A stretch of DNA of 64,000 nt. Origin: Bacillus gaemokensis. GTDB taxonomy: Bacteria > Bacillota > Bacilli > Bacillales > Bacillaceae_G. Shown here piece by piece: positions 1-64,000 of the stretch. The stretch lies in NCBI RefSeq assembly GCF_001590835.1, contig NZ_LTAQ01000008.1:20127-84126 (forward strand), given 5' to 3'. The position numbers were made by a program, and so were the translations under genes. How positions within the stretch are numbered: position 1 is the first letter of the stretch; each line of letters starts with the position of its first letter. A model generated the notes under the pieces. It was given only the letters and a program-made list of their open reading frames with translations, did not search any database and had not been told where the DNA came from.

Positions 1-492
1 TGTGCCACCTGCGTGCATGAAAGCAAGTCCATCACCTTCAAGCTTCTGCATAATAAAGCCTTCACCGCCAAAGAAACCACTGCCTATTTTTTTCGTAAAT
101 TCAATTCCGATAGAAACACCTTTTGCAGCGCAAAGAAATGCGTCTTTTTGACAAACGACTTTACCTTGATATTCTGTTAAATTAACCGGAACGATTTTTC
201 CAGGATAAGGTGCAGCAAATGAGACGTGGCGTTTGCCATGACCTGTGTTTGTAAATACAGTCATAAACATACTCTCACCTGTAACGAGACGTTTTCCAGC
301 CCCCATTAATTTTCCGAAGATACCATTAGACTTTCCAGCACCATCGCCGAAAATTGTTTCCATCTCAATGTGGTCTTCCATCATCATCATTGCCCCAGCT
401 TCTGCAATAACGCTCTCTTCTGGATCTAGCTCAATTTCAACAAACTGCATATCATCGCCATATAATTTATACTCAATTTCATGTGCTTTCAT
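1..492 (-). CDS. AIM24/TIGR00266-family protein (C-terminus cut by window edge)
   Basis: The reverse strand reads 164 codons from an ATG at 492 without a stop, so the C-terminal part lies outside the window. The start [20 protein letters not shown], followed by EAGAMMMME and further on a Gly-rich stretch ending GGEGFI, is typical of the AIM24 beta-barrel family (TIGR00266), found widely in bacteria and of unknown biochemical role. A GAGGTGAAAAG ribosome binding site lies just before the ATG. No membrane segment is visible in the part present. The family assignment is by recognition of the sequence pattern; no function should be inferred from it. Confidence 0.8.
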
Positions 493-665
493 TCTTTTCA
501 CCTCATATGTAGTGGATACTAATGTTGTAGAGAAATTAGTGGAATTAGAAAACTATTGTTTTGTTAATTTTTAAACAAAATAGCATTATATTATGCATGT
601 TTTTTACAAATTTTATTAGTTTATAAAAAAATATAAGAAAAATGCTAGGATGAAAGTGTTCTCAT

Positions 666-694
666 TTGACGTTTTTGATATAGCGTGATATAGT
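666..694 (+). promoter_or_regulatory. Sigma-A promoter of the cold-shock gene
   Basis: TTGACG (666-671), 17 bp, TATAGT (689-694). The ATG of the cold-shock gene is at 838, so the transcript would have a leader of about 135 nt. Long leaders are usual for csp mRNAs, where they control stability and translation. The stretch 493-665 shows no gene, only AT-rich DNA that should hold the promoter of the leftward gene ending at 492. Confidence 0.7.
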
Positions 695-825
695 GAAATC
701 ACTATTGAGCTACATAATGTGGTACGGAAATAAAGCGTGTTTAATTCAAGGCATTAGACTTGTAATACATTCATGTCCTTTATATCCACCTTTTCATGTG
801 GATTCATAGTTTCATTTTTATTTAG

Positions 826-1038
<213 letters not shown>

Positions 1039-1051
1039 TTAGCTAGCTAGA

Positions 1052-1085
1052 AAAAAGCATTCCGAACTTCGGAATGCTTTTTTTA
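1052..1085 (+). terminator. Terminator after csp, probably bidirectional
   Basis: Stem GCATTCCGA / TCGGAATGC flanked by A-runs on the left and T-runs on the right. It serves csp and may also end the leftward yteA transcript, whose stop is at 1083. Confidence 0.85.
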
Positions 1086-1814
1086 TTCCTTCGAACTAGA
1101 TTCACTTGAAGATAATTCACCTTTAAAGGTGCGTTCTTCAAAATCATCTAACATTTGTTCATATTCCTCATGCTCTTCTGTAGCATAAACTTGTGGATTC
1201 TTTCCATACATGTCAGTTCCGATGAAGTTTTCGAAATCCTCTACATAACCGCGTGGTTCTTCAGCATCTACATACATCTCATCAAAATTTTTGGAGTCGC
1301 GGCGCTCTAAGTCAGACGGTGTTTCAGATGTTCCGTACAAAGCGACGTCTTGCCAAGCATCTTCGGCATCGTATCCTACAGCACTATCCATATCGTATTT
1401 GCCAAACGGTGGCTCGACTAACTCTTCTTCGACGGGACGTGCATCTAAGTTTAATTTATTCGTTGTATGTTCAATACAAGTTGTAGCAGTCGGCATTGCT
1501 TCTAATCTTTCCGCCGAAATTTCTTCACCAGATACTTCGCAAATACCGTATGTGCCAGCTTCAATCTTTTGCAGAGCATGTTTTGTATCTTGCAGCTGTT
1601 TATGCCAAAATTCAATGAGCCCTAAATCTTTTTCGCGTTCATATAATTCGGTCGCCATATCACCAGGGTGATTATCATAAGCAGATAACTCTCCAACAGA
1701 TTCCCGTTCAGAAGCACGATTTTCACTCTCATGATTTTGCAGCGTTTGCTCTAGCTCTTGTTGTTGTTTTTCTAAAATGGATTTAAAATGATTGATTTGT
1801 TGTGGAGTTAACAT
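1083..1814 (-). CDS. yteA: YteA-family, DksA/TraR-like protein
   Basis: 243 residues. The N-terminal half is a charged coiled coil (about residues 5-90), followed by a DksA-type hairpin motif around 88-118 with the typical GTYGIC...ERLEAMPTATTC. The C-terminal tail is very acidic. In classical DksA/TraR proteins four Cys bind zinc; here the positions read C92-x2-S95 and C113-x2-H116, so the site is altered. As I recall, YteA-family members of Bacillus (TIGR02890, linked to sporulation) share this. I chose ATG 1814 rather than GTG 1826 because AGGAAGG lies about 10 bases before 1814 but abuts 1826. The product probably modulates RNA polymerase, but that is inference from the family. Confidence 0.8.
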   Translation of the reverse strand: MLTPQQINHFKSILEKQQQELEQTLQNHESENRASERESVGELSAYDNHPGDMATELYEREKDLGLIEFWHKQLQDTKHALQKIEAGTYGICEVSGEEISAERLEAMPTATTCIEHTTNKLNLDARPVEEELVEPPFGKYDMDSAVGYDAEDAWQDVALYGTSETPSDLERRDSKNFDEMYVDAEEPRGYVEDFENFIGTDMYGKNPQVYATEEHEEYEQMLDDFEERTFKGELSSSESSSKE

Positions 1815-1913
1815 AGCAGTATCCACCTTCCTACAATTCGATTTCTTTATGTAGTATGAGCTGGATTACGGGAATTATCCCGCTATTTAAGGGGGAGTGA
1901 TCATGTCGTAAAT

Positions 1914-2020
1914 TGTCGAACGGTCGATATGTTATGTCGAAGCGTCGATATATTGAAAAGAACGCCGATATATGAGGAGAAGCGGTCGATATATTTGCAA
2001 AAGCGCCGATATATTTCGAA
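1914..2020. repeat. Five-unit CGATATAT tandem repeat with ~20.5-bp period
   Basis: The core CGATAT(AT) occurs at 1925, 1946, 1966, 1987 and 2007, that is with spacings 21, 20, 21, 20. Each is preceded by G, C and T or C (CGGT, CGT, CGC) and most are followed by a short A- or G-rich linker. It lies between the ends/starts of two leftward genes (yteA start 1814, menA stop 2066) and encodes nothing convincing in either direction. Confidence 0.8.
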
Positions 2021-2035
2021 AATGGAGGCAATAGA

Positions 2036-2067
2036 AAAAAGAGCTGCGCCAGCAGCTCTTTTTTTCT
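2036..2067 (-). terminator. Terminator of menA
   Basis: Stem GAGCTGC (2041-2047), loop GCCA, stem GCAGCTC (2052-2058), flanked by A and T runs, directly at the menA stop codon. Confidence 0.85.
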
Positions 2068-3019
2068 ATAAGAAATATCCAAGTATCAATCCGATTCCCA
2101 TTAAGAAACCAAATATTGTATTTGTTTTTGCAGTAGCGATCATCGCGGGTACCATTTCCATTGGAATGCTTTTTCCGATGAATCCTTTTGTCGCTTTAAA
2201 TGCTTTTGGTGCACTTAGGAAAACGATCAGCATCCATGGAGATACAATCCCAACAATGATTAGCGCAATTGTCCAAATGTAGGAAATAATGAACATAGAA
2301 GCAAGAACACCAATAGCATTTTCACGTCCCACAATAATTGCTAATGTGTTGCGACCGTTTTCTTTGTCTCCATCTAAATCGCGAATATTATTGGAAAGTA
2401 AAATCGCTCCAATTAAAATCGCATTTGGAATGGATAGTAAAATGATTTCTGATGTTACTGTGCCGGTCTGAATGAAGAATGAAATACCAATAATAATAAC
2501 ACCCATAAATAATCCTGCTGTTAATTCTCCAAAAGGTGTATAGGCAATTGGAAGTGGTCCGCCTGTATAAAGATAGGCAACAGCCATACAAACAAGACCG
2601 ATTGCAGCAAGCCACCAGCTAGAGTTCATACAAATATAAACGCCTAATAGCATCGCGATACCGAAAAAACCAAATGCTAAATTCAGTACTGTTTTTGGCT
2701 CAATGCCGTCGCGGACAATTGCACCGCCAATTCCAACTGAACCTTCATGATCTAATCCTCTTTTATAATCAAAGTATTCATTAAACATGTTTGTTGCTGC
2801 TTGAATGAGAAGACAAGCAAGAAGCATGATAAAGAACAGAGGAAGATGTATTTGATTTATGCCCCCTACTTGCATTGCAAAAGCGGTTCCGATAAAAACG
2901 GGAACAAAAGCAGCTGTTAACGTATGAGGACGTAATAAACTCCACCAAATGCGCCAGCCTGTTTGTTTACTTGGTTTTGGCGGCATAGGAGAGGAATTCG
3001 TGTCGATTTTCATTTCCAT
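2066..3019 (-). CDS. menA: 1,4-dihydroxy-2-naphthoate polyprenyltransferase
   Basis: 317 residues, integral membrane protein with about eight or nine helices. It attaches a polyprenyl (in Bacillus heptaprenyl) chain to 1,4-dihydroxy-2-naphthoate, giving demethylmenaquinone. Both UbiA-family Asp-rich motifs are visible: N80EYFDYKRGLD90 and N211IRDLDGDKENGR. A soluble Pro/Lys-rich N-terminus precedes helix 1. The ATG at 3019 follows AAGGAGG by about 7 bases; an in-frame ATG two codons on is less well placed. It is divergent from menF and the rest of the pathway, sharing a 190-bp control region. Confidence 0.95.
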   Translation of the reverse strand: MEMKIDTNSSPMPPKPSKQTGWRIWWSLLRPHTLTAAFVPVFIGTAFAMQVGGINQIHLPLFFIMLLACLLIQAATNMFNEYFDYKRGLDHEGSVGIGGAIVRDGIEPKTVLNLAFGFFGIAMLLGVYICMNSSWWLAAIGLVCMAVAYLYTGGPLPIAYTPFGELTAGLFMGVIIIGISFFIQTGTVTSEIILLSIPNAILIGAILLSNNIRDLDGDKENGRNTLAIIVGRENAIGVLASMFIISYIWTIALIIVGIVSPWMLIVFLSAPKAFKATKGFIGKSIPMEMVPAMIATAKTNTIFGFLMGIGLILGYFL

Positions 3020-3054
3020 GGTGAATCCTCCTTGTCACGTAATGTACACAATTA

Positions 3055-3083
3055 AGTGTAGGAAAAGCATCATTTAGTGTCAA
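3055..3083 (-). promoter_or_regulatory. menA promoter
   Basis: On the reverse strand TTGACA (3083-3078), 17 bp, TACACT (3060-3055). Its -35 lies in the left arm of a 12-bp inverted repeat shared with the menF promoter. Confidence 0.7.
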
Positions 3084-3137
3084 CGTTTATTTTCTAGGAA
3101 GAGAAGGTGAATTTCTCAGAAATGCTAAACGTTGACA
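3078..3137. repeat. Inverted repeat linking the menA and menF -35 regions
   Basis: TGTCAACGTTTA (3078-3089) and TAAACGTTGACA (3126-3137) are perfect 12-bp complements with 36 bp between. Each arm contains the -35 hexamer of one of the two divergent promoters. Confidence 0.75.
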
Positions 3138-3161
3138 GGTCTTTCGTTTGAGGTGTATCTT
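3132..3161 (+). promoter_or_regulatory. menF operon promoter
   Basis: TTGACA (3132-3137), 18 bp, TATCTT (3156-3161), about 50 bp before the menF GTG. Confidence 0.65.
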
Positions 3162-3210
3162 AAAATCAAGCGTATTTATGACTATTTTTCGCCCATAGGG
3201 GGGAGCCTTT

Positions 3211-4605
3211 GTGATTCAGACGAAACAAAAAGATTTACAAGAAATACTTACTGCAGCTATTAAACGTGCGACTGATGAAAAAACATTGGTTAGTTTTGTA
3301 AAACAAATAGATTGGATGGATCCACTTCTTTTTTATGCAGTAGGAAAACGGATTGCATTCGAAAATAGATGTTATTTTGCAGACCCAGCGCAGCATGTAA
3401 TATTTGCTGGAATTGGTTCTGTTTTCACTATAGCAAACTCTTCTGATAAACGCTTTCAAACTGCTCGGGAAGAATGGCGTAAGGTGCAGGAAAAGGCGAT
3501 TGTTCAAAGGGAAACATATGAATTTGGAACGGGGCCACTCTTATTTGGGGGCTTTTCATTTGACCCAGAAAAAGAGCAAACGGATCTCTGGAAAGAATTT
3601 AAAGATACAACATTGTCGTTACCAGCGTTTCTGTTAACCGTAAAAGATGAAAAAGCATGGTTAACGATAAATACATTTGTTTCAGCGGAAGATTGTGTAG
3701 AGAAGGTGTATGAAGAGATTGTCTCTTTAGAAGAAAGAATTTTACAAGAGAGTAAATTCTCGCTGGCAGAAGAAAAATTAACGGTTACTTCGAAAGTGGA
3801 AGTAGATCCGAAAGCATGGATGAAGGCAATTGAAAAAGTGCAGGATGAAATGCGAAAAGGAAGCGTTCAGAAAGTTGTATTAGCAAGAGAACTAAAGCTA
3901 GTGATGAATCATGATGTTGATTCTGTTCGCGTTTTAGAAGCGCTCCGCATGGGACAACCAGATTGTTATGTATTTTCTTTTGATTATAAAGGGGCGTGTT
4001 TCTTAGGAGCCACACCTGAGAGACTGATTCGAAAAGAAGGCGACAAATTTACATCGATGTGTCTTGCTGGTTCAATTGGTCACGGTGCTTCTATAGAAGA
4101 AAGTAAGAAAAATGGTAATGCACTTCTTCATGATGAAAAGAATTTAGCAGAGCATGGTTATGTAGTGAACATGATACGAGGCGTATTAAATGAGCACTGT
4201 GAATCTGTTACTATTCCGCAGCATCCAGAGTTATTAACAACAAAAAATTTACTACATTTATTTACACCGGTTGAAGCGAAAGGTGAAGCGTCACTTCTGA
4301 CAATGGTGGAAGAGCTGCATCCAACGCCAGCACTTGGCGGAACACCACGCCATGCGGCGATGAAGCTCATTCGTGATGTAGAATTATTAGACAGAGGATT
4401 GTACGGAGCACCGATCGGCTGGATAGATGACAAAGGAAATGGTGAATTTGCGGTAGCACTGCGTTGTGGATTATTGAATGGTGAGAAGGCATCCTTATTT
4501 GCCGGCTGCGGTATTGTAATTGATTCAGTACCACAACTTGAATATGAAGAAACAAGTTTGAAGTTTAGACCGATGCTTGGTGCTTTGGAGGAATTAATGA
4601 AATGA
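3211..4605 (+). CDS. menF: Isochorismate synthase
   Basis: 464 residues. Converts chorismate to isochorismate, the committing step of menaquinone synthesis, in the cytoplasm with Mg2+. The C-terminal half is a chorismate-binding domain: KVVLARE near 220, CLAGSIGHG near 285, the isochorismate-synthase hallmark [11 protein letters not shown] near 370, then a Gly-rich FAGCGIV segment. The N-terminal 190 residues are the usual less conserved half. Start is GTG at 3211 behind GGGGGGAG. It overlaps menD by 4 bases (ATGA), so the two are translationally coupled. Length fits MenF; siderophore paralogues such as DhbC are shorter, and the men context decides. Confidence 0.95.
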
Positions 4606-6356
4606 ACAATCATATAGAAGCATTATCATATTATTTAGGCGCGTTTGTGGACGAATTGGCGCGTCTAAATGTATATGATGTTGTCATTAGTCCAGGTTCA
4701 CGGTCGACGCCGCTAGCCTTGCTAATGGAGCAGCATGAACAGATACAAACATATTTGCATGTAGATGAACGATCAGCTGCCTTTTTCGCGCTTGGTATCG
4801 CGAAAGCAAAGAAGCGTCCTGTAGCGATTTTATGTACATCAGGAACAGCGGCAGCAAACTATTATCCAGCCGTTTGTGAAGCATTTCATTCACGAGTGCC
4901 CCTACTTGTATTAACAGCAGATAGACCGCATGAGCTAAGGGATGTAGGAGCACCACAGGCGATGAACCAAATGAATCTATACGGTTCTTTTGTGAAACAG
5001 TTTATGGAGATGGCACTTCCAGAAGCTAGAGAACCGATGTATCATTATGCTCGTATGACAGCTGGGCGTGCTGTGGCAAGCGCGTGTTTTGCTCCAAAGG
5101 GACCTGTTCATATTAATTTTCCGCTTCGGGAGCCGCTAATTCCTGATTTCTCTTTAGAGTATTTATGGGAAAAGGGCCGCGGAGAATATACTGGGGCGGT
5201 TCATCAGGGAAACACGACGATGACGAGTGAATATGTAAGTTCTCTTATAGGGCGCCTTTCAAGTATGGAAAAGGGGCTTATTGTTTGTGGAGACGATAGT
5301 CATTCGGATTTGCCAGAAGCTATTATGCAGTTTGCTGAGAAAACTGGTTATCCAGTTTTAGCAGATCCACTTTCAAATCTTCGTGCTGGAAACCATGATA
5401 AAGAAATGGTGATAGACTGCTACGATACATTTTTACGAAATGAATTGCTAAAAGATACATGGAAGCCAGATGTCATTATTCGTTTTGGCGGTATGCCAGT
5501 ATCAAAAGCATTAACACAATTTATAAAAAAACAAAAGACTGCTGTTCATATCGTTGTAGATGAGTCTGGAAAATGGAGAGATCCAGCTCTTATGGTAACC
5601 GAAGTAGTATGTGCAAGTGATATCTCGTTTTGTAAAGAGATTACAGATAAGATGTCAAAGAGAGAAAAGAATGATTGGTTCCAGATGTGGAAACATATAA
5701 ATGATAAAACGAAGGAAGAGCTTCGGAAAATCGAAACATATGAAACTGCGTTTGAGGGCAAGGTCATTACGGATATTGTACGTGTATTACCAGAGGAAGC
5801 TACGTTATTCGCCAGTAATAGCATGCCAATTCGTGATACGGATACATTCTTTTTCACGACAGATAAAAACATTCATATCATGGCAAACCGTGGTGTGAAT
5901 GGCATTGATGGAATTATTTCAACAGCATTAGGAGCGAGTACAGTTTGTGAGCCGCTTGTATTAGTAATTGGTGACTTATCATTTTATCATGATCTAAATG
6001 GATTATTAGCAGCAAAATTACATGATTTAAACATAACAATTGTTGTTGTTAATAATGACGGCGGTGGCATTTTCTCATTCTTACCGCAATATGAGTCAAA
6101 AGAACATTTTGAATCATTGTTTGGCACACCACTTGGACTTGATTATGAACATGTTGTCAAAATGTACGGTGGTTCATTTGCGCGTGTAAATGGCTGGGAA
6201 GCATTTCGTGAAGAAGTACAAAAAGGAACAGCTGAAAACGGCTTACACGTTGTGGAAATTTGTACGAACCGAGAAGAAAACTTACAACTTCACCGGGATT
6301 TATGGGCGAATACATCGAAGGTGATTACGGAAATTTTGCAAGGTGAATCGAAATGA
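4602..6356 (+). CDS. menD: SEPHCHC synthase (2-succinyl-5-enolpyruvyl-6-hydroxy-3-cyclohexene-1-carboxylate synthase)
   Basis: 584 residues, thiamine-diphosphate enzyme that joins isochorismate with the succinic semialdehyde unit from 2-oxoglutarate. The N-terminal pyrimidine-binding domain has [15 protein letters not shown] near residue 50 with the cofactor-activating Glu, and [14 protein letters not shown] near 80. The C-terminal pyrophosphate-binding domain has [11 protein letters not shown] near 460 and [13 protein letters not shown] near 488, which binds Mg2+-ThDP. Length is typical for MenD. Coupled to menF upstream (overlap 4602-4605) and to menH downstream (overlap 6353-6356). Confidence 0.95.
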
Positions 6357-7165
6357 AAGTAACATTGCAAGGTGTAACGTATGAATATGAAGTGGTCGGA
6401 AGTGGAGAACCACTTCTACTTCTTCATGGTTTTACGGGTAGCATGGAAACGTGGCGTCCATTTATTCCTTCATGGAGCAAACAGTTTCAAGTTATCGTAG
6501 TGGATCTTGTTGGGCATGGAAGAACGGAAAGCCCCAAGGAAATTACGCATTATGATATTGAAAATGTAGCTTCGCAAATGAAAGCATTACTTGACCATTT
6601 GCATCTCGAAAAAGCTCATATACTTGGCTATTCGATGGGCGGTAGACTGGCAATTACAATGGCATGTTTGTATCCAAAACGCGTAATTTCTCTGTTATTA
6701 GAAAATTGCACGGCGGGACTTGAGATGGAGGAAGACCGTAAAGAACGCCGCGTGAAAGATGAACAGCTTGCAAATCGAATTGAATCAGAAGGAATAGAAG
6801 CTTTCGTGAACGCTTGGGAAGATATTCCGCTATTTGCAACGCAAAGAAAATTATCACAGGGTGTGCAAGAAGCAGTACGAAAAGAGCGACTTGCCAATAA
6901 TCCAAGAGGACTTGCAAATAGTCTCAGGGGCATGGGAACAGGAGCACAGCCTTCATGGTGGAAGCAGCTTGAAGAGCTTAAATTGCCTGTCTTGTTAATG
7001 AATGGGGAGAGCGATCAAAAGTTCTTTCACATCTTAACAAACATAAAAAAACGCATCCCTCATGCGAAATTTGTCAAAATTGATGGGGCTGGCCATGCAA
7101 TTCATGTGGAACAACCGCAAAAGTTTGATACAATAGTAAAGGGATTTCTTAAAACTATGCAGTGA
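6353..7165 (+). CDS. menH: SHCHC synthase, alpha/beta hydrolase
   Basis: 270 residues. Removes pyruvate from SEPHCHC to give 2-succinyl-6-hydroxy-2,4-cyclohexadiene-1-carboxylate. The alpha/beta-hydrolase triad is visible: nucleophile Ser in GYSMGGRLA near residue 88, Asp in NGESDQ near 220 and His in [11 protein letters not shown] near 250. [12 protein letters not shown] near 23 provides the oxyanion loop. Its ATG overlaps the menD stop (ATGA), so it is translated with it. A 92-bp gap to menB breaks the coupling there. Confidence 0.92.
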
Positions 7166-7257
7166 CACTTTTTTCTTTTGAAGAGGGTAGAGCTTATAGA
7201 TTGGCTAGTGGACAAGTTAAATTGACTATTAGCAAGATAAAAAAGGAGGTAATAGTA

Positions 7258-8076
7258 ATGGCTATTGAATGGGTAAAAGAAGGAAATTACGAAGATATTA
7301 TTTATTCCACATACAATGGTATCGCAAAGATTTCGATTAACCGTCCTGAAGTACATAATGCATTCCGTCCGAAGACGGTAATGGAGTTAATCAATGCTTT
7401 TGCACACGCACGTGATGATGCAAATGTTGGCGTTATCATTTTAACGGGTGAAGGTGGACGTGCATTCTGTTCTGGTGGCGACCAAAAGGTTCGCGGTCAT
7501 GGCGGATATGTAGGTGAGGACCAAATCCCACGCTTAAACGTATTAGACTTACAACGTTTAATTCGCGCAATCCCTAAACCAGTTATTGCAATGGTAGCAG
7601 GTTATGCAATTGGCGGTGGACACGTACTTCATATCGTATGTGACTTAACAATCGCAGCAGACAACGCTGTATTCGGACAAACTGGTCCTAAAGTAGGTAG
7701 CTTTGATGGCGGATACGGAGCTGGTTATTTAGCTCGTATGGTAGGTCATAAGAAAGCTCGTGAAATTTGGTACCTATGTCGTCAATACAGTGCACAAGAA
7801 GCACTTGATATGGGCTTAGTAAACACAGTTGTACCATTAGATCAATTAGAAGCAGAAACAGTACAGTGGGCAGAAGAAATCTTAGGAAACAGCCCAATGG
7901 CACTTCGTTTCTTAAAAGCTGCGTTTAACGCAGATACAGATGGTTTAGCTGGTATCCAGCAACTAGCGGGAGACGCAACGTTATTGTACTACACAACTGA
8001 CGAAGCAAAAGAAGGCCGCGACGCGTTCAAAGAAAAACGCAGCCCGGACTTTGGACAATTCCCTCGTTTTCCGTGA
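7258..8076 (+). CDS. menB: 1,4-dihydroxy-2-naphthoyl-CoA synthase
   Basis: 272 residues, crotonase family. Cyclises o-succinylbenzoyl-CoA to 1,4-dihydroxy-2-naphthoyl-CoA. Diagnostic pieces are [26 protein letters not shown] (oxyanion loop and bicarbonate-linked region), AIGGGHVLH and [22 protein letters not shown]. The ORF is open from 7162, but the ATG at 7258 with AAAAGGAGGT eight bases before it gives the normal MenB start MAIEWV. Codon use is cleaner than in its neighbours, with frequent CGT and GGT, which suggests high expression. It follows biosynthetic order only partly: MenE and MenC act before MenB yet are encoded after it. Confidence 0.96.
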
Positions 8077-8077
8077 T

Positions 8078-8210
8078 TAAAAGCGGAGCCGACTGTTTAG
8101 ACCTGTTGGCTAAGGTTCTTTCGTACAGAAAGTGATTTTTACTTTCTTGTGCGGAAGGTTCTTAGACGCAAGGGTCGAGGAGGCGTAGCTGGATGGGATT
8201 AAAGCGGAAG
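8078..8210 (+). repeat. Folded dispersed-type repeat between menB and menE
   Basis: About 130 bp of unusually GC-rich, non-coding DNA. It starts AAAGCGGAGCCGACTG and ends near GGCGTAGCTGGATGG. It contains an imperfect long hairpin around 8108-8164 (GGTTCTTTCGTACAGAAAGT against ACTTTCTTGTGCGGAAGGTT) and complementary outer parts. From memory its plan resembles structured GCGGA...GGAGCTGGA-type elements scattered in Bacillus and Geobacillus genomes. I cannot name it with certainty. Confidence 0.55.
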
Positions 8211-8211
8211 C

Positions 8212-8250
8212 AAAAAAGAGACTTGATTGTACATCAAGTCTCTTTCTTTA
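8212..8250 (+). terminator. Terminator or attenuator between menB and menE
   Basis: Stem GAGACTTGAT (8218-8227), loop TGTAC, stem ATCAAGTCTC (8233-8242), then TTTCTTT. It stands only 19 bp before the menE ATG, so it probably lowers menE-menC expression relative to menB. Confidence 0.8.
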
Positions 8251-8268
8251 ATGAAAGGAGAATGTGTA

Positions 8269-9714
8269 ATGGAGACGATGCCCAATTGGTTAATGCAACG
8301 TGCATTTCTAACACCAGAGCGCACTGCGATTGAAACGAAAGAGGAGAAGATTACCTTTTTAGAACTGCATGAAAAAGTATTATCTGTTTGTGAACACCTT
8401 TCTTACTTACAGATAGAAAAAGGTCAAAAAGTGGCTGTTCTGATGAAAAATGGTACGGAGATGATTACAGTCATTCACGCTTTATCATATATAGGGGCAG
8501 TGGCTGTACTTCTCAATACACGTCTTTCAAGAGAAGAGCTACTTTGGCAAATGGAAGATGCTGAAGTTGTTTGCTTAATAACGGACCAAGAATTTGAAAC
8601 CGAGCAGGTACCAGTGCATGCATTTGCAGAAGTAGTGGAAGGACAGAAGAAAACTGCAGTCGTTCAAGAGGAATTCTCCTTAGAAGAGGCAATGACGATT
8701 ATTTATACATCAGGGACAACTGGTAAACCGAAAGGCGTTATTTTAACGTATGGCAATCATTGGGCGAGTGCTGTTGGATCATCACTTAATTTAGGGCTTC
8801 GTGATGATGATTGTTGGCTAGCGTGTATGCCGATGTTTCATGTAGGTGGTTTATCTCTTTTAATGAAAAATATTATGTACGGTATGAGGATTTTACTTGT
8901 TCCGAAATATGATCCAGATTTCATTCATGAGGCACTAGAAACAAGAGGAGTTACAATCATATCAGTCGTTTCTAAAATGCTGACAGACCTATTAGATCGA
9001 CTTGGAGAAGGTACCTATCCTAAATCCTTACGATGTGTGTTATTAGGCGGAGGACCAGCACCGAAGCCGTTATTAGAAACATGTGTGGCAAAAGGAATTC
9101 CTGTATATCAAACGTATGGTATGACAGAAACTTCTTCTCAAATCTGTACGCTTTCAGCGGATTACATGTTAACGAAAATTGGATCAGCTGGAAAACCTCT
9201 TTTTTCATGTCAGCTTCGGATTGAGAATGATGGCGAAGTAGTACTGCCGAATGTTGAAGGAGAGATTGTTGTAAAAGGACCGAATGTAACGCGTGGTTAT
9301 TTTAAACGGGAAGATGCGACGCGTGAAACAATAATAAATGGTTGGTTGCATACAGGAGATCTTGGGTATTTGGATGAAGAAGGGTTCCTATATGTATTAG
9401 ATCGCCGCAGTGATTTAATTATTTCAGGCGGAGAAAATATTTATCCAGCGCAAATTGAGGAAGTACTACTTGCTCATGCGGCAGTCGCAGAGGCTGGTGT
9501 TGTTGGAAAAGTAGATGAAAAGTGGGGACAAGTACCAGCTGCATTTATTGTGAAAGCTGACGATATAACAGAAGAAGAGCTTATTCGTTTTTGTGAAGAA
9601 AGGTTAGCGCGATATAAAGTACCGAAAGAAGTACATTTCTTATCTGAGTTACCACGTAATGCTTCAAAAAAATTGTTAAGACGTGAATTAAGGCAGCTAC
9701 TGGAGGAAATGTAG
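8269..9714 (+). CDS. menE: o-Succinylbenzoate-CoA ligase
   Basis: 481 residues, ANL adenylating enzyme. Activates o-succinylbenzoate with ATP and CoA. The AMP-binding loop [11 protein letters not shown] is at 146-156, YGMTETSSQ near 285, the hinge [17 protein letters not shown] near 380, and the catalytic Lys near the end in [12 protein letters not shown]. The reading frame is open from a TTG at 8227, but AAAGGAG at 8254-8260 points to ATG 8269 (METMPNW), the normal start. The stop is directly followed by the ATG of menC. Confidence 0.95.
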
Positions 9715-10821
9715 ATGAGAATCAAAAAGGCGACGCTTTATATAACAGAAATGCCTCTCGTTATCCCTTTTGCAGCAAGTTACGGAACGTATAAAACACG
9801 TGAGAGTATCGTCATTGAACTAGAGGATACGGACGGATATATCGGTTTTGGGGAAGTCGTTGCTTTTTCAGAGCCGTGGTATACAGAAGAAACAGTAACA
9901 ACAGCGCTACATATGCTGAAGGACTTTTTATTACCAGATTTATTGAAAGTTGAAATTACGCATCCAAATGAGATTCCGAATCTCTTTCAACATATAAAGC
10001 GTAATCGTATGGCGAAAGCAGGGATAGAAGGTGCAGTATGGGATTTGTATGCGAAACGCCAAAATCAATCACTAGCGACTTTACTTGGCGGAACACAGCT
10101 AGAAATTGAAGTCGGTGTTGTGATTGGATTAGATACGATTCCGAATATGTTAAAGCGAATTGAAAAGTATGCAGAAGAAGGATACCAGCGATTTAAAGTG
10201 AAAATAAAGCCGGAACTTGATTATGAGTTACTAAAGGAAATACGAAAGGTCTTTTCAAAAATTCCATTAATGGTCGATGCGAATTCAGCATATACGTTAG
10301 CGGATACGGAGCAATTAAAGAGGTTAGATGAATTTCAGTTAATGATGATTGAGCAGCCTTTAGCAGATAACGATTTTCTGGATCATGCTGAGCTGCAAAA
10401 GAGAATAGAAACACCGATTTGTTTAGATGAAAGTATTCATTGTTTAGAAGACGCGAGAGTAGCCATTACACTTGGAAGCTGCCGTATTGTTAATATTAAA
10501 CCAGGACGTGTTGGCGGATTAACCGAATCGATTCAAATTCATGATTATTGTCAGCGGCACGATATTCCTGTTTGGTGCGGTGGTATGGTTGAAATGGGGA
10601 TTTCGCGCGCACAAAATATTGCGTTAGCATCACTTCCAAACTTTACGATTCCAGGAGATATTTCAGCTTCAAGTAGACATTGGGAGCGAGATATTATTTC
10701 ACCAGAAGTCATGCTACAAGGCGGGAAAGTAATTGTTCCGAAAGAAGCTGGATTTGGATATAACGTAAACCGAAACAGGTTAGAAGCGATAACGAAGCAG
10801 CGGATTATATGTGAAAGCTGA
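9715..10821 (+). CDS. menC: o-Succinylbenzoate synthase
   Basis: 368 residues, enolase superfamily, Bacillus-type OSBS (some relatives also racemise N-acylamino acids). It dehydrates SHCHC to o-succinylbenzoate. Catalytic elements: KVKIKPE near 163 with the KxK acid/base Lys, metal ligands in DANSAY near 188, EQPL near 213 and CLDESI near 238, and the opposing Lys in NIKPGRVGG near 262. It begins immediately after the menE stop (zero spacing), with GGAGG inside the end of menE. Confidence 0.94.
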   Translation: MRIKKATLYITEMPLVIPFAASYGTYKTRESIVIELEDTDGYIGFGEVVAFSEPWYTEETVTTALHMLKDFLLPDLLKVEITHPNEIPNLFQHIKRNRMAKAGIEGAVWDLYAKRQNQSLATLLGGTQLEIEVGVVIGLDTIPNMLKRIEKYAEEGYQRFKVKIKPELDYELLKEIRKVFSKIPLMVDANSAYTLADTEQLKRLDEFQLMMIEQPLADNDFLDHAELQKRIETPICLDESIHCLEDARVAITLGSCRIVNIKPGRVGGLTESIQIHDYCQRHDIPVWCGGMVEMGISRAQNIALASLPNFTIPGDISASSRHWERDIISPEVMLQGGKVIVPKEAGFGYNVNRNRLEAITKQRIICES

Positions 10822-10887
10822 ACGGATGAGGGAGCGAGAAGAGATTAATTTGTCTTTTGTTTAGCTCTCCGATATTATTAGGTAATT

Positions 10888-10912
10888 ATCTACTGATTAA
10901 AGTTTCACTTTA
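10888..10912. repeat. Half copy of a short hairpin repeat
   Basis: CTGATTAAAGTTTCACTTTA also occurs, as TTGATTAAAGTTTCACTTTA, at 38511-38530, where it ends a full hairpin element. A third fragment of that element (CCCGATTGGTGGGGA) is at about 12282-12296. Confidence 0.6.
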
Positions 10913-10934
10913 TTTCAGGTGATTGGGTGTAAGG

Positions 10935-10965
10935 AAAGGCTGCTATTGTGGGCAGCCTTTTCTTA
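10935..10965 (+). terminator. Terminator of the men operon
   Basis: AAAGGCTGC (10935-10943) pairs with GCAGCCTTT (10952-10960), followed by TCTTATT. Confidence 0.75.
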
Positions 10966-11133
10966 TTGTACAAACGGAATAGACTGGTTTAAAATCAAGC
11001 ATGTTAAAATATATATCCAAAAAAACAGTTGGATGTTTTGAAAGTGTATAACTCCGCAAGGCTGGAGCGATAGAATAGAAACGAAATAGATATGAAATAT
11101 TGAATGCTAACTTTATACGGGGGGGGGAATAAA

Positions 11134-11829
11134 ATGAAACGTATTTCGATTTTGATAGCTGATGATGAGATGGAAATTGCAGATTTAATTGCTATCCATT
11201 TAGAAAAAGAAGGCTACCGTGTAGTCAAAGCATCTAATGGGAAAGAAGCTATTCAAGTTATTCAATCGCAAGTAATTGATTTGGTAATTTTAGATATTAT
11301 GATGCCTGAAATGGATGGTTATGAAGTAACGCGTCAAATTCGAGGACAATACCATATGCCTATCATTTTCTTAAGTGCAAAAACATCTGACTTTGATAAA
11401 GTAACAGGACTGGTAATTGGGGCAGATGATTACATGACGAAACCTTTCACTCCTATTGAACTAGTTGCTCGTGTAAATGCTCAGTTACGGAGATTTTTGA
11501 AGTTGAATCAACCTAAACCAGATAATAAATTCGTTTTGGAAGTTGGTGGATTAGTTATTTATCCTGATCAACGGACAGTTAGTCTCTATGGTGAACATAT
11601 TGAGCTAACGCCAAAAGAGTTTGATATTTTATATTTACTAGCGAGTCATCCAAAGAAAGTTTATAATGTGGAAAATATTTTTCAACAAGTGTGGGCAGAG
11701 GACTACTATGAAGGTGGGAATACAGTTATGGTACATATTCGTACCTTACGAAAAAAACTTGGAGAGGATAAAAGGAAAAACAAATTGATAAAAACGGTTT
11801 GGGGGGTTGGGTATACATTCAATGGCTAA
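11134..11829 (+). CDS. OmpR/VanR-type response regulator
   Basis: 231 residues. Receiver domain 1-120 with acidic pocket D10/D11, phosphorylation site D54 (LVILDIMMP) and Lys in MTKPFTP; winged-helix DNA-binding domain 135-230 (ELTPKEFDILYLLAS, NTVMVHIRTLRKKLGED). The frame is open from 11104, but ATG 11134 after a run of nine G is the sensible start and gives MKRISILIADDE. Its stop overlaps the ATG of a kinase gene that survives only as a stub, so this regulator has lost its partner at this locus. Target genes cannot be told from the sequence. Confidence 0.9.
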   Translation: MKRISILIADDEMEIADLIAIHLEKEGYRVVKASNGKEAIQVIQSQVIDLVILDIMMPEMDGYEVTRQIRGQYHMPIIFLSAKTSDFDKVTGLVIGADDYMTKPFTPIELVARVNAQLRRFLKLNQPKPDNKFVLEVGGLVIYPDQRTVSLYGEHIELTPKEFDILYLLASHPKKVYNVENIFQQVWAEDYYEGGNTVMVHIRTLRKKLGEDKRKNKLIKTVWGVGYTFNG

Positions 11830-11944
11830 AATGATAAGAAGCTTTCGTTCAAAAATGATTGCATTATTTGCGTTAAGTATGGTACTAGCTGGTACGATTT
11901 TTTTATGTGAATTGAAAAGTATTCAAAGTAATTTTCATATATGA
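11822..11944 (+). pseudogene. Truncated sensor histidine kinase, N-terminal stub
   Basis: ATG 11822 overlaps the regulator's end by 8 bases, as kinase genes do. It encodes MAKMIRSFRSKMIALFALSM..., a cytoplasmic basic segment plus the start of a first membrane helix, then diverges and stops after 40 residues at 11944. No HAMP, H-box or ATPase sequence follows in any frame before 12400. The break lies next to a ~120-bp sequence repeated at 58.7 kb, which suggests a deletion involving that repeat. Confidence 0.75.
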
Positions 11945-11949
11945 TTCAA

Positions 11950-12070
11950 CAGTAAAATGTCATTTTACTATAGCTATAGTGGAAAGTATCTATACTAAAC
12001 ATTAACAATATTCTATATAAATATTCTCAATTTACTGTATATTCGATTGGTGTTAAGCTAATTATGAAGC
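11950..12070 (+). repeat. Copy A of a duplicated ~120-bp intergenic element
   Basis: Shares AGTATCTATACTAAACATTA (11985-12004) and ACTGTATATTCGATT (12034-12048) at the same spacing with copy B at 58721-58740 and 58770-58784. Weaker similarity extends on both sides, including CTATAG-containing sequence upstream. No open frame and no transposase is associated. Confidence 0.7.
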
Positions 12071-12149
12071 GGATATCTGTTTCATGGCTATGTCTCTGTG
12101 TTTTATTGAAATATTCTCCATTAATCCTAGCGCGAGATCTATATTAGGA

Positions 12150-12179
12150 TAAAGGCACTGATAAAGTGCCTTTTTTTTA
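12150..12179 (+). terminator. Intrinsic terminator
   Basis: AAGGCAC / GTGCCTT stem with loop TGATAAA (12152-12172) followed by eight T. It probably served the lost kinase operon. Confidence 0.8.
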
Positions 12180-12418
12180 TTTTCTTTCAGAAATCTTGAC
12201 CTTAAAAAATATTGATTTTAACTTCTTTCTATTTGAATTTGCCTGTAGGATAGAAAGATATTTTTCAGTTTATCCTGTAAAATCCCGATTGGTGGGGAGT
12301 TAAATAACTCAAGTATTCTTTGATAATTGTAAATTGCTTTTGTAATATACAATATCACGATTTAGGATAGAATATGAATTAGAAGCAGTTGAATTTTCAA
12401 TTTTAGTGGAGGTATTGT

Positions 12419-13795
12419 ATGATACATATCGATAGAGAAAGATGGGGTAGGATTCAGAGTATATTTATATATAGTCTACTACTAAGTACAATCTTTACAC
12501 CAATGCTTTTTTACGTTGTGTATGGACTACAATTAGCCAACGGATTTGAAGGATATTGGCCATCTATCTTGTTTTATACTACCTATATGACTGGGGTGTT
12601 CATTTGGATACCTATAGTTAGTAAGATTGGTATTCATCGATCTTTATACTGGTCTGTGTTCATTACGATAGTATCTATCATTAGTGTTGCCTTTTTTAAA
12701 GATTCTTCCCTATGGCTTGAAGGAAGTGCATTAGTTTCTGGTTTTTCAGTTAGTACTATTTCTTCAATGACAAGCACTTTATTATTTCGTCACGTAGAAA
12801 GAGGGGGGAAAGTTTTTAACGAAAATCAACAAGCAATGATTATTTTTATCGTTTTCTTCTTGTTAATTGTAATACTTTTGGCCATTAGCTTAGTAAACCT
12901 GCCACTAGTAACCTTAGTGTATGGAAGTTGCTTAATTAGCATACTTTTGGCCATAAGAAAAATGCCAACAATTGAAAAAGTCAAAGAAATGCCCTCTTTT
13001 TCAATTATAGGGGCAGTCGTAAGGTTTCTGTTGTTTTCTCTACTCGTTATTCTGTTACGTGCGAGTCGTAGTATAGACAATGAACAAATCATACTCTTTT
13101 TCCTTATTGTGACTATACTGCTTGTTGGTTTCATGCTTTTTAAATTATTAAGAGGTCAATTTTTTCATAAACTTTCTTCATCATTACCAGCTAAATTAAA
13201 GGCCCAATCATTTTTGCTTGGATTTGGAAATGGTTATTTATTTTTGATAGGGATATTTTATAGTTTTGCATTTTATAATATTTTAACTAGTATTTTTATT
13301 GTAATCGGTCCGTATTTATTAGGGATGTTAATGTCTACACTGTTAAACAATAAAACGGTTAAGAAAATGAATCCAGTATATATTTTTCTATTGAGTACAT
13401 TTTTAATGTTATTCGGATTTTATTCACCGATATTTATTATCCTTAGTGTAACAATTGGGAGCTATACATTTAACATGATTTCTTCTAAAAATAATATGAA
13501 TGTATATACCCATAATCCTTCACACAGAGAGCTTTCATTACTCATTCACACAACTTGGAGATCGATTGGAAATATGTGTTTACAATTCTTTGTATTTGTT
13601 GTGATTGTGACGGTTGGGATTTACTACGATACCCAGTGGTCGCAACTTTTTCAAACAATTGTTGGAAGGAATAAGTTGGAGATTCCGGGGTTACCAGTAC
13701 CGCTATTAATGTTTATTTTAGCATTCTGTTGTTGGCTTGGAATGGTAGGTTTAGGTGTTTGGATCAGTAAAAGATCTACTCCAAAAGAAGCTTAG
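12419..13795 (+). CDS. Putative 12-helix MFS-like membrane protein
   Basis: 458 residues, almost entirely hydrophobic, with about twelve predicted helices and a longer loop near residue 250-265 dividing two halves, as in major-facilitator transporters. I see no family-specific motif: the inter-helix 2-3 region reads VSKIGIHRS where MFS has G-x3-D-R-x-G. Start ATG follows GTGGAGGT by 6 bases. It stands alone, with its own leader and no partner gene. Substrate unknown; it could be an efflux or uptake carrier. The transporter call rests on topology only. Confidence 0.6.
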   Translation: MIHIDRERWGRIQSIFIYSLLLSTIFTPMLFYVVYGLQLANGFEGYWPSILFYTTYMTGVFIWIPIVSKIGIHRSLYWSVFITIVSIISVAFFKDSSLWLEGSALVSGFSVSTISSMTSTLLFRHVERGGKVFNENQQAMIIFIVFFLLIVILLAISLVNLPLVTLVYGSCLISILLAIRKMPTIEKVKEMPSFSIIGAVVRFLLFSLLVILLRASRSIDNEQIILFFLIVTILLVGFMLFKLLRGQFFHKLSSSLPAKLKAQSFLLGFGNGYLFLIGIFYSFAFYNILTSIFIVIGPYLLGMLMSTLLNNKTVKKMNPVYIFLLSTFLMLFGFYSPIFIILSVTIGSYTFNMISSKNNMNVYTHNPSHRELSLLIHTTWRSIGNMCLQFFVFVVIVTVGIYYDTQWSQLFQTIVGRNKLEIPGLPVPLLMFILAFCCWLGMVGLGVWISKRSTPKEA

Positions 13796-13861
13796 AATGA
13801 TGTAAGCAGGTACTTATTTAGAAATTTTATAGGTATCTGCTCTATTTTTCGCCCTAAACAT

Positions 13862-13873
13862 TATAACGTTATA
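13862..13873. promoter_or_regulatory. TATAACGTTATA palindrome before the sugar-acid operon
   Basis: A 12-bp perfect palindrome 109 bp before the first gene. It is a candidate operator for the GntR regulator encoded in the operon; no second copy was seen to support this. Confidence 0.35.
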
Positions 13874-13934
13874 TTTACTTTTATTTTTTTTCATGTTACT
13901 CTAAATGTGTGAAAGAGATAAAGTGAAACTAAAA

Positions 13935-13948
13935 TGTAAGCGTATTCT
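13935..13948 (+). promoter_or_regulatory. Candidate catabolite-response (cre) site
   Basis: TGTAAGCGTATTCT matches the CcpA consensus TGWAANCGNTNWCA at 12 of 14 positions and lies 34 bp before the first gene of a sugar catabolic operon. Confidence 0.5.
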
Positions 13949-13981
13949 TTAGGGCTTTTTATAGAAAAGGGTGGAAGTACA

Positions 13982-15082
13982 ATGACAGAACGATTCGTAC
14001 TACGTAATGTAAAACGTGTGAACGGGGAAGAAATTGACATTGTAATTGAAAATAATAAAATCGCTGAGATAACAAAGGCTGGTGCTGGAGAAGGTGGAAA
14101 GATTTTCGATTACTCAGATGTGTATGTATCGAGTGGTTGGATTGATTTACATGTTCATGCCTTTCCAGAATTTGATCCATATGGAGATGAAGTAGATGAA
14201 ATTGGCGTTAAACAAGGGGTAATAACAATTGTTGATGCGGGGAGCTGTGGTGCAGATCGTATTGCAGATTTAGTTGCAAGTAGAGAGCAGGCGAAAACAA
14301 ACTTATTTGCCTTTTTGAACATTTCACGCATTGGATTAAAACGAATTAACGAATTATCCAATATGGAATGGATAGATAGAGAGAAAGTCGTGCAAGCAGT
14401 TGATCAATATAAAGACATAATTGTTGGTTTAAAGGCACGAATTAGTAAAAGCGTCGTTTGTGGTAGTGGGATTGAACCATTACATGTAGCACGGTCATTA
14501 TCTCGTGAAACATTGTTACCGCTTATGGTACACATCGGTTCAGCACCTCCTCGTATTGAAGAGGTAGTACCGCTTTTAGAAAAAGGTGATGTCATTACGC
14601 ATTACTTAAACGGAAAAGAAAATAACCTTTTTGATAAGGAAGGAAAGCCGCTTAAGGTGTTACTTGATGCGATTGAACGTGGTATCCATTTAGATGTTGG
14701 GCATGGTAATGCTAGTTTTTCATTTAAAGTGGCTGAAGCAGCGAAGCACCATGGTATCGGACTTCATACAATTAGTACAGATATATATCGTAAAAATCGT
14801 GTACATGGTCCGGTTTATAGTATGGCAAATGTTCTTTCTAAATTCCTTCATTTAGGTTATGCCTTAGAGGAAGTTATTGCAGCTGTTACGACGAATGCAG
14901 CAAATTGGCTTAAGAAACCAGAACTTGGCCGAATTCAGGCTGGAGATATTGCGAATTTAACCTTATTTACGGTTAAAAATGAACCAATTACGTTAATTGA
15001 TTCAGAAGGGGATCAGCGCATAGCTGAAAGAAGAATTGATACAAAAGGGGTTGTAATAAATGGGTCATTCATTGAATGCTAA
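13982..15082 (+). CDS. Amidohydrolase (EF_0837/AHA_3915 family), probable deacylase
   Basis: 366 residues, TIM-barrel metal-dependent amidohydrolase. Metal-binding features in order: HVH in WIDLHVHAF near residue 54, a candidate bridging Lys in IVGLKARISKS near 150, His in LMVHIGSAPP near 180, His in ITHYLNGK near 206, and the catalytic Asp in HTISTDIYRK near 265. This subfamily travels with DgaE/DgaF-like genes, as here. An N-acyl amino sugar acid is a reasonable substrate but this is inference. It overlaps the next gene by 23 bp. Confidence 0.85.
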   Translation: MTERFVLRNVKRVNGEEIDIVIENNKIAEITKAGAGEGGKIFDYSDVYVSSGWIDLHVHAFPEFDPYGDEVDEIGVKQGVITIVDAGSCGADRIADLVASREQAKTNLFAFLNISRIGLKRINELSNMEWIDREKVVQAVDQYKDIIVGLKARISKSVVCGSGIEPLHVARSLSRETLLPLMVHIGSAPPRIEEVVPLLEKGDVITHYLNGKENNLFDKEGKPLKVLLDAIERGIHLDVGHGNASFSFKVAEAAKHHGIGLHTISTDIYRKNRVHGPVYSMANVLSKFLHLGYALEEVIAAVTTNAANWLKKPELGRIQAGDIANLTLFTVKNEPITLIDSEGDQRIAERRIDTKGVVINGSFIEC

Positions 15083-16169
15083 ATACGGATTGAAACGTGT
15101 AATTAATGCGAGCGGGAGAATGAGTATTTTAGGCGTATCTGCTCCAACTAATACAGTAATGGATGCGATGAAACATGGTGGACAAAATTATGTGGAAATT
15201 GCAGATTTAGTAGATAAAGCAGGCGATTATATTGCGAGTATCTTAGATTCAGAGGCAGCTGTTGTTGTCAATTCAGCTTCAAGCGGCATTGCACTTTCTG
15301 TCGCCGCACTTGTTACAGAAGGCAATCGTCGTAAGAGTGAAAGACTTCATCAAGAAGTAATTGCAAAAAATGAAGTCATTATGCTGAAAGGGCACAACGT
15401 TCAGTATGGTGCACCTGTTGAAACGATGATTTACTTAGGTGGCGGTAAGCTTGTGGAAGTAGGTTATGCGAACGAAGGGAAAGCTGAACATATTGAAGAT
15501 GCAATTGGTGAAAATACAGCCGCTATTCTGTATGTGAAATCACACCATGCAGTTCAAAAAAATATGATTTCTGTTGAAGAAGCATGGGAAGTCGCTAAGA
15601 GAAATGGTGTACCGCTTATTGTAGATGCAGCTGCAGAAGAAGATCTTCAAAAATATGTGAAGTATTCTGATCTAGCAATCTATAGTGGTTCTAAAGCAAT
15701 TGAAGGGCCGACTTCAGGAATTGTCGGTGGTAAGAGGAAGTATATTGAATGGATTAAAGTACAGCTGCATTGCAGTGGAAGAAGCATGAAAGTTGGGAAA
15801 GAAACAACATTTGGCTTACTGCAAGCACTTGATGAGTATGGCGTTAAAGAAGATAAGAGTGAACAAGAAAAAGAAATGTTACAAGCACTGATGCCGCTGA
15901 AAGAATTAGCAGGCGTGAATGTAACACTTGTGCAGGATGAAGCAGGACGAGCAATATTCCGTGCACGTATTCATATTGACGAAGCAAAAATAAATAAAAC
16001 AGCAAAAGATATTGTAACAGGCTTACGTGAAGGGGAAATCGCGATTTATACACGTGATTATGGTGTGAGACAAGGACATTTTGATATTGATCCACGTCCA
16101 CTTCAAGGTGATGATATACACGTGATTGAATCAAAATTAAGAGAACTAGTGGGGGGGAAAATAAGATGA
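15060..16169 (+). CDS. DgaE-like PLP-dependent ammonia-lyase (SelA-related)
   Basis: 369 residues, fold-type I pyridoxal-phosphate enzyme of the selA-related family (TIGR01437). Members include D-glucosaminate-6-phosphate ammonia-lyase (DgaE), which turns the amino sugar acid into 2-keto-3-deoxygluconate 6-phosphate and ammonia. VVVNSASSGIALSVAALV near 63 is the cofactor phosphate-binding turn, VDAAAEED near 190 holds the ring-nitrogen Asp, and SGSKAIEGPTSG near 212 carries the Schiff-base Lys. The start ATG is inside the end of the upstream gene. The stop overlaps the aldolase ATG. Confidence 0.85.
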   Translation: MGHSLNAKYGLKRVINASGRMSILGVSAPTNTVMDAMKHGGQNYVEIADLVDKAGDYIASILDSEAAVVVNSASSGIALSVAALVTEGNRRKSERLHQEVIAKNEVIMLKGHNVQYGAPVETMIYLGGGKLVEVGYANEGKAEHIEDAIGENTAAILYVKSHHAVQKNMISVEEAWEVAKRNGVPLIVDAAAEEDLQKYVKYSDLAIYSGSKAIEGPTSGIVGGKRKYIEWIKVQLHCSGRSMKVGKETTFGLLQALDEYGVKEDKSEQEKEMLQALMPLKELAGVNVTLVQDEAGRAIFRARIHIDEAKINKTAKDIVTGLREGEIAIYTRDYGVRQGHFDIDPRPLQGDDIHVIESKLRELVGGKIR

Positions 16170-16921
16170 CAAACATTCAAAAACGTTTTTATAAAGGCCG
16201 CGTGGCATTAAATGTATTAGCAAGTAGTATTGAAAATGCGAAAGAATTATTTGACGCAGCGGAAGGTTATGTATTGGTAGGTGTTTTATCAAAAGATTAC
16301 CCAACAGTAAAAGAAGCAGTAGTTGCAATGAGAGAATACGGAAAAGAAATTGACGAAGCTGTATCTATTGGACTTGGTGCAGGAGATAATCGCCAAGCGG
16401 CAGTAGTGGCAGAGATTGTAAAACAGTATCCTGGTAGTCATATTAACCAAGTGTTTCCTGCTGTTGGAGCTACACGTGCAAATCTTGGGGAAAAGGATAG
16501 CTGGATTAATAGTTTAGTATCGCCTACAGGAAGAGTAGGGTATGTAAATATTTCAACAGGACCAATCAGTGCAGCACAAGATGAGCATGCGATTGTACCT
16601 ATTAAAACGGCAATCGCACTTATACGTGATATGGGTGGAAACGCAATTAAGTACTTCCCGATGAAAGGATTAGCTCATGAAGAAGAGTTCCATGCAGTTG
16701 CGACAGCATGTGCTGAAGAAGGATTTGCATTAGAACCAACAGGCGGAATTGATAAAGAAAACTTTGAAACGATTTTACGCATTGCGTTAGAGGCAAATGT
16801 GCAACAAGTGATTCCACATGTGTATTCATCTATTATTGATAAAGAAACAGGGAAAACGAATGTGGAAGATGTTCGAGAACTATTAGCAACAGTAAAGAAA
16901 TTAGTTAATCAACATGCCTAA
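16166..16921 (+). CDS. DgaF-like KDGP aldolase
   Basis: 251 residues, EF_0839/DgaF family (TIGR03581), a class I aldolase that splits 2-keto-3-deoxy-6-phosphogluconate to pyruvate and glyceraldehyde 3-phosphate. YVLVGVLSKDYP near 33, SIGLGAGDNRQ near 68, GNAIKYFPMKGL near 158 (the Lys is a likely Schiff-base residue) and LEPTGGIDKENF near 190 fit the barrel. It overlaps the lyase by 4 bases and the kinase by 8, giving tight coupling. Confidence 0.85.
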   Translation: MTNIQKRFYKGRVALNVLASSIENAKELFDAAEGYVLVGVLSKDYPTVKEAVVAMREYGKEIDEAVSIGLGAGDNRQAAVVAEIVKQYPGSHINQVFPAVGATRANLGEKDSWINSLVSPTGRVGYVNISTGPISAAQDEHAIVPIKTAIALIRDMGGNAIKYFPMKGLAHEEEFHAVATACAEEGFALEPTGGIDKENFETILRIALEANVQQVIPHVYSSIIDKETGKTNVEDVRELLATVKKLVNQHA

Positions 16922-17930
16922 GAATATTGCAGTATTTGGAGAAGTGATGATGCGCCTTCAGGTACCTGGTTATGAATATTTATCGCAAGCAAATACACTG
17001 AATTATTCATTTTCCGGTACAGGCGTAAATGTCGCATCCGCACTTGCTCGTTTAGGACATGGCGGTTCACTTGTATCCACATTGCCAGATAATGCAGTAG
17101 GAGATGCAGCGATATCATATGTTCAAAAATTAGGCATTCATCACTCGTTTATTAAGCGGGGCGGAAAATATGTTGGTATGTACTTTTTAGAGAATGGATT
17201 TGGAGCGCGGCCAAGCCGCGTTACCTATTCCAATCGATTAGAGAGCAGTTTTAATACAGCGCCTGAAGGAACGTACCATTTTGAAGAAATTGCGAAAAAA
17301 ATCGATGTCGTTCATTTTTGCGGTATTACACTTGCGATGAATGATTCTGTTCGTCAGCATATGCAATCTTTTGCCAAAGCTGTGAAAGAGAACGGTGGTA
17401 CAGTTGTTTTTGATTGTAATTATCGGCCATCTCTTTGGGGAGAAGGTGGATATGAACAGGCAAAACCACATTATGAAGAAATGCTATATCTAGCTGATAT
17501 TGTGATGATGAACGAAAAAGATGCGATGTTCATTCTTGGGATGAAAACAGACGAGATAGAGCGTAAAGAGCAATTAACTGATTTAATCCCTAAGGTTGCA
17601 AAGCGGTACCATATTTCTACAATTGCAGGGACACATCGAGCGATAAATAGTGATAATACGCATTCACTTTGTGGGTATATGTTTAAAAATCAAAGATTCA
17701 CATTTTCAAAAACACTCACGTTTTCTGTATATGATAGAATAGGTGCTGGAGATGCTTATACGAGCGGAATTATCCATGGCGAGGTAGAAGGATTTGCATC
17801 AGAGAAAACAGTAGCATTTGCTGCGGTAGCGGGAATGCTTGCACATACAATCGTCGGTGATACGCCGATGTCATCGGAGAAAGATATATTCAGAGCGATG
17901 ACGGAATCAGTAGGTGATGTAGAAAGGTAG
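16914..17930 (+). CDS. PfkB-family sugar kinase, probable 2-keto-3-deoxygluconate kinase
   Basis: 338 residues of ribokinase fold. N-terminal FSGTGVNVASALARLG near 32 binds substrate; the C-terminal signature DRIGAGDAYTSGIIHG near 278 contains the catalytic Asp and anion hole. Context with a KDPG-type aldolase argues for 2-keto-3-deoxygluconate as substrate, forming the 6-phosphate. If so, the lyase would work on the unphosphorylated amino acid sugar, unlike Salmonella DgaE. Confidence 0.85.
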   Translation: MPKNIAVFGEVMMRLQVPGYEYLSQANTLNYSFSGTGVNVASALARLGHGGSLVSTLPDNAVGDAAISYVQKLGIHHSFIKRGGKYVGMYFLENGFGARPSRVTYSNRLESSFNTAPEGTYHFEEIAKKIDVVHFCGITLAMNDSVRQHMQSFAKAVKENGGTVVFDCNYRPSLWGEGGYEQAKPHYEEMLYLADIVMMNEKDAMFILGMKTDEIERKEQLTDLIPKVAKRYHISTIAGTHRAINSDNTHSLCGYMFKNQRFTFSKTLTFSVYDRIGAGDAYTSGIIHGEVEGFASEKTVAFAAVAGMLAHTIVGDTPMSSEKDIFRAMTESVGDVER

Positions 17931-18655
17931 TGAGTGTAGCGGTGAACGTAACTCGAAAAAAAGGACCATTATATTTACAAATTAAGAATATACTTCGGGA
18001 TCGGATATTACATGGTGTATATGCGATTCATACAAATATCCCTTCAGAACCACAGTTAGAAGAAGAGTTTAAAGTAAGTAAAATCACAGTGCGAAATGCG
18101 ATTAAAGAACTTGTTCAAGAAGGGTATTTGGAAAAGAAGAGTGGAAAAGGAACAAAAGTCATTCGAAATACTTCGACTGCAAAACTTTCTAAAGGAAAGC
18201 GATTTACAGAAGTTTTAGTGGAAGAAGGGCATAAAGTTCAGAAGAAATTGCTGCAAGCAGGAGTTGTAGATAATGAGGAAGGAACAGTACCTTTTCGATT
18301 ATTTGGAAAGCAGTGTTTCCGTATCGAGCGCTTGTATGTTTTGAATGATGCACCATATATTCATTATACGCACTATTTGCCGGTGCAAATGGAGGTAGCG
18401 GAACTATCGGATTTAACGTTCCAATCACTTTATGGCTTAGTCGAAGAACAAGGCGTACACTTAGAAAACTTTCGAGATGAGTTTGCTGTTGCTACTCCGC
18501 CAGCTCATATTGGGACGATATTAGGGGAAAAGGAAAATACATCATTATTAAAGCGGATGCGTTATTCATATGATGAAATCGGAACAGTAATTGAATATAG
18601 TGAAGGATATTATAATACTGAAATGCAACATTATGTTGTGAATTATGATGTATAA
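17930..18655 (+). CDS. GntR/HutC-family regulator with UTRA domain
   Basis: 241 residues. An N-terminal winged helix (about 10-78; SEPQLEEEFKVSKITVRNAI is the recognition region) is followed by a UTRA ligand-binding domain (95-235; RIERLYVLNDAPYIHYTHYLP). The start is uncertain: GTG 17930 overlaps the kinase stop and lies close to AAAGG, and GTG 17942 is an alternative. As the fifth gene of the operon it likely represses it and is relieved by a pathway sugar acid or phosphate. A hairpin separates it from the permease gene. Confidence 0.85.
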   Translation: MSVAVNVTRKKGPLYLQIKNILRDRILHGVYAIHTNIPSEPQLEEEFKVSKITVRNAIKELVQEGYLEKKSGKGTKVIRNTSTAKLSKGKRFTEVLVEEGHKVQKKLLQAGVVDNEEGTVPFRLFGKQCFRIERLYVLNDAPYIHYTHYLPVQMEVAELSDLTFQSLYGLVEEQGVHLENFRDEFAVATPPAHIGTILGEKENTSLLKRMRYSYDEIGTVIEYSEGYYNTEMQHYVVNYDV

Positions 18656-18690
18656 AACCTGAAGAGGAATGAATTCCTCTTGGGTTTTAA
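18656..18690 (+). terminator. Hairpin between regulator and permease genes
   Basis: AAACCTGAAGAGGAAT pairs with ATTCCTCTTGGGTTT around GA; only TTTT follows, so partial termination or RNA processing is more likely than a full stop. Confidence 0.65.
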
Positions 18691-18704
18691 TGGGAACGTT
18701 TTCA
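18691..18704 (+). promoter_or_regulatory. Second candidate cre site, before gntP
   Basis: TGGGAACGTTTTCA matches the CcpA consensus at 12 of 14 positions, 21 bp before the permease ATG, where bound CcpA would block transcription. Confidence 0.45.
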
Positions 18705-18724
18705 TATCGAAGGGGGAAGTGGAT

Positions 18725-20050
18725 ATGGATATATACTTATTAATCATTACTTTGCTTGCAATCGTCATTGTAATAGTAGGAGTATCATGGTGGAAATGGC
18801 ATGCGTTCATTAGTTTAACAGTTGCTTGTATTTTTTTGGCAATTATGTCCGGGGTATCTTTAACTAAAATTGTTACTGCCTATGAAATTGGTGTTGGAAG
18901 TGTACTAGGGCATTTAGTTGGTATTTTAGCGCTCGGTACAATTCTAGGGAAAATGATGTCAGATTCAGGTGCTGGTATGCAAGTGGCAGATTCCTTTATT
19001 CGATTCTTTGGTGTGAAGAAATTGCCTTGGGCAATGCTCTTTGCCGGTTTTATAATCGGGATTCCAGTATTTTTTGAAGTTGGGATTGTTATCTTATTAC
19101 CACTTGTTATTTCAATTCGGAAAACAACGAAACAAAACATATTATTAATTGCTTTACCTGTAATTGCAGGTTTATCTATCGTACATGGGCTTGTGCCACC
19201 GCACCCAGGTGCAATGACAGCAATTGGCATTTATAATGCGAATTTAGGAAAAGTGCTCCTTTATTCATTAATCATTGCTTTACCAACAGCGATTATCGCT
19301 GGACCACTGTTTGCAAAGTGGGTGCATAAACGAGTGATTCCGGAAGGGGAACCTGAATTGATTCGTGTGACAACAGCATCTACAGATTTACCAAGTCGTA
19401 AAGTTTCATGCTTTATTATCTTATTACCTGTATTACTAATGGTTTTATCAGTTATTGCACCGTATACTTCATTACCAAATATAATGTCTGAATTTTTAGT
19501 TTTTGTAGGAAGTCCAGTTATTGCTTTACTTATTTCTTGCTTTGCGGCATTTTATTTACTAAGTATGCGCCAAGGAATCGATAAAAAGATGATTAAAAAA
19601 TTAACCGATGAAAGCTTGTTACCTGTTGGCTCCATTATTTTAATTATTGGTGCAGGCGGAGGGTTTAAACAAATTTTAATTGAGAGTGGTGTAGGAACTT
19701 CCATTGCTCAAATGTCAGAGCACTTATCGTTATCACCAATCGTGTTAGCCTTTATGGTTGCAGGCTTAATTCGAATTGCTACAGGTTCAGCTACAGTCGC
19801 ATTGACAACGGCAGCTAGTATTGTTTCACCAGTAATTGAACATATGTCAGGTGTGAATTTAGAATTGCTCGTCATTGCGACAGGGGCAGGGTCATTAATG
19901 TTTTCACACGTCAATGATGCTGGGTTCTGGCTTGTAAAAGAGTATTTGGGGTTAACAGTCAAAGAGACGTTTAAAACGTGGACGGTACTTGAGACATTAT
20001 TGTCATTTATCGCATTTGGATTTGCACTATTGCTTAATATGTTCATATAA
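18725..20050 (+). CDS. GntP-family gluconate/sugar-acid permease
   Basis: 441 residues with about twelve membrane segments. Family signs include ILGKMMSDSGAGMQVADS near 78, FEVGIVILLPL near 118, GLVPPHPGAMTAIGIY near 155 and GSATVALTTAASIV near 355. It imports gluconate-like acids by proton symport. The frame is open from 18680 but ATG 18725 follows GGGGGAAG by 6 bases and starts directly with the first helix. Last gene of the catabolic operon; its substrate is presumably what the lyase and aldolase degrade. Confidence 0.9.
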   Translation: MDIYLLIITLLAIVIVIVGVSWWKWHAFISLTVACIFLAIMSGVSLTKIVTAYEIGVGSVLGHLVGILALGTILGKMMSDSGAGMQVADSFIRFFGVKKLPWAMLFAGFIIGIPVFFEVGIVILLPLVISIRKTTKQNILLIALPVIAGLSIVHGLVPPHPGAMTAIGIYNANLGKVLLYSLIIALPTAIIAGPLFAKWVHKRVIPEGEPELIRVTTASTDLPSRKVSCFIILLPVLLMVLSVIAPYTSLPNIMSEFLVFVGSPVIALLISCFAAFYLLSMRQGIDKKMIKKLTDESLLPVGSIILIIGAGGGFKQILIESGVGTSIAQMSEHLSLSPIVLAFMVAGLIRIATGSATVALTTAASIVSPVIEHMSGVNLELLVIATGAGSLMFSHVNDAGFWLVKEYLGLTVKETFKTWTVLETLLSFIAFGFALLLNMFI

Positions 20051-20055
20051 GGTAA

Positions 20056-20087
20056 GGGGTGGCTCTTTAAGGGCATCCTTTTTTTTG
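20056..20087 (+). terminator. Terminator after gntP
   Basis: GGGTG / CATCC stem with partly paired inner part, followed by eight T. Confidence 0.6.
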
Positions 20088-20258
20088 CTATTTCCTCATT
20101 CCGTTGCTATATAGTGAACGGTCTTTTAAGCGAAACAAGCCTGTTTTTTGAAAAAACAAGCTCCCGATTTGCCCTGAAAACATAATATAAATGGAATCCC
20201 CTCATTTAGAACAAGGTTAGGATCTTGTTACGAATGATACTAAAGGAGGAATAGAGCA

Positions 20259-20450
20259 ATGAGTGAAAATTGCGATAACAGAGGGCATGGCGGACACGGC
20301 AGGCACGGATGTGGCGGCGGCTTTGCGCTTCTAATTGTATTGTTTATTTTATTGATTATCATCGGTGCTAGCTGCTTCGGCGGTGGAGGCTATGGTGGCG
20401 GTTGTTGTTACGGCGGCGGATATGGCGGATATGGTGGATACTGCTGCTAA
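20259..20450 (+). CDS. YjcZ-family small sporulation-type membrane protein
   Basis: 63 residues: a His/Gly-rich head, one membrane helix (FALLIVLFILLIIIGASCF, about 21-40) and a tail of Gly, Tyr and Cys ending YCC. The helix is the YjcZ/SVM signature; relatives are small coat-associated or sporulation-time proteins. The tail is unusually Cys-rich (GGGCCYGGGYGGYGGYCC), which could support cross-linking or metal binding. AAAGGAGG lies 8 bases before the ATG. Own promoter and terminator. Confidence 0.88.
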   Translation: MSENCDNRGHGGHGRHGCGGGFALLIVLFILLIIIGASCFGGGGYGGGCCYGGGYGGYGGYCC

Positions 20451-20466
20451 CACTTAAAAACTATTG

Positions 20467-20502
20467 AAAATAGCCTTGTGCATGCGCACAAGGCTATTTT
20501 AT
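20467..20502. terminator. Bidirectional terminator between yjcZ and the permease gene
   Basis: AATAGCCTTGTGC / GCACAAGGCTATT stem with ATGC centre, A-run before and T-run after. Confidence 0.9.
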
Positions 20503-22473
20503 TTACAGTTTAATGTGTTGTGATAATTTTTTTATATAGAGAGAACGGATTAGGAAAAAGAAAATGATCTCTATCATCCCAAATAAAGTGAGTACAAATA
20601 ATAACTCTTTGAGTAAAGAAATTGCGAGCATGTTTTGTAAAAATTGAATGGCGAATATGGTGTGGACAGCGGCAATTACATAAGGTACGAAAAATAAAAT
20701 GGCCAATTGGATTGTTGCGGAACGGAACATCTCAGATTCTGTTAATCCAATCTTTGTAATGGCAATATACTTTTGTGTTTCCCTTGTTAAATCATTATAC
20801 ATACGGAAGTACAAAACACTCGCTGCCCCAATAAAGAAAATGATGCCGAGAAAAGTTCCAATAAAGAAACTAGAAACATTACTCTTTTTACTGTATGCTA
20901 GCGCATCACTAGATGTAGTAAGTCCAAATGGAATCGTAACATGGTGCGATTCTGAATTTCTATTTTTAAATAAATTGTTTCGGTCTTGATCTATAAGATT
21001 TACTATATTTTTGGTAGGAATCAGAGTGTCTTCCCAATTTTCAACAAGATAGTTATATATAGTCATGGTTTCGATATGTGGAATCATGTTATCAAATACG
21101 GTATCTTGTATCACAGTTGTATGAGGAAGAGCATATTGTGGCTCGACACCGTGCTTTAGAAAACCTTTAATATAAAATTCTTTTTTATTAGATTCCAAAG
21201 TAAAGGTTTGCTTTTTTGCAAACGGATTGGTTATTAAATTTAATAGCGTTGGTGAATATCTAGAGATGCTAAATGCTTCGTTCCCATCTAACTGAATTTC
21301 TGGCTTTTTTAATAGTTTAGCTAGTGTATTATAATTACTCATTTTCATAATAACAATATCTTCTTCTTGAACTTTATCTTTTAAAACTTTAAATTTATAT
21401 TTTTGATATTGGAATTGATGATTTGTAAGTTCTTGTTCTATTGTAGCAATATGTTGTTGTTCGAATGGATTCTCCTGATTAGATGTATATGTGAACGGAA
21501 CAGGATATTGTTCGAGAATAGATGCTTTTGTGTAATTATTCGTAGCAAAGAGCGGTGTAATAATTGTAAAAGCAAGTGCAGATAGCATGGTAACAATAAA
21601 GAGCATATTAATATTGCCACGCGTACGTGCGACTAAATCTGAAATCCATAACATATTTATTTGTTTCATATAAAGTTTTCTTCTCTTTTTTAAAACAGAT
21701 ATAAAGAGAAGCAATGTTTGAGAAAAGAATAAATAGGTTCCAATTGTTACAAGTGGCAAAATGGATAATATAATGAGGTACACAGAACCATCTTCTACAT
21801 TTTTTTCAGTAACATACCCTTGCGGATATCCAGCAATATAATAGCATAGTGCTAAACAAGCTAAAGCAAACAAAGAAATAAGAATCGAAGGTCGTTTTTC
21901 TTTGCTTTGTTTTTGATCTCCTTTAATAAGACGAACGGTTTTACGTGTATGAATAAATGTCGGTGTGAACATCGAAACGATTAAAAATAGAATGATAAAT
22001 ATTACCGTTGTGGTGAAAAATGCTTTTGTTGGCCAATATAAATAGAGCCCTGCTGCACCTGTTAATTTGGACGTAACCAATAGAAAAAAGTTAGAAAAAA
22101 CAAGGCCAATTTGAATGCCGGAAAAAATAGCCAATAGTCCAATTATCATATTTTCTATAAAAATAAGTCGTTTTAATTGTTTTTTGGAAATACCGAGAAT
22201 GGTCAAAATACCAAATTGTTGTTTACGTACGTTTAAAAATGTTCCAATCGAATACAGTAGAAAAAAGAACGAGAACATGACGATAACAAACTGCGCCATA
22301 CCAATTAGGCTCATCAGTGGTCCTTGTTCTTTTAATCCTTGTAAGCGTGGATGATATGCATATATAGTAAATGAAAAGAAAACCATTATTGAAAATGCAC
22401 TACTTACAAAATAAGCAAAGTATGCTTTGGAATTACGAACGACATTTTTAAATGCAAATTGCCAAAATGTCAT
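20503..22473 (-). CDS. BceB-type ABC transporter permease (second permease of the cassette)
   Basis: 656 residues, FtsX-like permease with about ten helices and one large extracellular domain between helices 7 and 8 (about residues 305-520). Such proteins, with a BceA ATPase, remove peptide antibiotics from their lipid II-cycle targets and sense flux for the partner kinase. It starts MTFWQFAFKNVVRNSKAYFA, almost the same as the permease at 23243-25219, while the extracellular domains differ. Its ATG overlaps the ATPase stop (ATGA at 22470-22473). Confidence 0.88.
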   Translation of the reverse strand: MTFWQFAFKNVVRNSKAYFAYFVSSAFSIMVFFSFTIYAYHPRLQGLKEQGPLMSLIGMAQFVIVMFSFFFLLYSIGTFLNVRKQQFGILTILGISKKQLKRLIFIENMIIGLLAIFSGIQIGLVFSNFFLLVTSKLTGAAGLYLYWPTKAFFTTTVIFIILFLIVSMFTPTFIHTRKTVRLIKGDQKQSKEKRPSILISLFALACLALCYYIAGYPQGYVTEKNVEDGSVYLIILSILPLVTIGTYLFFSQTLLLFISVLKKRRKLYMKQINMLWISDLVARTRGNINMLFIVTMLSALAFTIITPLFATNNYTKASILEQYPVPFTYTSNQENPFEQQHIATIEQELTNHQFQYQKYKFKVLKDKVQEEDIVIMKMSNYNTLAKLLKKPEIQLDGNEAFSISRYSPTLLNLITNPFAKKQTFTLESNKKEFYIKGFLKHGVEPQYALPHTTVIQDTVFDNMIPHIETMTIYNYLVENWEDTLIPTKNIVNLIDQDRNNLFKNRNSESHHVTIPFGLTTSSDALAYSKKSNVSSFFIGTFLGIIFFIGAASVLYFRMYNDLTRETQKYIAITKIGLTESEMFRSATIQLAILFFVPYVIAAVHTIFAIQFLQNMLAISLLKELLFVLTLFGMIEIIFFFLIRSLYIKKLSQHIKL

Positions 22474-23222
22474 CCACGTCTTCCCCCTAGTAATGCCAGT
22501 ACATCTAATATTTCTTGATAGAATTTTTCACGATACAATCCGCGGTGTAATTCATTATAGAGCTCACCATCTTTAATAAAAATAACACGGTTGCAATAAC
22601 TAGCAGCAAAGGGGTCATGTGTCACCATTAAAATAGTAGCCTGTTCTTCCTTATTTAATTTTGTAAATAACTCCATGACATCGATCGCAGATTTAGAGTC
22701 TAGATTTCCTGTAGGTTCATCGGCAAGCAAGAGCGATGGATTATGAATAACGGCACGTGCTACCGCGGTACGCTGCGCTTGGCCACCAGAAACTTCAAAA
22801 ATCCGCTTATCTAAAATGTGATCAATCCCAAGTTTCTTTGAAATGTTTTCGAGTTTTTCGTCCATTTCTTTAAGAGGAACGTTGTCTAATGTTAATGGGA
22901 GTACAATGTTTTCACCAATTGTTAATGTATCTAGTAGATTAAAGTTTTGAAAGACAAACCCTAATTCTTGGCGACGGAAAACGGCAAGTTTTTCTCGGCG
23001 GAATGTGTGTGGCTGTTTACTATTAATAAACACTTCTCCAGAAGTAGGAGAATCAATTGTTGAAATTACATTTAAGAAAGTGGATTTTCCGCTCCCTGAA
23101 GGACCCATAATTGCAACAAATTCCCCTTTATCTACATGTAAATTAATATTTTTTAAAGCGGTATGAGGGACTTTGCCCTCATACACTTTCGAGACATTTT
23201 TAATGTGTAATACTTCTTCCAT
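22470..23222 (-). CDS. BceA-type ABC transporter ATPase
   Basis: 250 residues. Walker A GPSGSGKST near 38, Q-loop FVFQNFNLLDTLT near 90, signature VSGGQAQRTAVARA near 145, Walker B LLLADEPTGNLDSKS near 165, H-loop THDP near 205. The signature has QAQR in place of the usual QKQR. ATG 23222 follows AAAGGTG; an upstream GTG at 23231 is poorly placed. It is flanked by two permease genes, and either or both could be its partner. Confidence 0.92.
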   Translation of the reverse strand: MEEVLHIKNVSKVYEGKVPHTALKNINLHVDKGEFVAIMGPSGSGKSTFLNVISTIDSPTSGEVFINSKQPHTFRREKLAVFRRQELGFVFQNFNLLDTLTIGENIVLPLTLDNVPLKEMDEKLENISKKLGIDHILDKRIFEVSGGQAQRTAVARAVIHNPSLLLADEPTGNLDSKSAIDVMELFTKLNKEEQATILMVTHDPFAASYCNRVIFIKDGELYNELHRGLYREKFYQEILDVLALLGGRRG

Positions 23223-23242
23223 AAAAATCACCTTTCTATTTC

Positions 23243-25219
23243 TTAAAGCTTAATATGTTGCGATAATTTTTGCATATATAGTGAACGGATTAAAAAGAAA
23301 AAGATAATTTCAACCGCTCCGAAAATCGTAAGAACAACTATAATTTCAGCCAATAATGATAGACCTAGGATGTCTTGTAACATTTTTGTGGCAAACATCG
23401 TATGAATGGAGGCCATAATATATGGGACAAAAAATAAGATCGCAAGTTGAATCGTGGCTGAACGCTTCATTTCAGATTCTGTTAAACCAATTTTTGTAAT
23501 GGTAATATATTTTTCTTGTTCATTTGTTAGGTCCGTATACATTCGGAAGTAAAGTACACTGCCAGCTCCAATGAAGAAAATGACACCAAGGAACGTACCG
23601 ATAAAGAAGAATGAAGCGGCGCTTAATTTAATTTCGTATAGTGAATGACCAGCTTCCTCCATCATAAATAAAGGTTCTTTAGATGCGATACTACTTCGAT
23701 CTTTTATTAATTTATCAGTATATTCTGCGGCGATTACATGTGTCTTTTCCCAGTTTTGTACTTGAAAATTATACAGTGTCATATGTTTCATGCTATTTGA
23801 TAAGGAATGTACTGTATCATCAGATAAAATTAGTAACTGTGAAGTCAGGCCAGTTGGTATCAAGCTAAAAGTTTTATAACCCTTTACATGAAATGGAATG
23901 GGATTTTGAGAAAATGTAACGGTTTTTATTTTGTCCATTCCTTCCATAACACCTAATATGTTTTGATACCCATGTCCAGGTAGTAAGTATGTTTCATTAT
24001 CTTTTACAAAGAGGTGTTCGAAATTTAAAGCAGTCGCAAGTTTGTTATAATCACTTTGCTTTAATACGTATACTTCTCTTTCATAAGGCGTAGCTTCATC
24101 CTCTTTCAATGATACGGATACGGCATATAGATCTGTTTTGAACGTTTTGTATGCAAATTGTTCTTCAGTAAGTCGCTTCTCTAACCAGTCCATATGTTGG
24201 GAAGCAAGTGGATTGGCATCGTATGAAATATAGGTGAATGGGAATGGCTTAGTAGTTGCAACATCGAGTTTCATAAATTTCCCGAATCCATATAAAAATG
24301 TAATCATTGTAAATGCAAGAGTAGATAACATTGCGACAATAAACAGCATATTAATATTTGTCCGAATGCGGCTTGCTAAGTCTGAAATCCAAAGCATGTT
24401 AATACGTTTCATATAAAATTTTCTTCGTTTTTTCAGTATACGAATGAGCAGAAAACTAATTTGAGAAAAGAAAAGATAGGTTCCCATTGCAACAAGAGAC
24501 GGAATAACAAAAATACTAGAAACAATGTATATAGACCCTATTTCCATACCGAGTGATAAAAAGTATTTTGGATTACCAGCTAGTACATAACCTGATAATA
24601 AACATATGGAACCGAACAAAGAAATCAAAATAGATGGCTTTCGTTCCTTTTGTTTCACATTTCCTTCTTTTAGAAGACGTACCGCTTTTCTTGTTCGAAT
24701 GAGCATAGGAGTGAAAGCTGATACAACGATAAAGAGTCCAAGAAAGATTGTCGTTGTTAAAATGATGGCCCATGTTGGCCAGTATAAATACAATCCTGGT
24801 ACATGCGAAATTTTCGCTGTTACCAATAAGAAAAATTGCGAAAAAACAAGTCCAAATTGCATGCCAAAAAAGATAGATAATATACCGATTAACATATTCT
24901 CCATGAAAATAAGGCGTTTCAATTGCTTTCTTGATATTCCTAAAACGGTTAAAACCCCAAATTGTTTTTTTCGAACTTTTAAGAAGGTGCCGATGGAATA
25001 AAGCAAGAAGAAAAAGGAGAAGAACACAATGACTACTTCTGAAAATATCATTAATCCTGAAATTGCATCAACCGTACTAGAATTCTGTAATCGCGGATGA
25101 AATAAATACACGGCAAACGAAAAGAAAATGGCAATGGAAAACGCACTACTCACAAAATAGGCAAAATAAGCCCGAGAGTTTCGTGTTACATTTTTAAATG
25201 CAAACTGCCAAAATGTCAT
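23243..25219 (-). CDS. BceB-type ABC transporter permease (first permease of the cassette)
   Basis: 658 residues with the same plan as the permease at 20503: short N-terminal motif MTFWQFAFKNVTRNS, ten helices, an extracellular domain at about 300-525 and the conserved GLTESEMKRSATIQLAILFF before the last helices. ATG 25219 follows GGAGGTATACATC; the upstream in-frame ATG has no ribosome binding site. It is transcribed after the kinase gene across a hairpin at 25268-25293. Confidence 0.88.
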   Translation of the reverse strand: MTFWQFAFKNVTRNSRAYFAYFVSSAFSIAIFFSFAVYLFHPRLQNSSTVDAISGLMIFSEVVIVFFSFFFLLYSIGTFLKVRKKQFGVLTVLGISRKQLKRLIFMENMLIGILSIFFGMQFGLVFSQFFLLVTAKISHVPGLYLYWPTWAIILTTTIFLGLFIVVSAFTPMLIRTRKAVRLLKEGNVKQKERKPSILISLFGSICLLSGYVLAGNPKYFLSLGMEIGSIYIVSSIFVIPSLVAMGTYLFFSQISFLLIRILKKRRKFYMKRINMLWISDLASRIRTNINMLFIVAMLSTLAFTMITFLYGFGKFMKLDVATTKPFPFTYISYDANPLASQHMDWLEKRLTEEQFAYKTFKTDLYAVSVSLKEDEATPYEREVYVLKQSDYNKLATALNFEHLFVKDNETYLLPGHGYQNILGVMEGMDKIKTVTFSQNPIPFHVKGYKTFSLIPTGLTSQLLILSDDTVHSLSNSMKHMTLYNFQVQNWEKTHVIAAEYTDKLIKDRSSIASKEPLFMMEEAGHSLYEIKLSAASFFFIGTFLGVIFFIGAGSVLYFRMYTDLTNEQEKYITITKIGLTESEMKRSATIQLAILFFVPYIMASIHTMFATKMLQDILGLSLLAEIIVVLTIFGAVEIIFFFLIRSLYMQKLSQHIKL

Positions 25220-25264
25220 GATGTATACCTCCAAATTGAAGATATAGGTCTTGGCTTGTTGCAA

Positions 25265-25296
25265 AAAATGTATGAGAGTGTGTTCTCATACATTTT
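25265..25296 (-). terminator. Hairpin attenuator between kinase and transporter genes
   Basis: ATGTATGAGA (25268-25277) and TCTCATACAT (25284-25293) are perfect complements; leftward the stem is followed by TTTTTT. It would separate basal bceRS expression from transporter expression unless read through. Confidence 0.75.
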
Positions 25297-25313
25297 GCTG
25301 AAATATGTTATAT

Positions 25314-26339
25314 TCATACTTCTGTCACCTTCCTGGAATTATCATCTGCTTGATTGTTTGCAGCATTATGGAAGATGATCTTAATGCTAGTCCCTTTGCC
25401 TACTTCAGAGTCTAACTTCACGGAATGACCTAAATAAGAGCAAATTTTACTTACAATATAAAGCCCCATACCAGTCGATTCTCCAAAGGTACGGCCATTT
25501 TTTCCTGTGTAAAATGGTTCGAATACTCTTCGAACATCTTCCTGCGGGATACCAACACCTTCATCGCGAACTTCTAAGATAATATCTTTGCCGTTTCGAT
25601 AGGCAGATAAGAAGACTTTCTTTCCACGTTCGCCAGAATAGCGAACAGCATTGGTCATTAATTGATAAATGATGAATTTAAGCCACTTTGCATCAGAAGC
25701 AACCATAAGGTCGGAATGAACTTCTAGAACAGGGAAAACGCCATTACGAATAAAGAGTTCTTTTAAACCATTAATATTTTTCGTTACAGCATCTTTTAGT
25801 GAAATTGTTTCGACATGGAAGTCTTCATGGAAGTTATTGAGCCTCGCCATATATAATGCCATATCAAGTCCTTGGTTTAATCTTTCTAATTCTTTCTTAA
25901 ACTTAGGGATTAAATGCTCATCTTCCATTTCTAGTACCATAAGCTGCATAACAGAAACGGGTGTTTTCATTTGATGCACCCAGTGGTTAATAAATAACTG
26001 ATGTTCTTGTTGTTTTACTTCATATGTCTGCAGTTCTTTTTGGAACAGGCGATATTGCGTACGAACAAGCTCGTTTACACCGTGCGGCATAGGAGCAGTG
26101 GCTCTTTCAATAAACGCATCTTCCATTTTCTCTGGTGGCTCGCTTAATCTGTGATACATTCTTCGATTACGAACATAACGATAAGCAAGGAAACAAATAA
26201 ATAAATATAAACTTAATACAATAAAATAGAACTTATTGTTTTGGAATCCATCGACTGCATCATATAGAATAAAAATGATACCGAAGTTCAGTGCATATAA
26301 TACAAAAAATGCAAAATGATCACGCAAAAATAACTTCAT
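25314..26339 (-). CDS. BceS-type intramembrane-sensing histidine kinase
   Basis: 341 residues. Two helices (about 10-28 and 36-54) with almost no extracellular loop, so the kinase cannot bind peptide itself and depends on its transporter. H-box NHWVHQMKTPVSV with phospho-His 122; N-box NAVRYSG, then VRDEGVGIP and GMGLYIV ATP-binding motifs. Begins two bases after the regulator stop. Confidence 0.92.
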   Translation of the reverse strand: MKLFLRDHFAFFVLYALNFGIIFILYDAVDGFQNNKFYFIVLSLYLFICFLAYRYVRNRRMYHRLSEPPEKMEDAFIERATAPMPHGVNELVRTQYRLFQKELQTYEVKQQEHQLFINHWVHQMKTPVSVMQLMVLEMEDEHLIPKFKKELERLNQGLDMALYMARLNNFHEDFHVETISLKDAVTKNINGLKELFIRNGVFPVLEVHSDLMVASDAKWLKFIIYQLMTNAVRYSGERGKKVFLSAYRNGKDIILEVRDEGVGIPQEDVRRVFEPFYTGKNGRTFGESTGMGLYIVSKICSYLGHSVKLDSEVGKGTSIKIIFHNAANNQADDNSRKVTEV

Positions 26340-26341
26340 GT

Positions 26342-27037
26342 TTATTCACTCCAAGTTGCGTTAAAACGATACCCTAATCCACGTACTGTTTCAATGGCGT
26401 TTTCAATACCAAGCTCATTAAATTTCTTACGAAGACGTGTAATGTTTACGTTCAATGTATTTTCTTCAACGAAGCTTTCATCATCCCACAGTGCAGCTAA
26501 TAAATCTTCACGGCTCGCTGTGCGTGGGAATTTAGATAATAGCATTTCTGCTAAAATTGCTTCCTTTTTTGTTAGAAGAACTTGCTCAGTTCCAAAATGG
26601 ATTTCTGGTCGCTCTGGATATAGTTTTAATCCTTCTACTTCTACAATACGCTCTGAAATATTTGGTGCATAATCCCCATAAATACGTCGTAATTGCCCTT
26701 TGATTTTCGCCATGACAACATCGTAATGGAATGGTTTTGTAATATAATCATCCGCACCGCTCTCAATTGCCATGATTTGTTCCATTTCCCCAGCGCGAGC
26801 TGAAATGAAAATAATTGGACAAGTAGATTCATGACGGATTTGACGGCACCAGTAGAAACCATCGAATTTTGGTAAGTTTACATCTAATAGAACAAGGTGT
26901 GGTTTCACCGAGTTAAATGATTCCATAATATCATCAAAGTTCTCGGTAACAACTGCATCGTAACCGTATTTTTGAATATGAGATTGTAGTAAAGATGAGA
27001 TATTTGGATCGTCTTCAACGATTAAAATTTTATACAT
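26342..27037 (-). CDS. BceR-type response regulator
   Basis: 231 residues. Receiver with E8-D9-D10 pocket and phospho-Asp 52 (LVLLDVNLP), Lys in ITKPFHYD, then an OmpR winged helix (KKEAILAEMLL, NVNITRLRKKFNEL). ATG 27037 is 7 bases from AGGAGG; the longer frame begins without a ribosome binding site. BceR proteins bind inverted repeats of the type TNACA-N4-TGTAA. None is seen at this operon, but four TTACA-box promoters lie elsewhere in the window. Confidence 0.92.
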   Translation of the reverse strand: MYKILIVEDDPNISSLLQSHIQKYGYDAVVTENFDDIMESFNSVKPHLVLLDVNLPKFDGFYWCRQIRHESTCPIIFISARAGEMEQIMAIESGADDYITKPFHYDVVMAKIKGQLRRIYGDYAPNISERIVEVEGLKLYPERPEIHFGTEQVLLTKKEAILAEMLLSKFPRTASREDLLAALWDDESFVEENTLNVNITRLRKKFNELGIENAIETVRGLGYRFNATWSE

Positions 27038-27168
27038 ATATATTCCTCCTAAAAAACAATTGTAGCTATAGTGTACCATGTGTTTCCTGTCTTTTCATTA
27101 TGTTGAAATGGGCGCTAGTAAACAGTATAGGTCAAAAGTGGAAAAAGTAAAAAGGGTTATGAATATAA

Positions 27169-27197
27169 TTGACAATATGTGGTTTTTGTTTTAACAT
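27169..27197 (+). promoter_or_regulatory. sdpR promoter
   Basis: TTGACA (27169-27174), 17 bp, TAACAT (27192-27197). The -10 overlaps the first bases of the operator. Confidence 0.75.
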
Positions 27198-27217
27198 TTA
27201 GATAAATATCTAAATGT
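27194..27217. promoter_or_regulatory. SdpR operator, perfect inverted repeat
   Basis: ACATTTAGAT (27194-27203), AAAT, ATCTAAATGT (27208-27217): 10-bp perfect arms over the -10 and start point of the sdpR promoter, the expected layout for autorepression by an ArsR-family dimer. Confidence 0.85.
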
Positions 27218-27242
27218 CTAATTGGTGAAAGGAAGAAAGACA

Positions 27243-27515
27243 TTGAATCAAGCATTTAAAGCATTAGCAGACCCAACAAGGCGAAAAATATTAGATTTAT
27301 TAAAGGAAGGCGATTTAACAGCCGGAGAAATTGCCGAACAGTTTAATATGACAAAACCAAGTATTTCACACCATTTAAATGCACTCAAAAACGCTGAGCT
27401 CATTCAAGATGAAAAAAGAGGGCAATTCGTTGTGTATTCCTTAAACACAACTGTTTTTCAAGATTTATTAACATGGGTGTTTACGTTTACGAATAAAGGG
27501 GGAGAAGAGAAGTGA
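27243..27515 (+). CDS. sdpR: SdpR-like ArsR-family autorepressor
   Basis: 90 residues, one winged-helix domain: ALADPTRRKILDLLKEGDLTAGEIAEQFNMTKPSISHHLNAL. In B. subtilis SdpR represses sdpRI and is titrated to the membrane by SdpI bound to the SDP toxin. I chose TTG 27243: it lies 7 bases after AAAGGAAG and gives exactly the 90-residue B. subtilis length. Earlier TTG/GTG codons run through the ribosome binding site. Overlaps the next gene by 4 bases. Confidence 0.88.
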   Translation: MNQAFKALADPTRRKILDLLKEGDLTAGEIAEQFNMTKPSISHHLNALKNAELIQDEKRGQFVVYSLNTTVFQDLLTWVFTFTNKGGEEK

Positions 27516-28162
27516 AGAAGCATGTATTACCGTGGATTTTCATTATTGTTGTCGCAGTTGGATGGTATATCGCTTGGTCTTATTTACCAGAGAAAATTCC
27601 GCGTCATTACAACGTTGAAGGGACGGTCGACGGATACTTTTCTAAAGTAGAGGCAGTCTCTGTTTCAATGGGAAGCATGATACTGTTTTATGTTATATGG
27701 ATATTTATGGGGAAAATTGATTTAAAGAAGGGGAATCATAAACAGCATGCTAAAGCACTTTCTGTGACAAACCATGCTATTCTTTTTGTTGTTTTTGGAT
27801 GTAACATATTCGCATTGTTAGCTTTATCTGGATACATTGTTTCAGGCTCAATAGCATTTAATTTTGGATTAGGGACGATATTTCTTGTACTGGGTAATTA
27901 TATGCAGCAGACAAAGCCAAATGGTTTTGTGGGAATTCGAATGTATTGGACATTAGAAAATCCAGAAGTATGGCGTAAAACACATCGATTTTCTTCAAAG
28001 GTATTTGTAATCGGGGGAATATTCATGTATGTTGCTGCAGTATTTCCTGATCCTATTAATATGTTTAGTGCGGTTGGAACTATATTATTATGCGTTATTA
28101 TCTCAACGATAAAATCATATTCCATTTATAAAAAAGAAATAGAGTTAGACGGAAAATATTAA
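27512..28162 (+). CDS. sdpI: SdpI-family immunity membrane protein (first copy)
   Basis: 216 residues, six predicted helices. N-terminal DUF1648 part has PEKIPRHYNVEGTVDGYFSK, and the C-terminal SdpI signature has VGIRMYWTLENPEVWRKTHRFSSKVF. SdpI protects against the SDP peptide and signals to SdpR. No sdpC toxin gene or sdpAB maturation genes are present in the window, so this is immunity without toxin at this locus. Confidence 0.9.
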   Translation: MKKHVLPWIFIIVVAVGWYIAWSYLPEKIPRHYNVEGTVDGYFSKVEAVSVSMGSMILFYVIWIFMGKIDLKKGNHKQHAKALSVTNHAILFVVFGCNIFALLALSGYIVSGSIAFNFGLGTIFLVLGNYMQQTKPNGFVGIRMYWTLENPEVWRKTHRFSSKVFVIGGIFMYVAAVFPDPINMFSAVGTILLCVIISTIKSYSIYKKEIELDGKY

Positions 28163-28189
28163 AAGATTGAATAAGGGGAGTGCGCAAGA

Positions 28190-28825
28190 ATGAAGAAACA
28201 TATTTTTGCAATCATATTAATTCTTACAACATGTCTAGCATGGGCAATTTCTTGGCCTCATTTACCAAATACAATTGCGACCCATTGGAGCGGCGGGACT
28301 CCTGATGGATTTTCTTCTAAATTATATGCCATGATGTTCATGGTAGGTATCATGATTGGTTGTTACGTATTTCTAAATGTTTTACAAAAGATTGATCCAA
28401 AGAAAGAAAACTATGAAAAGTTTTCTAAAGCTTTGATGATGATAAATAATGGACTAATGGTTGTTTTATTTATAGGGAATATCGATATTATTACAAACGG
28501 TTTAGGATATAACGTATTTATTAATCGGGTGCCAGAATTATTTGTCGGTATTTTATTTTTAATCATTGGCAACTATTTACCACAATGTAAACCGAATTTC
28601 TTCGTTGGCATGCGTAATCCATGGACACTCAGTAATGAGGAAGTATGGCGCAAAACACACCGTTTTAGCGGAAAAGTATTTGTAGCTTTAGGAATTATCA
28701 TGATCGTAAGTATTTTTGTGCAAGCTGATTGGAGATCTTATATGATGCTTGCAATGATAGTAGTTGCCGTGTTACTGACGAATTTATATTCTTACATTTT
28801 ATATAAGAAGGAAATGCAATTGTAA
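28190..28825 (+). CDS. SdpI-family immunity membrane protein (second copy)
   Basis: 211 residues, same layout as the upstream gene: PNTIATHWSGGTPDGFSSK near 25 and VGMRNPWTLSNEEVWRKTHRFSGKVF near 140. It follows by 27 bp with its own GGGGAG site, so the two form a tandem pair under SdpR. The pair differ most in the loops between helices, which would suit different ligands, but that is inference. Confidence 0.9.
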   Translation: MKKHIFAIILILTTCLAWAISWPHLPNTIATHWSGGTPDGFSSKLYAMMFMVGIMIGCYVFLNVLQKIDPKKENYEKFSKALMMINNGLMVVLFIGNIDIITNGLGYNVFINRVPELFVGILFLIIGNYLPQCKPNFFVGMRNPWTLSNEEVWRKTHRFSGKVFVALGIIMIVSIFVQADWRSYMMLAMIVVAVLLTNLYSYILYKKEMQL

Positions 28826-28861
28826 ATAGAAGGAATCGCTTTTTAGGGCGGTTTAGAATTG

Positions 28862-28920
28862 ATTATACGTAGTAAGGATAAAGTCTTATTACGTATAATT
28901 TCGGGTTTTTAGTCTGAATA
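28862..28920 (+). terminator. Terminator after the sdpI pair
   Basis: ATTATACGTA-G-TAAG pairs with CTTA-T-TACGTATAAT (arms 28862-28900), followed by TTTCGGGTTTTT. Confidence 0.65.
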
Positions 28921-29052
28921 TTCAAAAAATATTTTGAAGAAATTCAATCTTGATATTTGATATTTGATTATGAGTAGGGATGTTAGAGGAATGGAGCACA
29001 GGAAAAGGTTAAGCTGATTCTATACTAGTGAAAATCGTTTGGGGGAGAGCAT

Positions 29053-29769
29053 ATGTTAGAAATAATCAATTTTAGCAAAACATACAAAGGTGGTAGAAAA
29101 GCAGTAGATCATTTGAATCTAGTTGTTCAAGCAGGAGATATTTTTGGATTTATCGGACATAACGGTGCGGGAAAAAGTACGACGATTAAATCGCTAGTAG
29201 GTGTTATAGATTTCGAGGAGGGCGAGATTTTTGTTGATGGACATTCAGTGAAAAAGGATCCTATTGCGTGTAAGAGAGTGATGGCATATATTCCTGATAA
29301 TCCAGATTTATACGAGCAATTAACCGGAATTCAATATTTGAACTTTGTTGCCGATGTTTTTGAGGTGTCTGCAAAAGATAGGGAAGAACGGATAAAGAAA
29401 TACGGGGATGATTTTGAGATTACAGCGTATTTGGGAGATTTAATCTCTTCCTACTCACACGGTATGAAACAAAAAGTAGCAATTATATCGGCAGTTTTGC
29501 ATCATCCCAAATTATTAGTTTTGGATGAGCCTTTTGTTGGGCTTGATCCGAAAGCGGCCATCGTACTTAAGAATATTATGAGGGAACTTTGCGGATCAGG
29601 CAGTGCGATTTTCTTTTCTACCCATGTATTAGATGTGGCAGAAAAATTATGTAATAAGATAGCGATGATCAATAAAGGAAAACTAGCAATATCAGGGGAA
29701 GTAAAGTCTCTCATAAAGGAAAATTCATTAGAAGAGCTCTTTATGAAGGTACTTGCTGATGACAAATAA
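29053..29769 (+). CDS. ABC exporter ATPase
   Basis: 238 residues. Walker A GHNGAGKST near 36, signature SSYSHGMKQKVAII near 137, Walker B LLVLDEPFVGLDPKAA near 156. The NPDLYEQLTG Q-loop region and overall type match the BcrA/CcmA exporters. It overlaps the membrane gene by 11 bases. Substrate unknown; a bacteriocin or drug exporter is one possibility. Confidence 0.88.
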   Translation: MLEIINFSKTYKGGRKAVDHLNLVVQAGDIFGFIGHNGAGKSTTIKSLVGVIDFEEGEIFVDGHSVKKDPIACKRVMAYIPDNPDLYEQLTGIQYLNFVADVFEVSAKDREERIKKYGDDFEITAYLGDLISSYSHGMKQKVAIISAVLHHPKLLVLDEPFVGLDPKAAIVLKNIMRELCGSGSAIFFSTHVLDVAEKLCNKIAMINKGKLAISGEVKSLIKENSLEELFMKVLADDK

Positions 29770-31333
29770 TACGCTAGCTCTTTTAAAAATTCGTCTTATA
29801 ACGCAGCTAGGCCTAAATACTTTTAAATATGAAAAAGATAAGAAAAAGAAGCAGAATAAAATTTTAATTTCAGTATCTATTGCCTTTGTTGGTGTCATGT
29901 TGATGGGATATTGTGGGGGCACAGCATATGGATTGATAAAACTTGGAATAGGAGAGGTCATTCCGGTCTATGCATTCGTTATTAGCAGTGTATTAGTTTT
30001 ATTTTTCACTATGTTTAAGGCAAATGGCGAGATTTTTGCTTTTAAGGATTATGAGTTTGTGATGTCTTTACCGATTCGTGTAAGTACTGTTATTGCTAGT
30101 AGATTTTTGTATTTATACGTACTAAATACACTCTTTTCAATCATAATTATGCTTCCAATGGGCGCTGTTTATTGTATATATGAAAAGCCATCAGCTTTTT
30201 TCTACTTGATGTGGTTTATCACTCTGTTTACAGTATCTTTAATTCCAACAACAATTGCAGCAGTTTTTGGTGCATGTATTACGGCTATCGCCTCTAAATT
30301 TAGACATGCGAATAAAGTCACTACCATTTTAAGTTTCATGGCAATTATTATATTTGGATTTATTATGTTCAAACAGGGAAATACAAAATATAGTTTTACT
30401 AATCTTGAAGGGATTGGGGCAATTGTTTCAGAGGAATTAGCTAAAGTGTATCCATTAGCTACCATTTTTCAAAAAGCAATTGTTGATGCTAATATGGGAG
30501 CTTTTGTTCTTTTTGTTGGGATATCAGTTATTTGGTATTATCTTTTTGTAAAAATACTCTCTTTGAAATATAAGCAAATCAATACAGCTATTTCTACGTA
30601 TCACATGCATTCAAATTACAAAGTTGATCGTATGAAAAAAGAAAAAGTATTGATTGCATTATATAAAAAAGAACGGAAGCGTTTCTTTTCTTCCACAGTA
30701 TATGTGATAAATAATGGTATGGGAGTTGTGATGGCAGTTGCCGCCTCACTTGCAGTGGTTGTAGTAGGGCCAAGTCAATTAATAGGGTACCCTGGAATCG
30801 AAACGATTTTGCAAAGGGTTGCACCATTTGTGCTTTCAGCAATGATTTCGATGACATGTACATCATGTGTGTCATTGTCGTTAGAGGGGAAAAACGTATG
30901 GATTATCAAATCATTGCCTCTTACACCTAAGATCATTTATGACAGTAAGGTTCTCATGAACCTTTCGCTGAGCCTACCTGCATCGGTTATTAGCGCTATA
31001 CTTATGATTATAGGTTTAGAGCCGGATATTTGGACTTCTATTTTAATCGTAATTACTCCCATCACATATTCATTTTTTTCAGCGATATGGGGTATTTTTA
31101 TTAATAATCGATTTGGTTATTATGACTGGGTGTCAGAAACACAAGTGGTGAAACAGAGTGTGGGATCTGTTCTTGGCATGTTTGGAGGCATGATTATGGC
31201 TGTCATTCCAGGCTTTTTAGCAGGTGCGGTTATGATAGGGGACTATAGGGTATTTACTTTTGTAGTTGTTGTGGTGATTTCTGTTATTACCATGTTACTG
31301 TACAACAATGAGTCTAGAAAAAGTATAAAGTGA
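29759..31333 (+). CDS. ABC exporter membrane subunit (12-helix type)
   Basis: 524 residues with about twelve helices and a cytoplasmic linker around 265-300 (KVDRMKKEKVLIALYKKERKRF). The pattern fits the large 'putative ABC exporter' family (PF16949) paired with BcrA-like ATPases. ATG 29759 is preceded by AAGG within the ATPase gene; a TTG six bases earlier is less likely. Partner of the upstream ATPase by overlap. Confidence 0.8.
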   Translation: MTNNTLALLKIRLITQLGLNTFKYEKDKKKKQNKILISVSIAFVGVMLMGYCGGTAYGLIKLGIGEVIPVYAFVISSVLVLFFTMFKANGEIFAFKDYEFVMSLPIRVSTVIASRFLYLYVLNTLFSIIIMLPMGAVYCIYEKPSAFFYLMWFITLFTVSLIPTTIAAVFGACITAIASKFRHANKVTTILSFMAIIIFGFIMFKQGNTKYSFTNLEGIGAIVSEELAKVYPLATIFQKAIVDANMGAFVLFVGISVIWYYLFVKILSLKYKQINTAISTYHMHSNYKVDRMKKEKVLIALYKKERKRFFSSTVYVINNGMGVVMAVAASLAVVVVGPSQLIGYPGIETILQRVAPFVLSAMISMTCTSCVSLSLEGKNVWIIKSLPLTPKIIYDSKVLMNLSLSLPASVISAILMIIGLEPDIWTSILIVITPITYSFFSAIWGIFINNRFGYYDWVSETQVVKQSVGSVLGMFGGMIMAVIPGFLAGAVMIGDYRVFTFVVVVVISVITMLLYNNESRKSIK

Positions 31334-31340
31334 AATGCTT

Positions 31341-31531
31341 ATAAATACAAATTGAAAAACCGACATAAACCTTTCCGTTTAGGTGGGAGAGAGCATCCGG
31401 CCATGCATAGAAACGGTCAGATCCTCTTCCTGCCCCATGCCGAGTTAAAACACAGAGAGAAAACAAGTATAGGTCACCTTTTGATCTTCATAGCAGCGAC
31501 TTATATGTTGGAAAATCAAAAATGGATATAG
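31341..31531 (+). repeat. bcr-like dispersed repeat, copy 1
   Basis: About 190 bp with the landmarks AGGTGGGAGAGAGCATCCGG, CCATGCATAGAAACGGTCAG, CTCTTCCTGCCCCATGCC and, at the end, CTTATATGTTGGAAAATCAA. Three more copies lie at 40362, 50176 and 54615, all in this orientation. GGGAGAG pairs with CTCTTCC. Size and genome distribution resemble bcr repeats described in the B. cereus group (bcr1 is about 155 bp), but I cannot confirm which one. Confidence 0.8.
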
Positions 31532-31532
31532 A

Positions 31533-31568
31533 TAAAGCACTCATCTATAAGATGGGTGCTTTTTTTTA
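31533..31568 (+). terminator. Terminator between the exporter and the second bceAB operon
   Basis: AAAGCACTCATCT / AGATGGGTGCTTT stem around ATA, then seven T. Confidence 0.9.
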
Positions 31569-31569
31569 C

Positions 31570-31634
31570 CTTACAGAATTGTAATGTTCATGTAAGGAGA
31601 ATGAATAGATGGTATGTTATCCCAATGTTATAGT
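31570..31634 (+). promoter_or_regulatory. TTACA-box promoter P1 of the second bceAB operon
   Basis: CTTACA at 31570 followed by N4-TGTAATGTT, TGTAAG at 31591-31596, 8 bp, -35 ATAGAT (31605-31610), 18 bp, -10 TATAGT (31629-31634). TTACA-N4-TGTAA agrees with the BceR binding pattern known from B. subtilis. Confidence 0.75.
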
Positions 31635-31686
31635 AACAAAGTGGTTATTTCGTGAAGTGAAATTTATGTTTCTTCTGCTAAGTGGC

Positions 31687-31751
31687 CTTACATAACTGTC
31701 ATGTTTGTGTAAGAAACATCGATAGTGGCAAAAGTAGAAGTTAGATATAGT
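31687..31751 (+). promoter_or_regulatory. TTACA-box promoter P2 of the second bceAB operon
   Basis: CTTACA at 31687, TGTCATGTT, TGTAAG at 31708-31713, 8 bp, -35 ATAGTG (31722-31727), 18 bp, -10 TATAGT (31746-31751), 35 bp before the ATPase ATG. All spacings equal those of P1. Confidence 0.78.
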
Positions 31752-31786
31752 GAAAATAGAGAATAGAAGAAGAGAGGGATATAGAT

Positions 31787-32557
31787 ATGAAAACAGTATT
31801 AGAAGCGAAACATATAAAAAAAGTATATGATACGGGTGGAAATAAATTTGAAGCGTTAAAAGGTATTAACTTACAAGTTCAAGAAGGCGAATTCGTTGGA
31901 ATTATGGGACCTTCTGGATCGGGTAAAACGACTCTTTTAAATGTGCTTTCGACGATTGATAATGCAACGAGCGGTGAAATTTTAATTGATGGAAAAGACA
32001 TTGTGAAAATGAATGATGATAAATTAGCATTATTCCGCCGTGATCATTTAGGGTTCATTTTCCAAGATTATAACTTATTAGATACGCTAACGGTGAAAGA
32101 GAATATTGCGTTGCCACTTGCGTTATCTAAAGTGAAAACAAGTGAAATTGATCGCCGTGTTCTTGAAATTTCGAAGAAGTTTGGTATTGATCATATTTTA
32201 AGTCAATATCCATATCAAGCATCTGGTGGGCAGAAGCAGCGCTGCGCAGCATCTCGTGCAATCGTTACAAATCCAAGTATGATCTTTGGAGATGAGCCAA
32301 CGGGAGCACTTGATTCAAAATCAGCGACAGATTTATTGGAAAGCATGAAATCATTAAATGAATACGATAATTCAACAATTTTAATGGTAACGCATGATGC
32401 ATTTGCAGCAAGTTATTGTAAACGCGTTATCTTCATTAAAGATGGCGAGTTATATAAAGAATCGCACCGCGGGGAATTAACTCGTAAACAATTCTTCCAA
32501 CAAGTAGTAGACATGATGTCCACAATTTCTGGAGGTACAATGGATGACGTTATCTAG
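31787..32557 (+). CDS. BceA-type ABC transporter ATPase (second module)
   Basis: 256 residues. Walker A GPSGSGKTT near 41, FIFQDYNLLDTLT near 92, signature ASGGQKQRCAASRA near 145, Walker B MIFGDEPTGALDSKS near 165, THDAFAASYC near 208. It overlaps the permease by 14 bases. No kinase or regulator gene adjoins it, unusual for Bce modules, but two TTACA-box promoters stand in front. Confidence 0.92.
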   Translation: MKTVLEAKHIKKVYDTGGNKFEALKGINLQVQEGEFVGIMGPSGSGKTTLLNVLSTIDNATSGEILIDGKDIVKMNDDKLALFRRDHLGFIFQDYNLLDTLTVKENIALPLALSKVKTSEIDRRVLEISKKFGIDHILSQYPYQASGGQKQRCAASRAIVTNPSMIFGDEPTGALDSKSATDLLESMKSLNEYDNSTILMVTHDAFAASYCKRVIFIKDGELYKESHRGELTRKQFFQQVVDMMSTISGGTMDDVI

Positions 32558-34493
32558 TATTGCCCTCCGCAATATACAGCGGAATTTTAAAGATTACTTT
32601 CTATATTTTGCTTCAATGATTTTCAGCATCGTCATTTATTTTACATTTAAGGCGCTCGAATATAACTCTCAAATGGAAAAAGCAGCGGAAGGCTCTAAGA
32701 AAATTAGTGGAGCATTCCAAGTATCCAGTGTGATGCTGATTATTTTCGTAGCGGTATTTATTATATACTCTAATGGATTCTTTACACGTAAACGTAAAAA
32801 AGAAGTTGGATTATATTCACTGCTTGGAATTCGAAAAAAACAAATTGGTAAAATGTTATTTTATGAAAATATGCTAATGGGATTCGTATCATTAGTCATC
32901 GGGATTGCAATTGGTAGTGTACTTTCGAAGTTATTCCTTGAACTATTAGTAAGCATGATGGGACTGAACTTAAATGTTCACTTTGAAGTGCCAATGTCCG
33001 CAATTATTGATACAGCAATTATCTTCTTTGTGATTATTCTTTATACATCACTTCAAGGATACCGTTTAATCTATCGCTTTAAATTAATCGAACTTTTCCG
33101 TGCGGAGCGTGAAGGAGAATCAATGCCAAAAGGATCAATGATTATGGCTTTGATTTCAATCTTCTTAATTGGTTCTGGTTATTTCTTATCACTTACATTT
33201 ATGAAGGCTGCTAAATACGCTGACTTTATGATGGTTGCTTTTTACATCCTGCTTGCAACGGTACTTGGTACATATTTACTGTTTACATTTTTTACAGTAT
33301 TTGTACTAAAACGAGCGAAATATAAGAAATCATCTTTCTATAACGGTATGAACATGGTAATAACGTCACAACTATTGTACCGTATTAAAGGCAATGCAAA
33401 ATCTCTTGCGACAATTGCAATATTAAGTGCGGTAACATTAACGGCAGTTGGTACGTCCGTTACGATGTATTACAACACATTTACCCAAGCCAAGGAATTT
33501 GCACCGCATAGTTATTCGTATGAGAAAAAAGGCACAGCATTAGATAATAAAGTAAATACAATTCTTGCTGAAGAAAAGAAAAATCATCCCGTCACAGATC
33601 AATTTGAAGTTGAGATGATTCCTGTTAAAGGGAAATTTGAAGGGAAACAAGCAGATATGCTTGGAAATACTCATTATCGAATTACTGAGCAATACCAGCT
33701 TATCTCCCAATCAAACTTTACTAACATTGCAAAAAAAATGAATATAGATGTAGTAGATGTGGAAGCTAATGAAGCTTTTGTATATGATAATTCATATATT
33801 GAAGGGCATGAGTTTAGCATTGACTATAAAGGGAATAAAGCAGTATTCCCGATTGGAAATGAAACGAAGACGCTAACAATTAAAGGTACAGGAAGCAGTA
33901 ATATTACGAACTTAGGTGAGTTATTTGTAATTGTTCCAGATCAAGTATATGAAGAGGCGAAAAAAGTAGCTGGAACACGCGTTGTAAAAAATATTGATGT
34001 TAAAGATGAAAGAAATAGTAAAGTTTTAACAGAAAAATTAGCAAAAGTAATGCCGGCTGGAAAATCTGAATTTGAAACACCATTCAGAGACTTTTACACT
34101 GGTTTCCATATGGGACTTGAAGCAACAGGCTTAATGATGTTTATCGGTCTATTCCTAGGCTTAGTCTTCTTACTCGCAACAGGTTCTATCATTTATTTCA
34201 AGCAGTTAACAGAAGCAAGTGCGGATCGCGATCGCTACGTAGTACTTCGTAAAGTCGGAGTAACAAAAAAAGAAATGAAGAAGGCGGTTGCAAAACAAGT
34301 AAGTTTTATCTTCGCAATTCCATTAGTAGTAGGGATTTGCCACAGCTTATTTGCTTTAAAAGGTTTATCAACATTAATGCCATATGAAATACTGATCCCA
34401 TTATTAATGAGTATCGGTGTGTATAGCGTTATTTATATTGGATATTACTTCTTAACAGTTCGTTCTTACTATAAGATTGTGAGCGCGAAGTAA
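32544..34493 (+). CDS. BceB-type ABC transporter permease (second module)
   Basis: 649 residues, ten helices with a large extracellular domain at about 310-525. N-terminal SSIALRNIQRNFKDYFLYFAS and C-terminal ADRDRYVVLRKVGVTKKEMKKAVAKQ are the usual Bce permease signatures. The extracellular domain is Lys-rich and unlike those of the other three permeases here, suggesting another peptide ligand. ATG within the end of the ATPase gene after GGAGGT. Confidence 0.9.
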   Translation: MTLSSIALRNIQRNFKDYFLYFASMIFSIVIYFTFKALEYNSQMEKAAEGSKKISGAFQVSSVMLIIFVAVFIIYSNGFFTRKRKKEVGLYSLLGIRKKQIGKMLFYENMLMGFVSLVIGIAIGSVLSKLFLELLVSMMGLNLNVHFEVPMSAIIDTAIIFFVIILYTSLQGYRLIYRFKLIELFRAEREGESMPKGSMIMALISIFLIGSGYFLSLTFMKAAKYADFMMVAFYILLATVLGTYLLFTFFTVFVLKRAKYKKSSFYNGMNMVITSQLLYRIKGNAKSLATIAILSAVTLTAVGTSVTMYYNTFTQAKEFAPHSYSYEKKGTALDNKVNTILAEEKKNHPVTDQFEVEMIPVKGKFEGKQADMLGNTHYRITEQYQLISQSNFTNIAKKMNIDVVDVEANEAFVYDNSYIEGHEFSIDYKGNKAVFPIGNETKTLTIKGTGSSNITNLGELFVIVPDQVYEEAKKVAGTRVVKNIDVKDERNSKVLTEKLAKVMPAGKSEFETPFRDFYTGFHMGLEATGLMMFIGLFLGLVFLLATGSIIYFKQLTEASADRDRYVVLRKVGVTKKEMKKAVAKQVSFIFAIPLVVGICHSLFALKGLSTLMPYEILIPLLMSIGVYSVIYIGYYFLTVRSYYKIVSAK

Positions 34494-34498
34494 TGAAA

Positions 34499-34537
34499 GA
34501 AGCAGCTATTGTTATAGGCAATAGCTGCTTTTTTATT
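34499..34537 (+). terminator. Terminator of the second bceAB operon
   Basis: AAGCAGCTATTG / CAATAGCTGCTT with loop TTATAGG, then six T. The one at 36354 is similar in sequence (GCAGCTATT arms). Confidence 0.9.
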
Positions 34538-34572
34538 TATATGTAGTACTGTTACAATATATCTTTCTCTTC

Positions 34573-34627
34573 TTAAGAAAATGTTAAGAAACCTCCTCGG
34601 TATTTGTTAAGAAATGATAGTTATACT
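34573..34627 (+). promoter_or_regulatory. Activator-type promoter with phased TTAAGAAA repeats
   Basis: TTAAGAAA at 34573, 34584 and 34607, i.e. 11 and 23 bp apart (one and two helical turns), ahead of TATACT (34622-34627). The -35 position (GGTATT) is poor. This is typical of promoters activated by OmpR-family regulators, and drives the methyltransferase-DedA pair. Confidence 0.65.
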
Positions 34628-34670
34628 TAGAGCCAGGTTACAAAATACCGAATGAACGGAGAGAGGATAG

Positions 34671-35249
34671 ATGCAACGCATTACATTCTTAACTCAATTT
34701 ATTAAACATCCGAAGAATACTGGGGCAATCGCACCTAGTTCAAACATATTAGTGAAGAAAATAGTCGATGCAATCAATTTTGAACAAGCACAGTACATTG
34801 TAGAATTAGGACCTGGAACAGGCTCCTTTACAAGAGAGATTATGAAGAGAAAAAAGAAACAAACTACATTTATTCTTATAGAAATTAATGAAGTTTGTTT
34901 CAAAGAGTTACAGAAACGGTTTAAGAATGATCCAAGCGTTGTGGTCATACATGGATCAGCTGAAAATATAAACAAGTATATGAAAGAGTTATGTATAGAT
35001 AAAGTGGATTATATATTATCTGGCTTACCATTTACCTCATTACCGCTGGAAGTATCATCACGTATTTTAGAAAATGTGATGGAATCATTACAAGAGAATG
35101 GCAAGTTTATTACATTCCAATATTCGCTTGTAAGAAAAGGATTTATACAAAATTTCTTCCCGGAAATTTCACTGAAAAAAGTTTGGTTTAATTTTCCGCC
35201 AGCCTATGTCTTTAGTTGTAGAAAAGAGACTAGGAGGATATACGCGTAA
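34671..35249 (+). CDS. Small SAM-dependent methyltransferase (phospholipid or rRNA-adenine type)
   Basis: 192 residues. SAM motif VELGPGTGSFTREI near 43, then LIEIN near 70, HGSAENI near 95 and a catalytic-region LSGLPFTSLP near 116. This GLPF motif is typical of the bacterial phospholipid N-methyltransferase / KsgA-like group; true rRNA dimethylases have NLPY. With a DedA protein next to it, membrane lipid modification is the more likely role, though rRNA adenine methylation is not excluded. The stop overlaps the next ATG. Confidence 0.75.
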   Translation: MQRITFLTQFIKHPKNTGAIAPSSNILVKKIVDAINFEQAQYIVELGPGTGSFTREIMKRKKKQTTFILIEINEVCFKELQKRFKNDPSVVVIHGSAENINKYMKELCIDKVDYILSGLPFTSLPLEVSSRILENVMESLQENGKFITFQYSLVRKGFIQNFFPEISLKKVWFNFPPAYVFSCRKETRRIYA

Positions 35250-35860
35250 TGGAATTACATGAATTGTTATCCTATATTGAACAGTATGGGTATTGGGCTT
35301 TATTCTTTTGTCTATGGCTCGGGATTATAGGCATGCCAATTCCAGATGAAATGATTGTGATGAGTGGTGGATTTGTATCATCACTGGGTATATTGCGTGT
35401 AATTCCTGCTTTCTTGTTAACATATTTAGGCGTTGTTTCAGGTCTTTCTTTAGGATATATACTTGGAAAAGTATTTGGTTCTAAAATACTTGATAAATTG
35501 ATGAAAAAGAAAAAAGTAAAGTATCTTTTAAAGTCAAAAGAGATGATTGGGAAATACGGACATTATGCATTAGTAACAAGTTATTTTATACCTGTGGTTA
35601 GACATATCGTTCCGTATTTAGTTGGGATGAATCAGATGTCATTTCAAACATATGCTTTGTATTCTTATACGACAGGATTTGTCTGGACGCTTCTCTATTT
35701 TATGCTTGGTTCCATGTTTGGTAAACATATCGAGACGATTGTAGCACTTGCTACGAAGTATGGCATGTATTTTGGTGGTGTAGTTGTCGTCATAGCGAGT
35801 ATTTCTTATTTGTATATGCAGAAGAAAACTCCGGTGGTAGAGAAACGAATGAATAATTGA
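35249..35860 (+). CDS. DedA-family membrane protein
   Basis: 203 residues. DedA signatures: GIIGMPIPDEMIVMSGG near 28, GLSLGYILGKVFG near 67 and the FIPVVRHIVPYLVGMNQM motif near 115 with the family Arg. DedA proteins act in undecaprenyl-phosphate or phospholipid recycling and affect resistance to cationic peptides. Overlap with the methyltransferase (TAATG) indicates joint expression. The Glu in PIPDE is the usual acidic position. Confidence 0.9.
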   Translation: MELHELLSYIEQYGYWALFFCLWLGIIGMPIPDEMIVMSGGFVSSLGILRVIPAFLLTYLGVVSGLSLGYILGKVFGSKILDKLMKKKKVKYLLKSKEMIGKYGHYALVTSYFIPVVRHIVPYLVGMNQMSFQTYALYSYTTGFVWTLLYFMLGSMFGKHIETIVALATKYGMYFGGVVVVIASISYLYMQKKTPVVEKRMNN

Positions 35861-35954
35861 GAGAGGGGATAGATAATCGGGAATATGTGAGTAAAGGATA
35901 AGTAAGTTGAAAAAATGAAAGTCTAAATAAAATCAAAAAAGGCGGAATTTATAT

Positions 35955-36323
35955 ATGAAACAATTTATTATTGGAACTGCACTACTTGTAGCTGGAATAG
36001 GTATATTCTTAATGAAAGGCGGCGTTATGATTGATCGTTTAAATCCACTTGTAAAAACTGATACGTATTATACAGTTGTAAAAACCGATGGTACACATTT
36101 AGGAAAAGATAGTATGAAAAAAGATAGTGAAAGCTATGAGTACCACTTCAAAGGTTATAACGATAAAGGTAAAGAACAAGATATTATTATTAATGTAACA
36201 AAAAATCTTCGTCAAGGAGCATACTTAGAAGTAGCTGCTAAAGGACAAAACGGTAAATCTTGGGGAGAAGTGCAACCAAATGAAATTCCTGATGTAGCGA
36301 AAGCAAAATTAGGATTGAAGTAA
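35955..36323 (+). CDS. YxeA-family secreted/membrane-anchored protein
   Basis: 122 residues. An N-terminal uncleaved-type helix (FIIGTALLVAGIGIFL) leads into a small beta-rich domain with KTDTYYTVV and YEYHFKGYNDKGKEQDI, as in YxeA/DUF1093. Family members are often near two-component or Bce-type loci; function is unknown. It has a weak GGCGG ribosome binding site and its own terminator. Confidence 0.8.
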   Translation: MKQFIIGTALLVAGIGIFLMKGGVMIDRLNPLVKTDTYYTVVKTDGTHLGKDSMKKDSESYEYHFKGYNDKGKEQDIIINVTKNLRQGAYLEVAAKGQNGKSWGEVQPNEIPDVAKAKLGLK

Positions 36324-36353
36324 TAGAGAATAGAAAATAACTCTTGAAGTAAT

Positions 36354-36389
36354 GAAAAAGCAGCTATTTTAAAAAATAGCTGCTTTTTG
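36354..36389 (+). terminator. Terminator after the YxeA-like gene
   Basis: AAAAAGCAGCTATTTT / AATAGCTGCTTTTT hairpin. Confidence 0.9.
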
Positions 36390-36507
36390 ATAATCTATTT
36401 TTGATTCACATTTAGGAAATGTAATTATACCGTAGATAAGGAGAAAGAGGATCTTCTCTTTATTTGACTTCATAATTGAGGGATGTAGAGGAAGTGGAGC
36501 ATCATCT

Positions 36508-36687
36508 CTATAGCTTTTGTAGTAATCGTGTTCCGCTTTTCATATCACCTTTACATAAAGGACATTTTGGCTCTTCTTCTAAAGAGAAGTTTTTACGCAT
36601 CCATCCTAAGCAGTCGTCTGCTTGGCATTCCCATACAGCGATTTCTTCAGGGTCTTCTACAGGTTGATTATTCTTTCTCCAATACAT
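36508..36687 (-). CDS. ydjO: YdjO-like cold-inducible zinc-ribbon protein
   Basis: 59 residues read on the reverse strand from ATG 36687, with GAGGAGCG before it. Sequence MYWRKNNQPVEDPEEIAVWE followed by CQADDCLGWMRKNF and EEPKCPLCKGDM. The two CxxxxC/CxxC pairs form a zinc ribbon, and GWMRKNFS is the YdjO family core. B. subtilis YdjO is reported as cold-inducible; function unknown. No signal sequence. Confidence 0.88.
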   Translation of the reverse strand: MYWRKNNQPVEDPEEIAVWECQADDCLGWMRKNFSLEEEPKCPLCKGDMKSGTRLLQKL

Positions 36688-36729
36688 GCAATCGCTCCTC
36701 TAAAGTAAAATATTGTGGTGAAAAAAATA

Positions 36730-36764
36730 AAAAGGTTGTTAACGTTTTTTGTTAACAACCTTTT
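36730..36764. terminator. Strong terminator between dgkB-like and ydjO genes
   Basis: AAAAGGTTGTTAAC (36730-36743) and GTTAACAACCTTTT (36751-36764) are perfect complements. Works leftward for the lipid kinase. Confidence 0.88.
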
Positions 36765-36837
36765 ATACTTTTAATTATAATCTTTATTTTATAAAAATGC
36801 GACCTTTATAAATTACCAAAGTGTAACAGGAAATCTA

Positions 36838-37740
36838 TTAGACTAGTTCTGGATTATAAATCATCGTAAAGTGCCCTGGTAATAATTCGATGTGGCACGG
36901 TGTATGAAGGGAACTTTCTCCGTCTGTATCTACTTCTTTTTTTTCCTGCGTTTCAATATGAATTGATTTTGCTTTGACATGAACAATATCGTTGTTATTT
37001 GTATCTTCAAATAGTTTCTTTCCAATATAATCTTTAAATGCTTGAATACCTGTTGATCTAACGACAAAGATATCAAGTGCACCATCATCACATTTTACAT
37101 TTGGAATGAAGGAAGGAATCCCCCCCAGATACTCTCCGTTTCCAACCATGACTAGGACAGCTTCGTCTTCATATATTTGTCCATCATAAGTAATCTTCAC
37201 AGGGAAAGTCTCCGCATTTTTGACAGTTCGAATTGTACTCAAATAATAGCCAATCTTACCTAGTTTTGCTTTCTCATCTGCATCAATATTGTTGGATACT
37301 TCTGAAACAAGACCGATCCCCCAAAAGTTTAAGAAGTGTTGATTGTTTGCTTTAGCGATGTCAATTGGCTTTGTGTGACCTTTTACAATTAATTTTGCTG
37401 CTTCGCCAATATTTTGCGGAACACCGAGTGTACGAGAGAAGTCATTGCATGTCCCGCCTGGAATAATGGCAAGTGTTGGTCTAATTTCAAGTGGTGCTAA
37501 TCCATTTGTACACTCAAAGACAGTGCCATCACCACCAAAGACAACAATTAAATCAACGTCTTTAGCAAATTGCTGACAATACTTTGTTGCATCCCCTTGC
37601 TTTTTCGTATGAAGGATACGTAAATCTGGAAAGGCAGAAGCAAGTGGGGGAACGATTTTTGATAAGTTTGTATGTAAATCACCTTGTCCTGCTTTTGGAT
37701 TTACGATAAGAAGAACTTTATTAAAGGTTGTCTTTGGCAT
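36838..37740 (-). CDS. Diacylglycerol kinase-family lipid kinase (YegS/BmrU type)
   Basis: 300 residues. LLIVNPKAGQGD near 10 and VVFGGDGTVFECTNGL near 62 form the nucleotide site; ALAIIPGGTCNDFSRTLG near 95 and DIFVVRS near 225 are family motifs. It phosphorylates a lipid such as diacylglycerol, feeding phosphatidic acid back into lipid synthesis. ATG 37740 after AAAGGGAGA fits; the longer frame starting at 37797 crosses the hpt terminator. A paralogue of DgkB or BmrU; which one is not decided. Confidence 0.85.
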   Translation of the reverse strand: MPKTTFNKVLLIVNPKAGQGDLHTNLSKIVPPLASAFPDLRILHTKKQGDATKYCQQFAKDVDLIVVFGGDGTVFECTNGLAPLEIRPTLAIIPGGTCNDFSRTLGVPQNIGEAAKLIVKGHTKPIDIAKANNQHFLNFWGIGLVSEVSNNIDADEKAKLGKIGYYLSTIRTVKNAETFPVKITYDGQIYEDEAVLVMVGNGEYLGGIPSFIPNVKCDDGALDIFVVRSTGIQAFKDYIGKKLFEDTNNNDIVHVKAKSIHIETQEKKEVDTDGESSLHTPCHIELLPGHFTMIYNPELV

Positions 37741-37782
37741 TTCTAATCTCTCCCTTTGTTTTACGAGTAGTGGCTGATATAA

Positions 37783-37815
37783 ATAAACTTCCATCAATAT
37801 TTGATGGAAGTTTCA
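37783..37815 (-). terminator. Hairpin after hpt
   Basis: AAACTTCCATCAA / TTGATGGAAGTTT hairpin just past the hpt stop; leftward followed by an interrupted T tract (ATTTATAT), so termination may be partial, leaving the lipid kinase co-transcribed. Confidence 0.7.
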
Positions 37816-37817
37816 CT

Positions 37818-38348
37818 TTATTTTTCTGTTACAACCGAAGCGATATATGGTAAGTTACGATATTTTTCAGCGCAGTCGATACCGTAGCCAACGATAAATT
37901 CATCTGGAATTTGGAAGCCAACATATTCAGCTTTCAAATCGACTTTGCGACGTTCTGGTTTATCAAGTAATGTACAGAACTTTAATGCTTTTGGTTTATG
38001 CATGAAGAAGTGATCTTTTAAGAAGTGAAGTGTTAAGCCTGAATCGATAATGTCTTCCACGACAATTACATTTTTGCCTGTAATGTTTACGTCGATATCT
38101 TTTAATAATTTAACTTTTCCTGTTGTTTCTGTTTGGTTGCCGTAGCTAGATGCAGAGATGAAGTCGATTGTTACTTCGTTTTTAATGTGACGGATTAAAT
38201 CGGCAGCAAATACGAAAGAGCCTTTTAATACCGCAATTACAACGATTTCTTCTCCTTCAAAATCACGTTCAATCTGTAGTGCTAGTTCTTTTACCTTTGT
38301 TTGTAATGCTTCTTCGGAAATTAAAGTATCTTTTATTTCAATTTTCAT
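37818..38348 (-). CDS. hpt: Hypoxanthine phosphoribosyltransferase
   Basis: 176 residues. Forms IMP or GMP from the base and PRPP. PRPP-binding motif VIVVEDIIDSGLTLHFL near 95, flexible loop with ASSYGNQTETTGKV near 68, base-binding DEFIVGYGID near 150. Preceded by AGGAGG. Bacilli normally carry hpt beside tilS-ftsH, so this is probably an extra copy. Confidence 0.93.
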   Translation of the reverse strand: MKIEIKDTLISEEALQTKVKELALQIERDFEGEEIVVIAVLKGSFVFAADLIRHIKNEVTIDFISASSYGNQTETTGKVKLLKDIDVNITGKNVIVVEDIIDSGLTLHFLKDHFFMHKPKALKFCTLLDKPERRKVDLKAEYVGFQIPDEFIVGYGIDCAEKYRNLPYIASVVTEK

Positions 38349-38473
38349 TGGAATCCTCCTGCGTTGTAAAACTTGTGAACATTTCGACTGTAAAGGATTG
38401 AGAGAGAAAAGTCAAAAAAGAGAAATACAAGTTGATAAAGGGTTATGTTAGGAATTTCAGAATAAAATAAAGT

Positions 38474-38530
38474 AAAAGCCCGATTGGTGGGGGATGAAGA
38501 ACCCCACCATTGATTAAAGTTTCACTTTAC
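38474..38530. repeat. Hairpin repeat element (full copy)
   Basis: CCCGATTGGTGGGG, then GATGAAGA, ACCCCACCATTGATT and AAAGTTTCACTTTA: GGTGGGG pairs with CCCCACC. Fragments of the same element are at 10888-10912 and about 12282-12296. It may act as a terminator or be a mobile repeat. Confidence 0.6.
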
Positions 38531-38567
38531 GGTTCATTCATGCTAGAAAAATTGAAGGGAGAATGGG

Positions 38568-39473
38568 ATGTTGAAAAAAACAATCTCAATCATTGTTCAA
38601 TTATGTATCATGATTATGACTTTTGTAGTGATTGTGAGTCTTCCAATGTTATTCATAGAGGAGAAGCAGCTCGGAATACATATAGATTATTTTTTTACAC
38701 AATGTATACATGTTATTTCTTCACTTATGCATCCAGAAGAATTGAAGATGAAAATGGCTACACAAGTAGCGACAGCTTCTAACAATGTACAAATATTTAA
38801 GATGCAAGAAAGAGAATTTCCTTTATTTCCATTTATATTTCATCCATATATCTACTCACTCACGCTTACATTTGGAGCATTTATAGTTTCTGTTTGTTCG
38901 TCTTTTTTATGTAGTATCATTATCGCGATTGCAACAAAGCGTATACAGAGAGTGGTAGAAGAAGTTATGTTTTTTCTTAAAACAATTCCTGATATCTTCC
39001 TGATTTTTTTTCTACAACTTTTAATGGTAAGTATATATAGGTATACCGGAGTTTTACCATTTCATCCATTTTCTACGATGCAAAATTCATCTATTGTATT
39101 GCCAATCCTCATTTTAGCTATTATACCTACAATCTCTTTATTTCAATTCCAACTGCTACTTATAAAAGAGGAGCAGCAGAAAGATTATGTTATATTCGCG
39201 AGGGCAAAAGGTTTTGGAAATATGTATATTTTATGCAAGCATATTTTTCGTAATATAGTTACTTCAATTGTGAACCATATTGAATCGATAGTACTGGCCT
39301 TAATAACGAGCTTATTCGTTTTTGAGTATATGTTTAATATAAGAGGATTATTTTCAATTTTAATTAGCGGTCAAGATCCCGCAGTTATTGTTTATTTGCT
39401 TCTGTTATTTATAATACCTATTTATGGTGTAATAGTAGGATTGAATTGGTTAAGGAGGAAGTTGTATGCGTAA
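38568..39473 (+). CDS. DppB/OppB-like ABC permease, orphan
   Basis: 301 residues, about six helices. The cytoplasmic EAA loop reads DYVIFARAKGFGNMYILCKHIFRNI (about 210-234), characteristic of peptide/nickel permeases, but overall it is divergent. N-terminal helix followed by a long extracellular segment (about 35-85). No binding protein or ATPase is encoded nearby, so it must borrow them or serve another purpose. Overlaps the next permease by 8 bases. Confidence 0.78.
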   Translation: MLKKTISIIVQLCIMIMTFVVIVSLPMLFIEEKQLGIHIDYFFTQCIHVISSLMHPEELKMKMATQVATASNNVQIFKMQEREFPLFPFIFHPYIYSLTLTFGAFIVSVCSSFLCSIIIAIATKRIQRVVEEVMFFLKTIPDIFLIFFLQLLMVSIYRYTGVLPFHPFSTMQNSSIVLPILILAIIPTISLFQFQLLLIKEEQQKDYVIFARAKGFGNMYILCKHIFRNIVTSIVNHIESIVLALITSLFVFEYMFNIRGLFSILISGQDPAVIVYLLLLFIIPIYGVIVGLNWLRRKLYA

Positions 39474-40365
39474 CCAGCGTTATATGTACTTCTTGTTTCC
39501 CATTATTTTATTATTAATCATTAGCTTTGCACTTCCATATTTTCAGGAGGAGCCGAACGTAGTGCAATATCGATACAATGAAAAAGGTGAAATTGTTGAA
39601 GCTGCACCTTTTTCAATTTCCCGTACATATTGGTTTGGAACGGATCGAGAGGGAGAAGATTTATTTTATAAAGTAATAGATGGAGCTAAGTATACAATTT
39701 TGATTGCTTTTTTTGTTGCAGTTGCTAGAGTAATAATTTCTTTATTGATAAGTTTGTTCATTCATATTGATAAGTGGAGATACTCCTTTTTACAACGTTG
39801 TACTGTTAGTTTTCAATTTTTTCCACAAACGTTATTTTGTATTTTGTTTCTTACACCATTTATTATGTATGAACTGCGAACGAAACCTATTGTTACAAAC
39901 ATAGAAGTATTATGGATACAATGTATTGTGTTAGTTGCTGTGGCAGTCCCAGGAATGACGCGTTTTTTTCACAAAGAAATTCGGGAAATTTGGGATAAAG
40001 AATATGTAACAAGTTCTTTTGTATTGGGAGGTAGCAAGTGGCATGTATTCCGAATCCATATTATGAAAGTATTACAGCCACAAATTATATTTCAAATTGG
40101 GGAACAAATGGTGCAAGTATTATTGATTATGTTACATCTTGCGTTTTTTAAATTGTTTTTAGGGGGAACGAAAATAGTTTCCTGGCAAGCTCATGATCAG
40201 TTTAGCAAATATTTTCCGTACTTAAATGATTGGGCAAATTTAATTAGCTATTATTATGGAGAATTAATGCTAGAGCCAAGAATTATTATGATTCCAGTTA
40301 TTTTTTATATGATCCTTTTATTTTGTATGACGAAAGCAGTGAACGGATATAAACATAATATGTAA
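39466..40365 (+). CDS. DppC/OppC-like ABC permease, orphan
   Basis: 299 residues. Typical OppC-type N-terminus with a helix, then YWFGTDREGEDLFYKVIDGAKYTILIAF near 52, and EAA loop EYVTSSFVLGGSKWHVFRIHI near 186. ATG after AAGGAGG at the end of the upstream permease. The pair would form a heterodimeric peptide or metal importer channel; the missing partners make its substrate unknown. Confidence 0.8.
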   Translation: MRNQRYMYFLFPIILLLIISFALPYFQEEPNVVQYRYNEKGEIVEAAPFSISRTYWFGTDREGEDLFYKVIDGAKYTILIAFFVAVARVIISLLISLFIHIDKWRYSFLQRCTVSFQFFPQTLFCILFLTPFIMYELRTKPIVTNIEVLWIQCIVLVAVAVPGMTRFFHKEIREIWDKEYVTSSFVLGGSKWHVFRIHIMKVLQPQIIFQIGEQMVQVLLIMLHLAFFKLFLGGTKIVSWQAHDQFSKYFPYLNDWANLISYYYGELMLEPRIIMIPVIFYMILLFCMTKAVNGYKHNM

Positions 40366-40511
40366 ATACAAATTAAAAAAATGAAATAAAATCTTTCTTT
40401 TTAGGTGGGAGAAAGCATCCAGCCATGCATCGAAGTGGTCAGACCCTCTTCCTGCTCCATGCCAAGTGAAAACAAAAGGAGAGAACGAGTGCAGGTCACT
40501 GTTTGTTTTCA
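40362..40511 (+). repeat. bcr-like dispersed repeat, copy 2
   Basis: Landmarks AGGTGGGAGAAAGCATCCAG, CCATGCATCGAAGTGGTCAG, CCTCTTCCTGCTCCATGCC and GTGAAAACAAAAGGAGAG are present; the tail found in the other copies is missing, so it is 3'-truncated. Confidence 0.78.
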
Positions 40512-40547
40512 AAAACGGAAGTCTTTTTACAAAAATACCCACAGAAC

Positions 40548-40592
40548 ATACTGATGATATGATATACTGATGATATGAAGAAAACGCTTCCA
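40548..40592 (+). promoter_or_regulatory. 16-bp tandem duplication and cre-like site
   Basis: ATACTGATGATATG(AT/A) is repeated at 40548 and 40564. Directly after, AGAAAACGCTTCCA (40579-40592) is, on the reverse strand, a 12-of-14 match to a CcpA site. Confidence 0.35.
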
Positions 40593-40609
40593 AAAAAGGT
40601 GTGATAATG

Positions 40610-40822
40610 ATGAAAAAGAAACAGTATTCAAGCATTACATTTATAAAGGCGCTACTATTAACAATTGTTCTTGGTATGTTAGCTTACATAATTGATATTC
40701 CGATTATCCGAGTTTCTCTTATTGGGATGACGTTAGTTCTTGGTGCTATTTCTCATGGAATGATGCTCCAATTGTATGAAGCGGGATTAGATGATATGAA
40801 AGAGTATATAGATAAAAAGTGA
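40610..40822 (+). CDS. Small two-helix membrane protein, unknown
   Basis: 70 residues: basic start MKKKQYSSITF, then two hydrophobic segments (about 11-29 and 33-50) and an acidic tail LYEAGLDDMKEYIDKK. AAAGGTG precedes; ATG 40607 or GTG 40601 are possible alternative starts. Followed at once by a terminator. I do not recognise the family. Confidence 0.65.
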   Translation: MKKKQYSSITFIKALLLTIVLGMLAYIIDIPIIRVSLIGMTLVLGAISHGMMLQLYEAGLDDMKEYIDKK

Positions 40823-40826
40823 CTAG

Positions 40827-40861
40827 AAACCTTCATTTATAAAAGTGGAGGTTTTTTTCTT
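40827..40861 (+). terminator. Terminator
   Basis: AAACCTTCATTT pairs with AAAGTGGAGGTTT (some G-U pairs), followed by seven T. Confidence 0.8.
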
Positions 40862-40862
40862 T

Positions 40863-40928
40863 CTTACAAAAATGTAAGGTGATTTGTAAGAGAAATCGAT
40901 AGTTGAATAGTGGTGTTTTGGATAAACT
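40863..40928 (+). promoter_or_regulatory. TTACA-box promoter before the 110-residue unknown protein
   Basis: CTTACA at 40863 followed by N4-TGTAAGG, TGTAAG at 40885-40890, 8 bp, -35 ATAGTT (40899-40904), 18 bp, -10 TAAACT (40923-40928). Same architecture as the bceAB promoters at 31570 and 31687, including ATCGATAG over the -35; the box is one base longer. Confidence 0.75.
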
Positions 40929-41006
40929 TATAGGTGTAAGGTAAAAGGCAAGCACATTTTAGGTAAAAAGGCTTTAGGCACTATATGTGAAAAGGAGTAG
41001 GAGGGA

Positions 41007-41339
41007 ATGGAGAAACGTTGGACGACCCTTGCTTTGTTATCAACTAGCAACAACATGATGCTAGCTGGAGAGATGAGCCTTTCGCATTTGTTTGATCGAG
41101 AAGACGATCATTCTTCTTCACAATTTACAATGAAATGGTGTAAATGGAGCGAAAGTTGTAAGTTTGAAGAAGAGACCCCTAATGAAGAGCAAAGAATCAT
41201 TTTAACAGACCCCATTCAAACATGGGTTGTTCAACATCGTAAGTGTAACGTCAAAAATCACTTAAAGAAAATTGAGCCGAGACAATTAGGTATCGCTTCA
41301 GACTCTCTTACTCTGAAATCACAAGAAAGTAACAATTAG
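41007..41339 (+). CDS. Unknown 110-residue protein under a Bce-like promoter
   Basis: Starts MEKRWTTLALLSTSNNMMLA with a good GGAGGGA site. No convincing signal peptide or membrane helix. Three Cys (in WCKWSESCKF and RKCNV) and many charged residues. A segment IQTWVVQHRKCNVKNHLKKI is amphipathic. I recognise no family. The TTACA-box promoter is shared with a BceAB pair and a lipoprotein, so a part in peptide-antibiotic response is a fair guess, not a finding. Confidence 0.65.
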   Translation: MEKRWTTLALLSTSNNMMLAGEMSLSHLFDREDDHSSSQFTMKWCKWSESCKFEEETPNEEQRIILTDPIQTWVVQHRKCNVKNHLKKIEPRQLGIASDSLTLKSQESNN

Positions 41340-41361
41340 ACACCGAGACACTAAGACACCT

Positions 41362-41398
41362 AAAAAAGCATTGTAGAGAGAATCTATAATGCTTTTTT
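41362..41398 (+). terminator. Terminator after the unknown protein
   Basis: AAAAAGCATTGTAGA / TCTATAATGCTTTTTT with loop GAGAA. Confidence 0.88.
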
Positions 41399-41588
41399 AT
41401 TAGCTTTTTTAGAGAGAATGTAAATGGGAAGGCGCTCTAGTTGTGATAGTAAGTATTTGTATTTTTTATGGATTTAATCTTTAAAAGAAATACATTTTAT
41501 CTGCATCTCATATTTACATAACCGATATATCCTATGAATACATCCGATGCGATGTGATGTGAAAAAAGGATAAGAGGAGAGAAGTAAA

Positions 41589-42035
41589 ATGAAAAAGAAA
41601 CTTTTACCAATTTGTACGATGGCACTTTTAACAGTAGGATATTCATCGGTAGCTAGTGCAGCTGCTGGACCAATGACAAAAGAAGAAGTAGCACAAGTAC
41701 AACAAGATACAACGAAAAAAGAAGCAGCAATTCAAGAACAGAAAAAGGTTGAAGCAGCGAAAAAAGAAGCAGCAATTCAGACGCAACAAAATCAAGATAA
41801 GATGAAAAAAGAAGCAGCAATTCAGGAACAACAAAAACAAGATCAAATGAAAAAAGAAGGAATTCAAAAACAACAAAATCAAGATAAGATGAAAAAAGAA
41901 ACAGCAAAGGAAGTTACAAAAGGTGAGAAACTACCAAATACAGCATCAAATAGCGTAACAATGATGGCATTAGGCGCATGTCTTGTAGCGTTAGGGTCAT
42001 TATTTGGATTTACTCGCCGTAAGATTAAAGCATAA
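41589..42035 (+). CDS. basI: LPNTA cell-wall-anchored protein, BasI-like
   Basis: 148 residues: signal peptide (1 to about 25, cut after ASA), a Lys/Gln-rich helical region of repeats (KKEAAIQEQ-type units, about 40-105), sorting signal LPNTA at 115-119, hydrophobic segment and RRKIKA tail. In B. anthracis sortase C anchors BasI through LPNTA to wall peptidoglycan. The gene next door is that sortase, which supports the name. The repeats suggest a coiled coil and may vary in number between strains. Confidence 0.88.
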   Translation: MKKKLLPICTMALLTVGYSSVASAAAGPMTKEEVAQVQQDTTKKEAAIQEQKKVEAAKKEAAIQTQQNQDKMKKEAAIQEQQKQDQMKKEGIQKQQNQDKMKKETAKEVTKGEKLPNTASNSVTMMALGACLVALGSLFGFTRRKIKA

Positions 42036-42082
42036 AATAAAAGGTGTATTAGTTTATAAAGAATGGGATAATTTCATATATT

Positions 42083-42112
42083 AAAAATGGTAGGATATCC
42101 CTACCATTTTTT
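42083..42112 (+). terminator. Attenuator between basI and srtC
   Basis: AAAAATGGTAG / CTACCATTTTT hairpin, with T-run, 18 bp before the sortase ATG. It should make much more BasI than sortase from one transcript. Confidence 0.85.
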
Positions 42113-42129
42113 GCATGGAGGGATTAAAA

Positions 42130-42750
42130 ATGACAATTCTAAATCGTATTGGATTTGTTCTCATGATAATTGGTGTTTTAATTGGGGGATATTATTCTTT
42201 TGAGTGGTACAAAGGGAAAAGTGCAGCACAAGATTTAACAACGGAAGAGGTAAAGCGTTTGGAACAGATAGAGCCAAAACAACAATCCAATGAAAAACCT
42301 GTTAATTCTCAAGTATCTTCTTCTCAAATGCAATATAAAGAAGGCGAGAAAGTAGCCGTATTAAATATCCCGAAAATAAAGAAAAAGTTTTCTGTATATT
42401 GGGGAGCGAATGACACCACATTGAAAAAAGGAGTTGGGATGTTTGTTAGTGATAGTACAACAGCTCCATCTGGAGGAGGACACACTGTACTGAGTGGACA
42501 TCGTGATACGGTTTTTACAGACTTAGGGGAACTTAAAGAAAAAGATAAACTCATTGTGGAATATGATAATAAAATTTATAGTTATGAGATTCAAAAAACG
42601 TGGATTACCCATGCAGATGATCGCACCGTCATTGTAAAGAAAGAAGAACCAACATTAACGCTCACGACCTGCTATCCATTTGATTATATTGGTGATGCAC
42701 CAGATCGATATATTATTGAAGCGAAGTTGATTGCTACTGATTCAAAATAA
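42130..42750 (+). CDS. srtC: Class D sortase (sortase C of the B. anthracis scheme)
   Basis: 206 residues. Membrane anchor helix at about 5-23, a linker rich in Gln/Ser, then the catalytic beta-barrel: His124 in LSGHRDT, Cys181 in TLTTC, Arg193 in PDRY. TLTTCYPF is the class D signature. It cleaves LPNTA signals and links the protein to the wall. ATG 42130 follows GGAGGG; the earlier in-frame ATG at 42115 lies before that site. Operon with basI, then a two-component system. Confidence 0.9.
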   Translation: MTILNRIGFVLMIIGVLIGGYYSFEWYKGKSAAQDLTTEEVKRLEQIEPKQQSNEKPVNSQVSSSQMQYKEGEKVAVLNIPKIKKKFSVYWGANDTTLKKGVGMFVSDSTTAPSGGGHTVLSGHRDTVFTDLGELKEKDKLIVEYDNKIYSYEIQKTWITHADDRTVIVKKEEPTLTLTTCYPFDYIGDAPDRYIIEAKLIATDSK

Positions 42751-42797
42751 GGTTACAGTATTTTTGTCTTTAGTAATGAGAGAAGGAGATGTAGAAC

Positions 42798-43487
42798 ATG
42801 GCAAAAACAATTTTGATTGTTGAGGATGAGGATATTTTACGTGAAATTTTGAAAGATTATTTTTTAAATGAACAATATAAAGTGCTTGAGGCAAGAGATG
42901 GGAAGGAAGCGTTAGTTTTATTTGAAGAAGAAGAGGTTCATTTAGTCATTCTTGATATTATGTTGCCAGAATTAGATGGTTGGTCTGTTTGCAGAAGAAT
43001 TCGTAAGACGTCTCAAGTACCGATTATTATGCTCACAGCACGTGTAGATGAAGATGATACATTACTTGGATTTGAGCTAGGGGCAGATGATTATGTAGCA
43101 AAACCATATAGTCCGCCTATTTTGTTAGCAAGGGCAAAGCGTTTGTTGGAATATAAAGAAGTTATCAATAAATCTTCAGCTAATGAAGATGATACGTTAT
43201 CTATTTATGGAATTTGCGTTCATTTCCCATCACGTACCGTTACGATAGATGGGGTTGATATTAATTTAACGCATACAGAGTTTGAAATATTAACGTATTT
43301 CATGAAGAACCAAGGGATTGTTTTGACAAGAGAACAATTAATTACAAGAATTTGGGGATATGAATTTGCTGGTGATGACCGAACAGTAAATAGCCATATT
43401 CGTAATTTACGTAATAAATTAGGAGATAAAGCGAAGTATATTACTACTGTTGTTCGAATGGGGTATAAATTTGAGGGGAATGTATGA
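42798..43487 (+). CDS. OmpR-family response regulator of the basI-srtC locus
   Basis: 229 residues. Receiver with E9-D10-E11 pocket, phospho-Asp 53 (LVILDIMLP) and VAKPYSPP Lys; winged-helix domain with NLTHTEFEILTYFM and DRTVNSHIRNLRNKLGD. AGAAGGAGAT before the ATG. Overlaps the kinase by 4 bases. Likely controls basI-srtC or a wall-stress set; no clear direct repeats were found before basI to prove it. Confidence 0.92.
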   Translation: MAKTILIVEDEDILREILKDYFLNEQYKVLEARDGKEALVLFEEEEVHLVILDIMLPELDGWSVCRRIRKTSQVPIIMLTARVDEDDTLLGFELGADDYVAKPYSPPILLARAKRLLEYKEVINKSSANEDDTLSIYGICVHFPSRTVTIDGVDINLTHTEFEILTYFMKNQGIVLTREQLITRIWGYEFAGDDRTVNSHIRNLRNKLGDKAKYITTVVRMGYKFEGNV

Positions 43488-45358
43488 GAAAAGGAATTGT
43501 ACTCAAATTATTTACCCTTACAACAGCGCTCTGCATGTTGATTTTAGCAACAATTTTTATTGGGCAAACGATATTCTTTAAACAATATTATGCAAATCGG
43601 AAAGTGGAAGATATTAAAGTAAATATAGATTCCTTTGAGAAGAATTATTTGAATCATGTAGGAAATGCCGAAGAAATTCAAAAACTAGAGCAAGATTTTT
43701 TACGGGAAAATAATACGTGGATTACAACTGTAGATCGGAATGGGAATTTAAAACATGCAAATGATTTTTATTTTGAAGTCACGCTAGATCGTTGGCAAGA
43801 GAAGAAGTTTGGACAAAAAACAATTATCGTTCCCTTGTACTATCTCATGAATATAGAAGAGATTGAAAGTACAAAACTACCTGGTTTTGTAGGACAACAA
43901 GTTTATTTTAGTGGAGTGAAACGAGCCGATAGTTTTGTCACATATTATTTAGAGTTAACAAAAGGGAATTTAAGTTGGTCTAATAAACTGTTAGATAAAA
44001 AGTTAGGAGAGAGAGAGCTTAAAGCAGATGAGGAAATGAAAAAAGCTACTCAAGGATTGACTGATGAAGAAAAGAAAAAAGTCGCTCAAGATTTGAGTGT
44101 TGAGGAAAAGAAGAGAGCTGCTCAGAATTCGAGTGTCCATATGGGAGGAACTGTTACGAAAGTACAGTTACCCGATGTAAAAGGACCTGTAAATCCAATT
44201 TATAAAAATAATTTATTTTTGGATAGTATAAAGGAATTTCAAACTGACTTATTATTAAAAGAGAGCAATAATATACAGTATTCAACACAAACAATGGACT
44301 ATGAAAAAAATGATATAAAATATAAATTATTAATCAAACCAATTAAAGAAAAAGATGGATCGTTAACATATATATACGCAATGGCTTCCTTGCAGCCTGT
44401 TGATGAAGCGGTACAAATGGTAAAGGATTATTATGTATATATCATTGCGTTTGTACTAGTACTTATTTTTCTTGCATCTTTCTATTATTCAAAACAAATT
44501 GCAAAACCGTTATTACGAATCAATGATACAACGAAAAAAATTGCACATTTAGATTTCACGGAAAGAATCCCGATTACATCAAAAGATGAGATTGGTGATT
44601 TATCGCAAAACATTAACATGCTATCTAATACACTACATTCACATATTGGACAACTGGAACAAGACATCGAAAAAGAAAGAAAGTTAGAAAACACACGGAA
44701 AGAGTTTATTGCAGGTGTGTCACATGAACTGAAAACACCTTTAAGTATTATGAAAAGCTGTATTTCTATATTGAAAGATGGGGTAGCAGAACATAAGAAA
44801 GAACATTATTTTCAGGCGATGGAAAAAGAAGTGGATAAGATGGATATGTTAATTTTAGACATGCTGGAGTTGGCTAAATTTGAATCTGGTACATATAAAA
44901 TGAAAATGGATACTTTTTATATTGATGGAGTTATTGAGTATATATGTGAACAGTTATCATTAGAGATAGAGAAAAAAGAATTACATGTTTACAAGCATAT
45001 ATCTCCAGCCCAAGTTGTTGCAAATCAACACCGCATTGAACAAGTAATTGTCAACTTCATTACGAATGCAATTCGTTATACGCCGGAGAAAGAAGAGATT
45101 ATTATCTCGACAATAGATGAACCGAATCGAGTAAAGATTTGTATAGAAAATAAAGGTACTCATATTGAAGAGGAACAATTAGATAAAATTTGGGACCGGT
45201 TCTATCGTGTAGATACGGCTCGTCAGCGTTCAAAGGGTGGAACCGGACTTGGACTCGCTATTTCTAAAAATATTTTAGAACTTCATGGCGTAGAGTATGG
45301 TGTAACTAATACAGAAGATGGTGTGCTATTTTTCTTCTATTTAAATAAAAAAGTGTAG
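43484..45358 (+). CDS. Sensor histidine kinase with large extracellular domain
   Basis: 624 residues. Helix 1 at about 10-32, extracellular domain 33-315, helix 2 at 316-336, HAMP 337-390, H-box FIAGVSHELKTPLSI with phospho-His 414, N-box NFITNAIRYTPEKE, then GTGLGLAIS. The extracellular part contains an insert at about 184-217 built of two and a half 14-residue units (KKxxQxLxxEEKKxxAQ), a charged helix resembling the repeats of BasI in composition. Unlike BceS it has a true sensor domain. Confidence 0.93.
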   Translation: MRKGIVLKLFTLTTALCMLILATIFIGQTIFFKQYYANRKVEDIKVNIDSFEKNYLNHVGNAEEIQKLEQDFLRENNTWITTVDRNGNLKHANDFYFEVTLDRWQEKKFGQKTIIVPLYYLMNIEEIESTKLPGFVGQQVYFSGVKRADSFVTYYLELTKGNLSWSNKLLDKKLGERELKADEEMKKATQGLTDEEKKKVAQDLSVEEKKRAAQNSSVHMGGTVTKVQLPDVKGPVNPIYKNNLFLDSIKEFQTDLLLKESNNIQYSTQTMDYEKNDIKYKLLIKPIKEKDGSLTYIYAMASLQPVDEAVQMVKDYYVYIIAFVLVLIFLASFYYSKQIAKPLLRINDTTKKIAHLDFTERIPITSKDEIGDLSQNINMLSNTLHSHIGQLEQDIEKERKLENTRKEFIAGVSHELKTPLSIMKSCISILKDGVAEHKKEHYFQAMEKEVDKMDMLILDMLELAKFESGTYKMKMDTFYIDGVIEYICEQLSLEIEKKELHVYKHISPAQVVANQHRIEQVIVNFITNAIRYTPEKEEIIISTIDEPNRVKICIENKGTHIEEEQLDKIWDRFYRVDTARQRSKGGTGLGLAISKNILELHGVEYGVTNTEDGVLFFFYLNKKV

Positions 45359-45383
45359 AAAGGAATTTCTACACTTTTTTATT
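45346..45383 (+). terminator. Terminator of the basI-srtC-kinase operon
   Basis: AAAAAGTGTAGAAA / TTTCTACACTTTTT hairpin overlapping the kinase stop. Confidence 0.9.
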
Positions 45384-45479
45384 ATTTTTTAATGTATCTT
45401 GATAGTATCTTTACCTTATCTTTATTTTCTACACGTATAATTTGGGTAGAAAATGAGTTTTTTAAGGAGTAGATTAGCC

Positions 45480-45560
45480 ATGAATAGCAATTTACTAAGT
45501 GTAATGGTATTTATATTCTTATGTGTATTTATTGTTTTTATTATTGATATAACCCACTAA
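45480..45560 (+). CDS. 26-residue single-helix membrane peptide
   Basis: MNSNLLSVMVFIFLCVFIVF followed by IIDITH. AAGGAG at 45463-45468 and a terminator at 45594 support a real gene; spacing of 11 is slightly long. It would sit in the membrane with a short outer or inner tail. No family recognised. Confidence 0.5.
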   Translation: MNSNLLSVMVFIFLCVFIVFIIDITH

Positions 45561-45593
45561 ATTATGTAATAGAAAATATAGTTTGACTGCATA

Positions 45594-45634
45594 AAAAATC
45601 AGTTCTTTTCTGTAGGGAAGAACTGATTTTTTAT
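45594..45634. terminator. Bidirectional terminator
   Basis: AAAAATCAGTTCTTTTC / GGGAAGAACTGATTTTTT around TGTA. It ends the small peptide transcript and the leftward lipoprotein operon. Confidence 0.88.
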
Positions 45635-45641
45635 TATATAT

Positions 45642-46316
45642 TTATTTTGTAGTGATAGTTACAAGCTCATAACCAATAATAGAAGTACCTTTCATTAGTT
45701 TTTTGATTGTAACATATTCCTTGTTTATTTTGTCGTCTGGATTATGAGAACGCATGTCACCTAGAGATTTATTGAAACTTAGTAGTTCCATATTTATTTG
45801 TGGAACTGGTATTTTATCGTATTGAGCATCCTTGAGCACTATAATACACCCTTCGAATTCATAGGAGCGGATCCCGCCCAGCCACGTATCACTGTCATAT
45901 TGAACAGAGATTTTTTCATTGTTAATCATCACATCTTTCATATTTTTGTCTTCCTTATTAGCGAATAATATAGCTTTATCCTTTGTAAATTTAGGTAAAG
46001 ATGTAATGGGTTCAGAGCTGATCATACCTTCATCATTATCACGTTTTTGTAAAATACCCTTTTGAATGAATTTCTTAGCAACAGTCTCATTAATAATGAG
46101 TATCTTTTTTTCATCTTTTGTATCTAATTTCACTTTGTATAACTCTTTAGATGTTGTCTCTTTTTTATATCTTTCTACTAAAGGAGAGACAGATTGCTCA
46201 TCTCCAAGGAGTAGCATTCCATTTGCAGGTTCTTCTTTTTTTCCGAACAAGGAACAAGCACTCATGCTAAAGAGAGTAAGTGTGGCGACTATATAAATTA
46301 TCATTTTTCTTTTCAT
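45642..46316 (-). CDS. Lipoprotein of the third Bce cassette
   Basis: 224 residues with signal peptide and lipobox TLFSMSAC (Cys21). After the Cys: GKKEEPANGMLLLGDEQSV, YKVKLDTKDEKKILII, SLPKFTKDKAILFANKED. The same pattern (ANGM-x-x-x-G-x-EQ-x-V; K-KL-x-T-x-x-x-KK; LP-x-x-x-x-D-x-x-x-LFA-x-E) recurs in the lipoprotein at 52937-53515, so they are paralogues. I chose ATG 46316 (GGAG six bases before, clean signal peptide) over ATG 46337, which overlaps the permease stop. It is the last gene of the ATPase-permease operon. A protective or sensing accessory role is inference. Confidence 0.8.
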   Translation of the reverse strand: MKRKMIIYIVATLTLFSMSACSLFGKKEEPANGMLLLGDEQSVSPLVERYKKETTSKELYKVKLDTKDEKKILIINETVAKKFIQKGILQKRDNDEGMISSEPITSLPKFTKDKAILFANKEDKNMKDVMINNEKISVQYDSDTWLGGIRSYEFEGCIIVLKDAQYDKIPVPQINMELLSFNKSLGDMRSHNPDDKINKEYVTIKKLMKGTSIIGYELVTITTK

Positions 46317-46333
46317 CTGTTTCTCCATTTCTC

Positions 46334-48295
46334 TCATTCATATATTTTTTGGTATAAACGTTTCATATAAATCTTTCTAATAATAAAGAAGTAAAGTATT
46401 TGCATGCACATAAAACTTACTAATACAATTATTGAACTTTGAATAACAGAAATCGTCTGACTTGTTGTCTGTCCTAATTGATGTAGTGTGAGAAATCCAA
46501 AACCACTGTGAATCATAGCGACTACAATCGGTAAGAAAAATAGTATCATCATTTGTCTTGTAACAATTTGTTTCAATTCTTTTTGGCTTAAACCTAATTT
46601 TGAAATCATTTGATATTGCTTTTGGTCACGTTCTAAATCCGTAAATAGACGAAAATATAAAAAGCTTGTTGCAAATACAAAGAACACAATTCCAACTAAT
46701 ACACTCGTAATAGACAGTAGTCCGTTTTGTTGTTTCATTTCCAGCCATTTCAAGCTTAAAGAAGACAAGCTGAAATCTGTATTACGATAATCGGCATTTA
46801 TTGATGTCATCAGCTTTTTCGCAACATCTGTTGTTTCAGTCCAATTTTTGATGATAAAGCCGTATAAAGTATACTCCGAAAGAGCGCCAACTCGGTCTAC
46901 TTCTGTTTGTACCTGTAAGACTTTGTTATAAACAGCATCAGAGACGACGACAATTTCTCCGTATTTATCTTGAAGCTCCGGAATTAATAAGTTTTTTTGA
47001 ACGGGAAGTGATATCTTTAAATCACCGTGCTCTAATCTAATTATTTTTGATGTGTTATTTTTGCTCTTTACTTTCTTCCGTGGTATGACAAGACTTTCGT
47101 TTTCATTTAATAATTTTTCTGGTGGATATCCTAGTGTTTTTGCGTATGCATTATAATCTGTTAGTTTTATTAAAGTTAGTCCATTTTCGGTTACTTTAAA
47201 TGTTGGTGAAACAAGTTTATAAGAAAAGCCTGATTGTTTCAGTTGTTTTTTTATCTCTTCAACGTGAGATTCTTCAAGCGTATTTCCTTTATACGATTCA
47301 TATCTAAATGCATAGGGGCTTTCACTTTCAGCTAATCCAGAAGTTCCAATGGCTGCACAAGTTCCGATAGCAGTAAAAGCAACAGCAGATATAATTGCAA
47401 CCATAAAGAATGTTTTTGCATTATCTTTCATTCGATAAATGAGTTCTGAGATAACAAGAAGATTTGTTCTTTTAAAGAATGTATTTTCTCTGTTTTTTAA
47501 AGTGTGCATCACATATACACTCAATTGAGTAAATAAGAAATATGTTCCAATTACGACAAATACGACCCCAGCGCCAACGAGTAGTAATAATTGATTCCCA
47601 CTCATGTAGTCTTTCGCGACGATAATGTGGTAGACGAAAGCGTAACCGGCTCCAATTGAGATAATTGCTAGCAGAGATAACCAAACAGATGCCTTTGGCT
47701 CGGGTTTTGGCTTTTCCTCGGATTTAATTAGTTCTCCAAGTTCATTCACTTTTACCATTCTTGATGTAAACAATGAAATAAGAAGAAATAAAACGAAAAA
47801 GGCAATGCTCGTTGTTCCAATAGCTTTCAGTGGAAAGTAGAAGGAAAGAGTGTGCTGCGTTGCCAATAAAGATCCACTAACCAGCAAAACTAATTTAGAA
47901 AAAATCATCCCAAGTCCAATACCTATTAGTATAGAGAGGATTCCAATTAACATATTCTCTAGAAAAACTAATCGATGGAGTTGTTGATGAGACATACCAT
48001 GTAACATAAATAATCCGAACTCTTTTTTTCTATTTTTCAAGAATGCACTAACAGAATATAAAATAAAAAAGAAAGAGAAGAAAAAGGTCAAGTACTGGGA
48101 TATTTGAAATCCTATTTTCCCAAATGTATTCATTACGATACTTACGCCAGTCAATTCTCCCTGTAAATTCGGATGAAAGGCAAGTAGCCCGTAAGTGAAA
48201 AAAATCATAACAGCAAATGTGCTACTAAAAAAATGACCAAGATATATTCGCTTGTTCCGTATGACGTTATTAAAGGCGAGCTGCCGAAAAGTCAT
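46334..48295 (-). CDS. BceB-type ABC transporter permease (third module)
   Basis: 653 residues, ten helices. N-terminal MTFRQLAFNNVIRNKRIYLG and C-terminal RDQKQYQMISKLGLSQKELKQIV are the family signatures. The extracellular domain at about 310-515 is between helices 7 and 8. Its ATG lies inside the end of the ATPase gene, overlap 26 bases. GGAGG precedes. Confidence 0.9.
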   Translation of the reverse strand: MTFRQLAFNNVIRNKRIYLGHFFSSTFAVMIFFTYGLLAFHPNLQGELTGVSIVMNTFGKIGFQISQYLTFFFSFFFILYSVSAFLKNRKKEFGLFMLHGMSHQQLHRLVFLENMLIGILSILIGIGLGMIFSKLVLLVSGSLLATQHTLSFYFPLKAIGTTSIAFFVLFLLISLFTSRMVKVNELGELIKSEEKPKPEPKASVWLSLLAIISIGAGYAFVYHIIVAKDYMSGNQLLLLVGAGVVFVVIGTYFLFTQLSVYVMHTLKNRENTFFKRTNLLVISELIYRMKDNAKTFFMVAIISAVAFTAIGTCAAIGTSGLAESESPYAFRYESYKGNTLEESHVEEIKKQLKQSGFSYKLVSPTFKVTENGLTLIKLTDYNAYAKTLGYPPEKLLNENESLVIPRKKVKSKNNTSKIIRLEHGDLKISLPVQKNLLIPELQDKYGEIVVVSDAVYNKVLQVQTEVDRVGALSEYTLYGFIIKNWTETTDVAKKLMTSINADYRNTDFSLSSLSLKWLEMKQQNGLLSITSVLVGIVFFVFATSFLYFRLFTDLERDQKQYQMISKLGLSQKELKQIVTRQMMILFFLPIVVAMIHSGFGFLTLHQLGQTTSQTISVIQSSIIVLVSFMCMQILYFFIIRKIYMKRLYQKIYE

Positions 48296-49040
48296 TTGTA
48301 TTTCCTCCTAACATCGAAAGAACATCCATAATGTTTTGATAAAATACTTGGCGATTTCCATCGCAGTGAATTTCATTATATAGCTCTCCATCTTTTATAA
48401 AAATAACACGGTCACAGTAGCTGGCGGCCATTGGATCATGTGTAACTAACATCATTGTTGCCTGTTCTTCTTGATTTAATTTTGTTAATAGTTCCATTAC
48501 ATCTTGTGAAGCTTTAGAATCTAAGTTTCCTGTTGGCTCATCAGCAAGAATCAATTTAGGGGAATGAATGAGTGCACGAGCAATTGCTGTTCGCTGTGCT
48601 TGTCCTCCCGATATTTCATATGTTCTTTTATTTAAAAGTTCACTAATTCCTAATTTCTCCGAAATAGATTCTACGCGTTTATTCATTCTTTTCACGTTCA
48701 TACCATCTAGTGTAAGTGGAAGAACCATATTTTCTTTTACTGTTAAGGTATGAAGCAGGTTAAAAGATTGAAAGACGAATCCTAATTCACGGCGACGAAA
48801 TAATGCTAGTGGATTAGGAGCAAGTTGGTGAGGATTTTCTCCATTAATAAACACTTTTCCCGATGTCGGTGAATCAATAGTTGAAATTATATTTAATAAT
48901 GTTGTTTTTCCACTTCCAGAGGGACCCATAATTCCAACAAACTCCCCCTTATTTATTGTTAAGTTAATATTTGAAAGTGCTTTATGTGAAACCTTTCCTG
49001 TATATTCTTTACTAAGATCTTTTACTTTTACTATCTCCAT
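48270..49040 (-). CDS. BceA-type ABC transporter ATPase (third module)
   Basis: 256 residues. Walker A GPSGSGKTT, signature ISGGQAQRTAIARA, Walker B LILADEPTGNLDSKA, THDPMAASYC. It resembles the ATPase at 22470 more than that at 31787 (QAQR signature, similar C-terminal FYQ-I-DVL-LGG). ATG 49040 follows AAAGGAG; the in-frame ATG at 49079 is without a site. No kinase adjoins. Confidence 0.9.
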   Translation of the reverse strand: MEIVKVKDLSKEYTGKVSHKALSNINLTINKGEFVGIMGPSGSGKTTLLNIISTIDSPTSGKVFINGENPHQLAPNPLALFRRRELGFVFQSFNLLHTLTVKENMVLPLTLDGMNVKRMNKRVESISEKLGISELLNKRTYEISGGQAQRTAIARALIHSPKLILADEPTGNLDSKASQDVMELLTKLNQEEQATMMLVTHDPMAASYCDRVIFIKDGELYNEIHCDGNRQVFYQNIMDVLSMLGGNTNDFSAARL

Positions 49041-49089
49041 ATGAAAAAATCTCCTTTCATGATTGTTGCTATTATTCATTGTAGTAGGA

Positions 49090-49153
49090 GGGATACTCTT
49101 CTCATATTGAATTGTCTTTCGTTTTACTTACATGTTTGTAATGTTTCTGAAAA
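49090..49153 (-). promoter_or_regulatory. Partial TTACA box before the third Bce cassette
   Basis: Leftward TTACA-AACA-TGTAAG (reverse of 49127-49140) precedes AAAGAC (49119-49114), 18 bp and TATCCC (49095-49090). Only the palindrome is strong; the second half-site and hexamers deviate from the four full modules. Confidence 0.4.
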
Positions 49154-49208
49154 GAAAGTTTCCTTCATGGCTCAAAAGGTAATGGGAGAGAGTAGTGCGA
49201 GGTAATAC

Positions 49209-49245
49209 AAAAAAGAAGAGCACCATTTAGGCGCTCTTCTTTTTA
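49209..49245 (-). terminator. Terminator of thiT
   Basis: AAGAAGAGC / GCTCTTCTT stem around the thiT stop codon, with A and T runs at either side. Confidence 0.8.
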
Positions 49246-49892
49246 TTCATATGATGTGCACCAATACTTTTGAATAAGCGTGGTGATGTCATAAATAGAA
49301 ATAGAAGTAAAACCGTACATAAAGCAAATGAAGCAAGCATTGTACTGCCGTTCACAATCAATGAATAAAGAACGGCTGACTGTCCCGGCGGTGCGTATTT
49401 TCCAAAAAAGATAACACCGGCAATAAAGTGAAAGAAATAACGTGCAAAGCTACCAATGAATGTAGCAAGGATGATATAAACAAGCACTTTTTTTCCTTGA
49501 TTGCCTTTTGATGAAGGTTTATCTTTGCGGCTACCAAGACTAGCTTGTTCTTCATTAATAGGGCTAGATGTTACAAGTGCCTTTTGAATTGGACGATGGA
49601 ATAAACCTGCAAATCCAATAAAAGAAAATGCAACGAAGTACTCAATAAACGCTTGAACTGGCGTTAAAATATAAGCATCGCCGACTACAATTTGTAGCAG
49701 TCCCCAAACAAGTCCTCCTAAGAAAGCTGTTTTAAATCCCCAGCGGTAAGCGATAATAAAAATAGGAATCATAGCAAATGAAATAGAACCGCCTGTTGGA
49801 AGTTTAATCGATAGTGGTAAAATGTCGATGATTAAGGCGAAGGCTGCAAGAATTGCAGATTCAATCATCGCTTGTAAATTGGTGTTACGCAT
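49227..49892 (-). CDS. thiT: Thiamine ECF transporter substrate-binding protein ThiT
   Basis: 221 residues, six helices. The S-component of an energy-coupling-factor transporter that binds thiamine and works with the shared EcfAA'T module encoded elsewhere. Signature around GGSISFAMIPIFIIAYRWG and GLLQIVVGDAYILTPVQ. An insert near residue 122-140 (SPINEEQASLGSRKDKPSSK) lengthens a cytoplasmic loop. ATG 49892 lies 8 bases after GGGGGAC. Control by the upstream TPP riboswitch confirms the substrate. Confidence 0.92.
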   Translation of the reverse strand: MRNTNLQAMIESAILAAFALIIDILPLSIKLPTGGSISFAMIPIFIIAYRWGFKTAFLGGLVWGLLQIVVGDAYILTPVQAFIEYFVAFSFIGFAGLFHRPIQKALVTSSPINEEQASLGSRKDKPSSKGNQGKKVLVYIILATFIGSFARYFFHFIAGVIFFGKYAPPGQSAVLYSLIVNGSTMLASFALCTVLLLFLFMTSPRLFKSIGAHHMNKKKSA

Positions 49893-49900
49893 ATTGTCAG

Positions 49901-49948
49901 TCCCCCTACATCTAAGTTGCACAAAAAAGAATACTTACCATAGGGAGA
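49901..49948 (-). promoter_or_regulatory. Possible anti-Shine-Dalgarno hairpin before thiT
   Basis: On the mRNA TCTCCCTA (49948-49941) can pair with the ribosome binding sequence TAGGGGGA near 49908-49901, one G-U pair. It would let the riboswitch act on translation. No clear terminator hairpin was seen between aptamer and start codon. Confidence 0.4.
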
Positions 49949-49998
49949 TATGAAATACGTAATTGGAAAATGATGAGGTATGTATTTCGGCGTTTGCA

Positions 49999-50084
49999 CA
50001 ATTCCTACGTTAGCATTAACTAACAGGTTCAAAGGGTCGGAACGAAGTGTTCCCTCTCAGCAACGAGGCTCCCCCTGTGATAAC
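49999..50084 (-). ncRNA. TPP riboswitch (THI element)
   Basis: The reverse strand carries the conserved pieces in order: ACAGGGGGAGCC, GCTGAGAGGGAACAC, CCCTTTGAACCTGTTAG and TAATGCTAACGTAGGAA. These form the P2-P3 and P4-P5 arms that bind thiamine pyrophosphate. Binding should shut off thiT. Confidence 0.95.
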
Positions 50085-50175
50085 GAGATTCTTTATTTGT
50101 TAGGTTCATTGTAATGGAAATGGATGAGAATGGCAAATGAATCTATTAGGAATAGTCATTTGTATTTTTATATAT

Positions 50176-50364
50176 ATAAATATAAATTGAAACGAGATAA
50201 AACCGTTCTTTTTAGGTGGAAGAGAGCATCCGGCCATGCATAGAGGCGGTCAGCCCCTCTTCCTACCCCATGCTAAGTGAAAACAAAAGGAGAAAACGAG
50301 TGGAAATCTCCTTTTGTTTTCATAGCCACGACTTATATGCTGGCAAACCAACATGGGTTTATAT
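50176..50364 (+). repeat. bcr-like dispersed repeat, copy 3
   Basis: Best-folded copy: GGAAGAG pairs with CTCTTCC, and GAAAACAAAAGGAGA pairs perfectly with TCTCCTTTTGTTTTC across 13 or so bases. Ends CTTATATGCTGGCAAACCAA. Lies between the thiT riboswitch and feoA. Confidence 0.82.
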
Positions 50365-50449
50365 AACAAAAAATTATTTCAATATAATCATCTAAAAATG
50401 TTAATAAATATGAAGGAAAAAGATATAGTACTCGATAAATAGAATATGA

Positions 50450-50475
50450 TATAATTTTTCTGAAAATAATTATCA
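50450..50475 (+). promoter_or_regulatory. feoA -10 region and Fur box
   Basis: TATAAT (50450-50455) is followed by TGAAAATAATTATCA (50461-50475), a 14-of-15 match to the TGATAATNATTATCA Fur box. It predicts iron repression. Confidence 0.82.
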
Positions 50476-50497
50476 TTCTCTTTTGAGGGGGAAGATT

Positions 50498-50725
50498 ATG
50501 AGTTTAGTTGATATTAAAATAGGCGAAACGGTATTAGTAAAAAATTTGCAAGCGCTAGATAAGTTGTTAAAGCGCAGATTAGCTGCTTTTGGTTTATCTG
50601 AAGGAAGTGAACTTCGCTTGAAACAAAAGGCGATGTTTAAAGGGCCATGTACATTAGAGTGCCGAGGACAACTAATTAGCATTCGTCATTGTGACGCGAA
50701 AATGATAAAGGTGGAATTAGCGTGA
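50498..50725 (+). CDS. feoA: Ferrous iron transport protein A
   Basis: 75 residues, SH3-like fold: MSLVDIKIGETVLVKNLQAL and RLAAFGLSEGSELRLKQKA. A small cytoplasmic helper of FeoB. ATG 50498 follows GAGGGGGAAG; the upstream ATG at 50483 lies before this site. Its stop overlaps the GTG of feoB (GTGA). Confidence 0.93.
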   Translation: MSLVDIKIGETVLVKNLQALDKLLKRRLAAFGLSEGSELRLKQKAMFKGPCTLECRGQLISIRHCDAKMIKVELA

Positions 50726-52716
50726 ATAAGGTTGCTTTGCTAGGGAATCCGAATACAGGAAAAACATCATTATTTAATGCGCTGACTGGTTCTTATGAGT
50801 ATGTAGGGAACTGGAGCGGGGTAACGGTAGAAAAGAAGGTTGGTAGGTTAAAGGATAAGCAAGGAACATTAATTGATTTACCAGGTGTATATGATTTAAA
50901 TCCTGTTTCCCGGGATGAAGGTGTTGTTACAAACTTTCTATTAACTGAAGAATTTCAGCATATGTTAAATATTGTTGACTCTTCTCAATTTGAGCGTAAT
51001 ATGCATTTAACATTGCAATTATTAGAATTTGGTAAACCTGTTTCTATCGGTTTAAATATGATAGATGTTGCGAAGCAGCGTGGAATCGTTATTAACGTGA
51101 AAAGACTATCAGAAATATTAGGAGTAACGGTCGTCCCTGTTGTTGCAAGAAGCGGAAAGGGTTGTGAAGAATTACTTGCTACCCTACATGAGAGTGAGAA
51201 GAAAGAGAAAAAGAAAAAGCCGTTCATTCTTTCCTATGGTGAACAAGTAGATGCAGGAATTGTAAGCATTATGGATCTTCTCACTAAGGAAAATTATGAG
51301 CATCCAAGATGGCTAGCGCTTCAATTTTTAAGCAATAACGAAGTTGTAGAACAAGAAGTAAAAAGGTTACTGATTTATAAGGAACTTGTGGCAATTCGCT
51401 CTAATCTAGAAGCAAAACTTGATAGTACATTAGAACAACATATTTACAAGACGCGTGAAGTGTATATTGAAAAGTTAAAAACAAACGTTATTCAGCATGA
51501 AAAGGAAGGGAAGATTCCTTTTTCAGAAAAAATCGATCAGTTAATTACACATAAAATTTTAGGACTTCCTATCTTTTTAGCGGTTATGTTTTTTATTTTT
51601 CAGGTTACGTTTACGTGGATTGGGACACCGTTATCGGATATGCTTGATGAATTTCTTGGTGGACAGTTTACGGATTGGGTTACAACAGGGCTCGTAAATA
51701 TTGGGGCATCGGAGTTTATTCAAGCTCTTATTACCGAAGGGATTATTGCTGGTGTTGGTGCGGTATTAGTATTCGTTCCACAAATTTTTGCTTTATTCTT
51801 CTTCATTTCACTACTAGAAGATTCAGGGTATATGGCCCGGATTGCAGTTGTGATGGACCGTATCATGGAGTTCTTTGGTTTAAACGGGAAGGCGTTTATT
51901 CCAATGATTATCGGATTTGGTTGTAACGTACCAGGAATTATGGCAGCAAGAACGATTGAGCAAGAAAAAGAAAGATTACTGACGGTCTTAGTAACGCCAT
52001 TTATGTCTTGTTCAGCTCGTTTACCTGTCTATGCATTATTTGCAGGAGTTTTCTTCCCGCATAGTCAAGCGGTGGTCGTATTCTCTTTATACATTGCGGG
52101 GATTGTACTTGCACTGTTAGTTACCAAGTTAATGTCTCTTACCGTTTTAAAAGAAGAAAAATCTATTTTTGTGATTGAACTCCCGCCTTATCGTATGCCA
52201 CAAGCAAAAACATTATGGCTGAGTACGTGGGAAAAAGGAAAAGGCTTCGTTCGTAAAGCAGGTACATTTATCTTTGGTGGTTCTGTTGTCATTTGGTTAT
52301 TAAACTATGCTGGTCCATCAGGATTTGGTGTTGATATGGGAAAAAGTTTCTTAGCGATCATTGGTGGTTTTATTGCACCGATTTTAGCCCCGCTCGGTTT
52401 TGGAACGTGGCAAGCGGCAGCATCACTTTTAACAGGATTTTTAGCAAAAGAAGTTGTTGTTTCCACAATGGCAATTATTTATGCGGTGAAAGAAGATGTG
52501 TTAGGAAATGTAATGGGAGCGCACTATACTGTATTATCAGCATATGCGTTCATGTTCTTCATTTTATTATACGTCCCATGCTTAGCAACAGTAGCTGTGA
52601 TTCGTCGTGAAACAGGCTCTGTAAAATGGACTATTTTCTCTGTTGTTTATCCACTTATCATCGCTTACGTGTTAACGCTCGTTATATACCAAGTCGGATC
52701 CTTACTCGGATTCTAA
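50722..52716 (+). CDS. feoB: Ferrous iron transport protein B
   Basis: 664 residues. N-terminal G domain with G1 GNPNTGKTS (8-16), G3 DLPGVYDLNP near 53 and G4 NMID near 112; a helical spacer to about 275; then about eight or nine helices with Gate-type motifs GFGCNVPGIMAARTI near 393 and the repeated GTWQAAASLLTGFLAKE near 560. Moves Fe2+ into the cell. Start is GTG coupled to feoA. Confidence 0.95.
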   Translation: MNKVALLGNPNTGKTSLFNALTGSYEYVGNWSGVTVEKKVGRLKDKQGTLIDLPGVYDLNPVSRDEGVVTNFLLTEEFQHMLNIVDSSQFERNMHLTLQLLEFGKPVSIGLNMIDVAKQRGIVINVKRLSEILGVTVVPVVARSGKGCEELLATLHESEKKEKKKKPFILSYGEQVDAGIVSIMDLLTKENYEHPRWLALQFLSNNEVVEQEVKRLLIYKELVAIRSNLEAKLDSTLEQHIYKTREVYIEKLKTNVIQHEKEGKIPFSEKIDQLITHKILGLPIFLAVMFFIFQVTFTWIGTPLSDMLDEFLGGQFTDWVTTGLVNIGASEFIQALITEGIIAGVGAVLVFVPQIFALFFFISLLEDSGYMARIAVVMDRIMEFFGLNGKAFIPMIIGFGCNVPGIMAARTIEQEKERLLTVLVTPFMSCSARLPVYALFAGVFFPHSQAVVVFSLYIAGIVLALLVTKLMSLTVLKEEKSIFVIELPPYRMPQAKTLWLSTWEKGKGFVRKAGTFIFGGSVVIWLLNYAGPSGFGVDMGKSFLAIIGGFIAPILAPLGFGTWQAAASLLTGFLAKEVVVSTMAIIYAVKEDVLGNVMGAHYTVLSAYAFMFFILLYVPCLATVAVIRRETGSVKWTIFSVVYPLIIAYVLTLVIYQVGSLLGF

Positions 52717-52732
52717 AAGGAGATGGATCATA

Positions 52733-52900
52733 ATGATGGTCAATATTGTAATTGGAGCTGTCATTTTTGGATATGCAGGATATACGTTAGTCAATTTTGT
52801 AAAGAGAAGTAAAAAAGGAAAATGTGCAGCATGTTCTTTGAATAAATCATGTCAGTCCAAGACATGTAGTCCTGACATGGAGCATGTGGTTCATAAATAG
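52733..52900 (+). CDS. FeoB-associated Cys-rich membrane protein
   Basis: 55 residues: one helix (NIVIGAVIFGYAGYTLVNFV) then a Cys-rich tail KGKCAACSLNKSCQSKTCSP with four Cys in CxxC-x5-C-x4-C spacing. Typical third gene of Firmicute feo operons (PF12669), perhaps handling iron or electrons. ATG 52733 or 52736, both behind AAAAGGAG. Confidence 0.9.
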   Translation: MMVNIVIGAVIFGYAGYTLVNFVKRSKKGKCAACSLNKSCQSKTCSPDMEHVVHK

Positions 52901-52934
52901 AAAAAAGCTTTGCGAATTTCGCAAAGCTTTTTTG
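52901..52934. terminator. Bidirectional terminator after feo operon
   Basis: AAAAAAGCTTTGCGAA / TTCGCAAAGCTTTTTT hairpin, also ending the leftward lipoprotein gene. Confidence 0.92.
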
Positions 52935-52936
52935 AC

Positions 52937-53515
52937 TTACTTTTTAATTTTAACCAGTTGTACTGCTTCTGTTTCTTTAGTCGTATCTTGGATTTTATCT
53001 TTAGGATCCTTATCAAATTTCAGTACACCTACAGATTTCTCTTCACCATTTACTTTTCCATATGCAGCATCATCCACGATTGCAAACATATCTGCATAAG
53101 AACGAGCATCACCGATAATTGTGTTGCCTTCATATTTTAATTTCGCTCCATCAATTGTCGCATTTGCAACTTCTTCTTTCGCAAATAATACACCTTGATC
53201 GGCTGTTACAGCTGGTAATTTATCAATTGCTTTTGTATTATCTTTTTCAACTTTCTTAATTAGTTCTTTTTTCACTAGTTCTTCACCAGTTTTCTTATCC
53301 ATGACAAGAACTTTCTTGTCATTTAATGTTGCAAGCTTCATTTTGTATGTGTTTTTTTCTTTAATATCAGATTTGTTTTTATTGATAACTTTGTTTACTT
53401 GTTGTTCACTTCCGTAAGTAACCATACCATTTGCTTTTTCTTCTAATAAAGAGCAACCTGATAATACTCCGAATGAAATTGCTGCTGCTAACCCGATTCC
53501 TACTAATTTTTTCAT
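52937..53515 (-). CDS. Lipoprotein under a TTACA-box promoter
   Basis: 192 residues. Signal peptide with lipobox FGVLSGC (Cys21), then EEKANGMVTYGSEQQVNKVI, TYKMKLATLNDKKVLVMDKK, KLPAVTADQGVLFAKEEV. These match, in order, segments of the lipoprotein at 45642-46316. AAAGGAG nine bases before ATG. It stands alone, divergent from pspA, with the same promoter module as the second bceAB pair. Family unknown to me; likely anchored on the outer face of the membrane. Confidence 0.85.
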   Translation of the reverse strand: MKKLVGIGLAAAISFGVLSGCSLLEEKANGMVTYGSEQQVNKVINKNKSDIKEKNTYKMKLATLNDKKVLVMDKKTGEELVKKELIKKVEKDNTKAIDKLPAVTADQGVLFAKEEVANATIDGAKLKYEGNTIIGDARSYADMFAIVDDAAYGKVNGEEKSVGVLKFDKDPKDKIQDTTKETEAVQLVKIKK

Positions 53516-53948
53516 TTTCTTATCTCCTTTTTTATATACGTTATAGTAAATACAATGTATACATTGTATTGTTTTTTATTTAAAGAAGCGAAAGTGTTTT
53601 TGTTGTAACCTCGGCTTCTGATTTCATTTTAGAGGAATAATAATTTTCTAACTATCGAGTTAGCTTACAGTAACATTACAATTATGTAATTTAGTGAAAA
53701 TACTTACAAATGTGTTAAATAGAAGTCAATTTGTAGGAAACCGCAAGTAAGTATATAGTAGGGGTACATATTGTGAAGAGAATGTCATATTGTAACGTGT
53801 ATATTTAGAAAATAACATGTAAGGACATCTTAGTTTTGATATAATGAACACGTAGGATTTGAAGATGAATATTCTTACTGTAAAGGGAATTTTTTAGTGT
53901 TCCAGGTATTGAATTTGAAATATGAAGCAACTTATAGGAGGAATTGGA
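53516..53948. other. Divergent control region, lipoprotein and pspA
   Basis: About 430 bp without a gene. The left part has the leftward TTACA-box promoter (53626-53690). The right part has a probable pspA promoter with TATAAT at 53840-53845 and a poor -35, suggesting activation. AT-rich between, with several TTACA/TGTAA words. Confidence 0.7.
53626..53690 (-). promoter_or_regulatory. TTACA-box promoter of the lipoprotein gene
   Basis: Leftward: TTACATAATTGTAATGTT from 53689, TGTAAG (53669-53664), 8 bp, -35 ATAGTT (53655-53650), 18 bp, -10 TAAAAT (53631-53626). TCGATAG over the -35 and all spacings equal those before the second bceAB pair. Confidence 0.78.
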
Positions 53949-54614
53949 ATGTCTGTATTTAAACGATTAAGAGATTTAACAATGTCAAATGTGTATTCAT
54001 TAATTGAAAAGGCAGAAGATCCAGTTAAGATGACGGATCAATACTTACGTGACATGCAAACGGATGTACAAGAAGCTGAGAAAAGTGTAGCAGCTCAAAT
54101 TGCACTTGAGAAAAAGTTCAAATTATTATTTGAAGAGCAAGAAGCACTTGTAAAGAAACGTGAAGAACAAGCACATATGGCAGTTCAAGCGAGTAATCTT
54201 GACCTTGCGCGTCGTGCTTTAGAAGAAAAACAAAATGCAGAACAAAAGATGAATGAATATAAAGCGAGCTATGAGCAAAATAAAGCAGCTGCTGATAATC
54301 TTCGTGCAAAATTAGAAGAGATGCGTAAGCAGTTAACGGAATTAAGAAATAAACGTGAAACACTTGTGGCACGTGTAAATGCAGCAAAAGCACAAAAAAA
54401 CATTAATCAAGCAATGTCTGGATTTGATGCAAATACAGCAAAAGCAGGCTTAAGCCGCATGGAAGAAAAAGCTCTTCAATTAGAGGCTGAAGCAGAAGCG
54501 AGCGGAGAAATCTACAAGAAAGAAAAATCACTAGATGACGAATTCGCAAGTCTAAATAAAAATTCAGTTGTGGATGATGAGTTAGCCCGTATTATGAAGC
54601 AGTATGAGAAATAA
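53949..54614 (+). CDS. pspA: PspA/IM30 (LiaH-like) membrane-stress protein
   Basis: 221 residues, nearly all coiled coil. N-terminal amphipathic helix MSVFKRLRDLTMSNVYSLIEKA, then EDPVKMTDQYLRDMQ and long heptad helices. Such proteins form ESCRT-III-like rods that patch stressed membranes. ATG 53949 follows AGGAGG by 6 bases; the frame is open from 53922. First gene of an operon with DUF350, DUF4178 and DUF4247 genes, separated from them by a repeat and hairpin. Confidence 0.92.
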   Translation: MSVFKRLRDLTMSNVYSLIEKAEDPVKMTDQYLRDMQTDVQEAEKSVAAQIALEKKFKLLFEEQEALVKKREEQAHMAVQASNLDLARRALEEKQNAEQKMNEYKASYEQNKAAADNLRAKLEEMRKQLTELRNKRETLVARVNAAKAQKNINQAMSGFDANTAKAGLSRMEEKALQLEAEAEASGEIYKKEKSLDDEFASLNKNSVVDDELARIMKQYEK

Positions 54615-54802
54615 TATATAAATTAACAACGGATATAAAACCCCTTTCTTTTTGGTGGGAGAGAGCGTCCGACCATGCATAGGAGCGGTCAAAGCCCTTT
54701 TTAGCCCCATGCCGTGTGAAAACAAAAGGAGGAAATGAGTGGAGACCTGATTTTGTTTTTATAGCCGCGTTTTATATGTTGGAAAATCAAAATAGATATA
54801 TA
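54615..54802 (+). repeat. bcr-like dispersed repeat, copy 4
   Basis: Landmarks GGTGGGAGAGAGCGTCCG, CCATGCATAGGAGCGGTCAA, CCCCATGCC, GTGAAAACAAAAGGAGG and GTTGGAAAATCAAAATAG. It interrupts the psp operon between its first and second genes. Confidence 0.8.
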
Positions 54803-54813
54803 GAAGATAAAGG

Positions 54814-54851
54814 AACCGACATGTCATGAAAAGCAATCATGTCGGTTTTCT
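54814..54851 (+). terminator. Attenuator inside the psp operon
   Basis: AACCGACATG (54814-54823) / CATGTCGGTT (54838-54847), then TTC. Placed so that pspA is made in excess of the following genes. Confidence 0.7.
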
Positions 54852-54879
54852 TATTATTTTCCTAAGAGGAGGTTTTATA

Positions 54880-55284
54880 ATGACGTGGATGAACGTTTTA
54901 GCCATGCTTGTATGGACAGGAGCGAGTGCTGTTCTTTTATTTGCACTTATGTGGGTTGATTCTATTTTTACAAAGTACAATGATTTAACAGAAATTAAAA
55001 AAGGGAATATGGCGGTTACGACTCGCTTTATTATGAAGTTATTTGCGCAAGGATATATTTTGTCACAATCCATTACGAAGGCAAATGATTTATGGCAGGC
55101 ACTGCTTGCATCGGCGGTTTCATTCGTTATTCTATTAGTTGTCGAAATGTTTATTGAACTGATTTTGAAAAAAGCAGTTGGTTTAGATTTAGAAGAGGGA
55201 ACGAAGCAAGGGCAGGTAGCACATGCTTTGTTAGCTGGTTCGTTACATATTGTCGGAGCCCTCATTTTAGCAGCTTGTCTATAA
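54880..55284 (+). CDS. DUF350 membrane protein
   Basis: 134 residues, four helices in two similar halves (MNVLAMLVWTGASAVLLFAL and GSLHIVGALILAACL are the outer ones). DUF350 (YjfL-like) genes are regular neighbours of pspA genes. Role unknown. AGAGGAGG precedes ATG 54880; the open frame upstream contains the hairpin. Confidence 0.85.
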   Translation: MTWMNVLAMLVWTGASAVLLFALMWVDSIFTKYNDLTEIKKGNMAVTTRFIMKLFAQGYILSQSITKANDLWQALLASAVSFVILLVVEMFIELILKKAVGLDLEEGTKQGQVAHALLAGSLHIVGALILAACL

Positions 55285-55305
55285 CGAGAAAAGGAGGGAT
55301 AAGTC

Positions 55306-55812
55306 ATGAGTTTATTCAAACGTATTAAAAATATAATGAAAAGCCCAGAGCCTGTTAAACAGGAAAAATCGTTACTAACGTTAGCGCCTGGCGATATGAT
55401 TGAAGTTTCATTAGTGATGTATGAATTGATCGGAAAAACAAGCATGCATTCTCGTAATGAAATTGTGTTAACATTGCAAGACGGAAAGACAATTCGCTAT
55501 TTGAAAATTGAAAATCGTGAAAGTACGTATTATAAGCTATATACACCAATTGATGGTCGGTTAGATTCTATAGAAGAAATCCCAACGACGATTGAAATGG
55601 ATGATATAGAGTATCATATGGAAGAGCAATATAATGGACGTGTTGTTGTAATGGGGAAAACGCCATTTGCTGTATCTGATGAACAACATGTGTGGGAGTT
55701 CCAATCCGACAACCGGAAACTACTTCGTATAGAGTGGCAAGATGGTCGTACAATGATGTATGAGGGAGAAGCGATTCTTTCTGCTGATGTACAAATTATA
55801 AGGGCAACGTAA
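55306..55812 (+). CDS. DUF4178 protein
   Basis: 168 residues, no signal or helix; beta-rich. LAPGDMIEVSLVMYELIGKT near 27 and WEFQSDNRKLLRIEWQDGRTMMYEG near 130 agree with DUF4178, a domain found beside PspA and DUF350. Cytoplasmic, function unknown. GGAGGGAT before the ATG; 13 bp before the next gene. Confidence 0.82.
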   Translation: MSLFKRIKNIMKSPEPVKQEKSLLTLAPGDMIEVSLVMYELIGKTSMHSRNEIVLTLQDGKTIRYLKIENRESTYYKLYTPIDGRLDSIEEIPTTIEMDDIEYHMEEQYNGRVVVMGKTPFAVSDEQHVWEFQSDNRKLLRIEWQDGRTMMYEGEAILSADVQIIRAT

Positions 55813-55825
55813 GGGGGAGGTAATC

Positions 55826-56635
55826 ATGTCAAACCGATTGTTTACCATGATTAAATCGTTCTTAATCCCCATTCTTGCCATTGTTACATTACTCGTAATT
55901 GCTGGCTATGCCTTATCGGGGTGTCAAAATGAAAAGTCAATTCAAGACCGCTATCCATTAGAATCTGTCGCAAAAGATGGTAAGCAAGAATCGTATGTGT
56001 ATAGAGCTACCAATCGGTCAGTTCCAGAGGTTGCGAAGGAATTAATAGAGGAAAAAAAACCAAAACAAGCTTCTAAAGAAGACGAAAATCAAATGTTCCT
56101 TGTCTATTCTGATAAAATCTATAACCTTCAGAAAGACAAAGAGAAACCATCTGATACATTGGTTGAGATAAGTAATAAAGAGTTTGTTCGCCAAAATTAT
56201 CAACCATCCTTTTTACAAGGATATATTATGGCGAGTATATTAAATGATATATTTGATTCTCGTAAATCGTATCATGGTGATTATCGCGGTTATACAGATA
56301 GACAAAATCATAAACCAGTTATTCCAGAACGACCGCCTACAAAAGAAGAAAAGAAAACACCACCGCCTATTACGAAACAAGGTAAAGGCTCTATTATTAA
56401 GAGAAGTGATAAAGTAGATCCGAAAACCTCTGTAGGTGATAAGGGAAGTATTACGGAAAAAGGGACTAAGACAGTTCCGCCGTCTACAGAGAAAAAAGGG
56501 AAAATCACAAAATCACCGGGTAATTCTAGTGGCTCGGATGTAAAACCGAAATCATCGATTAAAAGCCCACCAAGAAATACGTCTCCCCCTAAAACAAGGG
56601 TTGGCGGTTCAGGGAAAATTACGAAGAGAAGATAG
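55826..56635 (+). CDS. DUF4247 lipoprotein-like protein with basic repeat tail
   Basis: 269 residues. Helix at about 11-31 ending YALSGC, so membrane anchored, possibly lipidated at Cys33. A folded part to about 155 (DUF4247), then a disordered Pro/Lys/Ser tail with repeats of K-G-(S/K)-I-(I/T)-K-(R/K) type (GSIIKR, GSITEK, GKITKS, GKITKR). The tail could bind wall polymers or acidic lipids. Last gene of the psp operon. Confidence 0.8.
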   Translation: MSNRLFTMIKSFLIPILAIVTLLVIAGYALSGCQNEKSIQDRYPLESVAKDGKQESYVYRATNRSVPEVAKELIEEKKPKQASKEDENQMFLVYSDKIYNLQKDKEKPSDTLVEISNKEFVRQNYQPSFLQGYIMASILNDIFDSRKSYHGDYRGYTDRQNHKPVIPERPPTKEEKKTPPPITKQGKGSIIKRSDKVDPKTSVGDKGSITEKGTKTVPPSTEKKGKITKSPGNSSGSDVKPKSSIKSPPRNTSPPKTRVGGSGKITKRR

Positions 56636-56640
56636 AGGAA

Positions 56641-56680
56641 AAGACCAAGAAGAGTATAATTATCTTCTTGGTCTTTTTTT
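56641..56680 (+). terminator. Terminator of the psp operon
   Basis: AAGACCAAGAAGA / TCTTCTTGGTCTT hairpin followed by seven T. Confidence 0.92.
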
Positions 56681-56774
56681 ACATGGGAATAAATCCCTTT
56701 GTGGTAGTGAAATAAATGTATGAAGGGTTATGTGAATGTTATTGGTCACCCCATATTATTGGTGATTTGTATAG

Positions 56775-57104
56775 AACGGTGACCGTGACAAAGTTAATAA
56801 ATTAGGGTTTGACCATGCTAAAAAACTCTCAGAAAGTAGTAAAAAAATGATGGATATTATGGAACCCTGTTTTTATTGTGTAAGTTCATATTCCGATATT
56901 GATTTAGATTTAAGGCCTTTTATAAAGGATAAAGACGATTTTCATCTTTATCAGGCTGCTATTTTTAAGAATGTTAATTATATCGTAACGAATAATGACG
57001 ATGGTTTAAAAGGAGTTAAGTCCCAGCTAGAAGCAAAAGATATAAGAATTGTAAGCTTTAAGGAGTTTGAAGATATCATGAATATGAGAGCGCAAGAAAT
57101 CTAA
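56775..57104 (+). pseudogene. Remnant of a PIN-domain-like protein
   Basis: Frame open from 56775 with ATG only at 56847 (85 residues) and no ribosome binding site. The text KDKDDFHLYQAAIFKNVNYIVTNNDDGL resembles the C-terminal half of PIN nucleases, where two or three acidic residues bind metal, and the end EAKDIRIVSFKEFEDIM fits. The N-terminal half and its first catalytic Asp are missing. Confidence 0.5.
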
Positions 57105-57137
57105 AAAACATCTAATTAACAATTAGATGTTTTTTAG
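57103..57137. terminator. Terminator
   Basis: AAAACATCTAATT / AATTAGATGTTTT around AAC. Confidence 0.85.
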
Positions 57138-57165
57138 GCTGTGAAGAAGGCTTTACTTATTCATG

Positions 57166-58197
57166 TTAACTAAATAAAAAGCTAAGAGTCGTTAAGATTA
57201 CAGAACATCCTAAAATAACTCCTACGACCTTAATATGACGCTTACGGCTCATAACAACAATGGCAATATACTCTCGAATCATTGCATTTGGCCAGTAATA
57301 GAAAGCGGTTTTTGAACCAATTCCTTGGCTATTGAGACCAGCTTGTTTTGCGTATAAGCCAGCACGGAAAAGGTGGAAATTATTCGTTGTAAAGATGCTT
57401 TTGTGTGTATCACCTTTTAATGAATCCATAATTTGTTTCGAGAAAAGCATGTTTTGATACGTATTTACGGAACGATTTTCTTGCATGGTATGCTCGATAG
57501 GAATTCCTTTTTCAACAGCATACTTTTGCATTGCTTCTGCTTCTGGAAGATTTTCATCTGGTCCTTGTCCACCTGAAAAAATAATTGTAGGTGGAGAAGC
57601 AACAGCTGCCTGTTTCTGGTAGAAATCGATCGCTTTATTAATTCTGCTTGCTAAAAGTGGTGGTACTTTATCATTAATTAATCCACTGCCAAGGACGATA
57701 ATGAAATCTTGATTACGTCTTGGTCTATTGAATTGATAAAGGAAATAGGCGGTTAAGAAATTTGATAAGTGTATAAAGAAATATAAAATAATAAGAGATA
57801 TTGCGCCAAATATAGGCTGAAAATGAGAAGAAAACAAGCTTGCTGGATTAAAAATAGGCACTAGTAACCATAGTAAAATGAATATACCTAAAATTAAAGT
57901 TAAACAATTAGAAAAGCGTCGCCCTTCTTTTCTAATTAGTGTTTTGGCATTGAGAAACAAACCAACAATTAAAGCGATTATACCAAAAGGTAACATAACG
58001 AGAAGTGCCAAAAAAGGTATAGCAACAATGAAATGTAAATCTTCATTACCTAATTGGTAAGATACGATAAGACAAAAAATAAGAAATGAACAGAAAAATG
58101 CGTTAAACAAAAAGCCATTTATTATTCTTCTTGGATCTTTTAAGTAAAAATAAAGAAAAATAATGAATAACATAAGAGGAATAATTCCAAAAACCAT
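57166..58197 (-). CDS. YdcF/SanA-family membrane protein (DUF218)
   Basis: 343 residues. N-terminal half with five or so helices, then a DUF218 domain: IVLGSGLINDKVPPLLASRINKAIDFY near 175, IIFSGGQGPDENLPEAEAMQKYAV near 212, ENRSVNTYQNMLFS near 250, FTTNNFHLFRAGLYAKQAGL near 275. The ElyC/SanA group affects envelope integrity; the enzyme activity is unproven. A last helix closes the protein. Confidence 0.85.
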   Translation of the reverse strand: MVFGIIPLMLFIIFLYFYLKDPRRIINGFLFNAFFCSFLIFCLIVSYQLGNEDLHFIVAIPFLALLVMLPFGIIALIVGLFLNAKTLIRKEGRRFSNCLTLILGIFILLWLLVPIFNPASLFSSHFQPIFGAISLIILYFFIHLSNFLTAYFLYQFNRPRRNQDFIIVLGSGLINDKVPPLLASRINKAIDFYQKQAAVASPPTIIFSGGQGPDENLPEAEAMQKYAVEKGIPIEHTMQENRSVNTYQNMLFSKQIMDSLKGDTHKSIFTTNNFHLFRAGLYAKQAGLNSQGIGSKTAFYYWPNAMIREYIAIVVMSRKRHIKVVGVILGCSVILTTLSFLFS

Positions 58198-58375
58198 AAA
58201 TATTATACACCTCAGTTTTTATATGATTGTTATAAAGTTCCGCTTCATTATATATTATCTAAAAGAGTACAGTTAGAAAAATAAATATTTAAAACTTTCT
58301 CAATAAACAATATAGATAAATATGGTAAAATATATTCAAAGCGATATATTAAAAGTAAAATGGTTTAAGTTAGGG

Positions 58376-58402
58376 AAAGGCACTCTTTAGAGTGTCTTTT
58401 TT
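58376..58402 (+). terminator. Intrinsic terminator
   Basis: GGCACTCT / AGTGTC stem with TTAG loop, followed by six T; no gene precedes it on this strand, so it may end a small RNA or be a relic. Confidence 0.65.
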
Positions 58403-58409
58403 CTATATA

Positions 58410-58449
58410 AAATGCATTCAATATGCAATTGTGCATATTGAATGCATTT
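58410..58449. repeat. 40-bp palindrome with 18-bp perfect arms
   Basis: AAATGCATTCAATATGCA (58410-58427), ATTG, TGCATATTGAATGCATTT (58432-58449). No T tract follows, so it is not a normal terminator. Confidence 0.85.
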
Positions 58450-58684
58450 CAAGTGAAAAACGGAAAGGAACCAATTAAACTATGATTTGTGGATACGCTC
58501 TATAAAGCAGAATTTCTTAATAAATAATGATGCATCTTGGATTCTTTTTGTATCTAACAATCTTGTACTAGTCACTAATTCTGTTTTATAGGGTGTATTT
58601 ACGTGTAAATGGGATGGGGTTTCGACATATAAAGGTTATAGACAAGTAGGGGCGTCTTTTCACGAGGCGTCTCCTTCTTTTTGC

Positions 58685-58800
58685 TGTAGTGAAGTACTTT
58701 CTACTATCTTTATAGGGATAAGTATCTATACTAAACATTAGCAATCTTCCGTATAAAGATTATCAATTCACTGTATATTCGATTCATGTTACATTAATTT
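58685..58800 (+). repeat. Copy B of the duplicated ~120-bp element
   Basis: Matches copy A (11950-12070) over AGTATCTATACTAAACATTA (58721-58740) and ACTGTATATTCGATT (58770-58784) with the same distance between them, and more loosely on both sides. Confidence 0.7.
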
Positions 58801-58873
58801 TGAAAAGGTTTTCTTTTTCAAAAAATTACCCCTAATAAATTTTTGAAGAAGTCAATTGTCTCCAAATCAGTCT

Positions 58874-58918
58874 TGTAAAACAAAAAAACACTCATTATGA
58901 GTGTTTTTTTGTTTTACA
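58874..58918. terminator. Long perfect hairpin, bidirectional terminator
   Basis: 21-bp perfect arms (58874-58894 and 58898-58918) around TTA, with ACACTCA/TGAGTGT next to the loop and T7/A7 runs inside the arms. Confidence 0.8.
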
Positions 58919-59004
58919 GGAAAGTTTTTTCTTTTTTTGAAACATGCTATTTTTTTAGGCACTCTTCATAAAATGAAAATAACATAATGAAAGTGAGTGA
59001 TACG

Positions 59005-59220
59005 ATGCCTGCTGTTATCGATGGTGTGGTTATTGAAAACTGTAACGGAGCACTGAATTTAGGTGATAAATACAATGTAAGACCAATGGAGCAAACGAAA
59101 GCATATAATGGTTCTGGGTCATCTAATACAGGGTTTACGGTGAAAGCTTTTAATGGAATTAGTGCTGCAGATGTATATGACAAGGATACAAATGATCAAG
59201 GAATACAATTTTCGTTATAG
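59005..59220 (+). CDS. GerPA/GerPF-family spore germination protein
   Basis: 71 residues: MPAVIDGVVIENCNGALNLGDKYNV, GSGSSNTGF and a C-terminal NDQGIQFSL. These are hallmarks of the GerPA/GerPF small coat proteins that help germinants cross the spore coat. Normally they lie in the gerPABCDEF operon; this is a lone copy. A start 18 bases upstream (ATG 58987) is possible but lacks a site; neither has a strong one. Confidence 0.78.
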   Translation: MPAVIDGVVIENCNGALNLGDKYNVRPMEQTKAYNGSGSSNTGFTVKAFNGISAADVYDKDTNDQGIQFSL

Positions 59221-59231
59221 GGGTCACCATC

Positions 59232-59894
59232 ATGCCCATCAACTTAAGAATAGAAGCATTCAAATACAGACACGCATGTAAAGAGTTTGATATAGATAGA
59301 AAAATCACTAAGGAAGAATTTGATTTTATTCTCGAGACAGCAAGGTTATCGCCTAGTTCTTTTGGGTTTGAACCTTGGAAATTTATTGTTTTACAAGATT
59401 CGACATTGCGTAAAAAATTAATTCCAGTCACTTGGGGTGGTCAAAAACAACTTAAAACTGCAAGTCACTTTATTGTCATACTAGCACGGACAAAAAAAGA
59501 TATGTCTGCTGACTCTGATTATATATTGAATATAATGAGAAACACTCACAAATTACCTGAAAATATCATTTTACAAAGATGTTCAGCCTATGAGAAATTT
59601 CTCTATACTGATTTTAAATTGTTCGAAAATGAAAGAGCCATGTTTGAATGGTCATGTAGACAAACATACCTTGCACTGGGCAACATGCTGACATCTGCTG
59701 CCCATATAGGTATCGATTCTTGTCCAATAGAAGGGTTCAATAAAGATAAAGTAGAGGATATCCTAGTAAATGAAGGCCTTATGGATAAGAACCGCTTTGG
59801 AATATCATCCATGGTCGCTTTTGGATATCGTGTAAATCAGCCAAGAGAAAAAACAAGGCAAACTATAAAAGAAATTGTACAGTGGGTCCAATAA
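59232..59894 (+). CDS. Nitroreductase-family NAD(P)H oxidoreductase
   Basis: 220 residues, FMN-binding. YRHACKEFDIDRKI near 13, LSPSSFGFEPWKFIVL near 39 for FMN phosphate and ring, ALGNMLTSAAHIGIDSCPIEGFN near 147, and FGYRVNQPREKTR near the end. Reduces nitro, quinone or similar substrates. Twelve bases after the GerP-like gene, with a weak GGGGT site. Confidence 0.88.
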   Translation: MPINLRIEAFKYRHACKEFDIDRKITKEEFDFILETARLSPSSFGFEPWKFIVLQDSTLRKKLIPVTWGGQKQLKTASHFIVILARTKKDMSADSDYILNIMRNTHKLPENIILQRCSAYEKFLYTDFKLFENERAMFEWSCRQTYLALGNMLTSAAHIGIDSCPIEGFNKDKVEDILVNEGLMDKNRFGISSMVAFGYRVNQPREKTRQTIKEIVQWVQ

Positions 59895-60362
59895 TTAATT
59901 CTTTACAGTAGAACTAGATATATTTTAGACTGTTTTTGTTTCTATTTTACACAATCATGATAGTGGTAAATCAATCACATTTCTAATTTAGTGATATCAG
60001 TGTATGCACATGATAGAGCCAACTCGAATAATAAGATGAATAGCAGTCTTTCACAATAAGGCACACTTCTTTCACAAGAGGTGTCTTTTTTGTATTGAGC
60101 CATATGGGGGTTCAGCCCATTGCTATCAACTTAAGAACTTCGTTGTTCCCCGAAACGAAAAAACGAGCTTAATTCTCATAAATAACCAAATGTAGAGAAG
60201 TGAAATTTTTGTTTAGGGGATAGTTCAAATAGGTAAGGGGTAATAAATTACTAATACTATAAGAATCCCAAATTATGAATTACACGAAAAAGGACATAGA
60301 ATATGGATTCTATGTCCTTTTTACAGCGTGATTTAGAAAATAAGGAGTTTTTTCGTTCAAAC
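59895..60362. other. Intergenic region with two terminators
   Basis: No gene. 60060-60090 is a hairpin terminator (ACACTTCTT/AAGAGGTGT, then TTTTTT). 60110-60160 carries TATCAACTTAAGAA, also seen at 59239 (CATCAACTTAAGAA), perhaps IS-derived. 60287-60322 is a strong bidirectional terminator. Confidence 0.6.
60287..60322. terminator. Terminator after the toxin gene
   Basis: AAAAAGGACATAGAAT (60287-60302), ATGG, ATTCTATGTCCTTTTT (60307-60322), perfect arms. Confidence 0.92.
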
Positions 60363-61637
60363 TTATTTTTCTAACACATCTGAACGAACTAGTTTTAAAT
60401 CATCTGTTTTAATTGCACCTGTTGAAGTGGATGATACGTTTACTTTAGTAGATGTATCCCAATAATGGCCGCCTTGCCAGAACTGTGCAAAAGGTGATTT
60501 TACTGTTTTATTTACAAGTCCAGCAGCTACTGAACCTGGTTTTAATGTATATTCAGCAGTAACTTGATATAATGCTGCTGTAATCGTTCTATCTGTATCG
60601 TTAGTAAGACTAAATTTACGAGATACTGTTTGTTCTTCACTTAATGAGATACTTGTACCAAATGTACTTTGGAACTCATAACTTGCTCCAATTTCAAAAA
60701 TATCTTCAATACCAAAACCAGCATTTACACCTACTGTATGAGCAAATGATTGTGACTGTTCATTTGTCATCCCCGTTTTGATATCAAATGTTACCTCATA
60801 TCCTGTGTTTTTAGCTGGGATTGATGCTGAACCACCAGGAACTTTTTTAAGATATTTCTTTTCTGTTAATACAGCATCTTTTAGTGGATTAAATGGTGTC
60901 TTCGCTGAATAACCAATTGTTACTGCTTTTTCAGCTCCCCAATTATTGTCGCCCCAAATAACCTGGATTCCAAGCTCATCTAAACTTTTCTTTCCAAACT
61001 CGTCTATAATTGCTCTTCTTAAGCTAGCTTCTCCTATGAAATACTCTGGGTTTCTAAAATCATTTTCTGCTTCACTTTTTTCGTAATATTTATTGTTTAA
61101 TACTCTTTGTACATCAGGGTCATTTGGATCTTGAGCATAACGAGTGTGGAAATAGTTTTCTAATGTTTCTATAACAAGTCCTTTTACAAAGGACTCACCA
61201 TAAGTGCTTCCAAAATATTCTTCGATTTGGGATTGGCTATACCCCATAAATTGTAGGTCATAATAAAATCTAGGTGGCGGATCCATATGTTTTAACTCTT
61301 TGTTTCTCCAATCCCCAATAATTTTATTGCCATTTGTATAATTATAATCTAAATATAAATATTGAAGAGGTTTTGCTTCCTTGATATGTGGTGGTGTAAC
61401 AGATGGAAAGTTCGCTCGAATGATATTATTATTGATATAATCTGCATCAAACTCTTTGTTTACATTGGAATTTTCTTCAGTCATCTGTCCATCTTTAAGA
61501 TTTAATGTTGGATTTTCTTTTTCAACAGAAGTAACTGTGCTAGATACTGTACTTGCTTCTGCTCTTAAATCTAAAACTGGACTTGCTAGAACAGCAAATG
61601 CTAATGCTGCTGGAATTACTTTTTTCATATGATACAT
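60363..61637 (-). CDS. Secreted aerolysin/ETX-MTX2-like pore-forming toxin
   Basis: 424 residues. Signal peptide MYHMKKVIPAALAFAVLASP... cut near RAEA (about 28). Residues 60-240 are a Tyr/Asn-rich receptor-binding-type region. From about 280 the sequence is a long beta-strand pattern with alternating Ser/Thr: YEVTFDIKTGMTNEQSQSF, GASYEFQSTFGTSISLSEEQ, FSLTNDTDRTITAALYQVTA. This is the hallmark of the aerolysin-type pore-forming module. Start ATG follows GGGAGAGA. Monocistronic. Target cell unknown; insecticidal, nematicidal or mammalian activity are all possible. No PlcR box was found. Confidence 0.7.
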   Translation of the reverse strand: MYHMKKVIPAALAFAVLASPVLDLRAEASTVSSTVTSVEKENPTLNLKDGQMTEENSNVNKEFDADYINNNIIRANFPSVTPPHIKEAKPLQYLYLDYNYTNGNKIIGDWRNKELKHMDPPPRFYYDLQFMGYSQSQIEEYFGSTYGESFVKGLVIETLENYFHTRYAQDPNDPDVQRVLNNKYYEKSEAENDFRNPEYFIGEASLRRAIIDEFGKKSLDELGIQVIWGDNNWGAEKAVTIGYSAKTPFNPLKDAVLTEKKYLKKVPGGSASIPAKNTGYEVTFDIKTGMTNEQSQSFAHTVGVNAGFGIEDIFEIGASYEFQSTFGTSISLSEEQTVSRKFSLTNDTDRTITAALYQVTAEYTLKPGSVAAGLVNKTVKSPFAQFWQGGHYWDTSTKVNVSSTSTGAIKTDDLKLVRSDVLEK

Positions 61638-62081
61638 ACTATCTCTCCCTTTTCTTCATTATTTCTTATTCTCTAGTGATATTGAGTCAATCATATATAT
61701 TAATTCTTATAAAAGCTTTTCACAAATGTTACAAAAGTCTTTCACAAATCTATTATTTTTATTTTTTGTGTATATAACGTTCCTTTTATATAGAATGATT
61801 TTAAAGTTCAAACAAAAAATGAAAGTAAACTTTTAAAAATTAGTTTACATTCGAATCCCCTTAAACATTGACTTCATCCCAATTCCCCTGATATCCTCAA
61901 AATACACAACAAAAGTATACATTCAAAACACTGTAAATATAAAGATAAAATCTTGTATATCCATTTTACATAAAAAAGAAAAAACAAGGATTCCACCTTG
62001 TCCTTGCTACTAATAAAATAGGTTATGTTAACCTTACATGTATAGAGTATTCATAAACTATCATTCAAATATTATATACTC
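61638..62081. other. Toxin promoter region and tetR terminator
   Basis: Very AT-rich, no gene. Leftward toxin promoter at 61697-61725, two TTTCACAAAT repeats at 61718 and 61740, and a leftward terminator at 61973-61999 (CAAGG/CCTTG stem with T-rich tract) for the TetR gene. Confidence 0.6.
61697..61749 (-). promoter_or_regulatory. Toxin gene promoter with phased repeats
   Basis: Leftward TTGTGA (61725-61720), 17 bp, TAATAT (61702-61697). TTTGTGAAA occurs twice, 22 bp apart, over and upstream of the -35, suggesting a binding site for a regulator. Confidence 0.55.
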
Positions 62082-62693
62082 CTATTCATCTTTTTTATTA
62101 GGTTCTTGGATTTGAAGTAATTCAACAAAAACACTTAGCATGTCCTGTATTTGAATTCGATTATCAACAAAATGTTGCAAATTAAATCCATTAAAAAGAG
62201 CCATTCCTGCTGTTGCTAAGATTCTGGCATCCAATGAACTTCCGATAATACCTTCATTTTTCATTTCTTGAATAAAATGTGTAGTAAACGTCCTCCATTC
62301 TTCCATCTGGAGAATAAGTATCTCTTTTATCTGTGGTAATTCATTCGAAATCATACATCCTTGAAGAAGCATAGGAGAAGACCCCTTTTCATAAGCCTCA
62401 TTGACCAAACGCATGCTATGCTTTTTAAATTTATTTAGTAAATCTCGATTTTTTTCATTAAGAGCTTCTTTTAAATCTTCAAAATAGAAATCAATACCTT
62501 CTTTTATCAGCCTTAGTAAAAATTCCTCTTTGTTAGAAAAATGAGCATAGAAAGCACCTTTAGAATAACCAGCATGTTTTACAATCTGATCAACGCTTGT
62601 ACTAGAATATCCCTGCTTAGAAAACAATTCAATTCCCGATTGCATTAATTTGTTAATTGTATCTTTTGATTGTTTCTGATGATAATTCACCAT
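62082..62693 (-). CDS. TetR/AcrR-family regulator
   Basis: 203 residues. N-terminal helix-turn-helix (about 10-57): INKLMQSGIELFSKQGYSSTSVDQIVKHAGYSKGAFYAHFSNKEEFL. The C-terminal ligand domain is variable, with no family match I can name. AAGGGGTG close to the ATG; GTG 62690 is an alternative. Divergent from a secreted protein gene across a perfect 18-bp operator, so it likely represses both. Confidence 0.9.
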   Translation of the reverse strand: MVNYHQKQSKDTINKLMQSGIELFSKQGYSSTSVDQIVKHAGYSKGAFYAHFSNKEEFLLRLIKEGIDFYFEDLKEALNEKNRDLLNKFKKHSMRLVNEAYEKGSSPMLLQGCMISNELPQIKEILILQMEEWRTFTTHFIQEMKNEGIIGSSLDARILATAGMALFNGFNLQHFVDNRIQIQDMLSVFVELLQIQEPNKKDE

Positions 62694-62767
62694 AGCACCC
62701 CTTTTTTTGAAAAAACTGAATATTTAATTAATCATAACACATTCCTCAGCATATAATGCATTAATTG

Positions 62768-62785
62768 ATACCAACTAGTTGGTAT
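62768..62785. promoter_or_regulatory. TetR operator, perfect 18-bp palindrome
   Basis: ATACCAACTAGTTGGTAT, 10 bp after the rightward TATAAT (62752-62757), where repressor would block initiation at the secreted-protein gene. Confidence 0.85.
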
Positions 62786-62807
62786 TTAAAAATAAGGGGG
62801 GAAATCA

Positions 62808-63245
62808 ATGAAAAATAAATTAAAATCTCTAGGTTTGGCAATCGGGATATTAGTGGCTTTATTTAGTTTTCAAACGTCTAGTGCTAGTGCAGAAGAATAT
62901 CCATTTACTAAATTTCAAACTGAAGATGGACGATACGAAAAAACAATTATCACTACTAGTACACTTAATGATGTTGAGGTTATTGCAGATACTACGTACC
63001 GTATCAACAAGAACTCAGGTATTAAGACTGAATATTGGGATATTAGTCCTTTAAGAGTAAGATTATGTAGTGTATCTACTGGAAGCTGTACTAGTTCAAA
63101 AGCTTTCTTTGATGGGGAAGGTTCTTACAACAATGCTGATTTTATAAATATGAAACCTGGAAAATATTATGTTGATATCACAGATACTTTGTCAAATTAC
63201 CGTTTTGAAGGAATAGTTGCTGTTAATCTTTATAATTATTATTAA
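62808..63245 (+). CDS. Secreted protein of unknown function
   Basis: 145 residues. Signal peptide cut after SASA (about 28). The mature part is rich in Tyr, Thr and Asp and likely beta: YEKTIITTSTLNDVEVIADT, IKTEYWDISPLRVRL, KPGKYYVDITDTLSNY. Two Cys (in LCSVSTGSC) seven residues apart may form a disulfide hairpin. GGGGGGAAA before the ATG. Controlled by the TetR operator. No family recognised; it might be an effector, an immunity or a surface protein. Confidence 0.78.
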   Translation: MKNKLKSLGLAIGILVALFSFQTSSASAEEYPFTKFQTEDGRYEKTIITTSTLNDVEVIADTTYRINKNSGIKTEYWDISPLRVRLCSVSTGSCTSSKAFFDGEGSYNNADFINMKPGKYYVDITDTLSNYRFEGIVAVNLYNYY

Positions 63246-63264
63246 TTAAAACTAGATAGAAGTT

Positions 63265-63305
63265 CACCACAAAATAAATCTCCAAAACCAATTTATTGTG
63301 GAGAG
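63265..63305 (+). terminator. Hairpin after the secreted-protein gene
   Basis: CCACAAAATAAAT pairs with ATTTATTGTGG with small mismatches; no strong T tract. Confidence 0.5.
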
Positions 63306-63339
63306 CAACTGTTATATCCACGTTTTCTTAGCAAATCCT

Positions 63340-63640
63340 TTTATCTTCGCAACGGCGCGGCAATACCGCGCTTCCTAGCCCAGTACCAGCGCGTTCTTGT
63401 AACCAAAAACAAAGTAGCAATTAAGTGTAGAATTCTAAAAGAGAAAAGAGGAGGCAAGCTACGGGTTTGTCATGACAAACCCCAAAAACTACGTTTTTGA
63501 CTTGGTAGGAGATTCCTACAACCTTTATCGTTTTTTCGGCCTCAAAATTTCATTTTCTCGTCCTAAAACGGTTGTCGCTTCGCTCGATTTTCAGCAAATA
63601 AAAAAACTGATCTTTGTCAGTTTTTTCTTGCTAAAGTAAC
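63340..63640. other. Palindrome-rich non-coding segment, possible plasmid relic
   Basis: More GC-rich than its surroundings. Contains GCGCGGCAATACCGCGC near 63354-63370, the 20-bp palindrome GGGTTTGTCATGACAAACCC (63463-63482), GTAGGAGATTCCTAC (63508-63522) and a terminator-like AAAAAACTGAT / TCAGTTTTTT (63603-63627). Such clusters occur in oriT or single-strand origins of rolling-circle plasmids, but no mob or rep gene is here. Confidence 0.4.
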
Positions 63641-63720
63641 AAAATAAATTATTTTTTCCCTAATCACAACTACACTGGTATTAAACCAATTTAACGAAAG
63701 AAAAGTTCCTTCAAATTTTA

Positions 63721-63920
63721 AAATGTACCCTTTGTAAAGGACATTAAAAAAAGCCTAGACAGCTTGAAGAAGATGATCTCTGTATTGTACAGGGGTCATC
63801 TTTTTTAAATTCCATTGATAAAATGTACCCTTTGTAAAGGACATTAAAAAAAGCCTAGACAGCTTGAAGAAGATGATCTCTGTATTGTACAGGGGTCATC
63901 TTTTTTAAATTCCATTGATA
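63721..63920. repeat. 100-bp perfect tandem duplication of an IS3-type end
   Basis: 63721-63820 and 63821-63920 are the same 100 bases, end to end. Each holds the terminal repeat TGTACCCTTTGTAAAGGACA (from 63724 and 63824) and the last codons of a leftward transposase. Confidence 0.92.
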
Positions 63921-64000
63921 TCTGTAATAATTGTAGTAGATCATATATTGTTTAATTTCTTTTTTTAATTCATCTAGAGTTGTACATGCTTGAATAGAGG
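63855..64000 (-). mobile_element. IS3-family transposase, C-terminal end (window edge)
   Basis: The reverse strand reads 47 codons to a TAG at 63855-63857: TLDELKKEIKQYMIYYNYYR, then YQWNLKKMTPVQYRDHLLQA. This is the end of an rve integrase domain of IS3/IS150 type (YYN-x-x-R ... L-x-x-M-(T/S)-P-x-x-Y-R). The element continues beyond 64000. The last 21 codons are repeated once more in the upstream 100-bp unit. Confidence 0.85.

What the first reader, a model, noticed from the sequence alone, without database searches (positions are those of the whole stretch)
31570..53690. A four-copy promoter module with rigid spacing defines a dispersed Bce-like regulon
Seen directly: promoters at 31570 and 31687 (second bceAB), 40863 (110-residue unknown protein) and 53690 leftward (lipoprotein) share CTTACA-N4-TGTNA, TGTAAG 21 bp on (22 in one), exactly 8 bp to ATAG(T/A)N, exactly 18 bp to a TATAGT-like -10, and often TCGATAG over the -35. 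The inverted TTACA-N4-TGTAA agrees with the known B. subtilis BceR site. The second bceAB pair has no adjacent two-component system, so a regulator encoded elsewhere, perhaps the BceR homologue at 26342, must run it. The grouping with a lipoprotein and an unknown protein is, to my knowledge, undescribed.
Basis: partly seen in the sequence, partly recalled or inferred. Interest (0 to 1): 0.82.

Follow-up and report, generated by a model that had tools for sequence, protein, structure and literature searches.

The report
Dispersed BceR-type peptide-antibiotic defence promoters
Five scattered promoters in this stretch of a Bacillus-like chromosome share one rigid control element, and comparison with related genomes ties that element to one family of regulators that probably switches on defences against antibiotics attacking the cell wall.

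Summary
The missed one (49078-49142, minus strand) drives a third transporter operon, bceA-bceB-lipoprotein. Exact TTACA-N4-TGTAA occurs 4 times in the window against 0.19-0.28 expected. The -10 starts at base 60 of the module in four sites, 61 in S3.

The regulator is most likely the BceR-like protein at 26342. In 86 regulator-linked promoters the step from main palindrome to secondary half-site is one helical turn (10-11 bp, 49) or two (20-21 bp, 35), with 2 others. The one-turn class follows a regulator clade that contains the window's protein. Profile R2 matched in 44 of 44 genomes with such a regulator (44 searched of 101 known), against 3 of 20 without, weakly.

Lipoprotein_22 genes lie behind such a module in 6 of 6 genomes that have them. 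Recurrent further targets are GT51 transglycosylases, YxeA-family and DUF418 proteins and ~30-residue peptides. A TCS-less plasmid copy of bceAB keeps module S1.

The 110-residue "protein" is doubtful. No genome of the window's organism was held, so its full regulon is unseen. New variant of a known kind.

The parts
31570..31634 (+). Module S1, distal promoter of bceAB2: CTTACA-N4-TGTAA, third half-site TGTAAG one turn on, -10 TATAGT at base 60
   Evidence: Half-sites and spacing conserved in the Bacillus arachidis plasmid copy L242.
31687..31751 (+). Module S2, proximal promoter of bceAB2, TTACA-N4-TGTCA, -10 TATAGT
   Evidence: Decayed in the B. arachidis plasmid copy.
40863..40928 (+). Module S3 (12-bp half-site step, -10 TAAACT at base 61), upstream of ORF110
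   Evidence: A 12-bp step recurs before DUF418 genes in G371 and G316.
49078..49142 (-).
53626..53690 (-). Module S4, promoter of the stand-alone lipoprotein gene
   Evidence: same arrangement upstream of Lipoprotein_22 genes in other genomes.
26342..27079 (-). RR1: OmpR-type response regulator, BceR-like; most likely regulator of S1-S5
   Evidence: Pfam Response_reg + Trans_reg_C; relatives linked to one-turn modules.
25314..26339 (-). HK1: BceS-like sensor kinase
   Evidence: Best solved match Sensor protein BceS 8g3a, E 5.9e-39.
20503..25264 (-). bceB1-bceA1-bceB1b: transporter operon behind RR1-HK1, without a module; proposed sensor transporter
   Evidence: no module found here.
31787..34493 (+). 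bceA2-bceB2, TCS-less BceAB-type transporter
   Evidence: bceB2 matches PsdB 9ugg (1.6e-74) and BceB 7tcg (1.2e-61).
45642..49079 (-). bceA3-bceB3-Lipoprotein_22 operon, TCS-less. The bceA3 start is more likely the in-frame ATG near 49040 (MEIVK, after an AGGAGG-type site), since the listed ATG overlaps the -10
   Evidence: start position read by eye from the translation.
52937..53515 (-). Stand-alone Lipoprotein_22 (PF17294), 32% identical to the one at 45642; relative of solved structure 4noh
41007..41339 (+). ORF110, coding status doubtful
   Evidence: No family or PDB match, none in 397 genomes, viral contigs or plasmids; codon score within the range of spurious ORFs.

Best explanation
S1-S5 are activator-dependent promoters of one dispersed Bce-type regulon. 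Proposed mechanism: the RR1-HK1-BceB1/A1/B1b unit (20503-27079) senses a peptide that binds lipid II cycle intermediates, and HK1 phosphorylates RR1. A dimer of RR1 binds the TTACA-N4-TGTAA palindrome; further RR1 binds the TG(T/A)AAG half-site one helical turn downstream. This places RR1 just upstream of a degenerate -35 (TCGATAG element) and recruits RNA polymerase to a -10 at a fixed distance. The output is two TCS-less BceAB-type effector transporters, two Lipoprotein_22 lipoproteins, and an unidentified transcript starting near 40935. The sensor unit itself has no module, so sensing and resistance are split. Shown: sequence, spacing, statistics, regulator-operator association, conservation of some targets. 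Inferred: phosphorylation, binding, activation, inducing peptide, function of the lipoprotein.
For: Four exact palindromes against 0.19-0.28 expected. In P. taiwanensis (L118, G001) the RR1 relative (75%) and the one-turn promoter of bceAB2 lie about 2.2 kb apart, divergent as in the window. In G004, G081, G102, G316 and G373 the module lies in the HK-bceA gap of the RR1-type system. RR tree of 87 rows: the one-turn label needs 4 changes against 28.7 in shuffles, 0 of 500 as low; window RR1 lies in a 32-row clade with 31 one-turn rows, support 97/90. R2 matches in 16 of 16 (E 0.01) and 28 of 28 (E 1e-4) RR1-clade genomes (11 of the 16 and 1 of the 28 had given training modules), against 3 of 20 RR1-negative genomes, best E 5.4e-5. 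Lipoprotein_22: 6 of 397 genomes, all 6 with a module directly upstream or at the head of the operon. The B. arachidis plasmid carries two TCS-less transporter operons, each with a one-turn module; it is not among the 32 plasmid records with a match to RR1 at E 1e-40.
Against: No binding or expression data. The window's own genome is not held and no genome of its close group was found, so other RR1-like paralogues there cannot be excluded. The transporter operon next to RR1 in the window lacks the module. S2 is decayed in the plasmid copy. In 22 of 28 RR1-clade genomes there is only one site, within about 2.5 kb of the regulator gene, so a dispersed regulon is not the rule. R2 also matches promoters of other Bce-type systems: four bceA genes that I first took for orphans have their own kinase, and in two cases a regulator, next to them (L272, L279, L289, L294). 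ORF110 looks non-coding. The relative of the window's YxeA gene in G145 has a module (L291), the window's copy has none. Lactococcus lactis also has Lipoprotein_22 (control); its promoter was not examined.
Confidence: 0.75

Rival explanations
1. The promoters belong to a Bce-type regulon, but another BceR-like regulator encoded elsewhere in the chromosome runs them, alone or with RR1 (cross-regulation).
For: Paralogous Bce regulators can share targets: in L. paracasei PsdR activates ApsR targets (passages of PMC10858260). B. cereus-group genomes carry a further bacitracin cluster with its own two-component genes (PMC6208641, sections 7 and 9). The window's genome is not held. Profile R2 also matches promoters of other Bce-type systems.
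Against: Spacing class follows regulator clade. Genomes with both types keep both spacings at the respective loci: G001, G004, G081.
Confidence: 0.18
2. The sites are genuine but belong to several insulated paralogous systems, one or two promoters each, rather than to one regulon.
For: S3 has a 12-bp step and S5 a degenerate third half-site; three transporter operons lie in the window.
Against: The TGAAAG variant, one base from the CGAAAG of S5, is usual at HK-gap promoters of the RR1 clade. All five sites score alike with models R1 and R2 (the window sites were among the training sequences).
Confidence: 0.05
3. Chance: A+T-rich promoters that resemble one another by coincidence.
For: Palindromes with up to one mismatch are common: 12 in the window against 5.6 expected.
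Against: Simulations, the same module in other genera, conservation of S1 in a plasmid copy whose upstream flank differs.
Confidence: 0.02

Closest known systems
BceR/PsdR-type operator-promoters of Firmicutes (Dintner et al. 2011 and Fang et al. 2017 recalled, not read; consensus AnnTTACnAnnnnGTnAG for L. paracasei seen in PMC10858260)
   Same: Same inverted repeat with 4-bp spacer, a further half-site downstream, upstream of BceAB-type transporters.
   Different: Third half-site one helical turn from the palindrome instead of about two; TCGATAG element; tied to a distinct regulator clade.
Split sensor/effector Bce systems: ApsRS-ApsAB with DerAB, mprF, dlt (PMC10858260 passages seen); BraRS-BraDE with VraDE of S. 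aureus (recalled)
   Same: One regulator, TCS-less BceAB-type transporters elsewhere, extra envelope genes.
   Different: Targets here are Lipoprotein_22 and, in relatives, GT51 transglycosylase, YxeA family, DUF418 and ~30-residue peptides; no dlt or mprF gene was recognised among the sites read.
S. agalactiae BceRS 9-gene regulon (PMC11502775 passages seen)
   Same: Bce regulator controls a second ABC transporter and extracytoplasmic accessory proteins.
   Different: That regulon is described as bceRS and adjacent genes; here targets are dispersed and the accessory proteins are of other families.
Accessory secreted proteins YsaD of L. lactis and YxeA of B. subtilis (PMC7438565 passages seen)
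   Same: Small extracytoplasmic partner co-expressed with a BceAB-type transporter.
   Different: Lipoprotein_22 is another Pfam family; YxeA-family genes are also module targets in G001, G253, G182 and G145 (one-turn) and G081 (two-turn).

Membership tests
BceR-type operator | Inverted repeat TNACA-N4-TGTAA | tested here: met
   Exact in S1, S3, S4, S5; one mismatch in S2.
BceR-type operator | Secondary half-site about two helical turns downstream (the form at the other BceR-like systems here; linker plus secondary site recalled from B. subtilis work) | tested here: not met
   All five window sites have a step of 11 or 12 bp; the two-turn step occurs in 35 of 86 regulator-linked promoters, one of them inside the 50-row group of RR1.
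BceR-type operator | Bound by a phosphorylated BceR-like regulator | not testable with these tools
   Only association of spacing with regulator clade.
BceAB-type transporter | FtsX-type permease with large extracytoplasmic domain plus ATPase | tested here: met
   bceB2 and bceB3 align over nearly their whole length with PsdB; FtsX domain.
BceRS-BceAB module | Two-component genes next to the transporter | tested here: not met
   bceAB2 and bceAB3 have no BceRS-like pair adjacent; the module-less transporter at 20503-25264 does.
Intramembrane-sensing BceS-like kinase | BceS-like kinase without extracellular sensor domain | tested here: inconclusive
   HK1 aligns with BceS 8g3a over residues 15-323; topology itself was not predicted.
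Lipoprotein_22 (PF17294) | Match above the curated Pfam cut-off | tested here: met
   176.8 and 131.7 bits against 28.5.

The most novel reading that the evidence does not exclude
BceR-like regulators fall into two classes told apart by operator geometry: one or two helical turns between the main palindrome and the secondary half-site. The one-turn clade runs a lipid II defence regulon that in several Bacillaceae lineages recruits, beyond TCS-less BceAB transporters, a GT51 transglycosylase, Lipoprotein_22 and YxeA-family proteins, DUF418 proteins and a family of ~30-residue peptides. Half-site spacing keeps paralogous systems in one cell apart, and plasmids spread transporters that plug into the resident regulator by carrying only the promoter module.
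Probability: 0.5. Interest if true: 0.75.

Novelty: new variant of a known kind. Interest (0 to 1): 0.6.

Why it matters
It gives a way to assign regulators to TCS-less BceAB transporters, which otherwise cannot be paired with a sensor. It proposes a simple, testable geometry rule for how near-identical BceR-like operators stay apart. It attaches two families of unknown function (Lipoprotein_22, DUF418), YxeA-family proteins and very small peptides to what is probably peptide-antibiotic defence. It also suggests that transporter genes on plasmids can be wired to a host regulator through the promoter module alone.

Tried and rejected
Searching the window's own genome: none held. Finding the same group in genome contigs by the lipoprotein: nothing; bceA2 gave 80 loci (the best 80 of 582), none from the close group by title; lipoprotein in the family of G001: 1 of 19 genomes, G001 itself. 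Viral contigs with three queries: nothing. Lipoprotein and ORF110 in plasmids: nothing; the bceAB3 operon in plasmids: nothing. ORF110 in 397 genomes: nothing, without a positive control. Leader of ORF110 as a structured RNA: no more stable than shuffles, z -0.27; no Rfam family there. A divergent site for pspA (53703): three mismatches and, by eye, a wrong distance to the -10; rejected. The ~30-residue peptide pattern was sought in the window and not found. The paper on BceR and PsdR promoter insulation is not held and is cited from recall only. No paper tying Lipoprotein_22 or the other targets to a Bce regulon turned up in searches (listings seen only).
Full report
WHAT IS THERE. Counted from the C of CTTACA, each has the palindrome TTACA-N4-TGTNA at bases 2-15, a third half-site at base 22, an ATAG-like element at base 36 and a -10 at base 60; in the 40863 copy the last three are one base further on. 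The fifth (49142 leftward) has the exact palindrome, third half-site CGAAAG and -10 TACAAT at base 60. It heads bceA3-bceB3-lipoprotein. Exact TTACA-N4-TGTAA occurs 4 times against 0.19 (first-order) or 0.28 (third-order) expected, reached in 0 of 300 and 0 of 100 simulated windows.

THE GENES. The lipoproteins at 52937 and 45642 are both Pfam Lipoprotein_22, 32% identical, related to the solved 'Lipoprotein, putative' 4noh. bceB2 and bceB3 align end to end with PsdB; bceB2 also aligns with BceB over its whole length, bceB3 only over its first half. HK1 aligns with BceS. ORF110 has no relative in any search made. Its codon log-odds of 0.066 per codon lie within the range of 24 window ORFs that I took as spurious, most because they overlap others or read antisense (-0.424 to 0.161), and below six genes tested (0.275-0.548). 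It does have a good ribosome-binding site and a terminator-like hairpin after it, read by eye. I leave its coding status open.

RELATIVES. The window's genome is not held, and none of its close group appeared in the genome collections. That it is of the Bacillus cereus group is my inference; no call names it. The comparison rests on other Bacillales and one plasmid. Lipoprotein_22 occurs in 6 of 397 Bacillales genomes, and in Lactococcus lactis among the controls, which I did not examine. In four of the six (L081, L084, L085, L086) an exact palindrome with the whole module lies upstream. In G001 a module with TGACA in the first half-site was found by profile R1 (not in R1's training set). In G102 the lipoprotein ends an operon RR-HK-[module]-bceA-bceB-lipoprotein. 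So 6 of 6 have a module directly upstream or at the head of the operon.

THE REGULATOR. RR1 (26342) has relatives in all six genomes, 54-75% identical. In five, the module lies in the gap between HK and bceA of that system. In the sixth, P. taiwanensis, it is the promoter of bceAB2, divergent from RR1 and about 2.2 kb away. RR1-type regulators at E 1e-70 were found in 101 of 397 genomes. In one search, 31 rows have a regulator at least 59% identical to RR1; 27 show the 11-bp step in the HK gap and 4 show no palindrome there. Of those four, L041 has the module at the divergent operon, and G352, G182 and G101 have an R2 site 1.3-2.4 kb away. Between 48% and 59% identity both steps occur. Over 86 rows with a measurable step the counts are 11: 48, 10: 1, 20: 7, 21: 28, 14: 1, 25: 1; 18 of the 104 rows had none and were dropped. 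On the regulator tree the one-turn label needs 4 changes, against 28.7 on average in shuffles (near-copies help to cluster any label). Window RR1 lies in a 50-row group (48 one-turn, 1 two-turn, window; support 99/96) and in a 32-row group (31 one-turn, window; 97/90). The lone two-turn row of the 50, L234, also reads GTTAAG at 11 bp. One one-turn row, L232 (10 bp), lies among two-turn rows. L229 is a long branch with weak half-sites. Regulators of both classes in one genome keep their own spacing: G001, G004, G081. The two classes differ strongly at the residue that is the first Asn in TLNVNITRLRKK of RR1, in the DNA-binding half: N in 46 of 49 one-turn rows, T or S in 34 of 35 two-turn rows. 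Clade history alone could cause this.

SPECIFICITY AND REGULON SIZE. Profile R2 (35 modules) matched in 16 of 16 RR1-clade genomes at E 0.01 and in 28 of 28 others at E 1e-4; 11 of the 16 and 1 of the 28 had given training modules. In 20 genomes without an RR1-type regulator 3 had a match, best E 5.4e-5. In 22 of the 28 genomes there was one site only, within about 2.5 kb of the regulator gene. Matches per genome are highest in G001 (16, one overlapping pair and one two-turn promoter of its second Bce system included), G081 and G145 (6 each) and G253 (4). I read 23 further sites and classed them: 15 have a step of 10-12 bp, 3 of 20 bp, 5 no clear secondary half-site. At least eight of the 23 appear to belong to other Bce-type systems rather than to dispersed targets: L272, L279, L289 and L294 have a kinase beside bceA, L293 precedes a bceA of G145's second RR1-type locus, and L280, L281 and L297 are near-identical two-turn promoters, of which only L281 showed a bceA. 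Three sites (L280, L290, L297) showed no ORF with a recognisable ribosome-binding site. Beyond Bce promoters these recur: GT51 transglycosylase, Pfam-tested, in G001, G371, G029, G253 and G182, all one-turn (G001); YxeA family/DUF1093 in G001 (two), G253, G182 and G145, one-turn, and in G081, two-turn (one of the two of G001); DUF418 in G371, G316 and G081, with steps of 12, 12 and 11 bp; Lipoprotein_22 as above; and peptides of 27-32 residues with a common pattern in G001 (three) and G081 (one), plus a less certain 29-residue one in G145 with a weak half-site. Seen once each: a lone bceB without two-component genes in 10 kb (G001, L165), a PAP2 protein resembling undecaprenyl-diphosphate phosphatase but below that family's cut-off (G370), a C39-type peptidase (G194) and a GT4 glycosyltransferase (G347), both next to a regulator locus.

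PLASMID COPY. A Bacillus arachidis plasmid carries bceAB2 at 83% DNA identity. S1 is preserved in its half-sites and spacing; S2 is decayed. A second BceAB-like operon on the plasmid (ATPase 55%, permease 25% identical to bceAB2) has its own module. No two-component gene is annotated in the 19 kb shown (PLSDB tables are incomplete), and the plasmid is not among the 32 plasmid records with a match to RR1 at E 1e-40. The copy therefore has to use a regulator from elsewhere, if it is regulated at all.

HOW IT WORKS. In the window and in P. taiwanensis the operon next to RR1 has no module, while TCS-less transporters have it. The simplest reading is a split system: RR1-HK1 and its own transporter sense, and the module-bearing operons resist, as reported for ApsRS/DerAB (passages of PMC10858260; roles of ApsAB and DerAB partly from recall). 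RR1 binding two adjacent sites on one face of the helix would explain steps of one or two whole turns. Lipoprotein_22 may guard or assist the transporter at the membrane surface; this is inference from operon membership.

KNOWN OR NEW. BceR-like operators, TCS-less BceAB transporters and regulons beyond the transporter are known (PMC7438565, PMC10858260, PMC11502775; passages seen). That linker and secondary site separate BceR from PsdR in B. subtilis is recalled from a paper not held, so the spacing rule may extend known work. I found no print record of the one-turn class, or of Lipoprotein_22, GT51 or the small peptides as Bce targets (searches; listings seen, six papers opened in part).

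Noticed in passing
20503-25264 (-): Permease-ATPase-permease transporter operon behind RR1-HK1. A hairpin followed by a T run lies between HK1 and the first permease (read by eye), so transporter expression may depend on read-through.
   Followed up: no
35955-36323 (+): YxeA-family gene (TIGR01655) without a module, although its 63% identical relative in G145 (L291) has one.
   Followed up: partly
49984-50085 (-): TPP riboswitch upstream of the ThiT thiamine transporter (Rfam RF00059).
   Followed up: no
41589-45358 (+): LPXTG-type protein (by eye), class D sortase and a second response regulator-kinase pair in one cluster.
   Followed up: no
L001: Clostridium intestinale bceA is 80% identical to bceA2, higher than any other locus, and no two-half-site module was found upstream; looks like horizontal transfer.
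   Followed up: no
L162, L166, L173: Family of 27-32 residue peptides directly behind one-turn modules in P. taiwanensis (three) and G081 (one).
   Followed up: partly
L164:5433-5515: Module with the palindrome one more turn upstream while the half-site to -10 part is unchanged, as if the palindrome can be shifted in whole helical turns.
   Followed up: partly
L168:5138-5524: Two modules about 270 bp apart that face each other, each in front of a very small membrane-type peptide.
   Followed up: partly
L272, L279, L289, L294: Other Bce-type systems (regulators 40-44% identical to RR1 where seen) whose HK-bceA promoter has the palindrome but no clear secondary half-site; three of the four carry a CGATGG element.
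   Followed up: partly
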